From: Minisyncoccota bacterium | GTDB taxonomy: Bacteria > Patescibacteriota > Minisyncoccia > Phycocordibacterales > Phycocordibacteraceae | Reading direction: 5' to 3' | Assembly (NCBI GenBank): GCA_017991635.1 | Contig: JAGOQE010000004.1 | Location: 1 to 40,000, forward strand | DNA length: 40,000 nt | In this document: positions 1 to 40,000 of the stretch, one piece after another | Position numbering within the stretch: position 1 is the stretch's first letter | How the letters are laid out: each line of letters starts with the position of its first letter | Position numbers and translations under genes: made by a program | Notes under the pieces: model-generated | The model's database searches: none | What the model was told of the DNA's origin: nothing | What the model saw: the letters and a program-made list of their open reading frames with translations, nothing else

Positions 1-2967
1 TGCCCACACTTCCATTTCTCCGAAGCGCTGTCCTCCGTTTTGTGCCTTACCTCCAAGCGGCTGCTGGGTGATAAGAGAGTACGGACCGATTGAGCGCATG
101 TGAATCTTGTCTTCCACCATGTGATGGAGTTTCAAGATGTACATGTAACCAACAGCAATGGTTTGTGCGAAGGCTTCTCCGGTACGTCCATCAAAGAGTT
201 GCATCTTACCTGAGCGATCAAAGCCAGCCTTTTCAAGCTCGTCCTTAATTTCGTCAGGTGACGCACCTGCAAACGGAGGCACCACGGCCTGGTAGCCAAG
301 TGTGTTTGCGGCAAGACCGAGGTGAAGCTCGAGAATCTGTCCGAGGTTCATACGTGAAGGAACGCCAAGTGGAGTCAAGATAACGTCCACAGGATTTCCA
401 TCCTTGTCGTATGGCATGTCTTCAGCTGGAAGCACGCGTGAGATAACACCCTTGTTACCGTGACGTCCTGCGAGCTTGTCTCCCACTGAGACGTTACGCA
501 CCTGAGCGACCGTCACTACAATTTTCTTGATGATACCGGTCTCGAGCTGATCACCCTTCTCTCGTGAGAAGACGCGAACGCCGATAACACGACCACGCTT
601 TCCTCCTTCCATACGAAGTGAGGTGTCCTTCACGTCCTTTGCCTTGTCTCCAAAGATAGAACGGAGAAGGCGCTCTTCTGGAGTGAGCTGAGTTTCACCC
701 TTAGGAGTTACCTTTCCGACGAGAATGTCGCCAGGACGTACTTCAGCACCAATGCGGATAACTCCTTCCTCGTCCAAGTTCTTCAAACGAAGTTCTCCTA
801 CGTTTGGAATGTCGTGAGTGGTAACTTCGGCACCAAGTTTGGTGTCGCGTACGGCACACTCGAAGTCCTCAATGTGCACTGTGGTGAACTTTGAGTTCTG
901 CACCATACGTTCAGAAACGATGATGGCGTCCTCGTAGTTAGCACCGTTCCAGCTCATGAAGGCAACGCGAACGTTCTGTCCAAGTGCCATCTGACCCTGG
1001 TCAGTTGATGAGTTGTCAGCAAGTACATCACCCTTCTTTACCTTGTCGCCAAGGAATACTGAAGGACGCTGCATGAACGCTGAGTTCTGGTTGGTTTGCG
1101 TGAGACCCTGGAGCTTGTACTCCTGCTTCTTACCTTCCTTGTTGGTAACAATGATGCGACGTGCATCAACAAAGGTAACCTCTCCTGCTTCAAGAGCGAG
1201 GATGAGACGTCCTGTGTTTCGTGCGGCATGACCTTCAACTCCTGTTGAGACAAGCGGTGCCTCAGGAATCAATACTGGTGTTGCCTGCTTCTGCATGTTT
1301 GAACCCATGAGTGCGCGGTTTGCGTCATCGTGGTCAACGAACGGAATCATCGCTGTAGCAGCTGAGAACATTTGGTAGGTTGAAGCATCAATAAGATCGA
1401 TTTCATTTCGATTTACGATAGCTGGCTCACCTCCCTTACGTACCTCAATAGCGTCAGGAATAATTTTACCCTTAGCGTCAAGCGGGGTTGCGCCGTGAGC
1501 GATGGTACGACTCTCTTCTTCAAGAGCGTTGAGGTATACAACCTCTTCGGTCACTACACCATTTTTGACAACAGCGTATGGAGTTTCAATAACGCCAAAC
1601 TCATTCGTTCTCGCGTGAAGTGCAAGACGAAGAATAAGTCCGATGTTCTGACCTTCAGGGGTGTGAATAGGACAGAGACGACCGTAGTGAGATGGGTGCA
1701 CGTCACGCACTTCAAAGCCTGCGCGCTCACGAGTGAGACCGCCGGGACCGAGTGCTGAGAGTGTGCGCATGTTCTCAAGTTCAGCGAGCGTGTTCTGCTG
1801 GTCCATGAACTGTGAGAGCTGGTTTGCCGTGAAGAATTCACGAACAGAAGCCTGGAATGGGCGGGGGTTAACGAAGGCCATCGGAAGCGTAGTCTCGCTT
1901 TCAATAGTACTCATGCGGTCCTGGATGTTTCGCTTCATGCGAGACATACCCACACGCATACGAGCCTGAAGGAGTTCTCCTACGAAGCGGACACGGCGGA
2001 AGCCGAGGTGATCAATATCGTCTGGTACGGCATTCACATCAACGTTCATGCGTGCAATTTCCGCTACGATGCGTACAAGGTCATCGAGGGTAAGTGCGCG
2101 ATTCTCAAGTCCCTTCTTATCAAGAGGAAGACCGAAGCGCTGATTAAGGCGGTAACGTCCAACCTTAGAAAGGTCGTAGCGCTCAGGAGCAAAGAGTGTG
2201 TTTACGTACTGCTTTGCGTTCTCTGGAGTAGCGAGGTCGCCATCGCGCATACGGCGGTGAATTTCAACAAAGGCGTCCTCAACGCTTTCTGAAGCGTCGT
2301 GCGCAAGTGTTGCTTTCATTGCGTCAAAGGCGATGTTGTCTTTTGAGAACTTTGCGAGAAGTTCATCCTTAGTTCCTGCACCAAAGATAGTGAGGAGCTG
2401 GGACACCGGGAACTTTCGCTTGCGGTCAATTTTTACAAAGATAGCACCATCAGCCTCTGAATCGATTTCAATCCAGACACCACGAGATGGAATAATCTTT
2501 GCTCCAAACCAACGCTTTCCCTTAATTTCCTCGGCAATGAAAAAGGCACCGAAGGAACGGGCAAGCTGTGGCACAATAGCGCGCTCAACACCTGAGACGA
2601 TGAATGAACCGTGTGGTGTCATCATCGGAATATCTGCTAGGAAAATATCCTGCGTCTTCTCAGTGCCAAACGTCTTATTAAGGAGCGTAACGGTTACCTT
2701 AAGAGGAGCTTCGTAGGTGCGCATGTTTTCACGCGCAGCCTCCTCATCACCCTTAGGTTCGCCAAGCTCAAAGCCGTCGATTCTAAGCTCAAACTTCTTA
2801 CCTGAATAATCAGGAATAGGTGAGAACTCCTTGAAGAGTTCATTAAACCCATCCTTCAAAAGCCACATGAACGAGTCCCTCTGGTGACCGACGAGGTCAG
2901 GGAGTGCCACACGAGGTGCCTGGTAGGCACTGAATGTTTTTGGCACGAGCGCTTTTTGTGTTCGCAT
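1..2967 (-). CDS. rpoB: RNA polymerase beta subunit RpoB, 5' part (runs off the left edge)
   Basis: Catalytic beta subunit of RNA polymerase; 989 codons lie in the window and the gene continues leftwards. The reading frame is open throughout. Near the left edge it gives GPYSLITQQPLGGKAQ followed by GGQRFGEMEVWA, a hallmark of the C-terminal part of all bacterial RpoB proteins. The N-terminus begins MRTQKALVPKTFSAY and then has VALPDLVGHQRDSF, matching the usual opening where the protein starts to contact the lobes. The ATG at 2967 is the first plausible start; no Shine-Dalgarno sequence precedes it. A roughly 145-base leader with a hairpin and a candidate promoter lies upstream. rpoC is expected beyond position 1 but cannot be seen. 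Confidence 0.97.
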   Translation of the reverse strand, partial: MRTQKALVPKTFSAYQAPRVALPDLVGHQRDSFMWLLKDGFNELFKEFSPIPDYSGKKFELRIDGFELGEPKGDEEAARENMRTYEAPLKVTVTLLNKTFGTEKTQDIFLADIPMMTPHGSFIVSGVERAIVPQLARSFGAFFIAEEIKGKRWFGAKIIPSRGVWIEIDSEADGAIFVKIDRKRKFPVSQLLTIFGAGTKDELLAKFSKDNIAFDAMKATLAHDASESVEDAFVEIHRRMRDGDLATPENAKQYVNTLFAPERYDLSKVGRYRLNQRFGLPLDKKGLENRALTLDDLVRIVAEIARMNVDVNAVPDDIDHLGFRRVRFVGELLQARMRVGMSRMKRNIQDRMSTIESETTLPMAFVNPRPFQASVREFFTANQLSQFMDQQNTLAELENMRTLSALGPGGLTRERAGFEVRDVHPSHYGRLCPIHTPEGQNIGLILRLALHARTNEFGVIETPYAVVKNGVVTEEVVYLNALEEESRTIAHGATPLDAKGKIIPDAIEVRKGGEPAIVNRNEIDLIDASTYQMFSAATAMIPFVDHDDANRALMGSNMQKQATPVLIPEAPLVSTGVEGHAARNTGRLILALEAGEVTFVDARRIIVTNKEGKKQEYKLQGLTQTNQNSAFMQRPSVFLGDKVKKGDVLADNSSTDQGQMALGQNVRVAFMSWNGANYEDAIIVSERMVQNSKFTTVHIEDFECAVRDTKLGAEVTTHDIPNVGELRLKNLDEEGVIRIGAEVRPGDILVGKVTPKGETQLTPEERLLRSIFGDKAKDVKDTSLRMEGGKRGRVIGVRVFSREKGDQLETGIIKKIVVTVAQVRNVSVGDKLAGRHGNKGVISRVLPAEDMPYDKDGNPVDVILTPLGVPSRMNLGQILELHLGLAANTLGYQAVVPPFAGASPDEIKDELEKAGFDRSGKMQLFDGRTGEAFAQTIAVGYMYILKLHHMVEDKIHMRSIGPYSLITQQPLGGKAQNGGQRFGEMEVWA

Positions 2968-3148
2968 GTATGTACGCCGCTATAAAATCAGAAACGTAAA
3001 CTACTCCGCACACGGCGGAGAGCGCCTACGTATCCTGACGCTTAGTAATCGATATTGTATGTTGTGCCCGCCAGAGTGCCCCCACCACTCAATCTTTTCT
3101 GGTTAGTGTCTAGTGTATACCTGTTTCAAATACCCGTCAATTCGTCAA
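2968..3148 (-). promoter_or_regulatory. rpoB upstream region: candidate promoter and long leader
   Basis: On the minus strand, TTGACG (3140-3135) lies 17 bases before TACACT (3117-3112), a fair sigma70-type promoter. Transcription from it would give a leader of about 140 bases containing the hairpin CTCCGC-N5-GCGGAG near 3005-3021. An alternative weak -10, TTATAG, sits 12 bases before the ATG and would give an almost leaderless transcript. Both are inferred from sequence only. Confidence 0.4.
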
Positions 3149-3173
3149 GACTCCCCAAGGTGGATAAAGACTT

Positions 3174-3206
3174 CGGGCGGGCTTCAACAAGGTTGAAACC
3201 CGCCCG
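3174..3206 (-). terminator. Intrinsic terminator after the 3218-3853 gene
   Basis: Hairpin with a 15-bp stem (one mismatch) and a 3-base loop, GC-rich at the base (CGGGCGGG/CCCGCCCG). On the minus strand it begins about 12 bases after the stop codon of the upstream membrane-protein gene and is followed by AAGTCTTTATC. Confidence 0.7.
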
Positions 3207-3217
3207 ATGTGGGTCTT

Positions 3218-3853
3218 CTAGACCCGCTTGTCGACCAACTGGCCGGTGCCGTCCGAAGCGAGCTTTTGGGGCTCTGCGACAGGATCCGTCTTGACCACAA
3301 CGCCGATGGCGTTCTCAGGAACGGTGACGACCGACAGTGGGGCGACGGCGCCGAAGACCATCAGGACGCCCATGATTCCAAAGGCGAGGACAGGATGATC
3401 GTCGATGAAGAGGCCCGTCACCAGAGTACCGATGATGGCCGTGGCCAAAATCAGGACGAACTCCTTCCGGCTCGTGTAGTTTTCGACACTGTCGCGAAAC
3501 TCGCGAAGGACGAGCGAATAGATGACGAAGCCCACGACGGTGGCGACGATGCCAAGCGCAAGGCTCGACATGAACGTCATCACCACGGCCGACGCGAAGA
3601 TGAAGGTGGCGAGCGTCAGAACGACATTCTGACACCACAGTCGGAGCGACATCTCCACGGACTCATGCCGTGCGCGAAGAGCGCAGGCGACGAGGACGAG
3701 AGCGATGAGGCTCGCGACCAACATACCTCCCGCGAAGAAGGCATCGGCACTGTAGGGCTTCTCGGTCTCAACGAGACCGGCGAAGGCCCGAAAGCCGAAG
3801 ACCAGAGCGACGGAGACGGCGAACGAATTGGCGAAGAACTGAACGGTCTTCAT
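3218..3853 (-). CDS. Hypothetical multi-spanning membrane protein, 211 aa
   Basis: No family recognised. The protein has about six hydrophobic stretches, among them NSFAVSVALVFGFRAF near the N-terminus, GGMLVASLIALVLVACAL, VVLTLATFIFASAVVMTF and FVLILATAIIGTLVTGLF, and a short polar C-terminal tail. It is therefore an integral membrane protein. The start at 3853 (MKTVQFF) is preferred over the in-frame ATG at 3871 because a GGGGG Shine-Dalgarno-like run lies 9 bases upstream of it. The gene is clearly GC-richer than its neighbours and stands alone with its own sigma70 promoter, a 5'-UTR hairpin and its own terminator. A long open frame on the opposite strand (3209-4150) is a shadow of this GC-rich composition. 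Confidence 0.8.
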   Translation of the reverse strand: MKTVQFFANSFAVSVALVFGFRAFAGLVETEKPYSADAFFAGGMLVASLIALVLVACALRARHESVEMSLRLWCQNVVLTLATFIFASAVVMTFMSSLALGIVATVVGFVIYSLVLREFRDSVENYTSRKEFVLILATAIIGTLVTGLFIDDHPVLAFGIMGVLMVFGAVAPLSVVTVPENAIGVVVKTDPVAEPQKLASDGTGQLVDKRV

Positions 3854-3875
3854 GGCGAAGTACCCCCACATGTGT

Positions 3876-3934
3876 ACTCAAGAATGTTCTTGAGTTTCCT
3901 TATATATTATATCACCATATTGTATAAAAGTCAA
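3876..3934 (-). promoter_or_regulatory. Consensus sigma70 promoter and 5'-UTR hairpin for the 3218-3853 gene
   Basis: Minus strand: TTGACT (3934-3929), 17-base spacer, TATAAT (3911-3906), nearly consensus. The leader of about 50 bases holds a perfect dyad, ACTCAAGAA-CA-TTCTTGAGT (3876-3895), just before the Shine-Dalgarno-like GGGGG. The dyad could be an mRNA hairpin or an operator. The -35 box overlaps the trmD terminator hairpin. Confidence 0.75.
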
Positions 3935-3961
3935 TATCCACGGCCTAGACCGTGGATATTG
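3932..3961 (-). terminator. Intrinsic terminator after trmD
   Basis: Perfect 12-bp stem (CAATATCCACGG/CCGTGGATATTG) around a 6-base loop, starting 4 bases after the trmD stop. On the minus strand it is followed by ACTTTTATAC. The foot of the hairpin shares bases with the -35 element of the next gene. Confidence 0.75.
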
Positions 3962-3965
3962 TGGG

Positions 3966-4619
3966 TTACGACTTCTTTTTCTTCCACGCCTCGATGTCGG
4001 CATGGTTTCCTGTTTGGAGTACCTTCGGAACGCGGTACTTCTTCCCTTCCCACTCAAACACTTCAGGGCGTGTGTAAATCTCGCGTGCAGCGACTCGGCG
4101 CTCCTCTACTGAGTCGTCCTTTCCAAGCACGCCTGGAATACGTCGCGTGACCGCGTCCACAATAGCGAGACTTGGCACTTCCCCTCCTGTGTAAATTGCC
4201 TCCCCCACTGAGTACGTATGTAACTTTCCAAAGGTCTTCATGATGTTTTTTGCACGAGTATCAATCCCTTCGTAACGCCCAGAGACCAGTACGACATCAT
4301 CAAACTTTGCGAGCTTGTCGGCTTCTTTATTATCAAAAGATTTTGCAAAGGGCTCAAACCACACAATGGCGATTTTCCCTTTGCGACGCGTGAGCGCCTT
4401 TTTCACTGCACGAACGACCGGAAGCGCGCTCATGACCATACCCGGACCCCCGCCATACGGACGCTCGTCTACCTTCCCCCACTTATTATCAACAAAATCC
4501 CGTGGTGACTGGTAGTCCACGGAAATGAGTTTCTTCTCGCGCGCGCGTCCCAAAATAGACGCGGAAAGATACGCCTCGCAGGCGTCTGGGAAAAGAGTGA
4601 TGAGGTGGAAGCGAAGCAT
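3966..4619 (-). CDS. trmD: tRNA (guanine-37-N1)-methyltransferase TrmD, 217 aa
   Basis: Makes m1G at position 37, next to the anticodon, of tRNAs reading CNN codons, using S-adenosylmethionine; this prevents +1 frameshifting. SPOUT-fold hallmarks are visible: DERPYGGGPGMVMS near residue 51, SGRYEGID (usually CGRYEGID) near 113, SVGEAIYTGGEVPSLAIVDA forming the knot near 137, and a C-terminal RVPKVLQTGNHADIEAW. At 217 residues it is slightly shorter than usual (230-250). The region equivalent to the catalytic aspartate reads GKDDSVEE, so the Asp is kept although the usual DSF is DSV. It lies 19 bases downstream of khpA in the order rpsP-khpA-trmD. The usual operon partners rimM and rplS are absent. 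Confidence 0.97.
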   Translation of the reverse strand: MLRFHLITLFPDACEAYLSASILGRAREKKLISVDYQSPRDFVDNKWGKVDERPYGGGPGMVMSALPVVRAVKKALTRRKGKIAIVWFEPFAKSFDNKEADKLAKFDDVVLVSGRYEGIDTRAKNIMKTFGKLHTYSVGEAIYTGGEVPSLAIVDAVTRRIPGVLGKDDSVEERRVAAREIYTRPEVFEWEGKKYRVPKVLQTGNHADIEAWKKKKS

Positions 4620-4638
4620 GTGCTATTCGCTTAGATGA

Positions 4639-4938
4639 CTACGCACCGAGTGCTTCGTCCAGAGTCTTTTCTTCTGTCTGGTGATGCTTACCGCCAACTG
4701 GCTCGTTGATTTTGAGATTCACACGAGCATTGTGCTTCATACCCACAACCCGAAGAAGGGTGCGCAGTGCCTTCGCAATGTTTCCATCACGACCGATAAT
4801 TTTACCCATATCGTCAGCGTGCACAGTAAGCGTAAGGAGGACACCCATCTCATCAACTGAGCGAGTGACTTCTACGGCCTCAGGGTGGTCAACGAGAGCC
4901 TTAATAACGTAATCGAGAAATGCGTGGTCTTGATCCAT
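4639..4938 (-). CDS. khpA: KH-domain RNA-binding protein KhpA, 99 aa
   Basis: Small single-KH-domain RNA-binding protein; in Gram-positive bacteria KhpA pairs with KhpB to bind many RNAs and affect division and cell length. The core reads LTLTVHADDMGKIIGRDGNIAKALRTLL without a break (its key part is the GRDG loop of the GxxG motif), followed by the second beta-alpha unit with ARVNLKI. The tail is a short polar extension. It lies between rpsP and trmD, the classic position for khpA. A TACTCT hexamer lies 11 bases before the ATG and may serve as a -10 for a nearly leaderless transcript. No KhpB homologue is visible in the window. Confidence 0.93.
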   Translation of the reverse strand: MDQDHAFLDYVIKALVDHPEAVEVTRSVDEMGVLLTLTVHADDMGKIIGRDGNIAKALRTLLRVVGMKHNARVNLKINEPVGGKHHQTEEKTLDEALGA

Positions 4939-4992
4939 AAAGTCGTTTCAGAGTAATCGGGAGTAAGGGGGAACGAAGCGAAGCAAGACAGC

Positions 4993-5451
4993 TTATGCTG
5001 CTACTGCTTCCTCTTCTTTTGCCTCTTCAGCTACAGGTTCAGCTGCAACTTCTTCTACTACCTCGGGAGCTGGAGCTTCCTCTACAGTCTCAGCTGGAGC
5101 TGCTTCTACAGGAGCTTCCTCGGCTACTTCAGCCTTTGGAGCTGGAGCTGCTTCTTCTGCAGGAACTTCCTTCTTGATAGGAGTCTTGAGTGGGAGAACG
5201 TTTACCTTCTTTCCGGTAAGCACACCCTTATTAATAAGGAGGTTCATAACGGTTGGAGAAACCTGGGCACCCTTAGCAATCCACTCCTTAATAGAGTCTG
5301 CCTTCACAGTAGCCTCCTTGGTGCGTGGATTATAAGTACCTACGAGGTCAACATACTTGCCGGCCTTTGGGCCTGCAGTCTTAGGAAGCACGGCAATACG
5401 AAAAGACGGGTCGTTTTTTCGGCCAACGCGCTGGAAACGGATCATCAACAT
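4993..5451 (-). CDS. rpsP: Ribosomal protein bS16 with long acidic Ala/Glu/Pro tail
   Basis: The first 80 residues are canonical bS16: MIRFQRVGRKNDPSFRI, GKYVDLVGTYNPRTKE and VSPTVMNLLINKGVL. The remaining 65-70 residues are almost only Ala, Glu, Pro and Val, strongly acidic and probably disordered. This nearly doubles the usual length of about 80-90. The start could be the first ATG (5451) or the third codon (5445, MIRFQ); the sequence upstream is C-rich with no Shine-Dalgarno. First gene of rpsP-khpA-trmD. The acidic tail of an rRNA-binding protein is unexpected and should extend from the ribosome surface. Confidence 0.96.
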   Translation of the reverse strand: MLMIRFQRVGRKNDPSFRIAVLPKTAGPKAGKYVDLVGTYNPRTKEATVKADSIKEWIAKGAQVSPTVMNLLINKGVLTGKKVNVLPLKTPIKKEVPAEEAAPAPKAEVAEEAPVEAAPAETVEEAPAPEVVEEVAAEPVAEEAKEEEAVAA

Positions 5452-5478
5452 AGTGGGGGGAAGTGTACTAGATAACTC

Positions 5479-5907
5479 TTAAAACGTCAAAGCAGGGGCC
5501 TCAAGTTTGACTGGCGCCCAAAGAATAAGACTCGAAAACCAGAAGTACAGCGAGACCGCGACAACGGCAAGAACTACTAAAACAATAGACGTAATCAAGA
5601 TAATTTTTGAAATAGCCAAGCCCTTCTTTGTAGAATCCGTGCTCGTAAGAGACTCAAGGGGAGGAAGTGGGAGCGGTGAAGGATACGGCACTGAAGTACC
5701 TATAGGGTTTCCGGGCAAGGGTCCCGGAGCACTTTGAACAGGGGGCGGTGTACTTCCCCATCGACTCACCATAAGAACCGCTTCATCTATGTCGGCTTCA
5801 CTATATGATGCTCCGCGAAGTAACTCGCGAATTTTTGAAGGCGGGGTCTCGGCAGTCACTCCATTCACCTTGAGAAGTGTCGAGACAATAGGAACCTCAA
5901 TAGCCAT
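5479..5907 (-). CDS. Hypothetical single-TM protein with Pro-rich linker, 142 aa
   Basis: No family recognised. From N to C: a helical region of about 50 residues (KIRELLRGASYSEADIDEAV), a Pro/Ser-rich linker (GSTPPPVQSAPGPLPG), one strong membrane segment (IILITSIVLVVLAVVAVSLY) and a short tail. Start: the frame stays open back to 6039, but that would run through the terminator hairpin of the neighbouring gene. The ATG at 5907 has a TGG-TACTAT extended -10 (5920-5915) ending 7 bases upstream, so a leaderless transcript starting at this ATG is likely. It lies 27 bases before rpsP on the same strand and may be cotranscribed with it. The N-terminal part could be a small membrane-tethered adaptor domain. 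Confidence 0.75.
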   Translation of the reverse strand: MAIEVPIVSTLLKVNGVTAETPPSKIRELLRGASYSEADIDEAVLMVSRWGSTPPPVQSAPGPLPGNPIGTSVPYPSPLPLPPLESLTSTDSTKKGLAISKIILITSIVLVVLAVVAVSLYFWFSSLILWAPVKLEAPALTF

Positions 5908-5974
5908 TGTCTTTATAGTACCAGTGCACAGCCATCCCTCCCCATTAAGGAGATGTCCATGGGGATTACACAAC

Positions 5975-6008
5975 ACGCCCCGGCAAACCAAAAGGTTTAC
6001 CGGGGCGT
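5975..6008 (-). terminator. Intrinsic terminator after the 6018-6476 gene
   Basis: Hairpin ACGCCCCGG...CCGGGGCGT with inner AAACC/GGTTT pairing and one mismatch, starting about 9 bases after the stop codon on the minus strand. The T-run after it is weak, but the stem is very stable. Confidence 0.65.
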
Positions 6009-6017
6009 CTGGAAGCG

Positions 6018-6476
6018 TTACCACTCCCCATTGAGCCACGAGAGCGTCCGTTCGTTTCCGTGCCGAATCCAGAGATTCAGAGTGTAGAAGAAACAGAACG
6101 GTGCAAAGAGCGGATTCCAGTGCATAAGCGTGCGCCAGGTCTTGATGCGCGCATCTTCCGTCCAGACCTTCCCTTTGTAGTACGCTCGGCGAGCCATGCG
6201 ACTTTGAATGCCGAGCGGGAGAAGCCAGAGCGTGATGGAACCGAACGCAACACCAGACAGGTACGTGGCCACGAGGACCAAGGCGAAGTCATACTGATTT
6301 CCAAGTACGACCAGCACGATTCCGTAGAGAATACCGAGAAGCGAAAAAGCTCCACCAAGAGCTGACGCCGTGACCAGAATAAATGTCATGGCATGGAGCC
6401 AGCCGTACCTGCGAGACCACTCGGCCTTAAGCCAAACTTGCCTCGGGCCAGATTCAAACGTTTCGCGTTCGCTCAT
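6018..6476 (-). CDS. Hypothetical membrane protein, 152 aa
   Basis: No family recognised. Residues 1-25 are polar (MSERETFESGPRQVWLKAEW). Two or three long hydrophobic segments follow (AMTFILVTASALGGAFSLLG, GIVLVVLGNQYDFALVLVAT, GVAFGSITLWLLPLG), then a basic loop (SRMARRAYYKGK) and a Trp/Phe-rich C-terminal hydrophobic segment (HWNPLFAPFCFFYTLNLWI). The start at 6476 is set by a strong Shine-Dalgarno, AAGGAGG, 5 bases upstream; the in-frame ATG at 6533 lacks one. A 5'-UTR hairpin (6493-6506) lies directly before the Shine-Dalgarno. The gene is GC-richer than its neighbours and ends in a private terminator, like the 3218, 17606, 26470 and 31377 genes. Confidence 0.8.
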   Translation of the reverse strand: MSERETFESGPRQVWLKAEWSRRYGWLHAMTFILVTASALGGAFSLLGILYGIVLVVLGNQYDFALVLVATYLSGVAFGSITLWLLPLGIQSRMARRAYYKGKVWTEDARIKTWRTLMHWNPLFAPFCFFYTLNLWIRHGNERTLSWLNGEW

Positions 6477-6481
6477 ACGAG

Positions 6482-6506
6482 CCTCCTTGTATTGCACCCA
6501 GGTGCA
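6482..6506 (-). promoter_or_regulatory. 5'-UTR hairpin plus strong Shine-Dalgarno of the 6018-6476 gene
   Basis: Minus strand: TGCACC-TG-GGTGCA dyad (6493-6506), then AAGGAGG (6488-6482), then ATG. A possible promoter, TTGATA-N17-CACAGT, lies further upstream and is weak at -10. Confidence 0.55.
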
Positions 6507-6598
6507 CATACTTCTTTTTGCACTGTGCCACACTTCCTCTTCGCTATCAAGTGTTCTTGTCCGTACCTAAACAACGTACTTTCTGCTACTCTCTACAT

Positions 6599-8578
6599 AT
6601 GACTGACGCTACTTCGGCCACCCTTGTAGGCCCTATCACCATTACCCGTAAGGGCACGGGCTTTTTCAAAATTGAAGGCCAGGACGAGGACCTTATTATC
6701 CCTCCTGAAAAAATGGGTAATGCCCTTCCTCTCGATGTCGTCTCGGTAGTACTTGATGGCTTTAGTGAAGACCCGAAAACTAAGACGAAGCGACAAGCGG
6801 GCAAGGTTGTCGGCATCGTAAAGCGTTCTCATGAGCAATTTGTTGGAAAACTGGTCACTCCTCCTGCTGAATATCACCTCCCTGAAGACGCGGCCATCCT
6901 CGTACCTGACTGGAAGAAAATGCACGTACCTTTTGTGGTGCGCGGTGAGTCCCTTCCTCTTGATAACAAGGTGGTGATTCGTTTCACTCAGTGGCGAGAA
7001 GGAAATGCATTTCCTGAAGGCACTCTTGAAGAAGTCATTGGCCAGGCTGGAGTTCATGAGACAGAGATGCGTGCCCTCGCACTTTCACAAGGATTCCGTT
7101 CAGACTTCCCACCTGGTGTTGTACAAGAAGCACACACCCTAGAGACCACCGGCACCGCTATGATTGCTGAGGAAGCAGCGCGTGGCACTCGTCGCGACAT
7201 GCGTGACGTACTTACCTTTACGATTGACCCAGCCGACGCTAAGGACTTTGATGATGCCCTTTCAGTAAAAGAACTTCCTGACGGAACGTATGAGATTGGT
7301 GTGCACATCGCAGATGTGTCGTTTTTTGTGCGCCCGGGAACTAGCATAGATGACGAGGCTGTGGCGCGCGCCACCTCGGTTTACCTTGTGGACCGTACCA
7401 TCCCCATGCTTCCTCACGTCCTCTCCACGAACCTCTGTTCTCTTAATCCAAACGAGGACCGTCTTGCCATGTCTGCAGTATTTGTCATAGACAAGCAGGC
7501 AGGCGTGTTGAGTTCGTGGTTTGGAGAAACCGTCATCCATTCCGATAAACGCTTTACGTATGAAGAGGCGCAGGAAGTACTTGAGACTGGAAACGGCCCT
7601 CACCAAAAGGATTTGGTTATCCTAAACACGCTTTCAAAACTCATGCGCAAGCGTCGCGAGGATAATGGCGCCATTGCCTTTGATACCCCTGAAGTAAAAG
7701 TTGAACTTGGTGAAGAGGGTCGCCCTATTGCCATTCATTTGAAGGAGCGCAAAGACACGAATCTCTTGATTGAGGACTTCATGCTTCTTGCAAACGTTGC
7801 CGTTGCAACTGAACTTACGGAGAAAATAAAAAGCGACAAGATTGCAAAGCAGTCCATCTATCGCGTGCACGAACTTCCTAATGCAGAAAAAATTGAGAAC
7901 CTCTCCCAGTTCCTAAAGGTCTTGGGTTACTACCTAGAGAATCAAGCAGGACGCGTGAAAGGAAAAGACATCAACGCCCTTCTGAAGGAAGTTGAAGGAA
8001 AGCCTGAGGAATACCTCATCAAGGTGGCGACGCTTCGCTCTATGGCAAAGGCAACGTACTCAACCAAGAACGTTGGGCACTTTGGCCTCGCCTTTGATTG
8101 CTACACACACTTCACCTCCCCTATTAGGCGCTACCCTGACCTTCTCGTGCACCGCCTCTTGAAGCACTTCACTAATCAACAGCCTGTTTCAAAGGAGCAG
8201 ATTGATGAGCTCGATGAATTGGCCTTCCACTCTTCTGAGCGAGAGGTGTCTGCCGCTGAAGCTGAGCGCGATTCAATCAAACTCAAGATTGTTGAGTTTA
8301 TGGCCGATAAGGTTAATCAAGAATTTGATGCCGTTATCTCGGGCGTTACTGATCGTGGACTCTATGTAGAAGTCACTGAAAATCGTGCTGAAGGCATGAT
8401 TCGTATGCGCGACCTTGGCGAGGATTACTTCACCTACGACGAGAAGCGATACCGCCTGTATGGCGAGCGTACGAAGAAGGAGTACCGACTTGGTGACCCA
8501 ATTAAGGTAAAGCTTATTGCGGCACGAGTTCTCGACCGTGAACTTGATTTCGGTCTCGCCGCACCCACCCTCCCCTAG
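6599..8578 (+). CDS. rnr: Ribonuclease R (RNase II/R family 3'-5' exoribonuclease), 659 aa
   Basis: Processive 3'-5' hydrolysis of structured RNA, used in mRNA and rRNA decay. After two OB/cold-shock-like modules (residues about 1-190) comes the RNB catalytic domain with TIDPADAKDFDDALS near residue 206, where the four Asp bind Mg2+. Also seen are HIADVSFFVRPG, YLVDRTIPMLPHVLS and, towards the end of the domain, YTHFTSPIRRYPDLLVHR. A C-terminal S1 domain (DAVISGVTDRGLYVEV, about 575-650) completes the usual layout; the length is at the short end for RNase R. The start at 6599 is chosen because TG-C-TACTCT (extended -10, hexamer 6587-6592) ends 6 bases before it. The frame is open to 6518 but without support. 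No Shine-Dalgarno is present. Confidence 0.97.
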   Translation: MTDATSATLVGPITITRKGTGFFKIEGQDEDLIIPPEKMGNALPLDVVSVVLDGFSEDPKTKTKRQAGKVVGIVKRSHEQFVGKLVTPPAEYHLPEDAAILVPDWKKMHVPFVVRGESLPLDNKVVIRFTQWREGNAFPEGTLEEVIGQAGVHETEMRALALSQGFRSDFPPGVVQEAHTLETTGTAMIAEEAARGTRRDMRDVLTFTIDPADAKDFDDALSVKELPDGTYEIGVHIADVSFFVRPGTSIDDEAVARATSVYLVDRTIPMLPHVLSTNLCSLNPNEDRLAMSAVFVIDKQAGVLSSWFGETVIHSDKRFTYEEAQEVLETGNGPHQKDLVILNTLSKLMRKRREDNGAIAFDTPEVKVELGEEGRPIAIHLKERKDTNLLIEDFMLLANVAVATELTEKIKSDKIAKQSIYRVHELPNAEKIENLSQFLKVLGYYLENQAGRVKGKDINALLKEVEGKPEEYLIKVATLRSMAKATYSTKNVGHFGLAFDCYTHFTSPIRRYPDLLVHRLLKHFTNQQPVSKEQIDELDELAFHSSEREVSAAEAERDSIKLKIVEFMADKVNQEFDAVISGVTDRGLYVEVTENRAEGMIRMRDLGEDYFTYDEKRYRLYGERTKKEYRLGDPIKVKLIAARVLDRELDFGLAAPTLP

Positions 8579-8617
8579 ACGAAGTTATATCAGGCAGAGC
8601 TCTTTACGGAGGCACTC

Positions 8618-9055
8618 ATGCCGAGCATTTATATCAGACTCTTTCATCCAATTGAGTCAACTACTACAAACGCACAGGAAGTGAGTGCGCTCATGAAGCA
8701 ACTGTCACCAGAACGAAGCAGAGTCACCGAACAGTCACTTAGAGCACTTGCCGAGAATCATCTTCTGTTTGTGGTACTCGCTGATCAAAAGATTGTAGGT
8801 ATGGCAACGCTGATTGAACATCGCGCGCTTAATTCCTACACTGGCTACATTGAAGACGTAGTTGTGGACGGCGATTATCGAGGACAGGGTATTGCGAAGA
8901 AACTTATGCGTACACTCATCAAGCACGGCACGCTGCTTGGCATGGTGTCCTTCTCGCTTACGAGTAGTCCGCGCAAAGAATCTGCGAACAAGCTGTATCG
9001 CGCGCTTGGCTTTTTTGTTCGAGAGACGAACGCATACCGATATGTCGTTTCATAA
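8618..9055 (+). CDS. GNAT-family N-acetyltransferase, 145 aa
   Basis: Acetyl-CoA-dependent acetyltransferase of the GNAT fold; substrate unknown. Motif A is clear: EDVVVDGDYRGQGIAKKLM (residues 80-97) with the R-G-Q-G-I-A pyrophosphate-binding loop. The C-terminal strand and helix (ESANKLYRALGFFVRETNAY) carry the usual 'LYRxLGF' signature. The length is typical. A good Shine-Dalgarno, GGAGG (8608-8612), lies 5 bases before the ATG, unlike most conserved genes here, and a perfect hairpin terminator follows the stop. It may be a stand-alone acquired unit. Candidates for the substrate range from ribosomal protein N-termini to small amines; the sequence does not decide. Confidence 0.9.
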   Translation: MPSIYIRLFHPIESTTTNAQEVSALMKQLSPERSRVTEQSLRALAENHLLFVVLADQKIVGMATLIEHRALNSYTGYIEDVVVDGDYRGQGIAKKLMRTLIKHGTLLGMVSFSLTSSPRKESANKLYRALGFFVRETNAYRYVVS

Positions 9056-9058
9056 CTG

Positions 9059-9084
9059 ACGTGCGTGACCTAGGTCACGCACGT
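9059..9084 (+). terminator. Terminator after the GNAT gene
   Basis: Perfect 26-base palindrome ACGTGCGTGACC/GGTCACGCACGT followed by TCTTCT on the plus strand. It begins right after the stop codon and could also end the convergent minus-strand unit. Confidence 0.75.
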
Positions 9085-9088
9085 TCTT

Positions 9089-9457
9089 CTACAGATGCAC
9101 GTTTGAAATAAAGGCCTGGAGCGCTTCGCGTACAGTATCGCTTTGTATGACGGCGACAGGTAGCGCCACAGCCCCAAGGACGATAATCACAAGCGGAATA
9201 AGGAACACTAAATTCATTCTAGGAGAAACATCAGCCGTTTTTCTAATCACCGTCACCGCTCCTATCACCACCAAAAACAATGGGACGGCAAACAATACAA
9301 GAACGCTGGGCACAGTAACGAGGAGCATAGAGACTTCCTCTAAGGTATCAATGCTTCCAATCGCGTTCCCGAGAAATACTGGAGCGTAGAGAAAGAGTGC
9401 GTACACTCCAAAAACACCGAGGATAATGTAAAGCAGTGCTACCGCTTTTCGCACCAT
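9089..9457 (-). CDS. Hypothetical membrane protein, 122 aa
   Basis: No family recognised. Three hydrophobic segments: residues about 5-30 (VALLYIILGVFGVYALFLYA), 45-70 (LLVTVPSVLVLFAVPLFLVV) and 82-105 (LVFLIPLVIIVLGAVALPVA), with short loops between them. The start codon is 2 bases after the stop of the GFA-like gene, so the two are very likely translated from one message. Last gene of the gdhA-GFA-membrane protein group. Confidence 0.75.
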   Translation of the reverse strand: MVRKAVALLYIILGVFGVYALFLYAPVFLGNAIGSIDTLEEVSMLLVTVPSVLVLFAVPLFLVVIGAVTVIRKTADVSPRMNLVFLIPLVIIVLGAVALPVAVIQSDTVREALQAFISNVHL

Positions 9458-9459
9458 GA

Positions 9460-9813
9460 CTAGAAACTTTTTCCGTCTACGTCTTGTAAGGCAATCGTGG
9501 AGAGGTCCAAGTCATCAAGCGTGCGAAGATTCACCGCAACCATAACGCTTCCGTCAGGACCGGTGCCTCGACCAAAGGCCTGTACACCGCAGTGTTTGCA
9601 AAATAAGTGGGCAATTTTTTCAGTATTGAAGCGATACTCAGTGAGTTCGTCTTCCCCGCTCTGAAGTACAAAGGTGTCGGCAGGAACAAAGGTAAGCATG
9701 AACCCTTTCACCTGACAGTGCGAGCAGTTGCAGTTCATCGCAGGCTTCTCTAAATCAAGCGAGACACTATAGCGAACTTTTTTGCAGTGACATCCTCCAG
9801 TGTATTCCTTCAT
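9460..9813 (-). CDS. GFA/CENP-V-fold zinc-binding protein, 117 aa
   Basis: Belongs to the GFA family (named after glutathione-dependent formaldehyde-activating enzyme; most members have unproven function). Seven conserved Cys in the family's three clusters are present: GGCHC (C8, C10), CNCSHC (C28, C30, C33) and FCKHCG (C72, C75), expected to hold structural and catalytic zinc. Length 117 is typical. A TATACT -10 (9827-9822) overlaps the stop of the upstream dehydrogenase gene and ends 8 bases before this ATG. The gene therefore probably has its own leaderless transcript as well as read-through. A role in formaldehyde metabolism should not be assumed; no glutathione genes are visible. Confidence 0.9.
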   Translation of the reverse strand: MKEYTGGCHCKKVRYSVSLDLEKPAMNCNCSHCQVKGFMLTFVPADTFVLQSGEDELTEYRFNTEKIAHLFCKHCGVQAFGRGTGPDGSVMVAVNLRTLDDLDLSTIALQDVDGKSF

Positions 9814-9817
9814 ATGA

Positions 9818-11068
9818 TTAGAGTATACCGCGAGATTTCATCGCGTCCGTTATGCGTGAAAGAGCGAGGACATACGACGCTTCACGAAGTGTAATGCCTC
9901 GCTCTTTTGAAACATCAGCGACGTCTCGATATGCTCTTGCCATGACTGACTCGAGCTTATCTTTCACCACCTCACGCTCCCACCGCTCTCCTGTTCTGTT
10001 TTGTATCCACTCAAAGTACGAAACCGTTACCCCACCCGCATTCGCAAGTACGTCAGGGATAACTTTCACACCCCGAGCAGAAAGTGCCGTATCTGCTTCT
10101 GGTGTGGTGGGACCGTTCGCAATTTCAAGGACGATGCCCGCACGAATCCTATCCTGGTTCTCGCTCGTGAGCTGTTCTTCAAGTGCTGCGGGGACAAGAA
10201 TTTCCGCATGTTCATAGAGCACATCATCAACAGCACCAATGCGTCCATTTTCAAATATGAGCGCCCCTGCGTCTGCAACAGACCCTTTCTCCTCCTTTAA
10301 AGCGAGCGCCTTTGTAACATCAATGCCGTCATCACTTATAAGTGTTCCTTTACTATCTGAAAGTGCGACCACCTTGGTACCCAATTTCTCCAATAACGTT
10401 GCTGCGACACCACCAGCGTTTCCAGCACCCTGTACACTTGCACGGAGACTCTTTGGATCAAGCCCTGCATCGTTTAAAAGTGCCTTGAGTACAGCAACAG
10501 CGCCGTCCGCTGTTGCGGTGTCGCGCCCAAGTGAACCCCCTACTGAAAGTGGCTTGCCCGTTATCATGCCGGGAGCGCTTCTCCCTACAATGGTTTCGTA
10601 CTCGTCTAACATCACGCCCATGATTTCAGGAGTGGTGTATACGTCAGGAGCGGGAATGTCTTGGTCGGGACCTAGGTAGTCGCTAAAGGCGCGCACGTAT
10701 TCTCGAGAAAGATTATGCAAGTCCTTCTTTGAAAGTTTTTTGGGATCAACAGCGACACCACCCTTCGCCCCTCCAAGAGGAATCCCGACAACGGCGCACT
10801 TAATCGCCATCATGGCGGCAAGTGCCGAAACTTCATCTTCGTCGGCATCAGGATGAAAACGGATACCGCCCTTATAGGGCCCGCGCGCATTATTGAATTG
10901 CACGCGATACGCATCAAAAGTCTCTGTGCCCCCTGCTTCAAGCGCTATGGTGAGCGTTGCTCTTCGCACATGATTTGGTGTAGTAAGTGCCGTAATCGTC
11001 TTTGAGTCGAGCGAAAGAATATTTGCTGACTTCTCTACGTGCTCTTTAAAATAAGTGAATGCTGACAT
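9818..11068 (-). CDS. gdhA: Glutamate dehydrogenase (Glu/Leu/Phe/Val family), 416 aa
   Basis: Reversible NAD(P)-dependent oxidative deamination of glutamate to 2-oxoglutarate and ammonia. Family signatures: FNNARGPYKGGIRFHP, the catalytic-lysine motif GIPLGGAKGGVAVDP (K102), DIPAPDVYTTPEIM with the conserved Asp (D142), GGSLGRDTATADG, and a Rossmann motif GAGNAGGVAATLLEKLG. Length 416 fits the hexameric bacterial/archaeal type. The ATG at 11068 (MSAFTYF) is preferred; another in-frame ATG lies 12 bases upstream. Neither has a Shine-Dalgarno. Substrate could be Leu or Val rather than Glu. Such an amino-acid catabolic enzyme is a notable asset in an otherwise reduced genome. Confidence 0.94.
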   Translation of the reverse strand: MSAFTYFKEHVEKSANILSLDSKTITALTTPNHVRRATLTIALEAGGTETFDAYRVQFNNARGPYKGGIRFHPDADEDEVSALAAMMAIKCAVVGIPLGGAKGGVAVDPKKLSKKDLHNLSREYVRAFSDYLGPDQDIPAPDVYTTPEIMGVMLDEYETIVGRSAPGMITGKPLSVGGSLGRDTATADGAVAVLKALLNDAGLDPKSLRASVQGAGNAGGVAATLLEKLGTKVVALSDSKGTLISDDGIDVTKALALKEEKGSVADAGALIFENGRIGAVDDVLYEHAEILVPAALEEQLTSENQDRIRAGIVLEIANGPTTPEADTALSARGVKVIPDVLANAGGVTVSYFEWIQNRTGERWEREVVKDKLESVMARAYRDVADVSKERGITLREASYVLALSRITDAMKSRGIL

Positions 11069-11159
11069 AGTGTGTTTCAAATGAGTAATCCCTACGTACT
11101 ACTACACCGGTAGTCTGGAAAGTTTACTCCGCACATACCATTTTGGGTACGTGGATAAG

Positions 11160-13361
11160 CTACTTCGCTACCATTTGTGCTTCTTCAAATTTCACTGAAA
11201 GGAGCTTAGAAACTCCATCATTTCCCATGGTGACGCCGTAGAGAATACCCGCGCGACCCATCGTCTCTCTATTGTGAGTAATCACAATAAGCTGTGACTT
11301 CTTTGCGAGGTTATCAATCATATCTCCGTAGCGACGGCTATTGGCCTCATCGAGAGCCGCATCAGTCTCATCAAGAATCAAAAATGGTGGAGGATTAACC
11401 TGACTCATCGCAAAGATAAGAGCAATAGACGTGAGGGCTCGCTCACCACCTGAAAGTTGCATGAGCGATTGGACACGCTTCTTAGGGAGATTGACACTGA
11501 TTTCAATACCCGGCTTTTGAACCTGTGTCTGGTCTTGGACCTCATCTTCGTCCTCTTCATCACGAACAATATCTTCAAGAACAAGTTTTGCACCTCCGCC
11601 ACCAAACATAAGAGAGAAAAATTCTCCAAAGGAAGTGTTCACCTTAGAGAGTCCCTCCTTAAAGGTTTTCGTAAGCTCGATATCAAGATCACTAATGAGT
11701 GTTCTCAATCCTTCAGCCGACTTCTTCAAATCCTCAAGCTCACTCACCAAAAAGGCCTCACGAGCACTCGTTTCCTTAAATTCACTTCGCACATCTTCAC
11801 CCGTACCTCCCGCCTCTTCAACACGAATTTTCAAACGCTCCAACTGACGCTTTCGCTCTTCTTGTGTCTTGCGCTCTTCTGCCTGTGGAGCTTCTTCAAG
11901 CGGGGCGAGTGCACTTCTCCCTACAAGCGCGGCCACTTCAGCCTTATCGCGTGAACACTCTTCTTTAAGAAGAGTGAGTTCATCTAGTTTTCCTTGAAGG
12001 CGGGCAACATTTCCCTCTTCGTGTGCGCGTGTGTCAGCAAGGGAGAGAAGGCGATGACGCTCTTCACGACCGGTTTCCTCGTATGCAAATTGTGCCTCTC
12101 GAGCTTTCAGTACATTTGACTTACCTTCTTCGATTCGGGTTTCAAATTCAGCATCACGCTTCTGAAGCGTCTCGCGTTCTTCTGTGAGCTTGATGAGTGA
12201 GTGCTCTTCGTCAGGCATCACATCATCATTTCCCTTTCCAAACTTCTCAAAGAAGACGGTAATTGAACTTCGCATAGAAACGAGGGCACTGTAGAGTGCT
12301 CTCGGCTCCGATTCTTCACCAAGTGCTTCCACCTGGGATACTACTTCGTCTTTGAGCGCTCCCACTGCCTCTCGAGGCACCTTCACGTACGGAGATTCCT
12401 GCGCATGTTCACTACGGCGCTTTGCAGAATCGAGCGCTCCCTCAACACGACCAAGCTCACGCAAAAGTGACGTGCGCTCGTTTCTAATTTTCTCAAGCTC
12501 TGCTTCAGCGCGACGGACCTTATCTAGAAGCTCTACACCCTTTGCGTCAGTGGTGTTCTTCTCCTCAAAGAACTTGAGTTCTCTTTCAGCTTCAGTAAGT
12601 CGCCCCTTTGCCTCAGTAAGCTCAGAAGTGAGTCGTGCCTCTTCACGTTGAAGGAAGTTGTCTTCAACGTGAAAATAGAGCTTGGCGAGTGCGCTCAACT
12701 CCTTCATCAACTCTTCTGCACGCTCGAGTTTCTCAACCTGTTTACTCAAAAATTTAAGGTGCGGTATGAGCTCTCTGCGCACAGCTTCTACTTCTCGCAC
12801 ATTCTCTTCAGTCTTCTCAAGTTTCTTAATTGCCTCCTGTTTCTTAAATTCAAACACCTTAAGTCCAAGCGCGTCTTCAAGCATGGCGCGCCGCTCACGT
12901 GGATGGGCGAGCAAAATTCTATCTGCCTCTCCTTGCGAAATAATGTGGTGCCCAGTCTCGCCAATGTTTGCGCTTGCAAGAAGTTCCTGCACATCGCGAA
13001 GGCGCACCTTTGAACCATTGATGGCGTACTCGCTTGCACCATCTCTAAAGACAGCTCGCTCAACGGTGATTTCATCAAACTCATACTTTGGGAAAATACG
13101 CTTCGTGTTATCAAAGACAATCACCACGGCGGCGCGATTTTGCCTTGAGGCAGTGTGTGAGCCTGCGAAAAGAAGATCTTCACTTCGCTTACCACGCATA
13201 GACTTCATGGACTGCTCGCCAAGGGCAAAACGAAAGGCCTCCGCCACATTTGATTTACCTGAGCCGTTAGGACCTACGATTGCGGTGGTAGTACTACCAA
13301 AATCAAGCACGGTCTTACGCGCAAATGATTTGAATCCCGCGATTTCAAGGCGCTTCAACAT
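11160..13361 (-). CDS. smc: Short, apparently hinge-less SMC-type ATPase, 733 aa
   Basis: Chromosome-organising ATPase of the SMC family. The N-terminal head starts MLKRLEIAGFKSFARKT with Walker A GPNGSGKS (30-37) and a Q-loop region (GEQSMKSMRGKRSEDLLFAG). The C-terminal head has the signature LSGGERALTSIALIFAM (636 onward) and Walker B FLILDETDAALDEAN (660 onward). These heads are SMC-type, not RecN or Rad50. The protein is only 733 residues where SMC is about 1150-1200. Two short coiled coils flank a middle part (about 324-377, YVKVPREAVGALKDEV) without the Gly-rich SMC hinge signature. A TATACT -10 (13374-13369) ends 7 bases before the ATG. It lies after rnc, the usual rnc-smc order; no scpA or scpB is visible. 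Confidence 0.9.
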   Translation of the reverse strand: MLKRLEIAGFKSFARKTVLDFGSTTTAIVGPNGSGKSNVAEAFRFALGEQSMKSMRGKRSEDLLFAGSHTASRQNRAAVVIVFDNTKRIFPKYEFDEITVERAVFRDGASEYAINGSKVRLRDVQELLASANIGETGHHIISQGEADRILLAHPRERRAMLEDALGLKVFEFKKQEAIKKLEKTEENVREVEAVRRELIPHLKFLSKQVEKLERAEELMKELSALAKLYFHVEDNFLQREEARLTSELTEAKGRLTEAERELKFFEEKNTTDAKGVELLDKVRRAEAELEKIRNERTSLLRELGRVEGALDSAKRRSEHAQESPYVKVPREAVGALKDEVVSQVEALGEESEPRALYSALVSMRSSITVFFEKFGKGNDDVMPDEEHSLIKLTEERETLQKRDAEFETRIEEGKSNVLKAREAQFAYEETGREERHRLLSLADTRAHEEGNVARLQGKLDELTLLKEECSRDKAEVAALVGRSALAPLEEAPQAEERKTQEERKRQLERLKIRVEEAGGTGEDVRSEFKETSAREAFLVSELEDLKKSAEGLRTLISDLDIELTKTFKEGLSKVNTSFGEFFSLMFGGGGAKLVLEDIVRDEEDEDEVQDQTQVQKPGIEISVNLPKKRVQSLMQLSGGERALTSIALIFAMSQVNPPPFLILDETDAALDEANSRRYGDMIDNLAKKSQLIVITHNRETMGRAGILYGVTMGNDGVSKLLSVKFEEAQMVAK

Positions 13362-13411
13362 TCACTACAGTATACCGTACGACTATGTCTAGAACCGTGG
13401 TTCTCTGTGTG

Positions 13412-14098
13412 CTACCAACCCAGACTCTCTAGTGCGTTTTTAGCAGCGTCTTGTTCTGCCTCCTGCTTACTCTTACCAGTACCATGCGCTACTTCGCGAG
13501 TAGCAAGATAGACCCCAATAGTGAATTTCTTATCGTGGTCTGGACCCTCTTCTCCCTTTGTTTTGTAGGTAGGTGTAGTTCCTTCCTTATCCTGTGCAAG
13601 TTCCTGCAAACGGCTTTTTGCATCTTGCCATGCACGGTTAGTAATCACGTCATCAATACGTGGATAAAGCTCGCGTGCAATAAATGCTTCCGAAGCCTCG
13701 TACCCTTGATCAAGGTAAATGGCACCAATCACGGCTTCAAAAGCGTTTGCAAGAATAATTTGGCGAGCACGTCCGGTATCTTTTGCTTCACCCTTGGAGA
13801 GAAGCAACATGTCGCTCATGGAAAGCTTTTCTGCAGCTTCAGCAAGCGCGTAGGTGTTTACCAAAGCTGCGCGAAAGGCAGTAAGTTCACCCTCAGGCTT
13901 TTGTGGAAAACGGTTGAAAAGAAAATGTGTCACTGCAAGCTCAAGTACAGCATCTCCAAGAAACTCCAGGCGTTCATTGTGCGCTTTGGCTGAACGATGT
14001 TCATTTAAATACGAGCGGTGCGTCAACGCCTCCGAAAGAAGTTCCGGATTCTTGAAGGTAACGCCGAGCTGGCTTTGGCACTTGGTGAGGTCGTGCAT
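13412..14098 (-). CDS. rnc: Ribonuclease III, 228 aa
   Basis: Double-strand-specific endoribonuclease for rRNA and mRNA processing. The RNase III signature NERLEFLGDAVLEL covers 41-54 with E42, E45 and D49. The second active-site box reads ILANAFEAVIGAIYLDQGY, with Asn118 where E. coli has the metal-binding Asp114, and E121 kept. A dsRNA-binding domain occupies about 156-226 (KSRLQELAQDKEGTTPTY ... KQEAEQDAAKNALESL). Length and domains are typical. A TACGGT hexamer (14113-14108) ends 9 bases before the ATG and may be the -10. It lies between nusB-NUDIX and smc on the same strand. Confidence 0.96.
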   Translation of the reverse strand: MHDLTKCQSQLGVTFKNPELLSEALTHRSYLNEHRSAKAHNERLEFLGDAVLELAVTHFLFNRFPQKPEGELTAFRAALVNTYALAEAAEKLSMSDMLLLSKGEAKDTGRARQIILANAFEAVIGAIYLDQGYEASEAFIARELYPRIDDVITNRAWQDAKSRLQELAQDKEGTTPTYKTKGEEGPDHDKKFTIGVYLATREVAHGTGKSKQEAEQDAAKNALESLGW

Positions 14099-14138
14099 AG
14101 TGTGGGTACCGTACTCTCAAAGAGCCTTTTAGGCAAGA

Positions 14139-15053
14139 TTAGCGCCTCTGTGACTTTTCGCGCGCCTTATCAAGGAGACTCTGCACTCCTGCAGTTACGA
14201 TAGGCAACATGTCGTCATAAAAGTTCAAATCAAGAATGTCAGTGAGCCTAAACCATCTGGCGTCATCAAGCCCTCCCTTCCCTTCTTCAAGTTTGAGAGA
14301 AATGTACTCTGAGCGTCCGAGGAAATACGTCACGTGCTTTCTGAACTTTCCTTTTTCGGGATGTGAAGCAATGTACTCATTCTCACCAATCTTCTCCTCA
14401 ATAACCATATCTACTCCCATCTCCTCTTTGATTTCACGAATGGTTCCCTCCTCAATACTCTCACCATCATTAAGTTTTCCTTTAGACAAGGTCCAGTGAC
14501 CAAACACATCATGCACCAAGGCGAGGTAGTACTGACCCTCATGTTCAGCATACACAATGGCACCGCCAAGTTGCTCAACAGGCAAATCTTCTCTACGAAC
14601 CTTTGGCTTCTTTCCAACATCATCCTTTCCAGGCTCACCCATTTCTTTATAGACCGCACCGAGTACACCATTCACAAAACGACCCGAAGAGTCCCCACCA
14701 AACACCTTGGCAAGCTCAATGGCTTCGTTAATAGCAACCTTAGCGGGAACCTGTGCGCGGTCTGCAAAAAGAAGTTCGTACAATCCAATGCGGAGAATAT
14801 TTCTGTCAACGGGAGCAATACGCTCAAGTGGCCAATCAGGAGCAGCCTTCGTAATAACGAGGTCAAGGTCTTCTTTTTTAGCGAGAACTCCTTCTAGGAG
14901 TTGTTCCATAAAGGCAGTGTCTGCATCATCTCCTCCGAACTCCTCAATGTTACGAGCGAGGACGTGTTTTACTTCAGCCTCGGGTACAAGGGCAGTGTCC
15001 CACTCAAAGAGGGTCTGAAGAACAACGGAGCGTGCAAGATGTCGATTTGCCAT
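14139..15053 (-). CDS. nusB: NusB antitermination factor fused to a NUDIX hydrolase, 304 aa
   Basis: Residues 1-140 are NusB (MANRHLARSVVLQTLFEWD, PVDRNILRIGLYELLF, VAINEAIELAKVFGGDSSGRFVNGVLG), which with NusE binds boxA RNA during rRNA transcription. A charged linker (141-158) leads into a NUDIX domain (about 160-300). Its box is complete: G192-x5-E198-x7-R206-E207-x-x-E210-E211-x-G213-V214. The opening GGAIVYAEHEGQYYLALV and the WTLSKGK strand suit an Ap4A- or (d)NTP-type pyrophosphohydrolase; the substrate cannot be read from sequence. The frame is unbroken between domains, so this is a real fusion and not adjacent genes. A TACTAG -10-like hexamer ends 9 bases before the ATG. It lies 40 bases upstream of rnc. 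Confidence 0.94.
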   Translation of the reverse strand: MANRHLARSVVLQTLFEWDTALVPEAEVKHVLARNIEEFGGDDADTAFMEQLLEGVLAKKEDLDLVITKAAPDWPLERIAPVDRNILRIGLYELLFADRAQVPAKVAINEAIELAKVFGGDSSGRFVNGVLGAVYKEMGEPGKDDVGKKPKVRREDLPVEQLGGAIVYAEHEGQYYLALVHDVFGHWTLSKGKLNDGESIEEGTIREIKEEMGVDMVIEEKIGENEYIASHPEKGKFRKHVTYFLGRSEYISLKLEEGKGGLDDARWFRLTDILDLNFYDDMLPIVTAGVQSLLDKAREKSQRR

Positions 15054-15081
15054 AGGAACTAACTAGTATGAAGACTAACAA

Positions 15082-15116
15082 ATACACAGACCCGCGCAAT
15101 GCGCGGGTCTGTGTAT
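15082..15116 (-). terminator. Intrinsic terminator after rpmF
   Basis: A 17-bp perfect stem, ATACACAGACCCGCGCA paired with its complement around a single base; the innermost pairs must open to form the loop. On the minus strand it is followed by TTGTTAGTCTT. It separates rpmF from nusB. Confidence 0.8.
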
Positions 15117-15141
15117 AGCGTTATTAGGACACGAGAAGGGA

Positions 15142-15498
15142 TTATCCCTCTGTACCACTTCTAGCCTTGGTGCGAACCTTTACAGGAGCCTGAGTCTTAG
15201 ACTGCTTCTTGACCTTGTCCTTTGATTCAATCTTCTCCTTCTTTACCTCGGGAGCCTCAAGTGCAAGAGCGTCCTTCTCCTTATCGTTCTTTGCGCGACG
15301 CTTCTCATCTTTCTTGATGGTCTTCTTGCGCTCTGGAACGATGAGCTTTCCACGGTACATACCGGTGGTCTCATCAAGGCGGTGTGGAAGACGAAGAGCG
15401 CCTGAAGCTTTATCCACGACGATATTAGTATTCTTCAAAGCGTGGTGGCTTCGGCGGTTCTTGGTGTGCGAACTAGTGTGACGCATTCGTACTGACAT
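15142..15498 (-). CDS. rpmF: Ribosomal protein bL32 with long Lys-rich tail, 118 aa
   Basis: The first 55 residues match bL32: MSVRMRHTSSHTKNRRSHHA, then ALRLPHRLDETTGMYRG, corresponding to 'KLPHRVCPNCGYYKG' of the zinc-binding type. Both Cys pairs are missing, so this is a zinc-free bL32. Residues 60-118 form a Lys/Glu-rich, very basic extension (ERKKTIKKDEKRRAKNDKEK) absent from ordinary bL32, which is about 56-60 residues. The ATG at 15498 is preferred: TG-G-TAAGGT (hexamer 15511-15506) ends 7 bases upstream. The frame stays open to 15720, but that part is GC-rich non-coding sequence and does not look like protein. Confidence 0.9.
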   Translation of the reverse strand: MSVRMRHTSSHTKNRRSHHALKNTNIVVDKASGALRLPHRLDETTGMYRGKLIVPERKKTIKKDEKRRAKNDKEKDALALEAPEVKKEKIESKDKVKKQSKTQAPVKVRTKARSGTEG

Positions 15499-15548
15499 GG
15501 GTAGTACCTTACCACAGGCCGTTAAAAAGTAAAAGAGCAAGCTATTAC

Positions 15549-15579
15549 TTGCAAAATAAGCCGTTATTACTGATGATAC
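15549..15579 (+). promoter_or_regulatory. Candidate plus-strand promoter upstream of the foldable region
   Basis: TTGCAA (15549-15554) and TGATAC (15574-15579) or ATGATA (15573-15578), spaced 18-19 bases, in an AT-rich stretch. Transcription would start near 15584, at the foot of the first hairpin of the gene-free region. Moderate match only. Confidence 0.35.
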
Positions 15580-15584
15580 ATAGA

Positions 15585-15884
15585 CCATCTGACTGCGCCA
15601 CCACTGCGAGCAGATGGCGACCTCAAGGGTAGCAAGAGCGCTCTTGGGTCGGCCAAAAAGGAACGCATCATCAACCCTTCTTCGGGGGAATCCTATGAAG
15701 AAGTGCCTTCCTTCGGCCACTGGGCCGCCGTGCGCCCGTCTCCCCTACCAAATCCCCACGTGAACGTTGGGGACTAGGTGACCGGGAGGCGCGCCCATTT
15801 CGCGCCCACACAGGACTCTCGAGGCTTCGGCCTTGATTCTTTGAGTCCCGCGCCTCGTCGACTTCTCCGGAAGACGACGAGGCG
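15585..15884 (+). ncRNA. Candidate structured non-coding RNA, about 300 nt, unassigned
   Basis: A 380-base stretch (15520-15899) holds no credible gene but is GC-rich and full of paired elements on the plus strand. In order: CCATCTG/CAGATGG (15585 onward), GACC-CAAG/CTTG-GGTC, CTTCTTC/GAAGAAG, a TCCCCACG hairpin near 15750, and GGACTC...GAGTCC enclosing TCGAGGC-TTCG-GCCTTGA. The last of these has a C(UUCG)G tetraloop, which favours the plus strand because the reverse complement does not give this loop. It closes with a 10-bp terminator-like hairpin (CGCCTCGTCG/CGACGAGGCG, 15851-15884). I looked for tmRNA, RNase P RNA, 6S and SRP RNA signatures on both strands and found none. The call rests only on foldability and flanking signals. 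Confidence 0.4.
15851..15884 (+). terminator. Terminator-like hairpin at the end of the candidate ncRNA
   Basis: CGCCTCGTCG/CGACGAGGCG stem with inner CTTC/GAAG closing a TCCG loop. Downstream, GTACTCATTGTTGTGTTT is only moderately T-rich. It could instead serve the minus-strand APH gene, whose stop lies 16 bases to the right. Confidence 0.45.
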
Positions 15885-15899
15885 TACTCATTGTTGTGT

Positions 15900-16883
15900 T
15901 TATGAGTTTAGAAAATCAACAAAGATGTCTAGATTTTCAGACAGATATTCAATTCTCTTTTGATCGTCGAATAAGAATCCATCGACCCTTGTATTCTCTT
16001 TTACATAGTGTTCACTTTCGACCCAAAAGCCATGAATAGCCTTTACGAAAAATAATTGCACACCTCTTTTAATTTCATCTTTAGAAATTGGATACACGCT
16101 CGAATACGCCTTAAGATAGGTTTTTGCATTTTCAAGATCCGTCTCAGTAACCTCTGCTGTCAGCAAGCCATAGATCATTGAACGGAACAATTCATAGGTG
16201 CGAGGCGAGTAATTCGTTTTTTCAAAATCAAAAACATACTGAACAGCATCGTGCTGATCAAAGAAAACGTTATGATCGAGGTAGTCACCATGCACTAAAT
16301 GGTCGCACTGCAAATTAAAGCTCTCAAAACGTAAGGTATTTGCTAACAGTAAATCTTTCTTCATGTACACACTCTCTAGCGCAGCTTTGTCAAAAGCATC
16401 AAGGGGGTCTTTCGCCTCAATCTGAATAAGAATATCTTCAATCTTCTTGAAAGTTTTTTCTTTATCCTCAATCTTAAAATGATCGTCAATTACTAACTGT
16501 GAGTTTTTACCCAAAAGGTGTATTTGTCCCAGCATCTCACCCATAGAAACAATTGCTGATTTTGTTAATGCACCTCTCTCAATATGTCTGCCATTAACAA
16601 ATGGAAAAACCGCGTAATACGCATTGCTAAACTCAAAAAATGTCTCTCCTGTTAGAAGTGGTATGGGGAGAATTACAGGGATTCCGCCATCAGCAAAATA
16701 TTTTTTGGAGGCGTGAATTTCTCTAATTCTTTTTGAATCATCAAATCTGTACTTCTTAAGAAAGAATTTCTGAGTACCACTTGAAATAACGTAGTTCTCG
16801 CTTAGAAAGCCTTTATCAACTTTTTCTGAGATAGAAACACATATTCCATATGCTGCATTAATCTTATTTAGAATTTCCTCCAC
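15900..16883 (-). CDS. APH-family phosphotransferase (aminoglycoside/choline kinase-like), 327 aa
   Basis: Protein-kinase-like small-molecule phosphotransferase. The catalytic loop HLVHGDYLDHNVFFD (near residues 192-206, HGDxxxxN type) and the metal-binding motif VFDFEKT (near 216-222) are intact. The N-terminal lobe has FFLKKYRFDD with the ATP-binding Lys. The overall form recalls homoserine kinase type II or SrkA-like enzymes; the substrate is unknown and antibiotic resistance should not be assumed. The start is GTG at 16883: a perfect extended -10, TGC-TATAAT (hexamer 16895-16890), ends 6 bases before it, predicting a leaderless GTG-start transcript. The gene is visibly AT-richer than everything around it, with codons such as AAA, TTT and ATT preferred, which suggests a foreign origin. 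Confidence 0.88.
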   Translation of the reverse strand: MEEILNKINAAYGICVSISEKVDKGFLSENYVISSGTQKFFLKKYRFDDSKRIREIHASKKYFADGGIPVILPIPLLTGETFFEFSNAYYAVFPFVNGRHIERGALTKSAIVSMGEMLGQIHLLGKNSQLVIDDHFKIEDKEKTFKKIEDILIQIEAKDPLDAFDKAALESVYMKKDLLLANTLRFESFNLQCDHLVHGDYLDHNVFFDQHDAVQYVFDFEKTNYSPRTYELFRSMIYGLLTAEVTETDLENAKTYLKAYSSVYPISKDEIKRGVQLFFVKAIHGFWVESEHYVKENTRVDGFLFDDQKRIEYLSENLDIFVDFLNS

Positions 16884-16926
16884 GGCATTATTATAGCAAT
16901 CGAGGAGACCTGACCAGTCTCAAAGA

Positions 16927-17508
16927 CTAAAGACCTTTTAAAAACCTTCGGCGGTGTAGTGGCGTGAGCCCATTCTTCTCTATAGCCTCATAGTGCGCCT
17001 TTGTGCCGTAGCCCTTATGTTTTTCAAAACCATACTCAGGATAGGATTTTGCATACTCACACATCAAACGGTCACGTGAGACCTTCGCCACAATTGAGGC
17101 AAGCATGATAGAAGGAATAAGACCGTCGCCTCCAACTACAGTCTCTTGCGTGTAACCTGGTGGCGCGGACAACAGTCCATCCAGATATACCTTTCCCTCT
17201 GAGGTAACGGGGAGAAGTTCTTCTACTCCTTTCCATACCGAACGACGTACCACTTCTGTAAGTCCAAGCTCATCAATAGCATCGGCTTCTTCGTATAACA
17301 CTACGTACCTAATTCCCTGTTCCTCTTTGATCGCTTCAAGTTCATTAAAAATTTTCTCACGTTTCTTTTCGGTAAGTTGCTTTGAGTCGTTCAAGGTTGG
17401 AAACAGCGCAAGGAGATCAATGTCCTCGGGCACAGACACGACACCAATAGAAAGGGGTCCTGCTAGAGGTCCTCTTCCTGCTTCGTCTACTCCCAAAATG
17501 AAATTCAT
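16927..17508 (-). CDS. rnhB: Ribonuclease HII, 193 aa
   Basis: Cleaves RNA in RNA-DNA hybrids and at single ribonucleotides in DNA. Motifs: GVDEAGRGPLAGPL with D8 and E9, NDSKQLTEKKRE, KVYLDG with D110, and GGDGLIPSIMLASIVAKVSRDR with D128 as the remaining acid (that stretch is split by no gap). The C-terminal part YGFEKHKGYGTKAHYEAI and LTPLHRRRF is typical. Length is normal for RNase HII. A TACACT -10-like hexamer (17521-17516) ends 7 bases before the ATG, with no Shine-Dalgarno. Confidence 0.96.
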   Translation of the reverse strand: MNFILGVDEAGRGPLAGPLSIGVVSVPEDIDLLALFPTLNDSKQLTEKKREKIFNELEAIKEEQGIRYVVLYEEADAIDELGLTEVVRRSVWKGVEELLPVTSEGKVYLDGLLSAPPGYTQETVVGGDGLIPSIMLASIVAKVSRDRLMCEYAKSYPEYGFEKHKGYGTKAHYEAIEKNGLTPLHRRRFLKGL

Positions 17509-17540
17509 AAAACCAAGTGTACTCTCTCTGTATATAAAAA

Positions 17541-17590
17541 TCGCGCCGCATTCATCCCAAAATGAATACGGCGGTGTAAATGCGGCGCGA
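17541..17590 (-). terminator. Terminator after the 17606-18112 gene, with two alternative folds
   Basis: Outer 12-bp stem TCGCGCCGCATT/AATGCGGCGCGA followed on the minus strand by TTTTTATAT. Inside it, CCGCATTCAT/ATGAAT-AC-GGCGG can form a competing hairpin that uses the same CCGCATT bases. The two folds exclude each other. Confidence 0.75.
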
Positions 17591-17605
17591 TGGCCGCTTG
17601 TAAGC

Positions 17606-18112
17606 TTATGCCGACTGGTCGGCGAATTCCGGTGCGGATTCTTCAGTGTGCGGCGTCAAGTCGCGCACGAGGTGCGAGACGTTGAAGTACGCCGTCGAGA
17701 AAAGAAGAATCAGACCAATAGGGAGAGCAAATTCCTCGCCATACGCAAAAATAACGCAGGCAGAAATGCTCATCAAGAGAACCGCGAGTATGCGCGGCCA
17801 ACGATAGATGAGGCTCTCTCCGAGAGAGCGCATGTACGAAGTCACGCGTTGCGTGTTCGTTTCAAGGCTCAAGAAGCCTAGGTGAAAGGCGGCCAAGAGT
17901 CCGCCGACAATGAGTGTTCCTGTGAGAGAACATCCAAGGGCGAGCAGGGTCCCAAGCGCACGTGCGCTCAAAGGGCCGTCAACGATCACCGGCCACGCCG
18001 GAATATAAGCAGGTCCGAAAATAGATACAAAAAATACCGGCAGACCCACGAGGAGCACGCCAGAAATGTACCCTTCCCAGACCGCAAGCGGTCGAGTTGA
18101 TTGCTGTTGCAT
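17606..18112 (-). CDS. Hypothetical four-TM membrane protein, 168 aa
   Basis: No family recognised. Four hydrophobic segments are visible: ISGVLLVGLPVFFVSIFG (about 15-35), LGTLLALGCSLTGTLIVGGL (52-75), ILAVLLMSISACVIFAYG (105-125) and FALPIGLILLFSTAYF (127-145). A polar acidic tail (TPHTEESAPEFADQSA) follows. GC-rich compared with neighbours. It has a near-consensus promoter (18163-18191), a leader of about 50 bases with a hairpin (18136-18149), a GGAG Shine-Dalgarno 9 bases before the ATG, and its own terminator. Divergent from dnaE. This is the same gene plan as at 3218, 6018, 26470 and 31377. Confidence 0.8.
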   Translation of the reverse strand: MQQQSTRPLAVWEGYISGVLLVGLPVFFVSIFGPAYIPAWPVIVDGPLSARALGTLLALGCSLTGTLIVGGLLAAFHLGFLSLETNTQRVTSYMRSLGESLIYRWPRILAVLLMSISACVIFAYGEEFALPIGLILLFSTAYFNVSHLVRDLTPHTEESAPEFADQSA

Positions 18113-18135
18113 TGTAAAGAACTCCAGCTGTCGAA

Positions 18136-18191
18136 AAGCATTATTGCTTGTCGTACTTATTAATTATAGCACAAAGACGGTCAGAAATCAA
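18136..18191 (-). promoter_or_regulatory. Promoter and leader hairpin of the 17606-18112 gene
   Basis: Minus strand: TTGATT (18191-18186), 17-base spacer ending TGC, TATAAT (18168-18163). The leader contains AAGCA-ATAA-TGCTT (18149-18136), then CTGGAG as the Shine-Dalgarno. The region also holds the dnaE promoter on the other strand. Confidence 0.75.
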
Positions 18192-18221
18192 TATTCGCCT
18201 GATTTGGTATTCTATAGAGAC

Positions 18222-21200
18222 ATGTCGTTTGTCCACCTCCACGTCCACTCACACTACTCCTTCCTTCAGGCACTTCCGAAAGTTCCGGAACTTATTAAAA
18301 CTGCAAAAGAGATGGGACTTGAAGCTATCGCCCTTACCGACGCCGGAAACATGCATGGCGCTATCGACCTCTATAAGGAAGGCATTAAAAAAGGGGTGAA
18401 GCCCATTTTCGGTGTCGACGCATACCTTGCACCGAATTCTCGTCACGAGCGCGACCCAAACGAAAAGCGTTCTCGCCTGGTCTTACTTGCTGAAAACTAT
18501 GAGGGCTACCAGAACCTTATGGCCCTCATTACGAAATCCTTTACTGAAGGCATGCACGAGCGCCCACGCATGGACATGGAAATTCTGAAAGAACACCATG
18601 CGGGACTCATTGCCCTCCTTCCTTCTTTCTCCGGTGATGTTGCTCGCCTCCTCTCCCTTGGTGATTCTGATGGTGCCGAAGCAGTCCTTTCTGAATACAT
18701 TTCAGTCTTTGGCAAAGACAATGTCTTTCTTGAAATCACCCACCACCCAAAGGCTGAAGGGCACCACGAGCGCATGCGTGCGATTGTGTCTCTTGGTAAG
18801 AAGGCTGGTGTCCCTGTCGTCGCTCAACATGACGTCTACTATCTAAAACCTGAAGATCGCGAGGCGTGTGCTGTCCTTCGTCGTATTGCACAGGGCGGGC
18901 GCGGATACAACGAGGAAGAAGATTTCTCATTTGTGAGTGAAGAGAAGATTCGTTCCTGGTTTGATTGGGTTCCTGAATCAATTGATACTTCAGGCGAGAT
19001 TGCGAAGCGGTGTACGGTAGAGCTTGAGCTTGGGAAATGGGTCTTTCCTAACCTCCCTGTTGCAGAAGGCTTCAAAGATTACGCTGACGAGCTCCGCGCT
19101 AAAACATACATAGGTATCAAAACACGCGGTCTTGAAGAGACACCTGAACTTGTGAAGCGTATTGAGTACGAACTTGAAGTCATTATTGATAAAGGCTTCG
19201 CCCCGTACTTCCTTGTAGTGTCCGACCTTCTCACCTTTGCTAAGGAATCAGGCATTCTCACCACAACACGTGGTTCCGCTGCGGGTTCTCTAGTCTCATA
19301 CCTTGTCGGCATCACCAACGTCGATCCGATGGCATACAAGCTTCCCTTTGAGCGTTTCTTGAATCCTGAACGACCTAAGGCGCCAGATATTGATATGGAC
19401 TACGCCGATAATAGGCGTGATGAAATCATTCAGTATGCACGTAGAAAGTACGGTGCTGATCACGTAGCGCAGATTGGAACATTTGGCACCATGATGGCAC
19501 GCGCAGCGGTGCGCGATGTGGCACGCGCTCTTGGACACTCCTACGGCGTGGGTGACCGTATTGCAAAACTTATTCCTATGGGCTCTCAGGGATTCCCTAT
19601 GACGGTGAAGCGCGCCCTTGAGATGGAAGAAGAATTACGCACACTCTATGGCGAAGATGATGACGCTAAAGAAATTATTGACCTCGCACAAAAGATTGAA
19701 GGCTCGGCGCGACAAACAGGCGTGCACGCTGCGGGCGTGGTGATTTCACCAACGCCACTTACCCTATGGTCACCACTTCAGACTGACCCGAAAACAGGAA
19801 AGCTTATTACGCAGTACGACATGCACGCCATTGAGGATGCAGGTCTGTTGAAGTTCGACTTTCTTGGTATTAAAAACCTCGCCATCCTCGCAGACAGCGT
19901 TGCGCGCGTAAAGGAAACTCGTGGCATTGCTATTGATATTGAAAACGTACCTCTTGATGACGAGACTACTTTTACCATGCTTGCCAAAGGAGACACGGAA
20001 GGAACCTTCCAGCTAAACGGCTCAGGTATGACGCGCTATTTGAAGGAACTACGCCCCACAAGCATTCACGACATTAACGCCATGGTGGCTCTGTATCGCC
20101 CTGGTCCGATGGAAACTATTCCTCAGTACATTGAACGCAAGAGAACTCCTGGTCTTATTCACTACATGGACGAGCGCATGAAGGAATACCTCGATGCGTC
20201 CTACGGACTTCTCGTCTACCAAGACGACGTGCTTTTGACTGCCATCACACTTGGTGGGTACTCATGGCTTGAAGCTGACACCTTGCGTAAGGCGATGGGT
20301 AAAAAAATTCCTGCAGAAATGGAAGCGCAGAAGGAAAAACTCTTGAAGGGATTTATTGAGTACGGAAAGCTTACTCCCCACAAAGCCGAGATGATTTGGA
20401 AGCTGATTGAACCGTTTGCTGCGTACGGTTTTAACAAGGCGCACGCTGCAAGTTACGGAAAGGTGGCATATCAAACTGCGTACATGAAGGCCAACTACAC
20501 GGTGGAATACATGGCCGCTGTGTTGACCGCTGACTCGGGCGACACAGAATCTATCGCTATCTTTGTTGCTGAATGTGAACGACTAAATATCCCTGTCCTT
20601 CCCCCTGACATTAATGAAAGCAACACTGACTTCACCGTTATTTCTGACAAGGACGGTGTTCCCACAGCAATTCGTTTTGGGCTTTCCTCAATTAAAAACT
20701 TTGGTGAAGGAATTGCTGAGGCCATCATGCACGAGCGCAAAAATAAGGGCGCCTTTACTTCCCTCTCAGAATTCCTTTCACGTGTTGAGGAGAAAAGTTT
20801 GAACCGAAAATCTCTTGAAGCACTCATTAAGTGTGGCGCTCTCGACAGCATCAAGCCCGCACACACGGGACGCTTGGACCTCCTTGCTCATATTGAAATT
20901 CTTCTCTCCTTCCACAGAGACGCTACTCAGAAAATGCCCCAAGACTCCCTCTTTGGTACCTTGCGCACGCCTGAACTTGTTCTTCCAAAGGAAGAGCCTC
21001 GTGAAGTCTCACTTGGCGAGATGCTTATTTGGGAGAAGGAACTTTTGGGTATTTACGTTTCAGGACACCCTCTTGATGCACATCAAGACATGCTTGATAA
21101 GGCGAAGATGACCATCTCAGACGTTCTTATTGACCCTCGTGCAGGGCAGCCCGTTATTCTCCCTGTACTTGTTGAGGACGTACGAACCATTCTCACCAAG

Positions 21201-21389
21201 AAGGGCGATAAGATGGCCTTTGTTCGCTTCTCAGATAAGACAGGTGGCATTGAAGCAGTACTGTTTCCAAAGCTATACAAGGAACACCAGGCTGCACTTA
21301 GTCCTGGAACCTGTCTTCTGATTAAGGGCAACGTGTCACTTCGAAATGGTGAGACATCACTTTCTATTGAGGGAGCGAAGATACTCTGA
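18222..21389 (+). CDS. dnaE: DNA polymerase III alpha subunit DnaE, 1055 aa
   Basis: Replicative DNA polymerase. The PHP domain (about 1-210) opens FVHLHVHSHYS. The metal-site motif usually TDHGN reads LTDAGNM, and the late motif usually NDVHYL reads QHDVYYL, so at least two PHP metal ligands are lost and the domain is probably not an active nuclease. The polymerase catalytic motif PDIDMDYADNRRDEII sits near 388. YRPGPMETIPQYIERK, YGLLVYQDDVLL (near 663) and GYSWLEADTLRKAMGKK follow, then the helix-hairpin-helix region and a C-terminal OB fold (PVILPVLVEDVRTILTKKGD). The start at 18222 is supported by TGG-TATTCT (hexamer 18208-18213) ending 8 bases upstream; the frame open to 18066 overlaps the divergent gene. 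Confidence 0.97.
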   Translation: MSFVHLHVHSHYSFLQALPKVPELIKTAKEMGLEAIALTDAGNMHGAIDLYKEGIKKGVKPIFGVDAYLAPNSRHERDPNEKRSRLVLLAENYEGYQNLMALITKSFTEGMHERPRMDMEILKEHHAGLIALLPSFSGDVARLLSLGDSDGAEAVLSEYISVFGKDNVFLEITHHPKAEGHHERMRAIVSLGKKAGVPVVAQHDVYYLKPEDREACAVLRRIAQGGRGYNEEEDFSFVSEEKIRSWFDWVPESIDTSGEIAKRCTVELELGKWVFPNLPVAEGFKDYADELRAKTYIGIKTRGLEETPELVKRIEYELEVIIDKGFAPYFLVVSDLLTFAKESGILTTTRGSAAGSLVSYLVGITNVDPMAYKLPFERFLNPERPKAPDIDMDYADNRRDEIIQYARRKYGADHVAQIGTFGTMMARAAVRDVARALGHSYGVGDRIAKLIPMGSQGFPMTVKRALEMEEELRTLYGEDDDAKEIIDLAQKIEGSARQTGVHAAGVVISPTPLTLWSPLQTDPKTGKLITQYDMHAIEDAGLLKFDFLGIKNLAILADSVARVKETRGIAIDIENVPLDDETTFTMLAKGDTEGTFQLNGSGMTRYLKELRPTSIHDINAMVALYRPGPMETIPQYIERKRTPGLIHYMDERMKEYLDASYGLLVYQDDVLLTAITLGGYSWLEADTLRKAMGKKIPAEMEAQKEKLLKGFIEYGKLTPHKAEMIWKLIEPFAAYGFNKAHAASYGKVAYQTAYMKANYTVEYMAAVLTADSGDTESIAIFVAECERLNIPVLPPDINESNTDFTVISDKDGVPTAIRFGLSSIKNFGEGIAEAIMHERKNKGAFTSLSEFLSRVEEKSLNRKSLEALIKCGALDSIKPAHTGRLDLLAHIEILLSFHRDATQKMPQDSLFGTLRTPELVLPKEEPREVSLGEMLIWEKELLGIYVSGHPLDAHQDMLDKAKMTISDVLIDPRAGQPVILPVLVEDVRTILTKKGDKMAFVRFSDKTGGIEAVLFPKLYKEHQAALSPGTCLLIKGNVSLRNGETSLSIEGAKIL

Positions 21390-21434
21390 TATAACTCACG
21401 CAGAAACTTGAACCCAGGGCGCGGGAGAAACACT

Positions 21435-21866
21435 ATGCGTGCAAACACAACGGCACACGCAATACTCGACAGACATGCTGAAGCATTTATTGCGGAACTT
21501 CGGGAAGCAGAATTCATAGACCGTGGTCAAGGTCAGTACCTTGACCCCGCAGATGTGAAAGCTGCATTCATGGGACCAATACAAGACGCCATGCAAAAGG
21601 AACGTCTTCGTCCTCTGACTCAGAAAATTCGCTTGGAGGCAGAAAAGCTTCTGGACGACATGTCCCAAAAAGGACTTATTACTCCGGGGGCACGTGCACA
21701 TGTCGACCTAGACGACCTGGTCGACCGTGTCCGTAAGGTCCTTGCCCTCGCCTGGCTACCCACCTTAGGGGTGGAAGCCAGTAGCATGAAGCTCGGCCGG
21801 CTCGCTTTTAAAGCGCGCCGGCCGATTCGTCTTGTGCTATCCTCATACGTATATGGCCTCACTTGA
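21435..21866 (+). CDS. Hypothetical helical protein, 143 aa, overlapping hairpins and the thrS start
   Basis: No family recognised. Charged and mostly helical (AHAILDRHAEAFIAELREAE, PIQDAMQKERLRPLTQKIRL, VDLDDLVDRVRKVLALAW), with no membrane segment. The start at 21435 is favoured by GGGAG 7 bases upstream; the ATG-free stretch back to 21408 adds nothing. The last 35 codons pass through two strong hairpins (21753-21782 and 21793-21824) and through the thrS promoter. The stop lies 14 bases inside thrS in another frame. The tail (SSMKLGRLAFKARRPIRLVL) therefore looks unlike real protein, and an older stop may have been lost by frameshift. Reading frame good up to about 21750; the true end is uncertain. 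Confidence 0.6.
   Translation: MRANTTAHAILDRHAEAFIAELREAEFIDRGQGQYLDPADVKAAFMGPIQDAMQKERLRPLTQKIRLEAEKLLDDMSQKGLITPGARAHVDLDDLVDRVRKVLALAWLPTLGVEASSMKLGRLAFKARRPIRLVLSSYVYGLT
21753..21824 (+). terminator. Tandem hairpins before thrS, probable terminator
   Basis: Hairpin 1: CTGGCT/AGCCAG with inner CC-ACC/GGTGG (21753-21782). Hairpin 2: TCGGCCGGC/GCCGGCCGA with inner CGCTT/AAGCG (21792-21824), followed by TTCGTCTTGT. Both lie inside the open frame of the 21435 gene. Confidence 0.55.
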
Positions 21867-23604
21867 AGAAAAACGACACACCTTTGCTCACCTCTTGGCT
21901 GCAGCAGTCCAAGAACGCTACCCACACGCCCTCCCCACCATTGGCCCTGCAACAGAAACAGGCTTTTACTACGACTTTGACTTCTCTAAGGGTGACGCCC
22001 CAGGTGAAGCAGACCTTAAGGATATTGAGGAATCAATGCGCGATCTCCTCACTGACTGGACCGACATGACCGGTGTTGAAGTGTCTGCTGATGACGCCCT
22101 TGGTCGCTATACCCAAAACCCATACAAGACGGAGCTTATCCGTGACATTGTGGCGCGTGACGAAGTTATTACCCTCTACACTGCAGGAAACTTTACTGAC
22201 CTTTGTCGTGGAGGACATGCTGAGCATCCTGCTCGTGAACTTCTTAAGGATTCATTCTCACTTGAGCGCTTAGCGGGTGCGTATTGGAAAGGTGATGAAT
22301 CAAATGCCATGCTCACCCGTATTTATGGCCTTGCCTTTGACACCCTTGAAGAGCTCGAGGCATACAAAGCACAACAAGAAGAGGCGAAGAAGAGAGACCA
22401 CCGCATCCTCGGCGAAAAACTCGACCTCTTTCATTTTGACGAGGCGATTGGTAAAGGTCTTCCTATCTGGCTTCCCAAAGGAAACATCATCAAAGAAGAA
22501 CTTGAAGCATGGGCCAAGGAAACTGAACGTGCATGGGGTTATGACCGAGTAACTACCCCCATCATCACGAAGGAAGACCTCTTCTACACATCGGGGCACC
22601 TTCCACTTTATAAGGACAGCATGTACGCGCCTATTCAAATTGAGGACGCTAATTTCTACATAAAGCCGATGAACTGTCCGTTCCACCACAAGGCTTTTGC
22701 TGCTCGACCAAAAAGCTACCGTGACCTCCCTGTTCGCCTTGCCGAATACGGATGGTGTCACCGCTATGAAGACTCAGGCAGTCTCTTTGGTCTTATGCGC
22801 GTACGTGGCATGCAAATGAATGATGCGCACATTTATGTATCACGCGAAGAGGCAGTACACGAATTTGTGCAGGTGATTAAGCTTCATGAGTACTTCTACA
22901 AGACACTGGGTATTGAAAACTATGAAATGGAGCTCGCCCTTCGCGACCCGGAGAACATGGAAAAGTACCATGGCGACGAGGAAGATTGGAAGGACGCAGA
23001 GAGCATGACTCGCGAGGCGATGGAACAGTCTGGAGTTCCCTACAAGGTGGTCAATGAGGGAGCGGCGTTCTATGGCCCTAAGATGGATTTCCAAATCTAC
23101 TCTTCAATCGGACGTTCGTTCACTGCGTCGACCAATCAGCTCGATCTCTTTATGGGTAAGCGCTTTTCACTTGAGTACACCGACAAGGACGGCTCTAAGA
23201 AGGTGCCCGCAATCATCCACCGTGCACCACTTGGAACGCATGAGCGCTTTATTGGATTCTTGATTGAGCACTTTGCAGGCGCCTTCCCTACGTGGCTCGC
23301 GCCTGTACAGGTACGCATTCTTCCTGTCTCAGACAAGCACCATACGTACGGCAAGGAAGTAAAAGATGCCCTCTATGCAGCTGGAGTACGCGTTGAATTT
23401 GATGACGCGAGTGAGTCACTCGGAAAGAAGATTCGCGCTTCTAAAACCGAAAAGATTCCCTACATGATTGTGCTTGGAGATAAAGAAGTTGAAGCAAACG
23501 CTCTCACGGTTGAAAAGCGAAACGGAGAGAAGCTTGAAAATGTAACCATTGCTCATTTTGTTGAGTTGATTACAAAGGAAATCAAAGATCGAGCGCTTTC
23601 CTAG
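21853..23604 (+). CDS. thrS: Threonyl-tRNA synthetase lacking the TGS domain, 583 aa
   Basis: Class II synthetase charging tRNA-Thr. The protein starts directly in the N2 editing domain: HTFAHLLAAAVQ (H9, H13) and IGPATETGFYYDFDF; the second part has DLCRGGHAEHP (Cys and His of the editing site). The usual N-terminal TGS domain of about 60 residues is absent. The catalytic core has MNCPFHHKAF (zinc Cys), HRYEDSGSLFGLMRVRGM (motif 2), NDAHIY (zinc His) and IIHRAPLGTHERF (zinc His and motif 3). The anticodon-binding domain ends the protein (ILPVSDKHHTYGKEV). TGC-TATCCT (hexamer 21838-21843) ends 9 bases before the ATG. A tRNA-Thr gene lies elsewhere in the window at 36267. Confidence 0.97.
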   Translation: MASLEEKRHTFAHLLAAAVQERYPHALPTIGPATETGFYYDFDFSKGDAPGEADLKDIEESMRDLLTDWTDMTGVEVSADDALGRYTQNPYKTELIRDIVARDEVITLYTAGNFTDLCRGGHAEHPARELLKDSFSLERLAGAYWKGDESNAMLTRIYGLAFDTLEELEAYKAQQEEAKKRDHRILGEKLDLFHFDEAIGKGLPIWLPKGNIIKEELEAWAKETERAWGYDRVTTPIITKEDLFYTSGHLPLYKDSMYAPIQIEDANFYIKPMNCPFHHKAFAARPKSYRDLPVRLAEYGWCHRYEDSGSLFGLMRVRGMQMNDAHIYVSREEAVHEFVQVIKLHEYFYKTLGIENYEMELALRDPENMEKYHGDEEDWKDAESMTREAMEQSGVPYKVVNEGAAFYGPKMDFQIYSSIGRSFTASTNQLDLFMGKRFSLEYTDKDGSKKVPAIIHRAPLGTHERFIGFLIEHFAGAFPTWLAPVQVRILPVSDKHHTYGKEVKDALYAAGVRVEFDDASESLGKKIRASKTEKIPYMIVLGDKEVEANALTVEKRNGEKLENVTIAHFVELITKEIKDRALS

Positions 23605-23612
23605 CAAGGAGT

Positions 23613-23656
23613 GAAATGAAAAACCGCGCGCCCTAGGGCGCGCGGTTTTTCATTTC
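23613..23656. terminator. Bidirectional terminator between thrS and the surface-protein gene
   Basis: A perfect 44-base palindrome, centred on CCCTAGGG, with GAAATGAAAAACCGCGCG on the left arm. T-runs lie on both outer sides, so it can end thrS (plus) and the convergent surface-protein gene (minus). Confidence 0.9.
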
Positions 23657-23665
23657 TATACTGCG

Positions 23666-26347
23666 TTATCCGTTTACCACAGACAGTGCGCGAGTAAGAG
23701 CAAGCTTAGCGCTCGTCATCCCTGTTGAGTAACTTCCGTCAATTGCGTTTGCAAGTGAAGTAATCACACGCTCAAGGAATTCTGGCGCAACACCTTCAGT
23801 CGCCTTAAGTACTTCTGGATGACACACACCTCCCTCAGTTCGGGCACGGTACGCATCATCAAGTGCACATACGGCATGGGTGACGAACATTTCAGAGTCC
23901 CCTCCACCTCGATTTACGGCACGTACCATTCCAAAGACCGTGTCGCGATCACCATTAAGAAGTGCGCTTACAAAGGCAGGAATATCGTGGTGCACTTCGG
24001 GAGCCTGAATGGACTTCTCCATATCGGCACGAGATACATAGTCAGGTGCAGCAATAGGTTCCGTAAACGGTACGATTACTGGTTCAACGTGACGTTCCTC
24101 AAAGGCGTGAGCAATTGCCTCAGGACCATGTGCCTCATTTGTTCGAGAGAGTCCCTTTACCAGATCATCAATCGTGAGTGCAGAACCTTCGGCAAATGAA
24201 CGGAAGCCGACCTCGGGACGGAATCCTGTTGCCACAGGTGCTTCTGGCACGTGGTGACTAGTGTGTCCACCATGGGTCGAGGTGTGAGCGCTTGTGTGTG
24301 CACTTCCATGACTACCATGTGCTTCCTGATCACTGTTAAGTACTGTTTGCACATTCATACCGAATGAACGCACACCACGGACAGAGAGCGGCGCAAGCTT
24401 GAAGAGAATCAAGTACGCTGCTGCAATACTCCAGAGGATAAGAACCATCCAGTAGATAACGGTTCCTGTAGGACCAAGATCAAGACCGGTGTACGGAACT
24501 TCTGAAAGGTAGACGAAGGCAAGAGATTCCTCAGGTGGGTGTGGCAGCACATCGAGCAAAACTTTTGGCTTTGAGCGACCTCCCCCACCTCCTCCTCCAC
24601 CACAGTTACTGGTACATCCAGTAGATTCAATTTCTACTCGAGCAGTACACGTAATAGTGCCTCCGGTATCAGTAGTAAATGTTCCTGTGTAGGTAGTGTT
24701 TGCCGTTGGCGAAACACTTTGTGAACCTGAGAGCGCTGACGTGGTACCTACGCCGTTATCAATGAAGATTGCGGTGATATGTGAACCTCCCCACGTAAGC
24801 ACTGATGAGCCACCACTTGAGATTGTGGTTGGGGACGCCGTTAAGGTACAAGACGGTGCAGTATTAGTGGTTACGGTAACTGGTGCAGAACAGGTAACTG
24901 TTCCTCCAGGACCCGTTGCAGTACCTGTGTACGTAGTAGAGCTTCCTGGAGACACTGAGTGTGTACCTCCTGAAACTGGAGTCACTGCTCCAATACCGTT
25001 ATCAATTGAGAAAGACGTTGCATGCGTAGTGGTCCACGTTAGAACTGACGTTCCTCCAGGCGTAATTGAAGGAGGCATTGCAGAGAGCGTACAGGTTGGT
25101 GCTGGGTTCAATACCACTTCAACGGTAGCAGTACAGTTAACGGTTCCTCCATTACCTACTGCAGTACCTGTGTAGGTTGTGGTGAATAGAAGACCTGACA
25201 CGGTATGTGTTCCCCCTGATACAGGAGTCACTGCTCCAATACCCTGATTAAGAGTGAAGCTGTTTGCGTTTGTGGTAGTCCACGTCAAGGTTGATGAGCC
25301 ACCAAGACCTACCTGTGTTGGATTTGCGGTGAGCGTACAGGTTGGTGCTGGATTAGTGGTCACGGTAACCGTAGCAGTACAGTTGACCGTTCCTCCATCT
25401 CCGACAGCGGTTCCGGTATACGTCGTCGTTACTCCTGGAGTAACGCTTCGTGTTCCCCCTGATACAGGAGTCACTGCTCCAATACCCTGATTAAGAGTGA
25501 AGCTGTTTGCGTTTGTGGTAGTCCACGTCAAGGTTGATGAGCCACCAAGACCTACCTGTGTTGGATTTGCGGTGAGCGTACAGGTTGGTGCTGGATTAGT
25601 GGTCACGGTAACCGTAGCAGTACAGTTGACCGTTCCTCCATCTCCGACAGCGGTTCCGGTATACGTCGTCGTTACTCCTGGAGTAACGCTTCGTGTTCCC
25701 CCTGATACAGGAGTCACTGCTCCAATACCCTGATTAAGAGTGAAGCTGTTTGCGTTTGTGGTAGTCCACGTCAAGGTTGATGAGCCGCCTGGAAGAATTG
25801 ACGTAGGGTTTGCTGAAAGCGTACAGGTTGGCGCATTAGTTACCGGTGGTGGAATACGCACTGGGGCGCTACACGTGACTTCACCTCCTGCTCCGTGAGC
25901 AGTTAGCGTATACGTTGTATTTACTGTCGGCGAGACACTTCGACTGCCATCCTCACTCACACTACCAATACCTTGATTGATAGATACGGACGTAGCGTTT
26001 GTGGTAGTCCACGTCAAGGTTGATGAGCCACCTGAAACAATCTCCTCAGGAGAAGCGTTAAGCGTACACTGAGGTGGTGGTACTGGAGGTGGTGGTACGA
26101 CAGGGGGAACGACAGGAGTCACAGGAACAACTGGCACTACAGGTACCACGGGTACGACTGGCACTACAGGAGTGACTGGTGCACAACACGGAGGTCCAAC
26201 AACCTGTGCCTTGATGACATCAGGAAGTGCGATGCCTGTTGCAAATGCAACACCGACACCTGCAGAGATGACTGCGATCACGACAAAGAGCCCGATACCG
26301 ATCGGACGTAGCTTCTCTTGCAGTGATGTATCTACTGTTAGTTTCAT
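23666..26347 (-). CDS. Large surface protein: Pro/Val linker, six Ig-like repeats, internal VPYTG motif, TM, cytoplasmic tail (893 aa)
   Basis: N-terminal membrane segment (16-40), then CC at 54-55 and a Pro/Val linker with VVP repeats (about 57-93). Six repeats of about 80 residues begin near 94; each opens like CTLTANPTQV-GGSSTLTW, has TTYTGTA and ends NCTATV, a conserved Cys pair in an Ig-like beta fold. Repeats 3 and 4 are identical. Then come a Gly run, RSKPKVLLDVLPHPPEES, VPYTG (617-621) and a membrane segment (about 628-651). The tail of about 240 residues has a His/Ser/Thr stretch and no domain I recognise. The start at 26347 (MKLTVDTS) is preferred to the ATG 33 bases upstream. A sortase gene lies nearby. 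An envelope role in adhesion or as a spacer is likely. Confidence 0.88.
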   Translation of the reverse strand: MKLTVDTSLQEKLRPIGIGLFVVIAVISAGVGVAFATGIALPDVIKAQVVGPPCCAPVTPVVPVVPVVPVVPVVPVTPVVPPVVPPPPVPPPQCTLNASPEEIVSGGSSTLTWTTTNATSVSINQGIGSVSEDGSRSVSPTVNTTYTLTAHGAGGEVTCSAPVRIPPPVTNAPTCTLSANPTSILPGGSSTLTWTTTNANSFTLNQGIGAVTPVSGGTRSVTPGVTTTYTGTAVGDGGTVNCTATVTVTTNPAPTCTLTANPTQVGLGGSSTLTWTTTNANSFTLNQGIGAVTPVSGGTRSVTPGVTTTYTGTAVGDGGTVNCTATVTVTTNPAPTCTLTANPTQVGLGGSSTLTWTTTNANSFTLNQGIGAVTPVSGGTHTVSGLLFTTTYTGTAVGNGGTVNCTATVEVVLNPAPTCTLSAMPPSITPGGTSVLTWTTTHATSFSIDNGIGAVTPVSGGTHSVSPGSSTTYTGTATGPGGTVTCSAPVTVTTNTAPSCTLTASPTTISSGGSSVLTWGGSHITAIFIDNGVGTTSALSGSQSVSPTANTTYTGTFTTDTGGTITCTARVEIESTGCTSNCGGGGGGGGRSKPKVLLDVLPHPPEESLAFVYLSEVPYTGLDLGPTGTVIYWMVLILWSIAAAYLILFKLAPLSVRGVRSFGMNVQTVLNSDQEAHGSHGSAHTSAHTSTHGGHTSHHVPEAPVATGFRPEVGFRSFAEGSALTIDDLVKGLSRTNEAHGPEAIAHAFEERHVEPVIVPFTEPIAAPDYVSRADMEKSIQAPEVHHDIPAFVSALLNGDRDTVFGMVRAVNRGGGDSEMFVTHAVCALDDAYRARTEGGVCHPEVLKATEGVAPEFLERVITSLANAIDGSYSTGMTSAKLALTRALSVVNG
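25207..25786 (-). repeat. Tandem 243-bp repeats inside the surface-protein gene
   Basis: 25207-25449 and 25450-25692 appear identical base for base, and 25693-25786 repeats the first 94 bases of the unit. The unit is 81 codons, exactly one Ig-like domain. This implies very recent duplication or ongoing homogenisation, and it is a place where short-read assembly could have collapsed or added copies. Confidence 0.9.
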
Positions 26348-26417
26348 ACCAATTTTCTGTAACGTAATAATGTGAATCAATAAATGTGTTTCCCTGCCGA
26401 AATTCGGCGTATGAAAA

Positions 26418-26480
26418 GGATTGTGACGAAGGGGTTAGGACCCTTACGTCACAATCCGGCGTCCCGCACTCAGGCGGGAC
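26418..26480 (-). terminator. Double-hairpin terminator after the 26470-27414 gene
   Basis: First GTCCCGC/GCGGGAC (26461-26480), which overlaps the stop codon. Then GGATTGTGACG/CGTCACAATCC with inner AAGGG/CCCTT (26418-26457), followed on the minus strand by TTTTCATACG. Confidence 0.8.
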
Positions 26481-27414
26481 AGTTGCCATCGTCGCGGATG
26501 AAGAACCGCTCTTCGATGTGGACGCTGGTGCGGCCATTCCAGGCTCCTTCGCGTGTTCCGGGCGGAATATACACTCCGCAACTCCGGACGCCTTGATATT
26601 CGAGGCAGACGTAGAACATGGCGTTCCAGGCCTGACGCGACATCCGGATGGTCTGACGACCGCCGGTCAAGGTGCGATAGAGGTACCGGTGAGGGACGGT
26701 GGCGGAAGCGCCGAGCGTCTGCCTGATGTAGGCGTACGCCGGAACGCATTCGTCACACTCGCCCGACCAGGCATTCCAGGGACCGTTGCCGTCCTTCTGC
26801 GCGTTGCAGAGAGACGGAGCCAAGGGACCAAACGTGGTGCCCAAACCCCACCGGAAGGATGCGCCAGGACGAGTGTCGAAACTCACCTCGACGCAGTCCA
26901 TCGACGGGGTCACCGTGGGCGCCCACGACCAGTTGAAGCAGACATACGGCAAGATGAGCCGATACGTCGTGCCGTCACCACTCGTGTACGTCCACTCGAG
27001 CGCACGTGCCGTCTGTGCGACAGCGCCAGTACGGTAGCGACGACCATCCGGAGCCCGAAGGACCGGAAGTTCTGCCACCGTGACGTTGTTCATCACATGC
27101 GGTCGAGCCCCACCGGACCACATCTGCGAAAGTTGCTCGTCCGGCGTAAGCCAGACTTCGCGACCTCCTGCACACGTGGTGCCGAGCTGGCGAATGAAGT
27201 CCGCCTTGGCGTCTTCAGGCAGGTTCATGCCGTTGATGGCTTCCCTGCTCTTTCGACACGCTTCAGCGAACGTGGAAGCGTACGGGGCACCGCCCCATCC
27301 GCTCCACAAGACCGTTTCTTCAGTCGGCGGCGGAGGCACTGCCTGCGCCATCGACTGTGTCGGAGCGACCCACATGGTGAGAAGCGCCCCGACCAGGATG
27401 ATGAATCGTTTCAT
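26470..27414 (-). CDS. Secreted Cys-rich hypothetical protein, 314 aa
   Basis: Clear signal peptide: MKRF, hydrophobic core IILVGALLTMWVA, likely cleavage after SMAQA (about residue 25), then a Pro-rich start (VPPPPTEE). The mature part has ten Cys, an even number that suggests disulfides, including GECDEC, YVCFNW, YVCLEY and RSCGVY. It is rich in Trp and Tyr and has no later membrane segment. No family recognised. The gene is much GC-richer than its neighbours. A 16-base perfect hairpin (27433-27448) and a GAGAGGG Shine-Dalgarno precede the start, and a double-hairpin terminator follows. A long plus-strand open frame (26386-27453) is a shadow. It lies between the surface protein and the sortase, consistent with export. 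Confidence 0.82.
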   Translation of the reverse strand: MKRFIILVGALLTMWVAPTQSMAQAVPPPPTEETVLWSGWGGAPYASTFAEACRKSREAINGMNLPEDAKADFIRQLGTTCAGGREVWLTPDEQLSQMWSGGARPHVMNNVTVAELPVLRAPDGRRYRTGAVAQTARALEWTYTSGDGTTYRLILPYVCFNWSWAPTVTPSMDCVEVSFDTRPGASFRWGLGTTFGPLAPSLCNAQKDGNGPWNAWSGECDECVPAYAYIRQTLGASATVPHRYLYRTLTGGRQTIRMSRQAWNAMFYVCLEYQGVRSCGVYIPPGTREGAWNGRTSVHIEERFFIRDDGNCPA

Positions 27415-27432
27415 CGTACCCTCTCTGGTTGC

Positions 27433-27448
27433 GCCACCCGTGGGTGGC
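27433..27448 (-). promoter_or_regulatory. 5'-UTR hairpin of the secreted Cys-rich protein gene
   Basis: Perfect GCCACCC-AC-GGGTGGC dyad on the minus strand, about 18 bases before the ATG and just upstream of GAGAGGG. This matches the hairpin-then-Shine-Dalgarno order seen at 3876, 6493, 18136 and 31357. Confidence 0.55.
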
Positions 27449-27531
27449 TTTGATGAATGTTCGTTGCTCCTTCCCTTTCAGGCTGAGCGAGTTCGAAGAA
27501 ATTGCTTCCAGCGAACTATCTACTAAAGAGA

Positions 27532-28191
27532 CTAGCTCTCGAGCGGATAGCTCTCTACAAGTTTTGCAACCACTACAAAGCGGTCACTCTTCTTTCCAAA
27601 TGAGTCACAAGTAGCAAGAGTAAGGGTAGGCTCTCCAACGGTAAGTGGGATAGCTGCTGACTCAGCGTCCTCCTGACTTACGGTTTCTACATGGTAGACG
27701 TATACACGACTGTTTCCTTTCACCGTAATACTGTCGCCCTTCTTAAGATTTTGAATCTCATTGAAGAGCTTGAAGGCCTTATTGTTCACTACCGGCAAAT
27801 AGCTTGAGTGTCCAAACAAGACAACGTTACCTGTTTCGCCAAGCTTTGCTGATGTTGGGTAGCGTACGGCGCGGGTAAGGAGTTCTTTATCAAGAAGCTC
27901 AATAGAGGTAGACGTTGGATTCCCAATGTCAGTTGAAATACCAAGCTTTGGAATTTCAATGTGCAGAGGAAGCTCAGGCGTCATAGGCACATTCGCCACC
28001 GAAGCGGTGAGAGCCACAGACGGTGCTTCAGTCACAGGACGTACTGGTACCTCTGGCAACAGATCGAGCGAGGCGAGCGTGGTGTATGACACCATAAACG
28101 TACAGATAAAGAGCGCTAGAAAGGTCCACTTCCTAGAAAACGCTTTTTGTATGCTGCTTATAGTCGCCGCAGCGGCGTGAACGAGTGCCAT
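27532..28191 (-). CDS. Sortase family transpeptidase, 219 aa
   Basis: Membrane-anchored cysteine transpeptidase that cleaves LPxTG-like motifs. Membrane anchor at about 23-40 (TFLALFICTFMVSYTTLA), then a Pro/Val/Thr stalk. The sortase barrel starts near 76 (LHIEIPKLGIS). The catalytic triad is complete: His128 in VLFGHSS, Cys195 in TLATCD (TLxTC) and Arg204 in SDRFVVVAKL. The size and single N-terminal anchor suit class D/E-type housekeeping sortases, but the class is not certain. A consensus promoter on the minus strand (TTGACA-N18-TATTAT) lies just upstream, giving a leader of only about 5 bases. The surface protein two genes downstream carries a VPYTG sequence before its C-terminal membrane segment and is the obvious candidate substrate. 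Confidence 0.93.
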   Translation of the reverse strand: MALVHAAAATISSIQKAFSRKWTFLALFICTFMVSYTTLASLDLLPEVPVRPVTEAPSVALTASVANVPMTPELPLHIEIPKLGISTDIGNPTSTSIELLDKELLTRAVRYPTSAKLGETGNVVLFGHSSYLPVVNNKAFKLFNEIQNLKKGDSITVKGNSRVYVYHVETVSQEDAESAAIPLTVGEPTLTLATCDSFGKKSDRFVVVAKLVESYPLES

Positions 28192-28203
28192 AGGTACTCA
28201 TAT

Positions 28204-28254
28204 ATAATAACACTATAAAGCACCTTTTGTCAATACCTCGCCCCGGAGGTGCTT
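28204..28254 (-). promoter_or_regulatory. Sortase promoter with overlapping inverted repeat
   Basis: Minus strand TTGACA (28233-28228), 18-base spacer, TATTAT (28209-28204). An inverted repeat AAGCACCT/AGGTGCTT (28218-28225 and 28247-28254) has one arm inside the spacer and brackets the -35 box. It is a possible operator for a repressor. Confidence 0.6.
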
Positions 28255-28326
28255 CTACACCATATTTCACTACATTCTTTCTACAACGTCAAAAGTTGCC
28301 CGATTTGGTCCGTGACGTGACCCCCC

Positions 28327-28354
28327 TTGACATAAATTTATGATGTGATATACA
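28327..28354 (+). promoter_or_regulatory. Promoter of the CARDB-like gene, leaderless
   Basis: TTGACA (28327-28332), 16-base spacer ending TGA, TATACA (28349-28354). The ATG begins 8 bases after the -10 box, so the transcript should start at or 1-2 bases before the A of ATG. Confidence 0.75.
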
Positions 28355-28362
28355 GTACACAT

Positions 28363-29133
28363 ATGGAAACCACGTCTACCCGCGTAACCACTACGACCTC
28401 CGACACAGGGGTGCGCCGTATTACCGTAAACGCTCTTGCGATTATCGGTTTTGTGGTCCTCGTCTTTATTGGTATTACGCTTGCAATTTACGCAGCACGC
28501 TACGTCCCTACGACTCTTTCTCGTATGGCAACGGCGAACGTCTTTCTTTCTTCATTCTTTGTAGGAAGCGAGCCTGCAGACCTTGAAGTAGTTCCTGGTG
28601 AGACTATTGAGTTTCCTGATGCGCCTACGACTCCTATCGTAACCGCAACATCAACTCCAGTAGTAACCACTCCCGTCGTTACCACACCAACCCCTACTCA
28701 GGGATCAGAGACCATTAATGTCTACCCAGCCGGAGGCACCGTTGCAGTAACTCCTTACGGAAAGGCAGACTTGACCATCGACATTACTGAAGTTGGATAC
28801 CTCACCTCAGCCTCAACTGCATCCTTTGTGAAATCAAAGACTGTTCCAGACGGAAAGCGTCCAGCTATTAAGTTCACCGTACGAAATACAGGAACGAACG
28901 TAACTGGCTCTTGGGAATTTACAGCAAAGCTTCCTACCCGCTCTACGTACACCTTTGATTCTCCAAAACAGCGTTCACTTGCTCCTGGTGAGTACGTTGA
29001 TTACACCCTTGGATTTGATAAGGCTGATGACGGCACCAATGACATCATTGTCACGGTTGATTCCGGAAAGGACGTATCTGAATCAAGTGAGAGCAATAAC
29101 GTAGACTCAGTTGAGGTAACTGTGCTCGACTAA
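28363..29133 (+). CDS. Membrane-anchored protein with CARDB-like domain, 256 aa
   Basis: Short Thr-rich N-terminus, one membrane segment (LAIIGFVVLVFIGITLAIYA, about 23-45), a Thr/Pro/Val stalk (about 80-115) and a C-terminal beta domain from about 125. The last part (IKFTVRNTGTNVTGSWEF, SLAPGEYVDYTLGF and SESNNVDSVEVTVLD) matches the CARDB/APHP type of cell-surface adhesion-like fold. The domain should lie outside the cell. It is divergent from the sortase, with TTGACA promoters for both genes in the 170 bases between them. The start at 28363 follows from the promoter position; an in-frame ATG at 28345 would lie inside the promoter. A bidirectional terminator follows. Confidence 0.85.
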   Translation: METTSTRVTTTTSDTGVRRITVNALAIIGFVVLVFIGITLAIYAARYVPTTLSRMATANVFLSSFFVGSEPADLEVVPGETIEFPDAPTTPIVTATSTPVVTTPVVTTPTPTQGSETINVYPAGGTVAVTPYGKADLTIDITEVGYLTSASTASFVKSKTVPDGKRPAIKFTVRNTGTNVTGSWEFTAKLPTRSTYTFDSPKQRSLAPGEYVDYTLGFDKADDGTNDIIVTVDSGKDVSESSESNNVDSVEVTVLD

Positions 29134-29141
29134 TACTCTCT

Positions 29142-29188
29142 AAAAGAAAAACCCCGAGAAGGCTTTGCCTTCCCGGGGTTTTTCTTTT
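29142..29188. terminator. Bidirectional terminator between the CARDB-like gene and gyrB
   Basis: AAAAGAAAAACCCCG paired with CGGGGTTTTTCTTTT, with inner GAAGGC/GCCTTC around TTT. A- and T-runs on both sides allow termination in both directions. The core resembles that of the terminator at 39701. Confidence 0.9.
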
Positions 29189-29190
29189 AC

Positions 29191-31269
29191 TTAAATATCC
29201 AAATTCGCAAGACGTGCGTTTGATTGAATAAAGGACTTTCGACTTGGTACGTCTGTACCCATAAGGATGTCGAAGATGCGGTCAGCTTCAGTGGCGTCCT
29301 CAACCGTAACGCGCTTCAACACACGATGGCGAGGATCCATGGTGGTGTCCCAGAGTTCATTTGCATTCATCTCTCCGAGACCTTTGTATCGCTGAATTGA
29401 AACCTTCTGAATTTTCTTTGCCTTTGTGGTTGTGGTCTCCTCTTCAACTTCTTCTTCATCTTCCTCACCAGATTCGTCAACTTCCTCCATAGTGTCAGCA
29501 TCATTTCCAATTAGCTGGAACTTCTCCTCATCAGTGTACGCATACATAATCTCCTTTCCACGTTTGATTTTGTAGAGTGGTGGCTGAGCAATGTACACAA
29601 ACCCTCCATCAATAACCTGACGGAAATGACGGTAGAAGAGCGTCAACAAAAGCGTTCTAATATGGGCACCGTCCACGTCGGCGTCTGTTGCAATGATGAC
29701 CTTGTGATAACGAAGTTTGTTCAAATCAAAGACGTCACCAATCGCCGTACCAAGTGCTACCACTAGGTTCTTGATCTGCTCAGAGGCGAGCATCTTATCC
29801 AAGCGTGCGCGTTCAATATTCAAAATCTTTCCACGAAGTGGAAGGATAGCTTGGGTGCGTCTGTCGCGTCCAGTCTTTGCAGTTCCACCCGCAGAATCTC
29901 CCTCCACAATAAAGAGCTCTGATTCGGACGCATCCTTGGTCTGACAGTCTGCGAGCTTACCAGGCAAGGTCATGCCTTCAAGCGCGCCCTTTCGAAGGAC
30001 TGAATCTTTCGCAGCTTTCGCAGCCTTTCTCGCCTTTAGTGCGAGGAGCACCTTGTTAATGATGGCGCGACCATCGTCAGGATTCTCCTCGAGGAAGGTG
30101 TTCAACGCTTCACCAAAAACAATTTCAACGGCGCTTCGCGCCTCAACTGAACCGAGCTTTGCCTTAGTTTGTCCTTCAAACTGAATCTCGGGCATCTTTA
30201 CTGAAACGACGGCAGTAATGCCTTCAAGTGCATCGTCCCCGGTAAAGTTCTCCTCACTTTCTTTGAGGATGTTTGCTTGGCGCCCGTAGTTGTTCAGTGT
30301 TCGGGTGAGCGCTGTCTTGAAACCAGTCACGTGCGTACCATGCTCCGGGTTATAGATATTGTTTGCAAAGGCGAGGAGACGAGGAGAAATATCATCGACG
30401 TACTGAAAGGCCACTTCAACCATCACATCATCCTGCTCTTTTTCTACATAAAAAATATTCTTATGAATTGGACTCTGGTGCTGGTTGTAGAAAGAAATGA
30501 GTGAACGAAGACCTCCCTCAAAATAGAAAGACATGCTTGGCACCTCAAGACCGAGATCACGAATGTATACCGTGCTGGTGTCGTCTACCTTCTCTTCTCC
30601 ACGAGCATCAATGACTGAAATACGAACACCCTTCACAAGATACGCTTGCTGGCGTACGTGAGAAACGATTCGGCTCCACTCATACTTAATCTCTTGGAAA
30701 ATAGTAGGGTCTGCAGCAAAGGTAATGATGGTTCCCTGGTGATCAGTTTTACCGAGCTTCTTAACGGGAGCGAGCGCCTTACCAATTTTGTATTCCTGCA
30801 CGTACACATCACCATCCTTGTGTACCTCAGCACGCATATCTGTTGAAAGGGCGTTCACCACAGAAGCTCCCACGCCGTGAAGACCTCCTGAAACCTTGTA
30901 GCCTGAAGCTTCACCTCCGAACTTTCCTCCGGCGTGAAGTGTGGTCAAAATAGTCTCAAGCGCTGAGACCTTAGTGTGTGGGTGCTTGTCTACTGGAATA
31001 CCGCGACCGTTGTCTACAACACGAATACGATTCTCTGGAAGAAGCGTGACTTCAATATCGTCAGCGAAGCCACCCATCGCCTCATCGCGTGAGTTATCAA
31101 AAATTTCCCAAATAAGGTGATGCAAGCCATCGGGACCAGTGGTACCGATATACATACCCGGACGCTTGCGCACAGGGTCAAGTCCTTCAAGGACGGTGAT
31201 GGATGATGCATCGTAACTGCCACTTTTCGTGGCAGTTTTCTTAGGTTTCTCCTCTTTAGCGCTCGCCAT
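29191..31269 (-). CDS. gyrB: DNA gyrase subunit B, 692 aa
   Basis: ATPase subunit of type IIA topoisomerase. GHKL ATPase domain: IFDNSRDEAMGGFADDI, VVDNGRGIPVDKHP, and GKFGGEASGYKVSGGLHGVG (the ATP lid). TOPRIM domain: LFIVEGDSAGGTAKTGRD and ATDADVDGAHIRTLLL. C-terminal QRYKGLGEMNANELW is typical for GyrB/ParE. An acidic insert (MEEVDESGEEDEEEVEEE) sits in the TOPRIM-C-terminal region near residue 580. Length is near that of short GyrB proteins. The start at 31269 (MASAKEEK) is chosen over 31293 because TGG-TATACT (31287-31282) would cover the earlier codons. The -10 lies 12 bases from the ATG, giving a leader of about 5 bases. ParE rather than GyrB cannot be fully excluded; gyrA is not in the window. 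Confidence 0.93.
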   Translation of the reverse strand: MASAKEEKPKKTATKSGSYDASSITVLEGLDPVRKRPGMYIGTTGPDGLHHLIWEIFDNSRDEAMGGFADDIEVTLLPENRIRVVDNGRGIPVDKHPHTKVSALETILTTLHAGGKFGGEASGYKVSGGLHGVGASVVNALSTDMRAEVHKDGDVYVQEYKIGKALAPVKKLGKTDHQGTIITFAADPTIFQEIKYEWSRIVSHVRQQAYLVKGVRISVIDARGEEKVDDTSTVYIRDLGLEVPSMSFYFEGGLRSLISFYNQHQSPIHKNIFYVEKEQDDVMVEVAFQYVDDISPRLLAFANNIYNPEHGTHVTGFKTALTRTLNNYGRQANILKESEENFTGDDALEGITAVVSVKMPEIQFEGQTKAKLGSVEARSAVEIVFGEALNTFLEENPDDGRAIINKVLLALKARKAAKAAKDSVLRKGALEGMTLPGKLADCQTKDASESELFIVEGDSAGGTAKTGRDRRTQAILPLRGKILNIERARLDKMLASEQIKNLVVALGTAIGDVFDLNKLRYHKVIIATDADVDGAHIRTLLLTLFYRHFRQVIDGGFVYIAQPPLYKIKRGKEIMYAYTDEEKFQLIGNDADTMEEVDESGEEDEEEVEEETTTTKAKKIQKVSIQRYKGLGEMNANELWDTTMDPRHRVLKRVTVEDATEADRIFDILMGTDVPSRKSFIQSNARLANLDI

Positions 31270-31310
31270 AATCTTAGCTCTAGTATACCACATTACGCAC
31301 CTGTCTTCCC

Positions 31311-31371
31311 TTGCCCAAATGGGTATTTAGACGCATAGTGCAGGGGTCCGAGTCATCCATATATGGGAGGA
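31311..31371 (+). promoter_or_regulatory. Promoter, 5'-UTR dyad and Shine-Dalgarno of the 31377 gene
   Basis: TTGCCC (31311-31316), 17-base spacer, CATAGT (31334-31339). The leader has the palindrome CCATATATGG (31357-31366), overlapping the strong Shine-Dalgarno GGGAGGA (31365-31371) 5 bases before the ATG. Confidence 0.5.
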
Positions 31372-31376
31372 ACGTC

Positions 31377-31541
31377 ATGGACGGACGCCAAGAGTACATC
31401 GAAGGTCCGCTCCGCGCCTTAGCGGAGCAGGTGCCCGAACTCCTCATGAAGGGAGCTCTCTACGCAGGAATCGTTGTCGTTGTTTTCGCGACCCTGTGCG
31501 GAGGACTCGCCTTCTTGAGCCGCTTCGGCAACCACCAATAA
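31377..31541 (+). CDS. Small single-TM membrane protein, 54 aa
   Basis: No family recognised. Polar acidic N-terminus (MDGRQEYIEGPLRALAEQ), one membrane segment (LYAGIVVVVFATLCGGLAFL, about 28-47), and a short tail (SRFGNHQ). The strong Shine-Dalgarno GGGAGGA sets the start; the frame back to 31311 overlaps the promoter. It ends in a clear terminator and sits between two minus-strand housekeeping genes, divergent from gyrB and convergent with pheT. Same plan as the other GC-rich hairpin/Shine-Dalgarno genes. Confidence 0.75.
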   Translation: MDGRQEYIEGPLRALAEQVPELLMKGALYAGIVVVVFATLCGGLAFLSRFGNHQ

Positions 31542-31560
31542 CTTTTGGAGAACATTCTCC

Positions 31561-31588
31561 CCGCCCCCACAAAGGGCGGTCTTTTTTT
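31561..31588 (+). terminator. Terminator after the 54-residue membrane protein
   Basis: CCGCCC-N7-GGGCGG followed by TCTTTTTTTAT, a textbook intrinsic terminator on the plus strand. A small GGAGAA/TTCTCC dyad directly precedes it. It reaches the end of convergent pheT. Confidence 0.9.
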
Positions 31589-33470
31589 ATCTCGCCTCAA
31601 ACCCTGGCTGACTTGAAAGAGTCTCTCCTACTGCGGACATTGCCGTATCTAAATCTACATCTGTAAGTGTGCGCTCCATGGATTCAAACACCAGACGAAA
31701 GGCATACGATATCCTTCCTTCCTTTTCAAAACGATCAAACAAATCAATGCGGGCAAGATACTCACCTGCTGAAGAAATGATGAGGTTTGCCACCTCTGAT
31801 TCAAGTGTTCCTTCTGGAGTCCAGACAGCAACATCTCGAAGCGCAAAAGGATACGGCGAAAATGACGTGTACATTCCTTGAGAAGCGGTTGCCACCTCAT
31901 ACCCCTCTCCAAGTGAGCTCAAGAACTCGGACGTAAGAAGACACTCAGCAACACCTTCGTCTTCTAGTGTAAGCGTGAGTCCAAGTGTGTCACGTAAGTG
32001 TGTGCACACATCAAGGAGAACAGCTGGCTTTGTCTTTCCACCAGCTCCTCGATTCCCGATACACAGTGCGAAAGATTCTCCTGTACTTGTAAACACTGAA
32101 CCAAGCTCAAATAGTGACACGTCAGGCGTAGGACCAAATACTCGAGGAGCTACGAGAACAGCACGCGAAAGTGCTTCACGCATATTTTCGGTAAGTGACG
32201 CACGGAGCCATGGTTTCGCCTGATCAAGAGGATTGGCGAGCTCAATAGCACCCTTCCTTGCAAAGCTTTGGGTACTCACCTCTGTAAATCCTCGCTCTAA
32301 AAGCACATCCTTAATATGCTCAATGCCCTGAAATACTGGTGACGCTGGAGCGACTTCGAGAGCTGGTAACGGTAAGGCAGGTACACTCTCATATCCAACT
32401 AACCGTCCTACCTCTTCAATAAGGTCTTCCTTAATGACTATGTCCCGTCGTTCAAATGGTGGTGTGACGGTATAGGTGTCAGTCTCAAGAGTAAATGCGC
32501 ACCCAAGCGCGGTGAGGACACGTTCTACTTGCTCTCGTGTATATGGAATTCCAAGTCTTGCCTCAATATCTTTCAGGGATACTGAAACGGGAACAACCTC
32601 TTCTTTGTGCGGATACACATCCACCACACCAACAAGTTCCCCACCCGCAATATCAGTAATGAGTTTAATGATATCGCGCATACCGTAGGCACACAGTTCT
32701 GCCGAAGGACGATTCTGGTAACGAAGCGAAGCGTCAGTCCAGAGCTTTAACTTCTGTGATGTCTTTCGAATCAAGGTGCCGTCATAGGTACCGACAGAAA
32801 TAAAGAGGTCAACCGTTTTCTCATCAACTCCTGAATGGAGTCCTCCCTTAAGTCCTGCAATATCAAGCGCTGTTCCACTGGTCGAATCAGCTATCACAAA
32901 TGTGTCAGGAGTGAGTGTGTATGTGTCACCGCTGAGCACGGAGACTTCCTCTCCTTCCTGTGCCCGTCGTATCGTAATGCGCGCAACATCGCCATCCTTA
33001 GAAATCTTTCCCAGGTCAAAGGCGTGCAGTGGTTGACCAATATTGAGCATGACGGCATTCGTCGCATCCACAATATTATTAATGGAACGCTGTCCTACTG
33101 CCTCGAGCTCTTCTCTAAGCCACACAGGAGACTCTCCAACGGTAACTCCCCGAATAACAGCACCCATATGTCGTCGCACAAAAGTGTCATCAACGGAAAC
33201 GGTAAGAGCATCTGTCGTTTGGAAATCTGGTACCGGGAGGTGTAGTGGGTCGTACTTGAGTGGAAGATTAAGTGCCGCAGAAATTTCAAGAGCGACACCA
33301 CGATGTGAGAGCGCGTACGCTGCTCTGTCTGGAAGCACCTTCACATCAAGCATGGTCTCGGTCATCTCCTCAATTTCACATGAGTGAAAGGTAAGCGCGT
33401 CAGCGACCGCCTCTACACTTGGGAGTGGAGTTTCAAAATATTTCTGGAGCCAGGCGAGTGAGACTTTCAT
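31587..33470 (-). CDS. pheT: Phenylalanyl-tRNA synthetase beta subunit lacking the EMAP-type tRNA-binding domain, 627 aa
   Basis: Editing and structural subunit of PheRS. The protein opens MKVSLAWLQKYF with the B1 part (LTFHSCEIEEM) and passes directly to DVKVLPDRAAYALSHRGVA. The OB-fold tRNA-binding (EMAP/B2) insertion that normally interrupts here is absent, which largely explains 627 instead of about 800 residues. The B3/B4 editing domain (VGQRSINNIVDATNAVMLNI, GQPLHAFDL), B5 (YTREQVERVLTALG), the catalytic-like B6/B7 region and the C-terminal anticodon-binding FDX-ACB domain (SPYPFALRDVAVW, DLFDRF) are present. The gene starts 15 bases after the pheS stop with no Shine-Dalgarno, so it is cotranscribed with pheS. 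Confidence 0.95.
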   Translation of the reverse strand: MKVSLAWLQKYFETPLPSVEAVADALTFHSCEIEEMTETMLDVKVLPDRAAYALSHRGVALEISAALNLPLKYDPLHLPVPDFQTTDALTVSVDDTFVRRHMGAVIRGVTVGESPVWLREELEAVGQRSINNIVDATNAVMLNIGQPLHAFDLGKISKDGDVARITIRRAQEGEEVSVLSGDTYTLTPDTFVIADSTSGTALDIAGLKGGLHSGVDEKTVDLFISVGTYDGTLIRKTSQKLKLWTDASLRYQNRPSAELCAYGMRDIIKLITDIAGGELVGVVDVYPHKEEVVPVSVSLKDIEARLGIPYTREQVERVLTALGCAFTLETDTYTVTPPFERRDIVIKEDLIEEVGRLVGYESVPALPLPALEVAPASPVFQGIEHIKDVLLERGFTEVSTQSFARKGAIELANPLDQAKPWLRASLTENMREALSRAVLVAPRVFGPTPDVSLFELGSVFTSTGESFALCIGNRGAGGKTKPAVLLDVCTHLRDTLGLTLTLEDEGVAECLLTSEFLSSLGEGYEVATASQGMYTSFSPYPFALRDVAVWTPEGTLESEVANLIISSAGEYLARIDLFDRFEKEGRISYAFRLVFESMERTLTDVDLDTAMSAVGETLSSQPGFEAR

Positions 33471-33485
33471 ATCGTAAGAAGTACG

Positions 33486-34220
33486 CTATTGCACGGTTTG
33501 ATCAAAGCCGTACACAAAGCGCGTATCACCTGAATGAAAGAGTCGCACATCAGGCACACCGTGCTTCACCATAATGAGTCGTTCAAGCCCTCCGCCAAAG
33601 GCGTACCCTGCGACTTTTTCTGGGTCGAGTCCTGCGTTTTTGATAACGTTTGGATGGAGCATGCCGGCTCCACACATCTCAAGCCATCTCCCCTCTTTTC
33701 CAGGTGCTTCAAACCACATATCTACCTCTACTGAGGGCTCAGTGAAGGGAAAGAAGCTCGGGCGAAATCGCACCTTCGTCTCTTGACCAAAGTACTCTCT
33801 ATAAAATTGATCGAACATTCCTTTTAGGTGGGCAAGGGTCACCGTGCCCACAGGTCCAACAGCAAAACCATCAAGCTGGTAGAACTGCGCCTCATGCGTC
33901 ATGTCAGTTGCTTCATTACGAAAGACCTTAGCGGGAGCAATAGCACGATAGGTGTCGAGCCCCTCCTTCGCCATCTTTTCAAGACAACGGATTGATACCG
34001 AGGTAGTGTGCGTGCGCGGTGCTCTTGGAGTTCCCTCCTTTGTCCAAAAAGTGTCTTGCATGTCGCGGGCTGGATGGTCCGCAGGCACATTGAGTGCGGT
34101 GAAGTTGTACCACTCATCCTCAAGCTCTGGTCCGTACTCAATACCAAAGCCCATACGACCAAAAATTTCAGCAATTTCTCTCGTAGCAACCGTTATTGGG
34201 TGGAGGCGTCCTTCTGCCAT
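33486..34220 (-). CDS. pheS: Phenylalanyl-tRNA synthetase alpha subunit lacking the N-terminal coiled coil, 244 aa
   Basis: Catalytic subunit of PheRS (class II). The core is complete: GRLHPITVATREIAEIFGRM at the N-terminus, LNVPADHPARDMQDTFW, VFRNEATDMTHEAQFYQLDG (motif 2), FRPSFFPFTEPSVEVDMW and GYAFGGGLERLIMVKHGV (motif 3). The usual first 85-100 residues, a coiled-coil arm that holds tRNA-Phe, are missing. The start is fixed by TATACT (34235-34230) ending 9 bases before the ATG, so the absence is not a start-site error; upstream frame adds only six codons. Operon pheS-pheT. Both subunits have lost a tRNA-binding appendage. Confidence 0.96.
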   Translation of the reverse strand: MAEGRLHPITVATREIAEIFGRMGFGIEYGPELEDEWYNFTALNVPADHPARDMQDTFWTKEGTPRAPRTHTTSVSIRCLEKMAKEGLDTYRAIAPAKVFRNEATDMTHEAQFYQLDGFAVGPVGTVTLAHLKGMFDQFYREYFGQETKVRFRPSFFPFTEPSVEVDMWFEAPGKEGRWLEMCGAGMLHPNVIKNAGLDPEKVAGYAFGGGLERLIMVKHGVPDVRLFHSGDTRFVYGFDQTVQ

Positions 34221-34296
34221 GTTCCCCACAGTATACAAGGACTTGAATAGAAAAAATAGGGCGAATTTGCTATGCTTTGGAGAACGCCTCGCGATT

Positions 34297-35538
34297 ATGG
34301 ATCTCGAACTCCTTGCCTACCCCTTTATCTTCCTAGGACTCTATTTTGAAGTGTTCATGCTTCTTACCTTTCTCTCGTCACCTGCAAAGGATAGGAGAAC
34401 ACGTCCGGCATCAAGTCACACGCCAAAGGTAGCTATTATAGTTCCCTGCTTTAACGAAGAAACCACCATTAAGGGCACGGTCGACTCACTCCTCGCCCTT
34501 GAGTACCCTAAGGACAAACTTTCCATCGTTCTTGTTAATGACGGCTCCACTGACAATACGAAAAATGTGATGGACGCCTACCAGGGACATCCAGGCATTA
34601 TGATTGTGCACAAAGAAAACGGAGGGAAGCACACCGCAATCAACGAAGGCATTCGTCTTTCACCTGATGCCGAATTTGTAGGGTGTCTGGACGCAGACTC
34701 ATTCGTCGACCCGAGCGCTCTACGCGAAATTGTTTCCTGTTTTGATAATGCAAAGGTCGCCGCAGCAACCCCTGCCATGTCTGTATTTCAGCCTCGCTCA
34801 CTCTTGGAGCACATGCAAAATATGGAGTACATTTTTGGTATTGCTCACCGTCATGTGCTCTCAGCAGTGAACGGCATCTATGTAACACCTGGTCCATTCT
34901 CCTTTTACCGAAAATCAGTTATTGATGAGGTGGGCGGTTTTCGTCACGCACACCAAGCAGAAGACATGGAAATGGCACTGCGTATTCAAAAGGCAGGATA
35001 TCTTATTGAAAATGCTCCTCGCGCTCGGGTATACACCAAGGTGCCTCGTACGGTGCTCAAACTTATTAAGCAACGTACACGTTGGACCACCGGCTTTTTG
35101 CGTAACATGACCACTGAGTACCGTGACCTTGTAGGAAATCCAAAGTACGGCGTCTTGGGTCTCATGGTATTACCACTTGGTTTTGTCTCAGTTGTAGGTG
35201 GTGTGACACTCTTCTTCCTGGCACTCTTTAGAACCGTATACGAAATTGCTCGTAGTATCTTTCTCCATGGTGACCTTCCACTCATATACACCCTTACCCC
35301 TCACATTACGTTTGAATGGTTCTACCTCCCTATTACCTTCATTACCATCATCTCAGTTATTGCAGGAGCGATTCTCGTTTCATTCATGATTATCGGTAAG
35401 CGAGTCTCTGAAACCCCTACCGGTAACCTGACCTTCTCACTGGTCGTATACGCACTCATATACGGTCTTATTGCACCGTTTTGGCTCATGCGGGCGTTAT
35501 CCGACCTAGTGACAGGAACTCGCCGTTCTTGGCGCTAA
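34297..35538 (+). CDS. Membrane glycosyltransferase family 2, 413 aa
   Basis: Processive-type GT2 enzyme like hyaluronan, cellulose or poly-GlcNAc synthases, expected to polymerise or export a surface polysaccharide. N-terminal membrane segment (8-28). GT-A domain: VAIIVPCFNEE, NDGSTD (D82), LDADSF (D132, D134), AEDMEM (E222, D223) and QRTRW (Q259 to W263), which is the QxxRW product-binding motif. At least three membrane segments follow after 285 (VLGLMVLPLGFVSVVGGVTL, FYLPITFITIISVIAGAILV, LVVYALIYGLIAPFWLM). The start at 34297 lies 20 bases after TGC-TATGCT (34271-34276). It is followed after 14 bases by the thioredoxin-like gene. The sugar donor cannot be read from sequence. Confidence 0.93.
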   Translation: MDLELLAYPFIFLGLYFEVFMLLTFLSSPAKDRRTRPASSHTPKVAIIVPCFNEETTIKGTVDSLLALEYPKDKLSIVLVNDGSTDNTKNVMDAYQGHPGIMIVHKENGGKHTAINEGIRLSPDAEFVGCLDADSFVDPSALREIVSCFDNAKVAAATPAMSVFQPRSLLEHMQNMEYIFGIAHRHVLSAVNGIYVTPGPFSFYRKSVIDEVGGFRHAHQAEDMEMALRIQKAGYLIENAPRARVYTKVPRTVLKLIKQRTRWTTGFLRNMTTEYRDLVGNPKYGVLGLMVLPLGFVSVVGGVTLFFLALFRTVYEIARSIFLHGDLPLIYTLTPHITFEWFYLPITFITIISVIAGAILVSFMIIGKRVSETPTGNLTFSLVVYALIYGLIAPFWLMRALSDLVTGTRRSWR

Positions 35539-35552
35539 ACTTAAGCTTATAT

Positions 35553-36248
35553 ATGTCTACAGAAACACTTTCACCTACATCAAGAAACGCCATTCTTGCC
35601 CTTTTTATTACCCTCGCAATTATCGGGACCGTGGTCTACGCCGTTAATTATCTTGACCAGCAACGGGTTCAAGAACTAAACGCCATTCAGACACAGCTTT
35701 CCACAGACACGCTCTCTATAGAGACTCAGTTCTCACTCCTTGAAGAAGTACCTTGTGAAGATATTGCTGAAGGCACACTCCTCTCTCAAGAGGTCGGTAC
35801 GCTCGGTGACAAACTTGCCTACACTGAAAATCGCCTCGGAAGTGATAACGCCGAAGTATTGCAACTGAAAAAGCAATACACACTTCTTCAGATTCGTGAC
35901 TACCTCCTTACCAAGCGTCTTCGTGAGACCTGTGACCTAGAGCCCGTAGTCGCACTCTACTTCTACTCAAACGCAGGAGACTGTAAAGACTGTGAACGGG
36001 CCGGTGCAGCGCTCTCCTACCTTCGTGAGACCTACCCTCGTTTGCGCGTGTACTCATTTGACTACCACCTTGAGCTTGGCGCCCTACAAACACTTGAGCA
36101 GGTTGAGAAGGTAGAACCAGTCTTCCCTGCCTTTATTATTGAAGGAAAGCGTTCCTACGGATTCACCACGCTTGAGGACTTTGAAAAACAGTTCCCTAAG
36201 CGCCTATTTGCTGCCACCACTACCAACAGTTCCGTTATTAAAAAATAA
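35553..36248 (+). CDS. Membrane-anchored protein with coiled coil and CxxC thioredoxin-like domain, 231 aa
   Basis: Residues 12-33 form a membrane anchor (NAILALFITLAIIGTVVYAV), 34-125 are mainly helical (RVQELNAIQTQLSTDT; a coiled coil is likely), and 130-225 resemble a thioredoxin fold. In that part LEPVVALYFYSNAGDCKDC has the CKDC pair (C144, C147), VFPAFIIEGKRSYGF holds a cis-Pro-like position, and LEDFEKQFP closes the domain. C68 and C127 are additional. The orientation puts the domain outside the membrane, suggesting disulfide handling of exported proteins. The start 14 bases after the glycosyltransferase stop suggests one operon. The exact family is uncertain. Confidence 0.85.
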   Translation: MSTETLSPTSRNAILALFITLAIIGTVVYAVNYLDQQRVQELNAIQTQLSTDTLSIETQFSLLEEVPCEDIAEGTLLSQEVGTLGDKLAYTENRLGSDNAEVLQLKKQYTLLQIRDYLLTKRLRETCDLEPVVALYFYSNAGDCKDCERAGAALSYLRETYPRLRVYSFDYHLELGALQTLEQVEKVEPVFPAFIIEGKRSYGFTTLEDFEKQFPKRLFAATTTNSSVIKK

Positions 36249-36251
36249 TGG

Positions 36252-36257
36252 TAGGAT
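36252..36257 (+). promoter_or_regulatory. Extended -10 box of the tRNA-Thr gene
   Basis: TGG-TAGGAT: the hexamer ends 9 bases before the first base of the mature tRNA. The primary transcript should therefore have almost no 5' leader. Confidence 0.45.
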
Positions 36258-36266
36258 AGCAAAATC

Positions 36267-36342
36267 GCCGGGATAGCTCAGTTGGTAGAGCAACGGTTTT
36301 GTAAACCGTAGGTCGCGAGTTCAAGCCTCGCTCCCGGCTCCA
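36267..36342 (+). tRNA. trnT: tRNA-Thr (anticodon TGT), CCA encoded
   Basis: A full 76-base cloverleaf: acceptor GCCGGGA/TCCCGGC, D-arm GCTC/GAGC, anticodon stem ACGGT/ACCGT with loop TTTGTAA (anticodon TGT, reading ACA and other ACN codons), variable AGGTC, T-arm GCGAG/CTCGC with loop TTCAAGC, discriminator T and encoded CCA. All stems pair without mismatch. It lies 18 bases after the thioredoxin-like gene. A partial broken copy follows downstream. Confidence 0.97.
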
Positions 36343-36363
36343 TATATAGTGCTTATGGATTAG

Positions 36364-36516
36364 GCAACGGTTTTGTAAGAAATGACCCCGGAAGATAACC
36401 GAGGTCATTTCTTTCTATCGTCGCTCTCTCGCACACCTAATGAACCCTCAAGTGTGGCTCGTTCGCTCGATAGTAAACCTCCGGTCTGAAGTTCAAGCCT
36501 CGCTCCCGGCTCCATA
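36364..36516 (+). pseudogene. Broken partial copy of tRNA-Thr, split by a 94-bp insert
   Basis: 36364-36378 repeats 15 bases of the intact tRNA (end of the D-arm through the anticodon loop, identical to 36290-36304). 36473-36479 repeats GTAAACC and, after an equal 10-base gap, 36490-36516 repeats 27 bases of the T-arm and acceptor with CCA (identical to 36318-36344). The acceptor 5' strand and most of the D-arm are missing, and the T-stem is broken, so it cannot make a tRNA. GTAA is present on both sides of the 94-bp insert (36379-36472). Confidence 0.8.
36377..36414 (+). terminator. Hairpin inside the split tRNA copy, probable tRNA-Thr terminator
   Basis: An 11-bp perfect stem AAGAAATGACC/GGTCATTTCTT with a 15-base loop and TTCTTTCT on the 3' side. 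It begins in the last bases of the copied anticodon loop. Confidence 0.6.
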
Positions 36517-36559
36517 CATACAAAAAGACCCCTCTATTAGTGGGGTCTTTTTGTATGTA
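36515..36559. terminator. Bidirectional terminator between the tRNA region and the 36561 gene
   Basis: TACATACAAAAAGACCCC pairs perfectly with GGGGTCTTTTTGTATGTA around a loop of about 9 bases. A- and T-runs allow termination of both the plus-strand tRNA region and the minus-strand rpsB-tsf operon. Confidence 0.9.
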
Positions 36560-36560
36560 T

Positions 36561-36998
36561 TTATTCACCGAGCGTACGATCTTCCTCGTCGACAACATCC
36601 TTTTTCTTTGGACTCTTTATGGGAAATACTACCCGAGACATGAACCCGGGGAGGTGCAGACGTCTCACTGTAGGGTCCTTCTTCTGGAGCGCCACGAGCG
36701 GGTTGCTCCTCATGTACTTAACAAAACGTGTGAGATTTCGTTCCATAAACCGAACAGCGAGCAACGTAGCATGCGCAACGTCATGAGCAATACGCACGAC
36801 GATAACCTTAAGCGTGTGTGAGAAAAATGCTGGCCAATCTACGTGACGTGCCACAAAAGCCATTTGAGTAAGTCTATGGTCGAGTTCCCCACGCACAGTA
36901 CCTAGGATGCGGGTAGCTGTTTTCTGTTCAAACTGTGTAAGAAGAAGAAACCCTCCCAACAAGAGGCACACTGTACCAATAAGTATCAGGTGCAACAT
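36561..36998 (-). CDS. Hypothetical membrane-anchored protein, 145 aa
   Basis: No family recognised. One N-terminal membrane segment (LILIGTVCLLLGGFLLL, 4-20), then a long amphipathic, His/Arg-rich helical part (HRLTQMAFVARHVDWPAFF, VRIAHDVAHATLLAVRFM) and a basic-then-acidic tail (SPKKKDVVDEEDRTLGE). The start is 16 bases after the tsf stop without a Shine-Dalgarno. It is therefore likely the third gene of rpsB-tsf, closed by the bidirectional terminator. Confidence 0.75.
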   Translation of the reverse strand: MLHLILIGTVCLLLGGFLLLTQFEQKTATRILGTVRGELDHRLTQMAFVARHVDWPAFFSHTLKVIVVRIAHDVAHATLLAVRFMERNLTRFVKYMRSNPLVALQKKDPTVRRLHLPGFMSRVVFPIKSPKKKDVVDEEDRTLGE

Positions 36999-37014
36999 AG
37001 TGCTTTAGGTATGG

Positions 37015-37599
37015 CTATCCGCGCGCTGAAAAGCGTACGAACTGAGATATTTCAACACGCTCTCCAAACTTCTGACTTGCTTCAGTAATGAGGTCACGTA
37101 CGGTCTTTGAGTCATCCTTAATAAAAGGCTGTTCAAGAAGGACCTGATCCTTAAAGTAGCTCTGCATTTTTCCTTCAAGAATCTTCTCCTGCATTTCAAG
37201 AGGCTTATCCTTTACCTCCTCTACAAATACTGCGTGAGCTGCCGTGCGCGCGTCATCATTAATATCCTCACTTTTGAGGTAGGTGGGGTTCGTTGCGGCA
37301 ACCTGCATGGCAATATCACGAGCAAGCGTTGCAAATTCCTCATTGCGTGCCACAAAGTCTGTCTCTGAAGAAAGAAGGACCATGGCACCGATCTCTCCTC
37401 CATGAAGGTAGGTAGCAACCTGTCCTGCGCCGAGTTCACGGTCAGACTTTTTATCAGCGGCTGCACCACTTCGTTTACGAAGGATTACCTCTGCCTTATC
37501 GACATCACCCTCTGCCTCTTCCAGGGCCTTTTTGCACTGCATAATAGACACGCCGGTGCGGTCTCTAAGCGATTTAATAACATCAGTAGAAATGTCCAT
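37015..37599 (-). CDS. tsf: Elongation factor Ts, 194 aa
   Basis: Guanine nucleotide exchange factor for EF-Tu. The N-terminal UBA-like domain reads VIKSLRDRTGVSIMQCKKAL. The core EF-Tu-binding motif SSETDFVARNEEF covers 78-90. Helical MQEKILEGKMQSYFK and QPFIKDDSKTVRDLI follow. At 194 residues it is the short, single-core form, as in Thermus, rather than the longer E. coli form. The start at 37599 gives MDISTDVIK; 26 further codons upstream are open but not conserved. It follows rpsB by 55 bases. Confidence 0.96.
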   Translation of the reverse strand: MDISTDVIKSLRDRTGVSIMQCKKALEEAEGDVDKAEVILRKRSGAAADKKSDRELGAGQVATYLHGGEIGAMVLLSSETDFVARNEEFATLARDIAMQVAATNPTYLKSEDINDDARTAAHAVFVEEVKDKPLEMQEKILEGKMQSYFKDQVLLEQPFIKDDSKTVRDLITEASQKFGERVEISQFVRFSARG

Positions 37600-37654
37600 A
37601 GCAACAGAGAAATTATGTAGATAAGCGCCCAAAACGCTTCGTAGTAGATGAAGC

Positions 37655-38356
37655 TTATGCCTTTCGCCCTGCCTCAAAGGCTGAGGTCAATTCTTCAAGC
37701 ACAAGAGTAACGGTCTGACGTGAAGCATCGTTAACCGCAACTGGATACGCTGCATCTTTGAGATTACAGTCAGAACTCATAATACCAATGACAGGAATGC
37801 CTGCATCACGAGCCTCCTTTGTTGCGTGCGCCTCATGGCGAGTATCAACAACCACCATAGCATCAGGACGACGCTCAAGATCGCTAATACCGTGAAGTCG
37901 CTCCGTCAAACGGTCAATCTCGCGGTCAATGTAAATACGCTCAAGCTTTGTATAGAGCTTATTAAGTTCGCCTGATTCACGCTTTGCGGTTAGGTCAGCC
38001 AAGCGGTCAATGCGCTTCTTGATCTCAGTAAAGTTTGAAATGGTGCCTCCGAGCCAACGTCCATCAACATACGGAGCACCAATACGCTCAGAAGCCGAAC
38101 GCACAAGGTCAGACACCTCACGCTTTCCACCTACAAACAGTACGGTCTTTCCATCGCGCGCAAGTGCGGCAATTGCCTTTTTAGCCTCAGCAAGCTGAGC
38201 ATCACTCATGGCAAGGTCAAAGAGTTCAACTTTCGACTTACTGCCGATTATAAAAGGCTTCATGGTTGGATGCCGACGACTCTTGAGTTGCGCAAAGTGA
38301 GCGCCCGCCCCGAAGAGACGGTCAACACCAGGTCCGGCCATTTCAGATATGGTCAT
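37655..38356 (-). CDS. rpsB: Ribosomal protein uS2, 233 aa
   Basis: Small-subunit protein bound to uS1 and h26 of 16S rRNA. Conserved parts: LFGAGAHFAQLKSRRHPTMK (usually 'GVHFGHQTRRWNPKMK'), GRWLGGTISNFTEIKKRI, PDAMVVVDTRHEAHATKEAR and IPVIGIMSSDC. Length is typical of short uS2. A TACGGT hexamer (38371-38366) ends 9 bases before the ATG. A second ATG five codons in is possible. First gene of rpsB-tsf-hypothetical. Confidence 0.97.
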   Translation of the reverse strand: MTISEMAGPGVDRLFGAGAHFAQLKSRRHPTMKPFIIGSKSKVELFDLAMSDAQLAEAKKAIAALARDGKTVLFVGGKREVSDLVRSASERIGAPYVDGRWLGGTISNFTEIKKRIDRLADLTAKRESGELNKLYTKLERIYIDREIDRLTERLHGISDLERRPDAMVVVDTRHEAHATKEARDAGIPVIGIMSSDCNLKDAAYPVAVNDASRQTVTLVLEELTSAFEAGRKA

Positions 38357-38404
38357 AGTAGCTATACCGTACCATAAGGCCTTTTTTGAGGCAATGGCTT
38401 ACTA

Positions 38405-39364
38405 TTACTCATCATCCTCGTCAGAAGCGGCCCCGAGCCCGCCTTCTAAGGCTCGAGTTTTAAGGGTTTCAACGATGCCGTCCAACCCACCTGCCATTAT
38501 CTTTGGAAGATTATGCCATGACTCCTTGAGCCTATGGTCAGTAACGCGATCTTGGAGAAAGTTGTAGGTTCTAATTTTTTCAGAACGGTCTCCAGTACCA
38601 ATCTGACCTGCACGTAGGTCAGAATGAGTCTTCGCTTCTTCCTCAATAGCAAGGGTTTCAAGCTTTGCGAAAAGAATCTGCATTGCCTTCTCACGGTTCT
38701 TGAGCTGGGAACGCTCTGAGGACGAGCGTACATCGATACCACTGGGCTTGTGAATCAAACGCACCGCAGTTTCAACTTTGTTCACGTTCTGTCCGCCAGC
38801 ACCTCCTGAGCGAGTAAACTCCATCTCAATATCAGAAGGGTCAATGGTTACCGTAGGTTTCTGACGAAGTGGCAGAGCCGCCACCGAAGCTGTTGAGGTA
38901 TGGATTCGTCCAGACTTCTCAGTCAAAGGAACACGTTGGACACGATGTACACCAGTTTCAAAACGAAGCGCTTCATACGCGTCCGCACCATTGATTTCAA
39001 GAGTGAGGTCGTCAATAATGCGCACCTTCCATCCCTTTATTTCAGCGTATTTTGAGTACATATCAAACAACTCACGCGCAAAAAGCGTCGCCTCGTCTCC
39101 CCCAGCGCCAGCCCTAAATTCAAGAACGATAGCGTGTGGCTGACTTGCCTCCTCCTTCTCCTTATTTAAAATGTGCTCAATCTCTGAAAGAATTTCTTGC
39201 TGGCGCCCCTTCATACGCTCTATATCTGCCTGAGCGATTTCAAGAAGCTCAGCATCGCCTTGAGAGGCCGTCTCCGTTTCTTCAATTTCACGAGACAAGC
39301 GTTCATACTCTTCAGCCAAATATGCTGTTGCGAAGTTTTGTTTAAATTCTGAAGAATATTCCAT
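38405..39364 (-). CDS. prfA: Peptide chain release factor 1, 319 aa
   Basis: Recognises UAA and UAG stop codons and triggers peptide release. The catalytic GGQ lies in [20 protein letters not shown] (near 190). The stop-codon motif PxT reads PLT in [18 protein letters not shown] (usually PAT). [21 protein letters not shown] is typical. At 319 residues it is about 40 shorter than usual, with the loss in the N-terminal helical domain. RF1 rather than RF2 because the recognition motif is PxT and not SPF. TATCAT (39376-39371) ends 6 bases before the ATG, so the upstream frame to 39412, which crosses the rpmE terminator, is rejected. prmC is not next to it. Confidence 0.96.
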
Positions 39365-39380
39365 AAAGGTATGATAGCGC

Positions 39381-39415
39381 GAAATGCCCGCCCGAAGTAT
39401 TCGGGCGGGCATTTC
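39381..39415 (-). terminator. Intrinsic terminator after rpmE
   Basis: A perfect 16-bp stem GAAATGCCCGCCCGAA/TTCGGGCGGGCATTTC with a 3-base loop, 9 bases after the rpmE stop on the minus strand. Confidence 0.85.
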
Positions 39416-39424
39416 TATACGTAG

Positions 39425-39679
39425 TTACTTACGCTTTGCGGCAGCTACGCGCTGCTTGAAACGCTCAACACGTCCTGTTTTGTCGAGTGTTCGATCTTCA
39501 CCAGTGTAAAACGGGTGAGACGCTGATGAGATTTCGACAGTGTACTTTGGGTACTCCTTGCCCTCGTAGGTCGCTGTTTCTGTTGTTTTTACGGTTGAAC
39601 TAAGTAAAAACTGCTCTCCTGAAGAGAGGTCAACAAAGACGACGGGTCGAAATTCTGCTGGATGAATATCCTTTTTCAT
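39425..39679 (-). CDS. rpmE: Ribosomal protein bL31 (type B), 84 aa
   Basis: Large-subunit protein at the subunit interface. MKKDIHPAEFRPVVFVDLSS, YPKYTVEISSASHPFYTG and RTLDKTGRVERFKQR are the bL31 signatures. The four zinc-ligand Cys of type A are absent, so this is the Cys-free type B. It ends in a basic tail (AAAKRK). TAAGGT (39694-39689) ends 9 bases before the ATG. Both bL31 and bL32 of this organism lack zinc ligands. Confidence 0.96.
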   Translation of the reverse strand: MKKDIHPAEFRPVVFVDLSSGEQFLLSSTVKTTETATYEGKEYPKYTVEISSASHPFYTGEDRTLDKTGRVERFKQRVAAAKRK

Positions 39680-39700
39680 GTAGGTATTACCTTACTACAA

Positions 39701-39733
39701 CAAAACCCGAGAAGCAAGGCTTCCCGGGTTTTG
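39701..39733 (-). terminator. Terminator after the right-edge secreted protein gene
   Basis: CAAAACCCG/CGGGTTTTG with inner GAAGC/GCTTC. It lies between the stop codon at 39752 and rpmE on the minus strand. Its core closely resembles that of the terminator at 29142. Confidence 0.75.
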
Positions 39734-39751
39734 AAGAGCTCTAGACCCTAA

Positions 39752-40000
39752 CTAGAATATCGTCCACTTTGTCGATACGTTGATCACTGACTTAGCCGTC
39801 GCTTCCCCACCGTCACAAGAGACTGTGTAGGTGCTCTGTCCAGTGAGCGCTGGAGTGTTGATGGTGGTTGAAGGGACGCCACAGGATGAGGCTGTGAGTG
39901 TCTGGTTCACGCCAGGACCAGTAACAGTACAGGTGCCATCGACTCCTGAAGCTGAAACCGTAAGTACTGATGTGCCTCCTGTAGTGACACGGTCAGGAAC
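39752..40000 (-). CDS. Secreted or surface protein with Ig-like repeat, 3' end only (82 codons)
   Basis: An open frame enters from the right edge and stops with TAG at 39754-39752. The visible part is Ser/Thr/Gly-rich beta-type sequence, including TGGTSVLTVSASGVDGTC, VNQTLTASSC and TYTVSCDGGEATAKSVIN, with Cys residues spaced as in the Ig-like repeats of the 23666-26347 protein. It ends WTIF without a membrane segment. It is probably the last repeat of a large extracellular protein whose body lies outside the window. Confidence 0.75.
   Translation of the reverse strand, partial: VPDRVTTGGTSVLTVSASGVDGTCTVTGPGVNQTLTASSCGVPSTTINTPALTGQSTYTVSCDGGEATAKSVINVSTKWTIF

Follow-up and report, generated by a model that had tools for sequence, protein, structure and literature searches.

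We show that a Kaiserbacteria-like genome of about 726 kb holds two expression classes: many leaderless-looking genes and a GC-rich minority that bears Shine-Dalgarno (SD) motifs. The matching anti-SD (CCUCC) is absent from the resident 16S rRNA and from all 20 of the 20 readable 16S tails of the genus, its own included (10 of 30 loci were unreadable). We also show that, at the o26470 locus and within a small lipoprotein family, SD motifs and GC-rich codons are kept from one species of the genus to another. In our judgment, there is about an even chance that the minority consists of accessory genes that are exchanged and carry complete SD signals with leaders of their own, and that a decoder different from CCUCC still reads the SD.

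The 40,000-nucleotide stretch of this genome that we analyzed (the window) carries the following features:

3173-3207, minus strand: terminator-like hairpin after o3218, 16 pairs, poor U-run
3218-3871, minus strand: o3218, GC-rich hydrophobic ORFan, 217 aa, GC3 0.80, between rpoB and trmD
3876-3895, minus strand: leader dyad of o3218, 8 pairs, loop 4
3906-3934, minus strand: promoter TTGACT-17-TATAAT of o3218
5976-6007, minus strand: strong hairpin after o6018, without U-run
6018-6476, minus strand: o6018, GC-rich hydrophobic ORFan, 152 aa, between rpsP and RNase R
6482-6488, minus strand: SD AAGGAGG of o6018
6493-6506, minus strand: leader dyad of o6018, 5 pairs, loop 4
8618-9055, plus strand: gene named GNAT in an earlier note on this DNA (the identity is that note's), SD GGAGG at 8608-8612
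17544-17573, minus strand: terminator after o17606, 13 pairs, U-run
17606-18112, minus strand: o17606, GC-rich hydrophobic ORFan, 168 aa, between divergent rnhB and dnaE
18122-18127, minus strand: weak SD CTGGAG of o17606
18136-18149, minus strand: leader dyad AAGCA-ATAA-TGCTT of o17606
18163-18191, minus strand: promoter TTGATT-17-TATAAT of o17606
21435-21866, plus strand: o21435, ORFan, GC 0.53, between dnaE and thrS, SD-like GGGAGA at 21423-21428
26418-26457, minus strand: terminator-like inverted repeat, then TTTT, after o26470
26470-27414, minus strand: o26470, protein gene, GC3 0.72, modular, signal peptide by eye, genus-restricted family
27419-27426, minus strand: SD AGAGAGGG of o26470
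27433-27448, minus strand: leader hairpin GCCACCCACGGGTGGC, 6 pairs, directly 5' of the o26470 SD
31365-31372, plus strand: SD GGGAGGAA of o31377
31377-31541, plus strand: o31377, small GC-rich ORFan, 54 aa, one hydrophobic segment, between gyrB and pheT
31561-31579, plus strand: terminator of o31377

SD motifs, at classical spacing, are concentrated in GC-rich genes. Gene GC averages 0.490 (sd 0.041) over the 340 genes called across 371,788 bp of this genome. The five genes singled out in the earlier note reach 0.604 (3218), 0.549 (6018), 0.548 (17606), 0.623 (26470), and 0.588 (31377), which upholds its claim that their coding sequence is GC-richer. We split 327 genes by GC3 into a GC-rich class (at least 0.62; 23 genes) and a low-GC3 class (below 0.55; 291 genes), using a cut set post hoc on data already inspected; the 13 intermediate genes (4 with SD, 5 with -10) were excluded from class tests, and o17606 (GC3 0.59) falls under the class cut. 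With nearby alternative starts permitted in both classes, an SD precedes 18 of the 23 GC-rich genes versus 31 of the 291 low-GC3 genes (Fisher P = 3e-12). At called starts only, the counts are 11/23 versus 11/291 (Fisher P = 1e-8). The leaderless-type -10 element (TANNNT just before the start) has the opposite distribution, 1/23 versus 136/291 (P = 3e-5). SD leaders at o21435 (GC3 0.48) and the GNAT gene (GC 0.475) show that genes that are not GC-rich can have such leaders too.

Leaderless-type -10 elements recur before core genes throughout the genus: RNase R (16/17), rpsP (15/17), smc (15/15), dnaE (18/19), rnhB (17/20), and thrS (11/12). SDs number only 0 to 3 in each core family. Few or no such -10 elements (0 to 3 per family) precede rpoB, trmD, nusB, gyrB, sortase, and pheT genes, some of which may be operon-internal. 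In a contrast genome that bears an anti-SD (G119), a -10 lies at the start codon in 7 of 103 genes. This genome departs from an ordinary leaderless-rich bacterium without an anti-SD in that it contains an SD class.

The expression signals attributed to the five genes in the earlier note, namely a leader dyad, a strong SD, an upstream promoter (where visible), and a strong terminator in each, are present in part. Four leaders have dyads (5 to 8 pairs), and the fifth has, at 31357-31366, a 10-nt palindrome in which 3 pairs could form. SDs are clear at 6018, 26470, and 31377 (also at the GNAT gene), weak at 17606, and missing at normal spacing at 3218. A hairpin follows all five genes, with a poor U-run at 3218 and none at 6018. 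Promoters were seen for 3218 and 17606, although consensus matches overall do not clearly exceed shuffles in the two scanned parts (6 versus 12.2 shuffled; 7 versus 4.3). Terminator-like matches do exceed them (23 versus 13.6; 13 versus 5.9), and U-run terminators follow 7/18 SD/GC-rich genes versus 22/291 (P = 5e-4); for strong hairpins of any kind past the stop, the counts are 8/18 versus 71/291 (P = 0.09). Hairpins are commoner than chance before class genes, modestly in the class and strongly at the o26470 locus: leader stems of at least 6 pairs occur in 8/18 SD/GC-rich genes, with 3.05 expected from shuffles (P = 0.006), and in 28/120 low-GC3 leaders, with 21.1 expected (class versus class, P = 0.08). 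Under a strict rule, a hairpin directly precedes the SD in just 2 of 23 GC-rich genes, so this layout is more a trait of the o26470 locus than of the class. A comparison of 2,307 7-mers returned only a -35-like TTGACAAA and the SD as shared, borderline after multiplicity. We found no convincing shared motif downstream of the units.

Some units come and go singly between conserved genes, a pattern that the earlier note proposed looking for in relatives. Congener loci are closed at the o17606 site in 16/22 cases (gap 32-101 nt), at o6018 in 9/17 (57-91 nt), and at o21435 in 9/18 (18-59 nt). The o31377 site is closed in only 3/15 (65-73 nt), and the o26470 site never. No homolog of o3218, o6018, o17606, o21435, or o31377 was found in the syntenic regions fetched, and a search of 78 genus genomes with o3218 returned, besides itself, two weak matches only (E = 3.4e-4). 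We found no boundary repeat or integrase that ties the units to a mobility mechanism. Since most SD-class members have no homolog, SD persistence rests on the two families described next.

At the o26470 locus, the position and its hairpin-SD leader are kept across the genus, and o26470 is thus no fresh import. Throughout the genus, o23666 and a sortase flank the locus. The family occurs in 15 of 34 genus genomes and in 0 of 24 others; a profile search detected it in 5/5 genus genomes and 0/280 other genomes of the class, with no match in 80 named dnaE loci and no PDB relative. We count as signs of exchange a tree conflict and C-terminal modules that vary behind a common N-terminus. Congener hairpins keep their position while the stem sequence has diverged, and 12 of the 14 leaders scored have a hairpin adjoining the SD (2.8 expected). 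Hairpins were scored sequence by sequence because MAFFT alignment of the short leaders misplaced them; this rule registered no SD for L096 and L098 (14/16 scored), both of which still pair with CCUCC.

Leaders at this locus fit a tail that the resident 16S lacks. Sixteen leaders, chosen partly by SD, average -10.0 kcal/mol with a canonical tail (shuffled -6.2), and 16/16 reach -6 or lower; paired with the resident tail, they average -4.0 kcal/mol (shuffled -4.3), and 0/16 do so. Four left-out loci were then added: G016 (-9.0) and G030 (-6.6) fit the canonical tail, G012 (-5.5, weak AGGGA) misses it, and G029 has no such gene there. Overall, the leader fits the absent CCUCC tail in 18 of 20 genomes and the resident tail in none, with starts chosen partly by SD and backed by signal peptides in many cases, not all. 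The 16S tail itself was read for 8 of the 18 fitting genomes (G000, G002, G006, G013, G016, G019, G022, and G033). The composition of the o26470-locus gene is also uncoupled from genome GC3 (slope -0.07, r = -0.11, n = 19, one locus per genome; slope -0.17, n = 17, before G016 and G030 were added). On the same one-locus basis, sortase, o23666, o28363, thrS, dnaE, and rnc have slopes of 0.82 to 1.20 (r = 0.83 to 0.99), and GC3 of the core genes tested tracks genome GC3.

The second SD family comprises four lipoprotein genes in three genomes, with SD-like GAGGAG, AGGAG, and GGGAG (twice) and GC3 of 0.77 to 0.85. Promoter and SD are both retained between the G012 and G077 orthologs, whose leaders differ at 5 of 57 nt in a comparison by eye. 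The G077 16S tail has no anti-SD; that of G012 is not among the readable tails. Four-fold sites differ by 20% in the lipoprotein gene versus 21-61% in four neighbors. AT-GC changes affect 6/51 four-fold sites versus 58/233 in two neighbors (P = 0.04), a test that excludes rplL (11/85) and an HTH gene (42/92), and which is suggestive only of synonymous constraint on the lipoprotein gene.

Several ways of supplying the missing anti-SD were rejected or drew a blank. A search for a second 16S in this genome gave one SSU match only, and TCACCTCCTT occurs there 5 times versus 3 for a reversed control. An intron restoring CCUCC behind the 16S was rejected, as CCTCC lies within 420 nt in just 4/20 congener sequences, at unrelated positions. 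We likewise rejected the idea that the SDs pair with the actual resident tail, since they do so no better than shuffled leaders. Elsewhere in the class, an SD precedes 2/90 genes in G122, which lacks the anti-SD, and 8/103 in G119, which keeps it (controls 1-7), suggesting that SD use and anti-SD are loosely coupled in the class anyway.

Codon usage of the SD class differs, as does its GC, from that of the genome, and resembles that of GC-rich congeners. It correlates at r = 0.48 with its own core versus 0.91 with the core of those congeners. SD genes of different species correlate at 0.93 to 0.96 among themselves and at 0.40 to 0.48 with their own core; in GC-rich congeners, they hardly differ from core (r = 0.97). 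Relatives' SD genes partly track genome GC3 (slope 0.44, n = 29, including some o26470-locus and core genes). This codon match, the units that come and go, and the many leaderless-looking core genes largely support the earlier note's suggestion of imported units that still use SD initiation in a host whose genes are mostly leaderless. The suggestion falls short in that the resident 16S lacks an anti-SD and o26470 is no fresh import.

Database searches assign few of the proteins to families. No Pfam match of these five window genes passed the cut-off (the best was PufX, for o31377); among ten further class proteins, eight had no family, one was a clear NUDIX, and one matched below the cut-off. 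PHROGs gave nothing for 8 of 10 proteins and two weak matches (E = 0.004 and 0.007). In scans of viral contigs that reach close relatives only, o26470, o3218, and o17606 had no relatives; nor did o26470 in plasmids and phages or o3218 in phages. Five stretches matched a pattern once in these viral, plasmid, and phage scans, and none was confirmed. A phage or plasmid origin is not supported: no relative was confirmed for the proteins tested, and the context is core chromosomal.

Under our preferred reading, accessory units would circulate in a Kaiserbacteria-like gene pool, inserted and lost between transcription units. Each may function on arrival, carrying a leader and SD and often a promoter and terminator. 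The hairpin at the o26470 locus could keep the SD and start unpaired, or mark a ribosome landing point. Retention of the SD at the o26470 position across the genus suggests that something still reads it, and this decoder would not be a CCUCC tail encoded by the resident 16S gene. It could be a protein that binds RNA, a different RNA, or the 3' end of mature 16S, should this differ from its gene. We propose more tentatively that an RNA or protein other than the resident 16S reads the class SDs on an mRNA set of its own, or that another cell's ribosomes do, in which case these GC-rich genes would be suited to the translation apparatus of a host. Alternatively, the class might be recent imports from SD-using, GC-rich donors, with the SD as functionless baggage. 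The five window ORFans without syntenic homologs and the sparse genus matches of o3218 are consistent with this, as are codon usage that is also close to that of a GC-rich genome in the class with an anti-SD (r = 0.90) and another lineage without an anti-SD, G180, where genes of ordinary composition carry an SD in 5/70 cases (controls 0-2). We nevertheless consider a vestigial SD rather doubtful: the o26470 family is found only in a genus without an anti-SD, yet nearly all its leaders fit CCUCC, and the G012 and G077 lipoprotein leaders keep promoter and SD while four-fold sites of neighboring genes diverge.

The co-regulated envelope regulon offered in the earlier note, in which native genes under common control became GC-rich through expression selection, is not established, and we regard it as unlikely. 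The five window products do appear membrane-bound or secreted by eye, and TGACAAA, a -35-like motif, lies upstream of 5/18 class genes versus 3/291. As a class trait, strongly hydrophobic segments are not enriched in this genome (6/18 SD/GC-rich genes versus 107/291), although they are in the relatives' sample (13/23 SD genes versus 81/254, P = 0.02), which slightly raises the regulon and slightly lowers our preferred reading. Membership varies between species, little motif is shared, and no common operator was found among class genes; the ribosomal protein genes rpsP, rpsB, and rpmE of the window are not GC-rich (0.46 to 0.50), so expression level alone fails to explain GC. It is very unlikely, in our view, that SDs and GC-rich codons suit the host of a presumed episymbiont, with the genes acting after transfer there. 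This would account for SDs fitting an anti-SD missing from the resident 16S, for o26470-locus GC3 independent of the symbiont genome, and for the signal peptides or lipoboxes seen by eye on several class products. Against it, leucine codons are CTC-rich (0.47; CTG 0.22), as in relatives' core genes, unlike the CTG-rich use typical of many likely hosts. Chance or a start-calling artefact, to which the post hoc cut, starts partly picked by SD, and a GC-rich caller model trained on the five window genes could contribute, is highly improbable. The identical procedure yields 11% in the 291 low-GC3 genes, the difference holds at called starts alone, and without the window genes (called starts, different motif list) an SD precedes 7/19 GC-rich genes versus 16/269 (P = 2e-4). 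Control motifs occur at about 4%.

The general view is that SD and anti-SD disappear together. Mycobacteria have many leaderless genes beside SD-led ones, and thus likewise combine two initiation modes within one genome; unlike here, their 16S possesses the anti-SD. Phage morons are single genes with their own promoter and terminator. The units resemble them in being lone accessory genes that differ in base composition, lie between conserved genes, and seem to have expression signals of their own; they differ in lying on a cellular chromosome rather than a phage genome. Integron gene cassettes form arrays, whereas these units are single and dispersed. In its passages relevant here, Amin et al. 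2018 (PMC6107228) report that where the exact anti-SD is absent, the SD is generally absent too; 2 of 128 organisms had AGGAG with a one-base anti-SD variant, attributed to recent loss or sequencing error, and Patescibacteria are not among the groups named in those passages. Our genome shares with such organisms a 16S tail without CCUCC and little SD before most genes; it differs in that a defined gene class retains the SD while every readable genus tail lacks the anti-SD. Flavobacterium johnsoniae, as described in the relevant part of PMC9976891, has an SD-led rpsU read by ribosomes without bS21, and is similar in having a strong-SD gene minority where other genes seldom use SD. Bacteroidia keep and sequester the anti-SD according to that part of the same source, an arrangement not seen here, where the 16S gene lacks it.

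Thus, a genus without an anti-SD nonetheless has an accessory class with textbook SDs, persisting at one locus. Whether an SD can function when no 16S tail complements it, and what would then read it, thereby becomes a testable question. The finding also gives a route, from sequence alone, to the accessory gene pool of such Patescibacteria, in whose genomes SD-leaning start prediction would fit the wrong gene class.

Gene starts in the source genome (726,101 bp in 21 contigs, with the window on C5; 96.4% complete) fall into two expression classes. Genes were called with a simple codon-model caller on the window and 23 further stretches (371,788 bp in all, roughly half the genome), then divided by GC3 into those ≥0.62 (n=23) and those <0.55 (n=291), with 13 intermediate genes excluded. 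Shine-Dalgarno (SD) motifs occur in 18/23 high-GC3 genes versus 31/291 low-GC3 genes when nearby alternative starts are permitted in both, and in 11/23 versus 11/291 at the called start alone. The leaderless box (TANNNT at most 16 bases before the start) shows the reverse distribution, with 1/23 versus 136/291. TATAAT-like boxes lie 21-50 nt upstream in 4 of the 18 SD-led, GC-rich genes versus 20/291 low-GC3 genes, and 3-11 nt upstream in none of the 18 versus 52/291. An earlier note had proposed the GC-rich class from five window genes without a recognized family, each with a dyad, strong SD, and private terminator. The class stands, although the five genes fit it unevenly. U-run terminators are commoner in the class (7/18 SD-led, GC-rich genes versus 22/291) but do not follow every member. 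Leader stems of at least 6 are in excess (8/18; 3.05 expected), but so are those of low-GC3 genes (28/120; 21.1 expected), and the difference between classes has a p value of 0.08. Two tandem paralogs of the class (L007:16871-17407 and 17557-18243) resemble each other in leader hairpin and GGGAGGCTT motif.

The unevenness is clear among the window genes, here named by start coordinate. A strong SD, claimed for all five, is evident at o6018, o26470, and o31377, but is weak at o17606 (GC3 0.59). No normally spaced SD precedes o3218, even though its promoter is clear, its dyad has 8 pairs, and a strong hairpin follows the gene. The gene at 8618 has GGAGG without GC-rich composition, and o21435 is intermediate. 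Most other window genes are core (rpoB, trmD, rpsP, RNase R, smc, rnc, nusB, rnhB, dnaE, thrS, gyrB, pheT, prfA, tsf, and rpsB), named by eye from translations, except that rpoB, like the sortase, was identified by Pfam. By dnaE, 'Parcubacteria bacterium C7867-007' (at 72%) and 'Candidatus Kaiserbacteria bacterium nzgw463' (at 70%) come closest among named relatives. The gene at 15900-16883, by eye an aminoglycoside-phosphotransferase-type kinase, is strongly AT-rich (GC 0.361); no homolog was found in the fetched regions of relatives, and it is possibly a foreign gene of composition opposite to the class.

Many genes across the genus look leaderless, as in the mostly leaderless host of the earlier note, and others do not. 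The box precedes RNase R in 16/17 loci, rpsP in 15/17, smc in 15/15, dnaE in 18/19, rnhB in 17/20, thrS in 11/12, and rnc in 9/18, but is found in merely 0-3 each at rpoB, trmD, nusB, gyrB, sortase, and pheT. Elsewhere in the taxonomic class, it marks 44/90 and 25/70 genes of two genomes without an anti-SD (G122 and G180) and 7/103 of one with it (G119); SD motifs precede 2/90, 5/70, and 8/103 genes, respectively. The G180 genome, from a separate lineage that also lacks the anti-SD, has many leaderless-type starts and, within 2.8 kb (L215:9445-12220), four SD-led genes, the first resembling a DAHP synthase N-terminus by eye.

The genus lacks the anti-SD. Helix 45 of the source 16S ends with GGUCGUGGAACAUAUCCAAUCGG. 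Among 30 genus loci examined, all 20 readable tails, the source's included, carry GGA(A/U)CAUAUCC, and the tail of a sister genus in the same family is GGAUCAAUUCC. CCUCC is kept in 16 of 27 readable tails from the taxonomic class, and in one of seven further ones; several lineages lack the anti-SD (L168-L207), and partly decayed forms occur among the tails. In the mostly open-access literature searched, no paper turned up that treats the loss of SD or anti-SD in Patescibacteria. Directly after helix 45 lies a conserved structured RNA of ~170-250 nt (L133:2921-3200 on source contig C19, and 19 congener loci). It ends with GAATAGGCGGAACA, mostly followed by a terminator-like hairpin by eye, and across 17 sequences 19 of its 39 predicted pairs have two-sided changes. 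All Rfam families stayed below their gathering scores in it, and the RNA may be either a 3' extension of the 16S or a separate molecule.

SD-led genes nevertheless persist in two families. One is that of o26470 (26470-27414), the conserved member of the class, which is flanked by the genes for o23666, a large secreted protein, and a sortase. In each of the 18 congener loci in which both neighbors could be located, the place between them is filled, with gaps of 1.4-2.6 kb. Genus samples ranged from 34 to 78 genomes per search, and gene counts for G030 rest on a masked sample (N at 42,000 of 120,000 bases; L222-L227). The family occurs in 15/34 genus genomes versus 0/24 others of the order and, by profile, in 5/5 versus 0/280 other genomes of the taxonomic class. 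Its proteins are modular, sharing an N-terminal region while C-terminal modules vary between congeners. In G061, G023, G019, G016, and G030, genes without recognizable homology take the same place with the same leader plan: a small hairpin, 4-9 nt, the SD, and the start. Stem sequences vary while pairing is kept (GCCGC/GCGGC, GTCGC/GCGAC, CGTCC/GGACG, CTCTCG/CGAGAG, and others); of the 14 leaders scored, 12 have the hairpin (2.8 expected), while L120 and L084 lack it. The neighbor o23666 (23666-26347) contains repeated TTNANSFTLNQGIGAVTPVSGGT-type modules, and its own leader has a hairpin and AGGGAAAC, as in several relatives. The other family, which by eye looks like a small lipoprotein, has two copies in the source genome and one each in G012 and G077 (78 searched); it is SD-led with GC3 of 0.77-0.85, while neighboring genes have about 0.45-0.50.

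Leaders at the o26470 locus fit the tail that is absent, and not the one that is present. By duplex energy, the first 16 leaders average -10.0 kcal/mol with the canonical tail (shuffled -6.2), all 16 at or below the -6 kcal/mol cut-off, versus -4.0 (shuffled -4.3) and 0/16 with the resident tail. Because these leaders had been selected partly by SD, the four omitted loci were added: G016 (-9.0) and G030 (-6.6) fit CCUCC, G012 has a weak AGGGA (-5.5), and G029 lacks such a gene. In total, CCUCC is fitted in 18/20 genomes, with the 16S tail itself read in eight of these 18 and taken from the genus for the remainder; with the resident tail, none of 19 leaders reaches -6. The 23 GC-rich source genes average -7.4 with the canonical tail (shuffled -4.5; 17/23 at or below -6) and -3.8 with the resident tail (shuffled -3.9; 2/23). 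Low-GC3 genes are near shuffled values with both, reaching -6 in 60 and 31 of 290, respectively.

Other members come and go as single units between conserved genes, though not at every site. Counting fetched loci (a few genomes contributed two), the rnhB-dnaE gap, site of o17606, measures 32-101 nt in 16/22; two loci, both from a single genome, have 279 nt, and the other four (L096, L107, L112, and L116) have 599-713 nt. Two of these four include a called gene, neither SD-led. The rpsP-RNase R gap (o6018) is 57-91 nt in 9/17 loci, with called genes lacking an SD in L083 and L097. The dnaE-thrS gap (o21435) is 18-59 nt in 9/18, with SD-led genes inside at L096 and L112. The rpoB-trmD site (o3218) holds other small genes in 5/17, SD-led at L103 and L107, and the gyrB-pheT site (o31377) is closed in just 3/15. 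No homologs of o3218, o6018, o17606, o21435, or o31377 were found in these syntenic regions.

GC3 of the gene at the o26470 locus does not track that of the genome as a whole (slope -0.07, r -0.11, n=19). Sortase, o23666, o28363, thrS, dnaE, and rnc do so (slopes 0.82-1.20, r 0.83-0.99, n=17-19, one locus per genome). In trees of sortase and o28363, the partner of G010 is G020 and that of G000 is G012; the o26470 tree conflicts, pairing G020 with G012 (81/95) and G015 with G022 (100/99), with 9 of its 11 inner branches weak. SD genes of different species have a common codon profile (0.93-0.96), which in GC-rich congeners is also near that of the core (0.97). Composition, tree conflict, and the common profile are as exchange within a pool would give. 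Were the SDs vestigial instead, the ORFans would be well accounted for, but the o26470 locus would be left unexplained. We infer that these units circulate horizontally and that their SD works. The most economical account would be an exchanged pool of accessory genes whose leadered expression, with the SD, is self-contained.

Follow-up and report, generated by a model that had tools for sequence, protein, structure and literature searches.

Positions 15581-15892 of the window, by which we mean the whole 40,000-nucleotide stretch of DNA analysed here, may serve as template for an orphan structured RNA, about 310 nt in length and so far confined to one species. They lie in a hypervariable slot flanked by rnhB and rpmF. 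The RNA reading is put forward tentatively, and we would place it a little short of an even chance. The region is a gene-free gap between rpmF and a gene of the APH family (Table 1), with a GC content of 61% as compared to 49% in the window. Open reading frames within it, on either strand, reach codon-usage z values of 1.1-2.1 only, against 5.5-7.0 for the adjacent genes. The fold predicted for the plus strand consists of six consecutive hairpins, each closed separately and without an overall closing stem. Base-pair probabilities are mostly above 0.9, the majority of them near 1, and the hairpins cover most of the 312 nt, leaving few free single-stranded stretches. A preliminary description of this DNA had pointed to a foldable GC-rich region devoid of genes and to at least five consecutive stems; both observations hold, with one stem above the claimed minimum, while the promoter and the terminator that it also proposed do not.

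Table 1. Positions in the window of the candidate RNA, its predicted hairpins and the neighbouring features.
Feature	Position	Strand	Support or remark
rpmF (ribosomal protein L32)	15142..15498	-	PF01783; start at 15498
rpmF extended -10 element TGTGGTAAGGT	15506..15516	-	leaderless-type promoter; genus-conserved
Terminator-like hairpin GCAAG-TAATAG-CTTGC, then TCTTTTACTTTTT	15525..15552	-	terminator scan
Candidate structured RNA, whole element	15581..15892	+ (preferred)	z, pair probabilities, fold definition
Hairpin P1 (CCATCTG...CAGATGG)	15585..15617	+	-14.0 kcal/mol
Hairpin P2, AAGA loop, two G-U pairs	15619..15650	+	-15.5 kcal/mol on plus, -10.4 on minus
Hairpin P3, long, internal loop; GGAA apical loop in centroid	15651..15718	+	-25.9 kcal/mol
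Hairpin P4, imperfect stem of 88 nt with three internal G-U pairs; UGAA loop	15721..15808	+	-46.5 kcal/mol
Hairpin P5, C(UUCG)G loop, TTCTTT bulge	15813..15848	+	-16.8 kcal/mol on plus, -12.9 on minus
Hairpin P6, C(UCCG)G loop; no proper U-tract 3'	15850..15885	+	-25.0 kcal/mol
APH-family phosphotransferase gene	15900..16883	-	PF01636; stop codon 15900-15902
rnhB (RNase HII)	16927..17508	-	PF01351; other flank of variable slot

The region is found on contig C5 of a 726 kb genome in 21 contigs, from an ultra-small bacterium of the Kaiserbacteria type; among named records, the closest relatives of its rpmF are those of Parcubacteria C7867 and of Candidatus Kaiserbacteria MAGs. The gene order rnc, nusB-nudix, rpmF, variable slot, rnhB, dnaE is conserved throughout the genus. 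Within this framework the content of the rnhB-rpmF slot differs in almost all relatives, with gaps of 4 to more than 1000 nt and differing small ORFs, and the slot is therefore hypervariable. In the genome studied here it holds the candidate RNA region together with the APH-family gene, an accessory gene of patchy distribution (5 of the 92 genus genomes carry it). Among the nearest relatives, the slot is near-empty in one (G075) and contains approx. 400 nt of unrelated sequence in another (G077). In relatives it usually carries small, fast-changing, Cys-containing and commonly Cys-rich ORFs, which are 80-110 aa long and share the orientation of rpmF.

The predicted fold exceeds chance clearly when compared with shuffled sequences, and with mixed results when compared with the intergenic regions of the same genome. 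Its z is -8.9 on the plus strand and -5.7 on the minus strand, and none of 100 shuffles folded equally well on either strand. As expected of a functional ncRNA, the fold exceeds in stability and definition what composition and other intergenic regions provide, although by shuffle z the region still ranks only 9th of 79 intergenic blocks, in a ranking headed by blocks that include tRNA-linked elements, an RNase P block and terminators. It comes 2nd of the 79 in GC content. By ensemble definition of the fold it comes first, with segments of tmRNA and 23S rRNA less well defined, a rank to be read in view of the fact that its block was positioned on the feature and the other blocks were placed blindly. 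A GC-corrected scan in 200-nt windows across the genome places it only 69th of 7231. Several slots of relatives are also hairpin-rich, with z below -5, and show no homology to the region; inspection of hairpin-rich slots in two other relatives (L023 and L101) showed that their architecture is not that of the region. The feature is real and its folding unusually good; in kind it is ordinary, an orphan ncRNA candidate.

Other structured elements were noted in this genome. The last ~15-18 nt of 14 out of 36 tRNA genes are directly repeated 130-280 nt downstream, and a 15th tRNA gene has an inverted copy only; the chance expectation of such a downstream repeat is estimated to be of the order of 1e-4 per tRNA. 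One example is found in the window (36267-36515, comprising tRNA-Thr at 36267-36342 and downstream sequence), and the others at loci L145-L188. Most of the hairpin-rich stretches enclosed in this way also carry an inverted copy of the T-arm/acceptor of the same tRNA, and recurrent motifs in them are (A)AAGCGTAATCGCGG, GTGTAATCACG, GTGAGGCGGGGTCGCG and GTGACGACGA. None matched Rfam. To judge from their arrangement, they look like small structured elements sitting at, and copying, tRNA 3' ends. Kinship with the candidate RNA was considered and dropped, as sequence similarity between the two is nil. Also, the intergenic region that holds tmRNA (C12:42828-43355) matches a long intergenic region of the same contig (C12:70048-70656) by BLAST, the latter possibly being a partial copy.

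As far as the searches show, the candidate RNA region is restricted to one species. It had no match in Rfam on either strand, be it at the gathering threshold or at an E value of 10. BLASTN against 92 genomes of the genus gave only matches of 17-35 nt, located in or near ftsZ, a secretion ATPase gene and other ORFs, which we judged to be due to chance. BLASTN against phages and plasmids yielded nothing, and exact searches with segments of the region in IMG/VR returned a single match, within a coding gene. A covariance model (R1), built from the single sequence and comprising 106 pairs, recovered the region alone from 92 genomes of the genus, 397 of the order and 380 of the phylum, in many-genome searches run with strict filters by which weak matches may be lost. 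The same model detected no homologue at 45 syntenic rpmF loci of GTDB r220, and only the region itself beside other APH genes and across its own genome, where no repeat or paralogue of it was found either. Two apparent leads were discarded. A stretch of 13 nt, CC[A/T]AAAAGGAACG, resembles sequence in the slot of the nearest relative, but lies there inside a different plus-strand ORF and without flanking pairing. A link of the RNA to the APH gene finds no support in another genome, which has an APH 53% identical to this one and no such RNA. A lineage-specific RNA, one of the two possibilities raised initially, remains the best reading of a region that is absent from every other genome of the genus (91) and from the syntenic loci.

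The sense strand of the candidate RNA is somewhat more probably plus than minus. C-UNCG-G hexamers occur four times on the plus strand and never on the minus strand, so that the C(UUCG)G tetraloop (the loop of P5) indeed exists in the plus sense only, as had been noticed from the outset. Two of the hexamers form hairpin loops (UUCG in P5, UCCG in P6), a cUNCGg type which is rare in the terminator hairpins of this genome (2 of 74). The plus-strand fold also includes 9 G-U pairs versus 4 on the minus strand, and its ensemble diversity is 15.2 versus 21.7. Loops, G-U pairs and fold definition therefore favour the plus strand; the call is weakened by the lack of TAnnnT on this strand and by the minus-strand read-through which a terminator-like hairpin implies. 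Regarding signals for transcription, the promoter placed initially at 15549-15579 could not be retained. The scan found no promoter-like site there, and the plus strand from about 15510 to 15600 contains no TAnnnT hexamer, a motif that 34 of the genome's 38 stable RNA genes have within 60 nt upstream. More generally, promoters in this genome take the form of an extended -10 element, TGnTAnnnT, whose end is 6-9 nt away from the start codon (seen at 115 of 681 genes, ~6 times background), a proximity which implies that leaderless mRNAs are widespread. The closing hairpin does not qualify as an intrinsic terminator, defined as a GC-rich hairpin with a U-tract directly behind it, since P6 lacks the latter; the terminator scan, even in loose form, accepts only P5 on the plus strand. 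On the minus strand, it accepts a hairpin outside the six, at 15552-15525, where the rnhB-APH mRNA probably terminates. With none earlier after the APH gene, this suggests that rnhB-APH transcription reads through the region.

The hairpins could then belong to that message. The minus-strand rnhB-APH mRNA would have a structured 3' untranslated tail, ending at 15552-15525 just before the rpmF promoter, and in this tail the hairpins would protect the transcript's 3' end or be processed off. Read-through is expected here, since no U-tract terminator is present on the minus strand between the APH stop codon and 15552; the minus strand folds well too, and bears a possible -10 (TAAACT) at 15910-15905. 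Against this, the UNCG loops, the usage of G-U pairs and the ensemble definition all point to the plus strand, and the 53% identical APH gene of the other genome has no such tail, so that we regard a 3' tail as unlikely. The hypervariability of the slot invites another explanation, namely that the region is an unselected hairpin-rich spacer, made of indel debris and stacked transcription-boundary hairpins, which yields no dedicated RNA product. The turnover of slot content in nearly all relatives, the strong folding of several of their slots without homology, and the modest rank by z within the genome are all consistent with a spacer. Debris would nevertheless hardly yield six contiguous hairpins whose pairs have probabilities close to 1 and whose ensemble is the best defined in the genome; moreover, the hairpins lack the T-tracts typical of terminators in this genome, and no copy of the region is seen elsewhere in it. 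On balance a spacer appears somewhat unlikely. Many relatives have small ORFs in the slot, and the region might likewise encode a small protein, for instance the 49-aa plus-strand ORF at 15614-15763. This ORF has a codon-usage z of 1.3, far from the values of its neighbours even if short length lowers the attainable value, no matching protein was seen by eye among the small ORFs of relatives, and the upstream promoter element of the genus is absent; coding capacity is thus very improbable.

The other possibility raised initially, a constitutive housekeeping RNA of diverged form (SRP, 6S, tmRNA or RNase P RNA), draws on the fact that neither SRP nor 6S RNA was detected by Rfam in this genome, whose Rfam inventory consists of rRNA, tRNA, RNase P RNA and tmRNA only. 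The last two have loci of their own, with RNase P RNA (RF00010) at C6:7396-7735 on the minus strand (134 bits) and tmRNA (RF00023) at C12:42886-43300 on the plus strand (100 bits). RF00010 did not match positions 15480-15960 even at an E value of 10, and no tmRNA was found in the window by covariance model or by ARAGORN. The 6S RNA model (RF00013) gave no match, and six separate hairpins do not make up the long duplex with a central bubble. SRP RNA (RF00169) was absent from the region and from 92 of 92 genomes of the genus; a motif search of the ORFs of this 96% complete genome revealed no GTPase motifs of Ffh or FtsY, and a diverged SRP RNA is unlikely for these two reasons, nor does any observation call for one. 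Nor did the region show any match to SRP or 6S RNA below threshold. The lack of signatures of these four RNAs reported in the preliminary description is thus borne out on both strands. Furthermore, an RNA needed by the cell should show in relatives whose NusB is 80% identical to that of this genome, and the region is missing from the rest of the genus; a housekeeping RNA is therefore, for practical purposes, excluded. As a separate observation, the SRP pathway may be missing from this Kaiserbacteria genus (RF00169 in 0 of 92 genomes, motifs absent in this genome).

We thus return to the orphan structured RNA, against which count the lack of a homologue, of a plus-strand promoter and of a U-tract terminator at the plus end, as well as the z values of other blocks, which are as strong, and the hairpin-rich unrelated slots of relatives. 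If it is correct, selection would act on the folded form of an RNA read from the plus strand. The compactness of the hairpins, the few free stretches and the little coding signal hint at a protein-binding role, in which the hairpin chain might form a stable, untranslated RNA offering helices to a protein; pairing with mRNAs or catalytic activity is less favoured as its mode of action. It is tempting to go one step further and to speculate, with more doubt, that the region is so far the only representative of a new class of ~310-nt RNAs in one Kaiserbacteria lineage, read from the plus strand as six tandem hairpins, absent from sequenced relatives, and perhaps acquired with or beside the accessory phosphotransferase gene.

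To our knowledge, little is known of ncRNAs of CPR bacteria beyond tRNA, rRNA, RNase P RNA and tmRNA. If transcribed, the region would give a highly reduced genome a structured RNA specific to its species, and would exemplify how rapidly such RNAs are gained and lost; if not, it would warn against taking a strong fold in a single genome as evidence of a conserved RNA. Bacterial structured RNAs concentrate in long, GC-rich intergenic regions (PMC8632094). The ncRNA candidates of the GC-IGR pipeline (PMC8632094, PMC8723152) resemble the region in being long, GC-rich, gene-free and without Rfam match, with a strong and well-defined fold, but they are backed by several homologues and by covariation, whereas the region is a single sequence. 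RNase P RNA of class A (RF00010) and tmRNA (RF00023) are comparable in length (~310-400 nt), in their multiple stems and in being GC-rich relative to the genome; unlike the region, which fits neither model, both have loci of their own elsewhere. Arrays of tandem interspaced guide RNAs (TIGR; PMC12045711) share with it a row of hairpin-like units and a small, possibly parasitic CPR bacterium as host, but they feature tandemly repeated edge and loop sequences, and the six hairpins have no direct repeats between them. Structured mRNA 3' tails and terminator clusters are similar in position, the region lying downstream of the APH gene and before a terminator-like hairpin on the minus strand. They differ in that the six hairpins are devoid of U-tracts and fold better as a plus-strand RNA.
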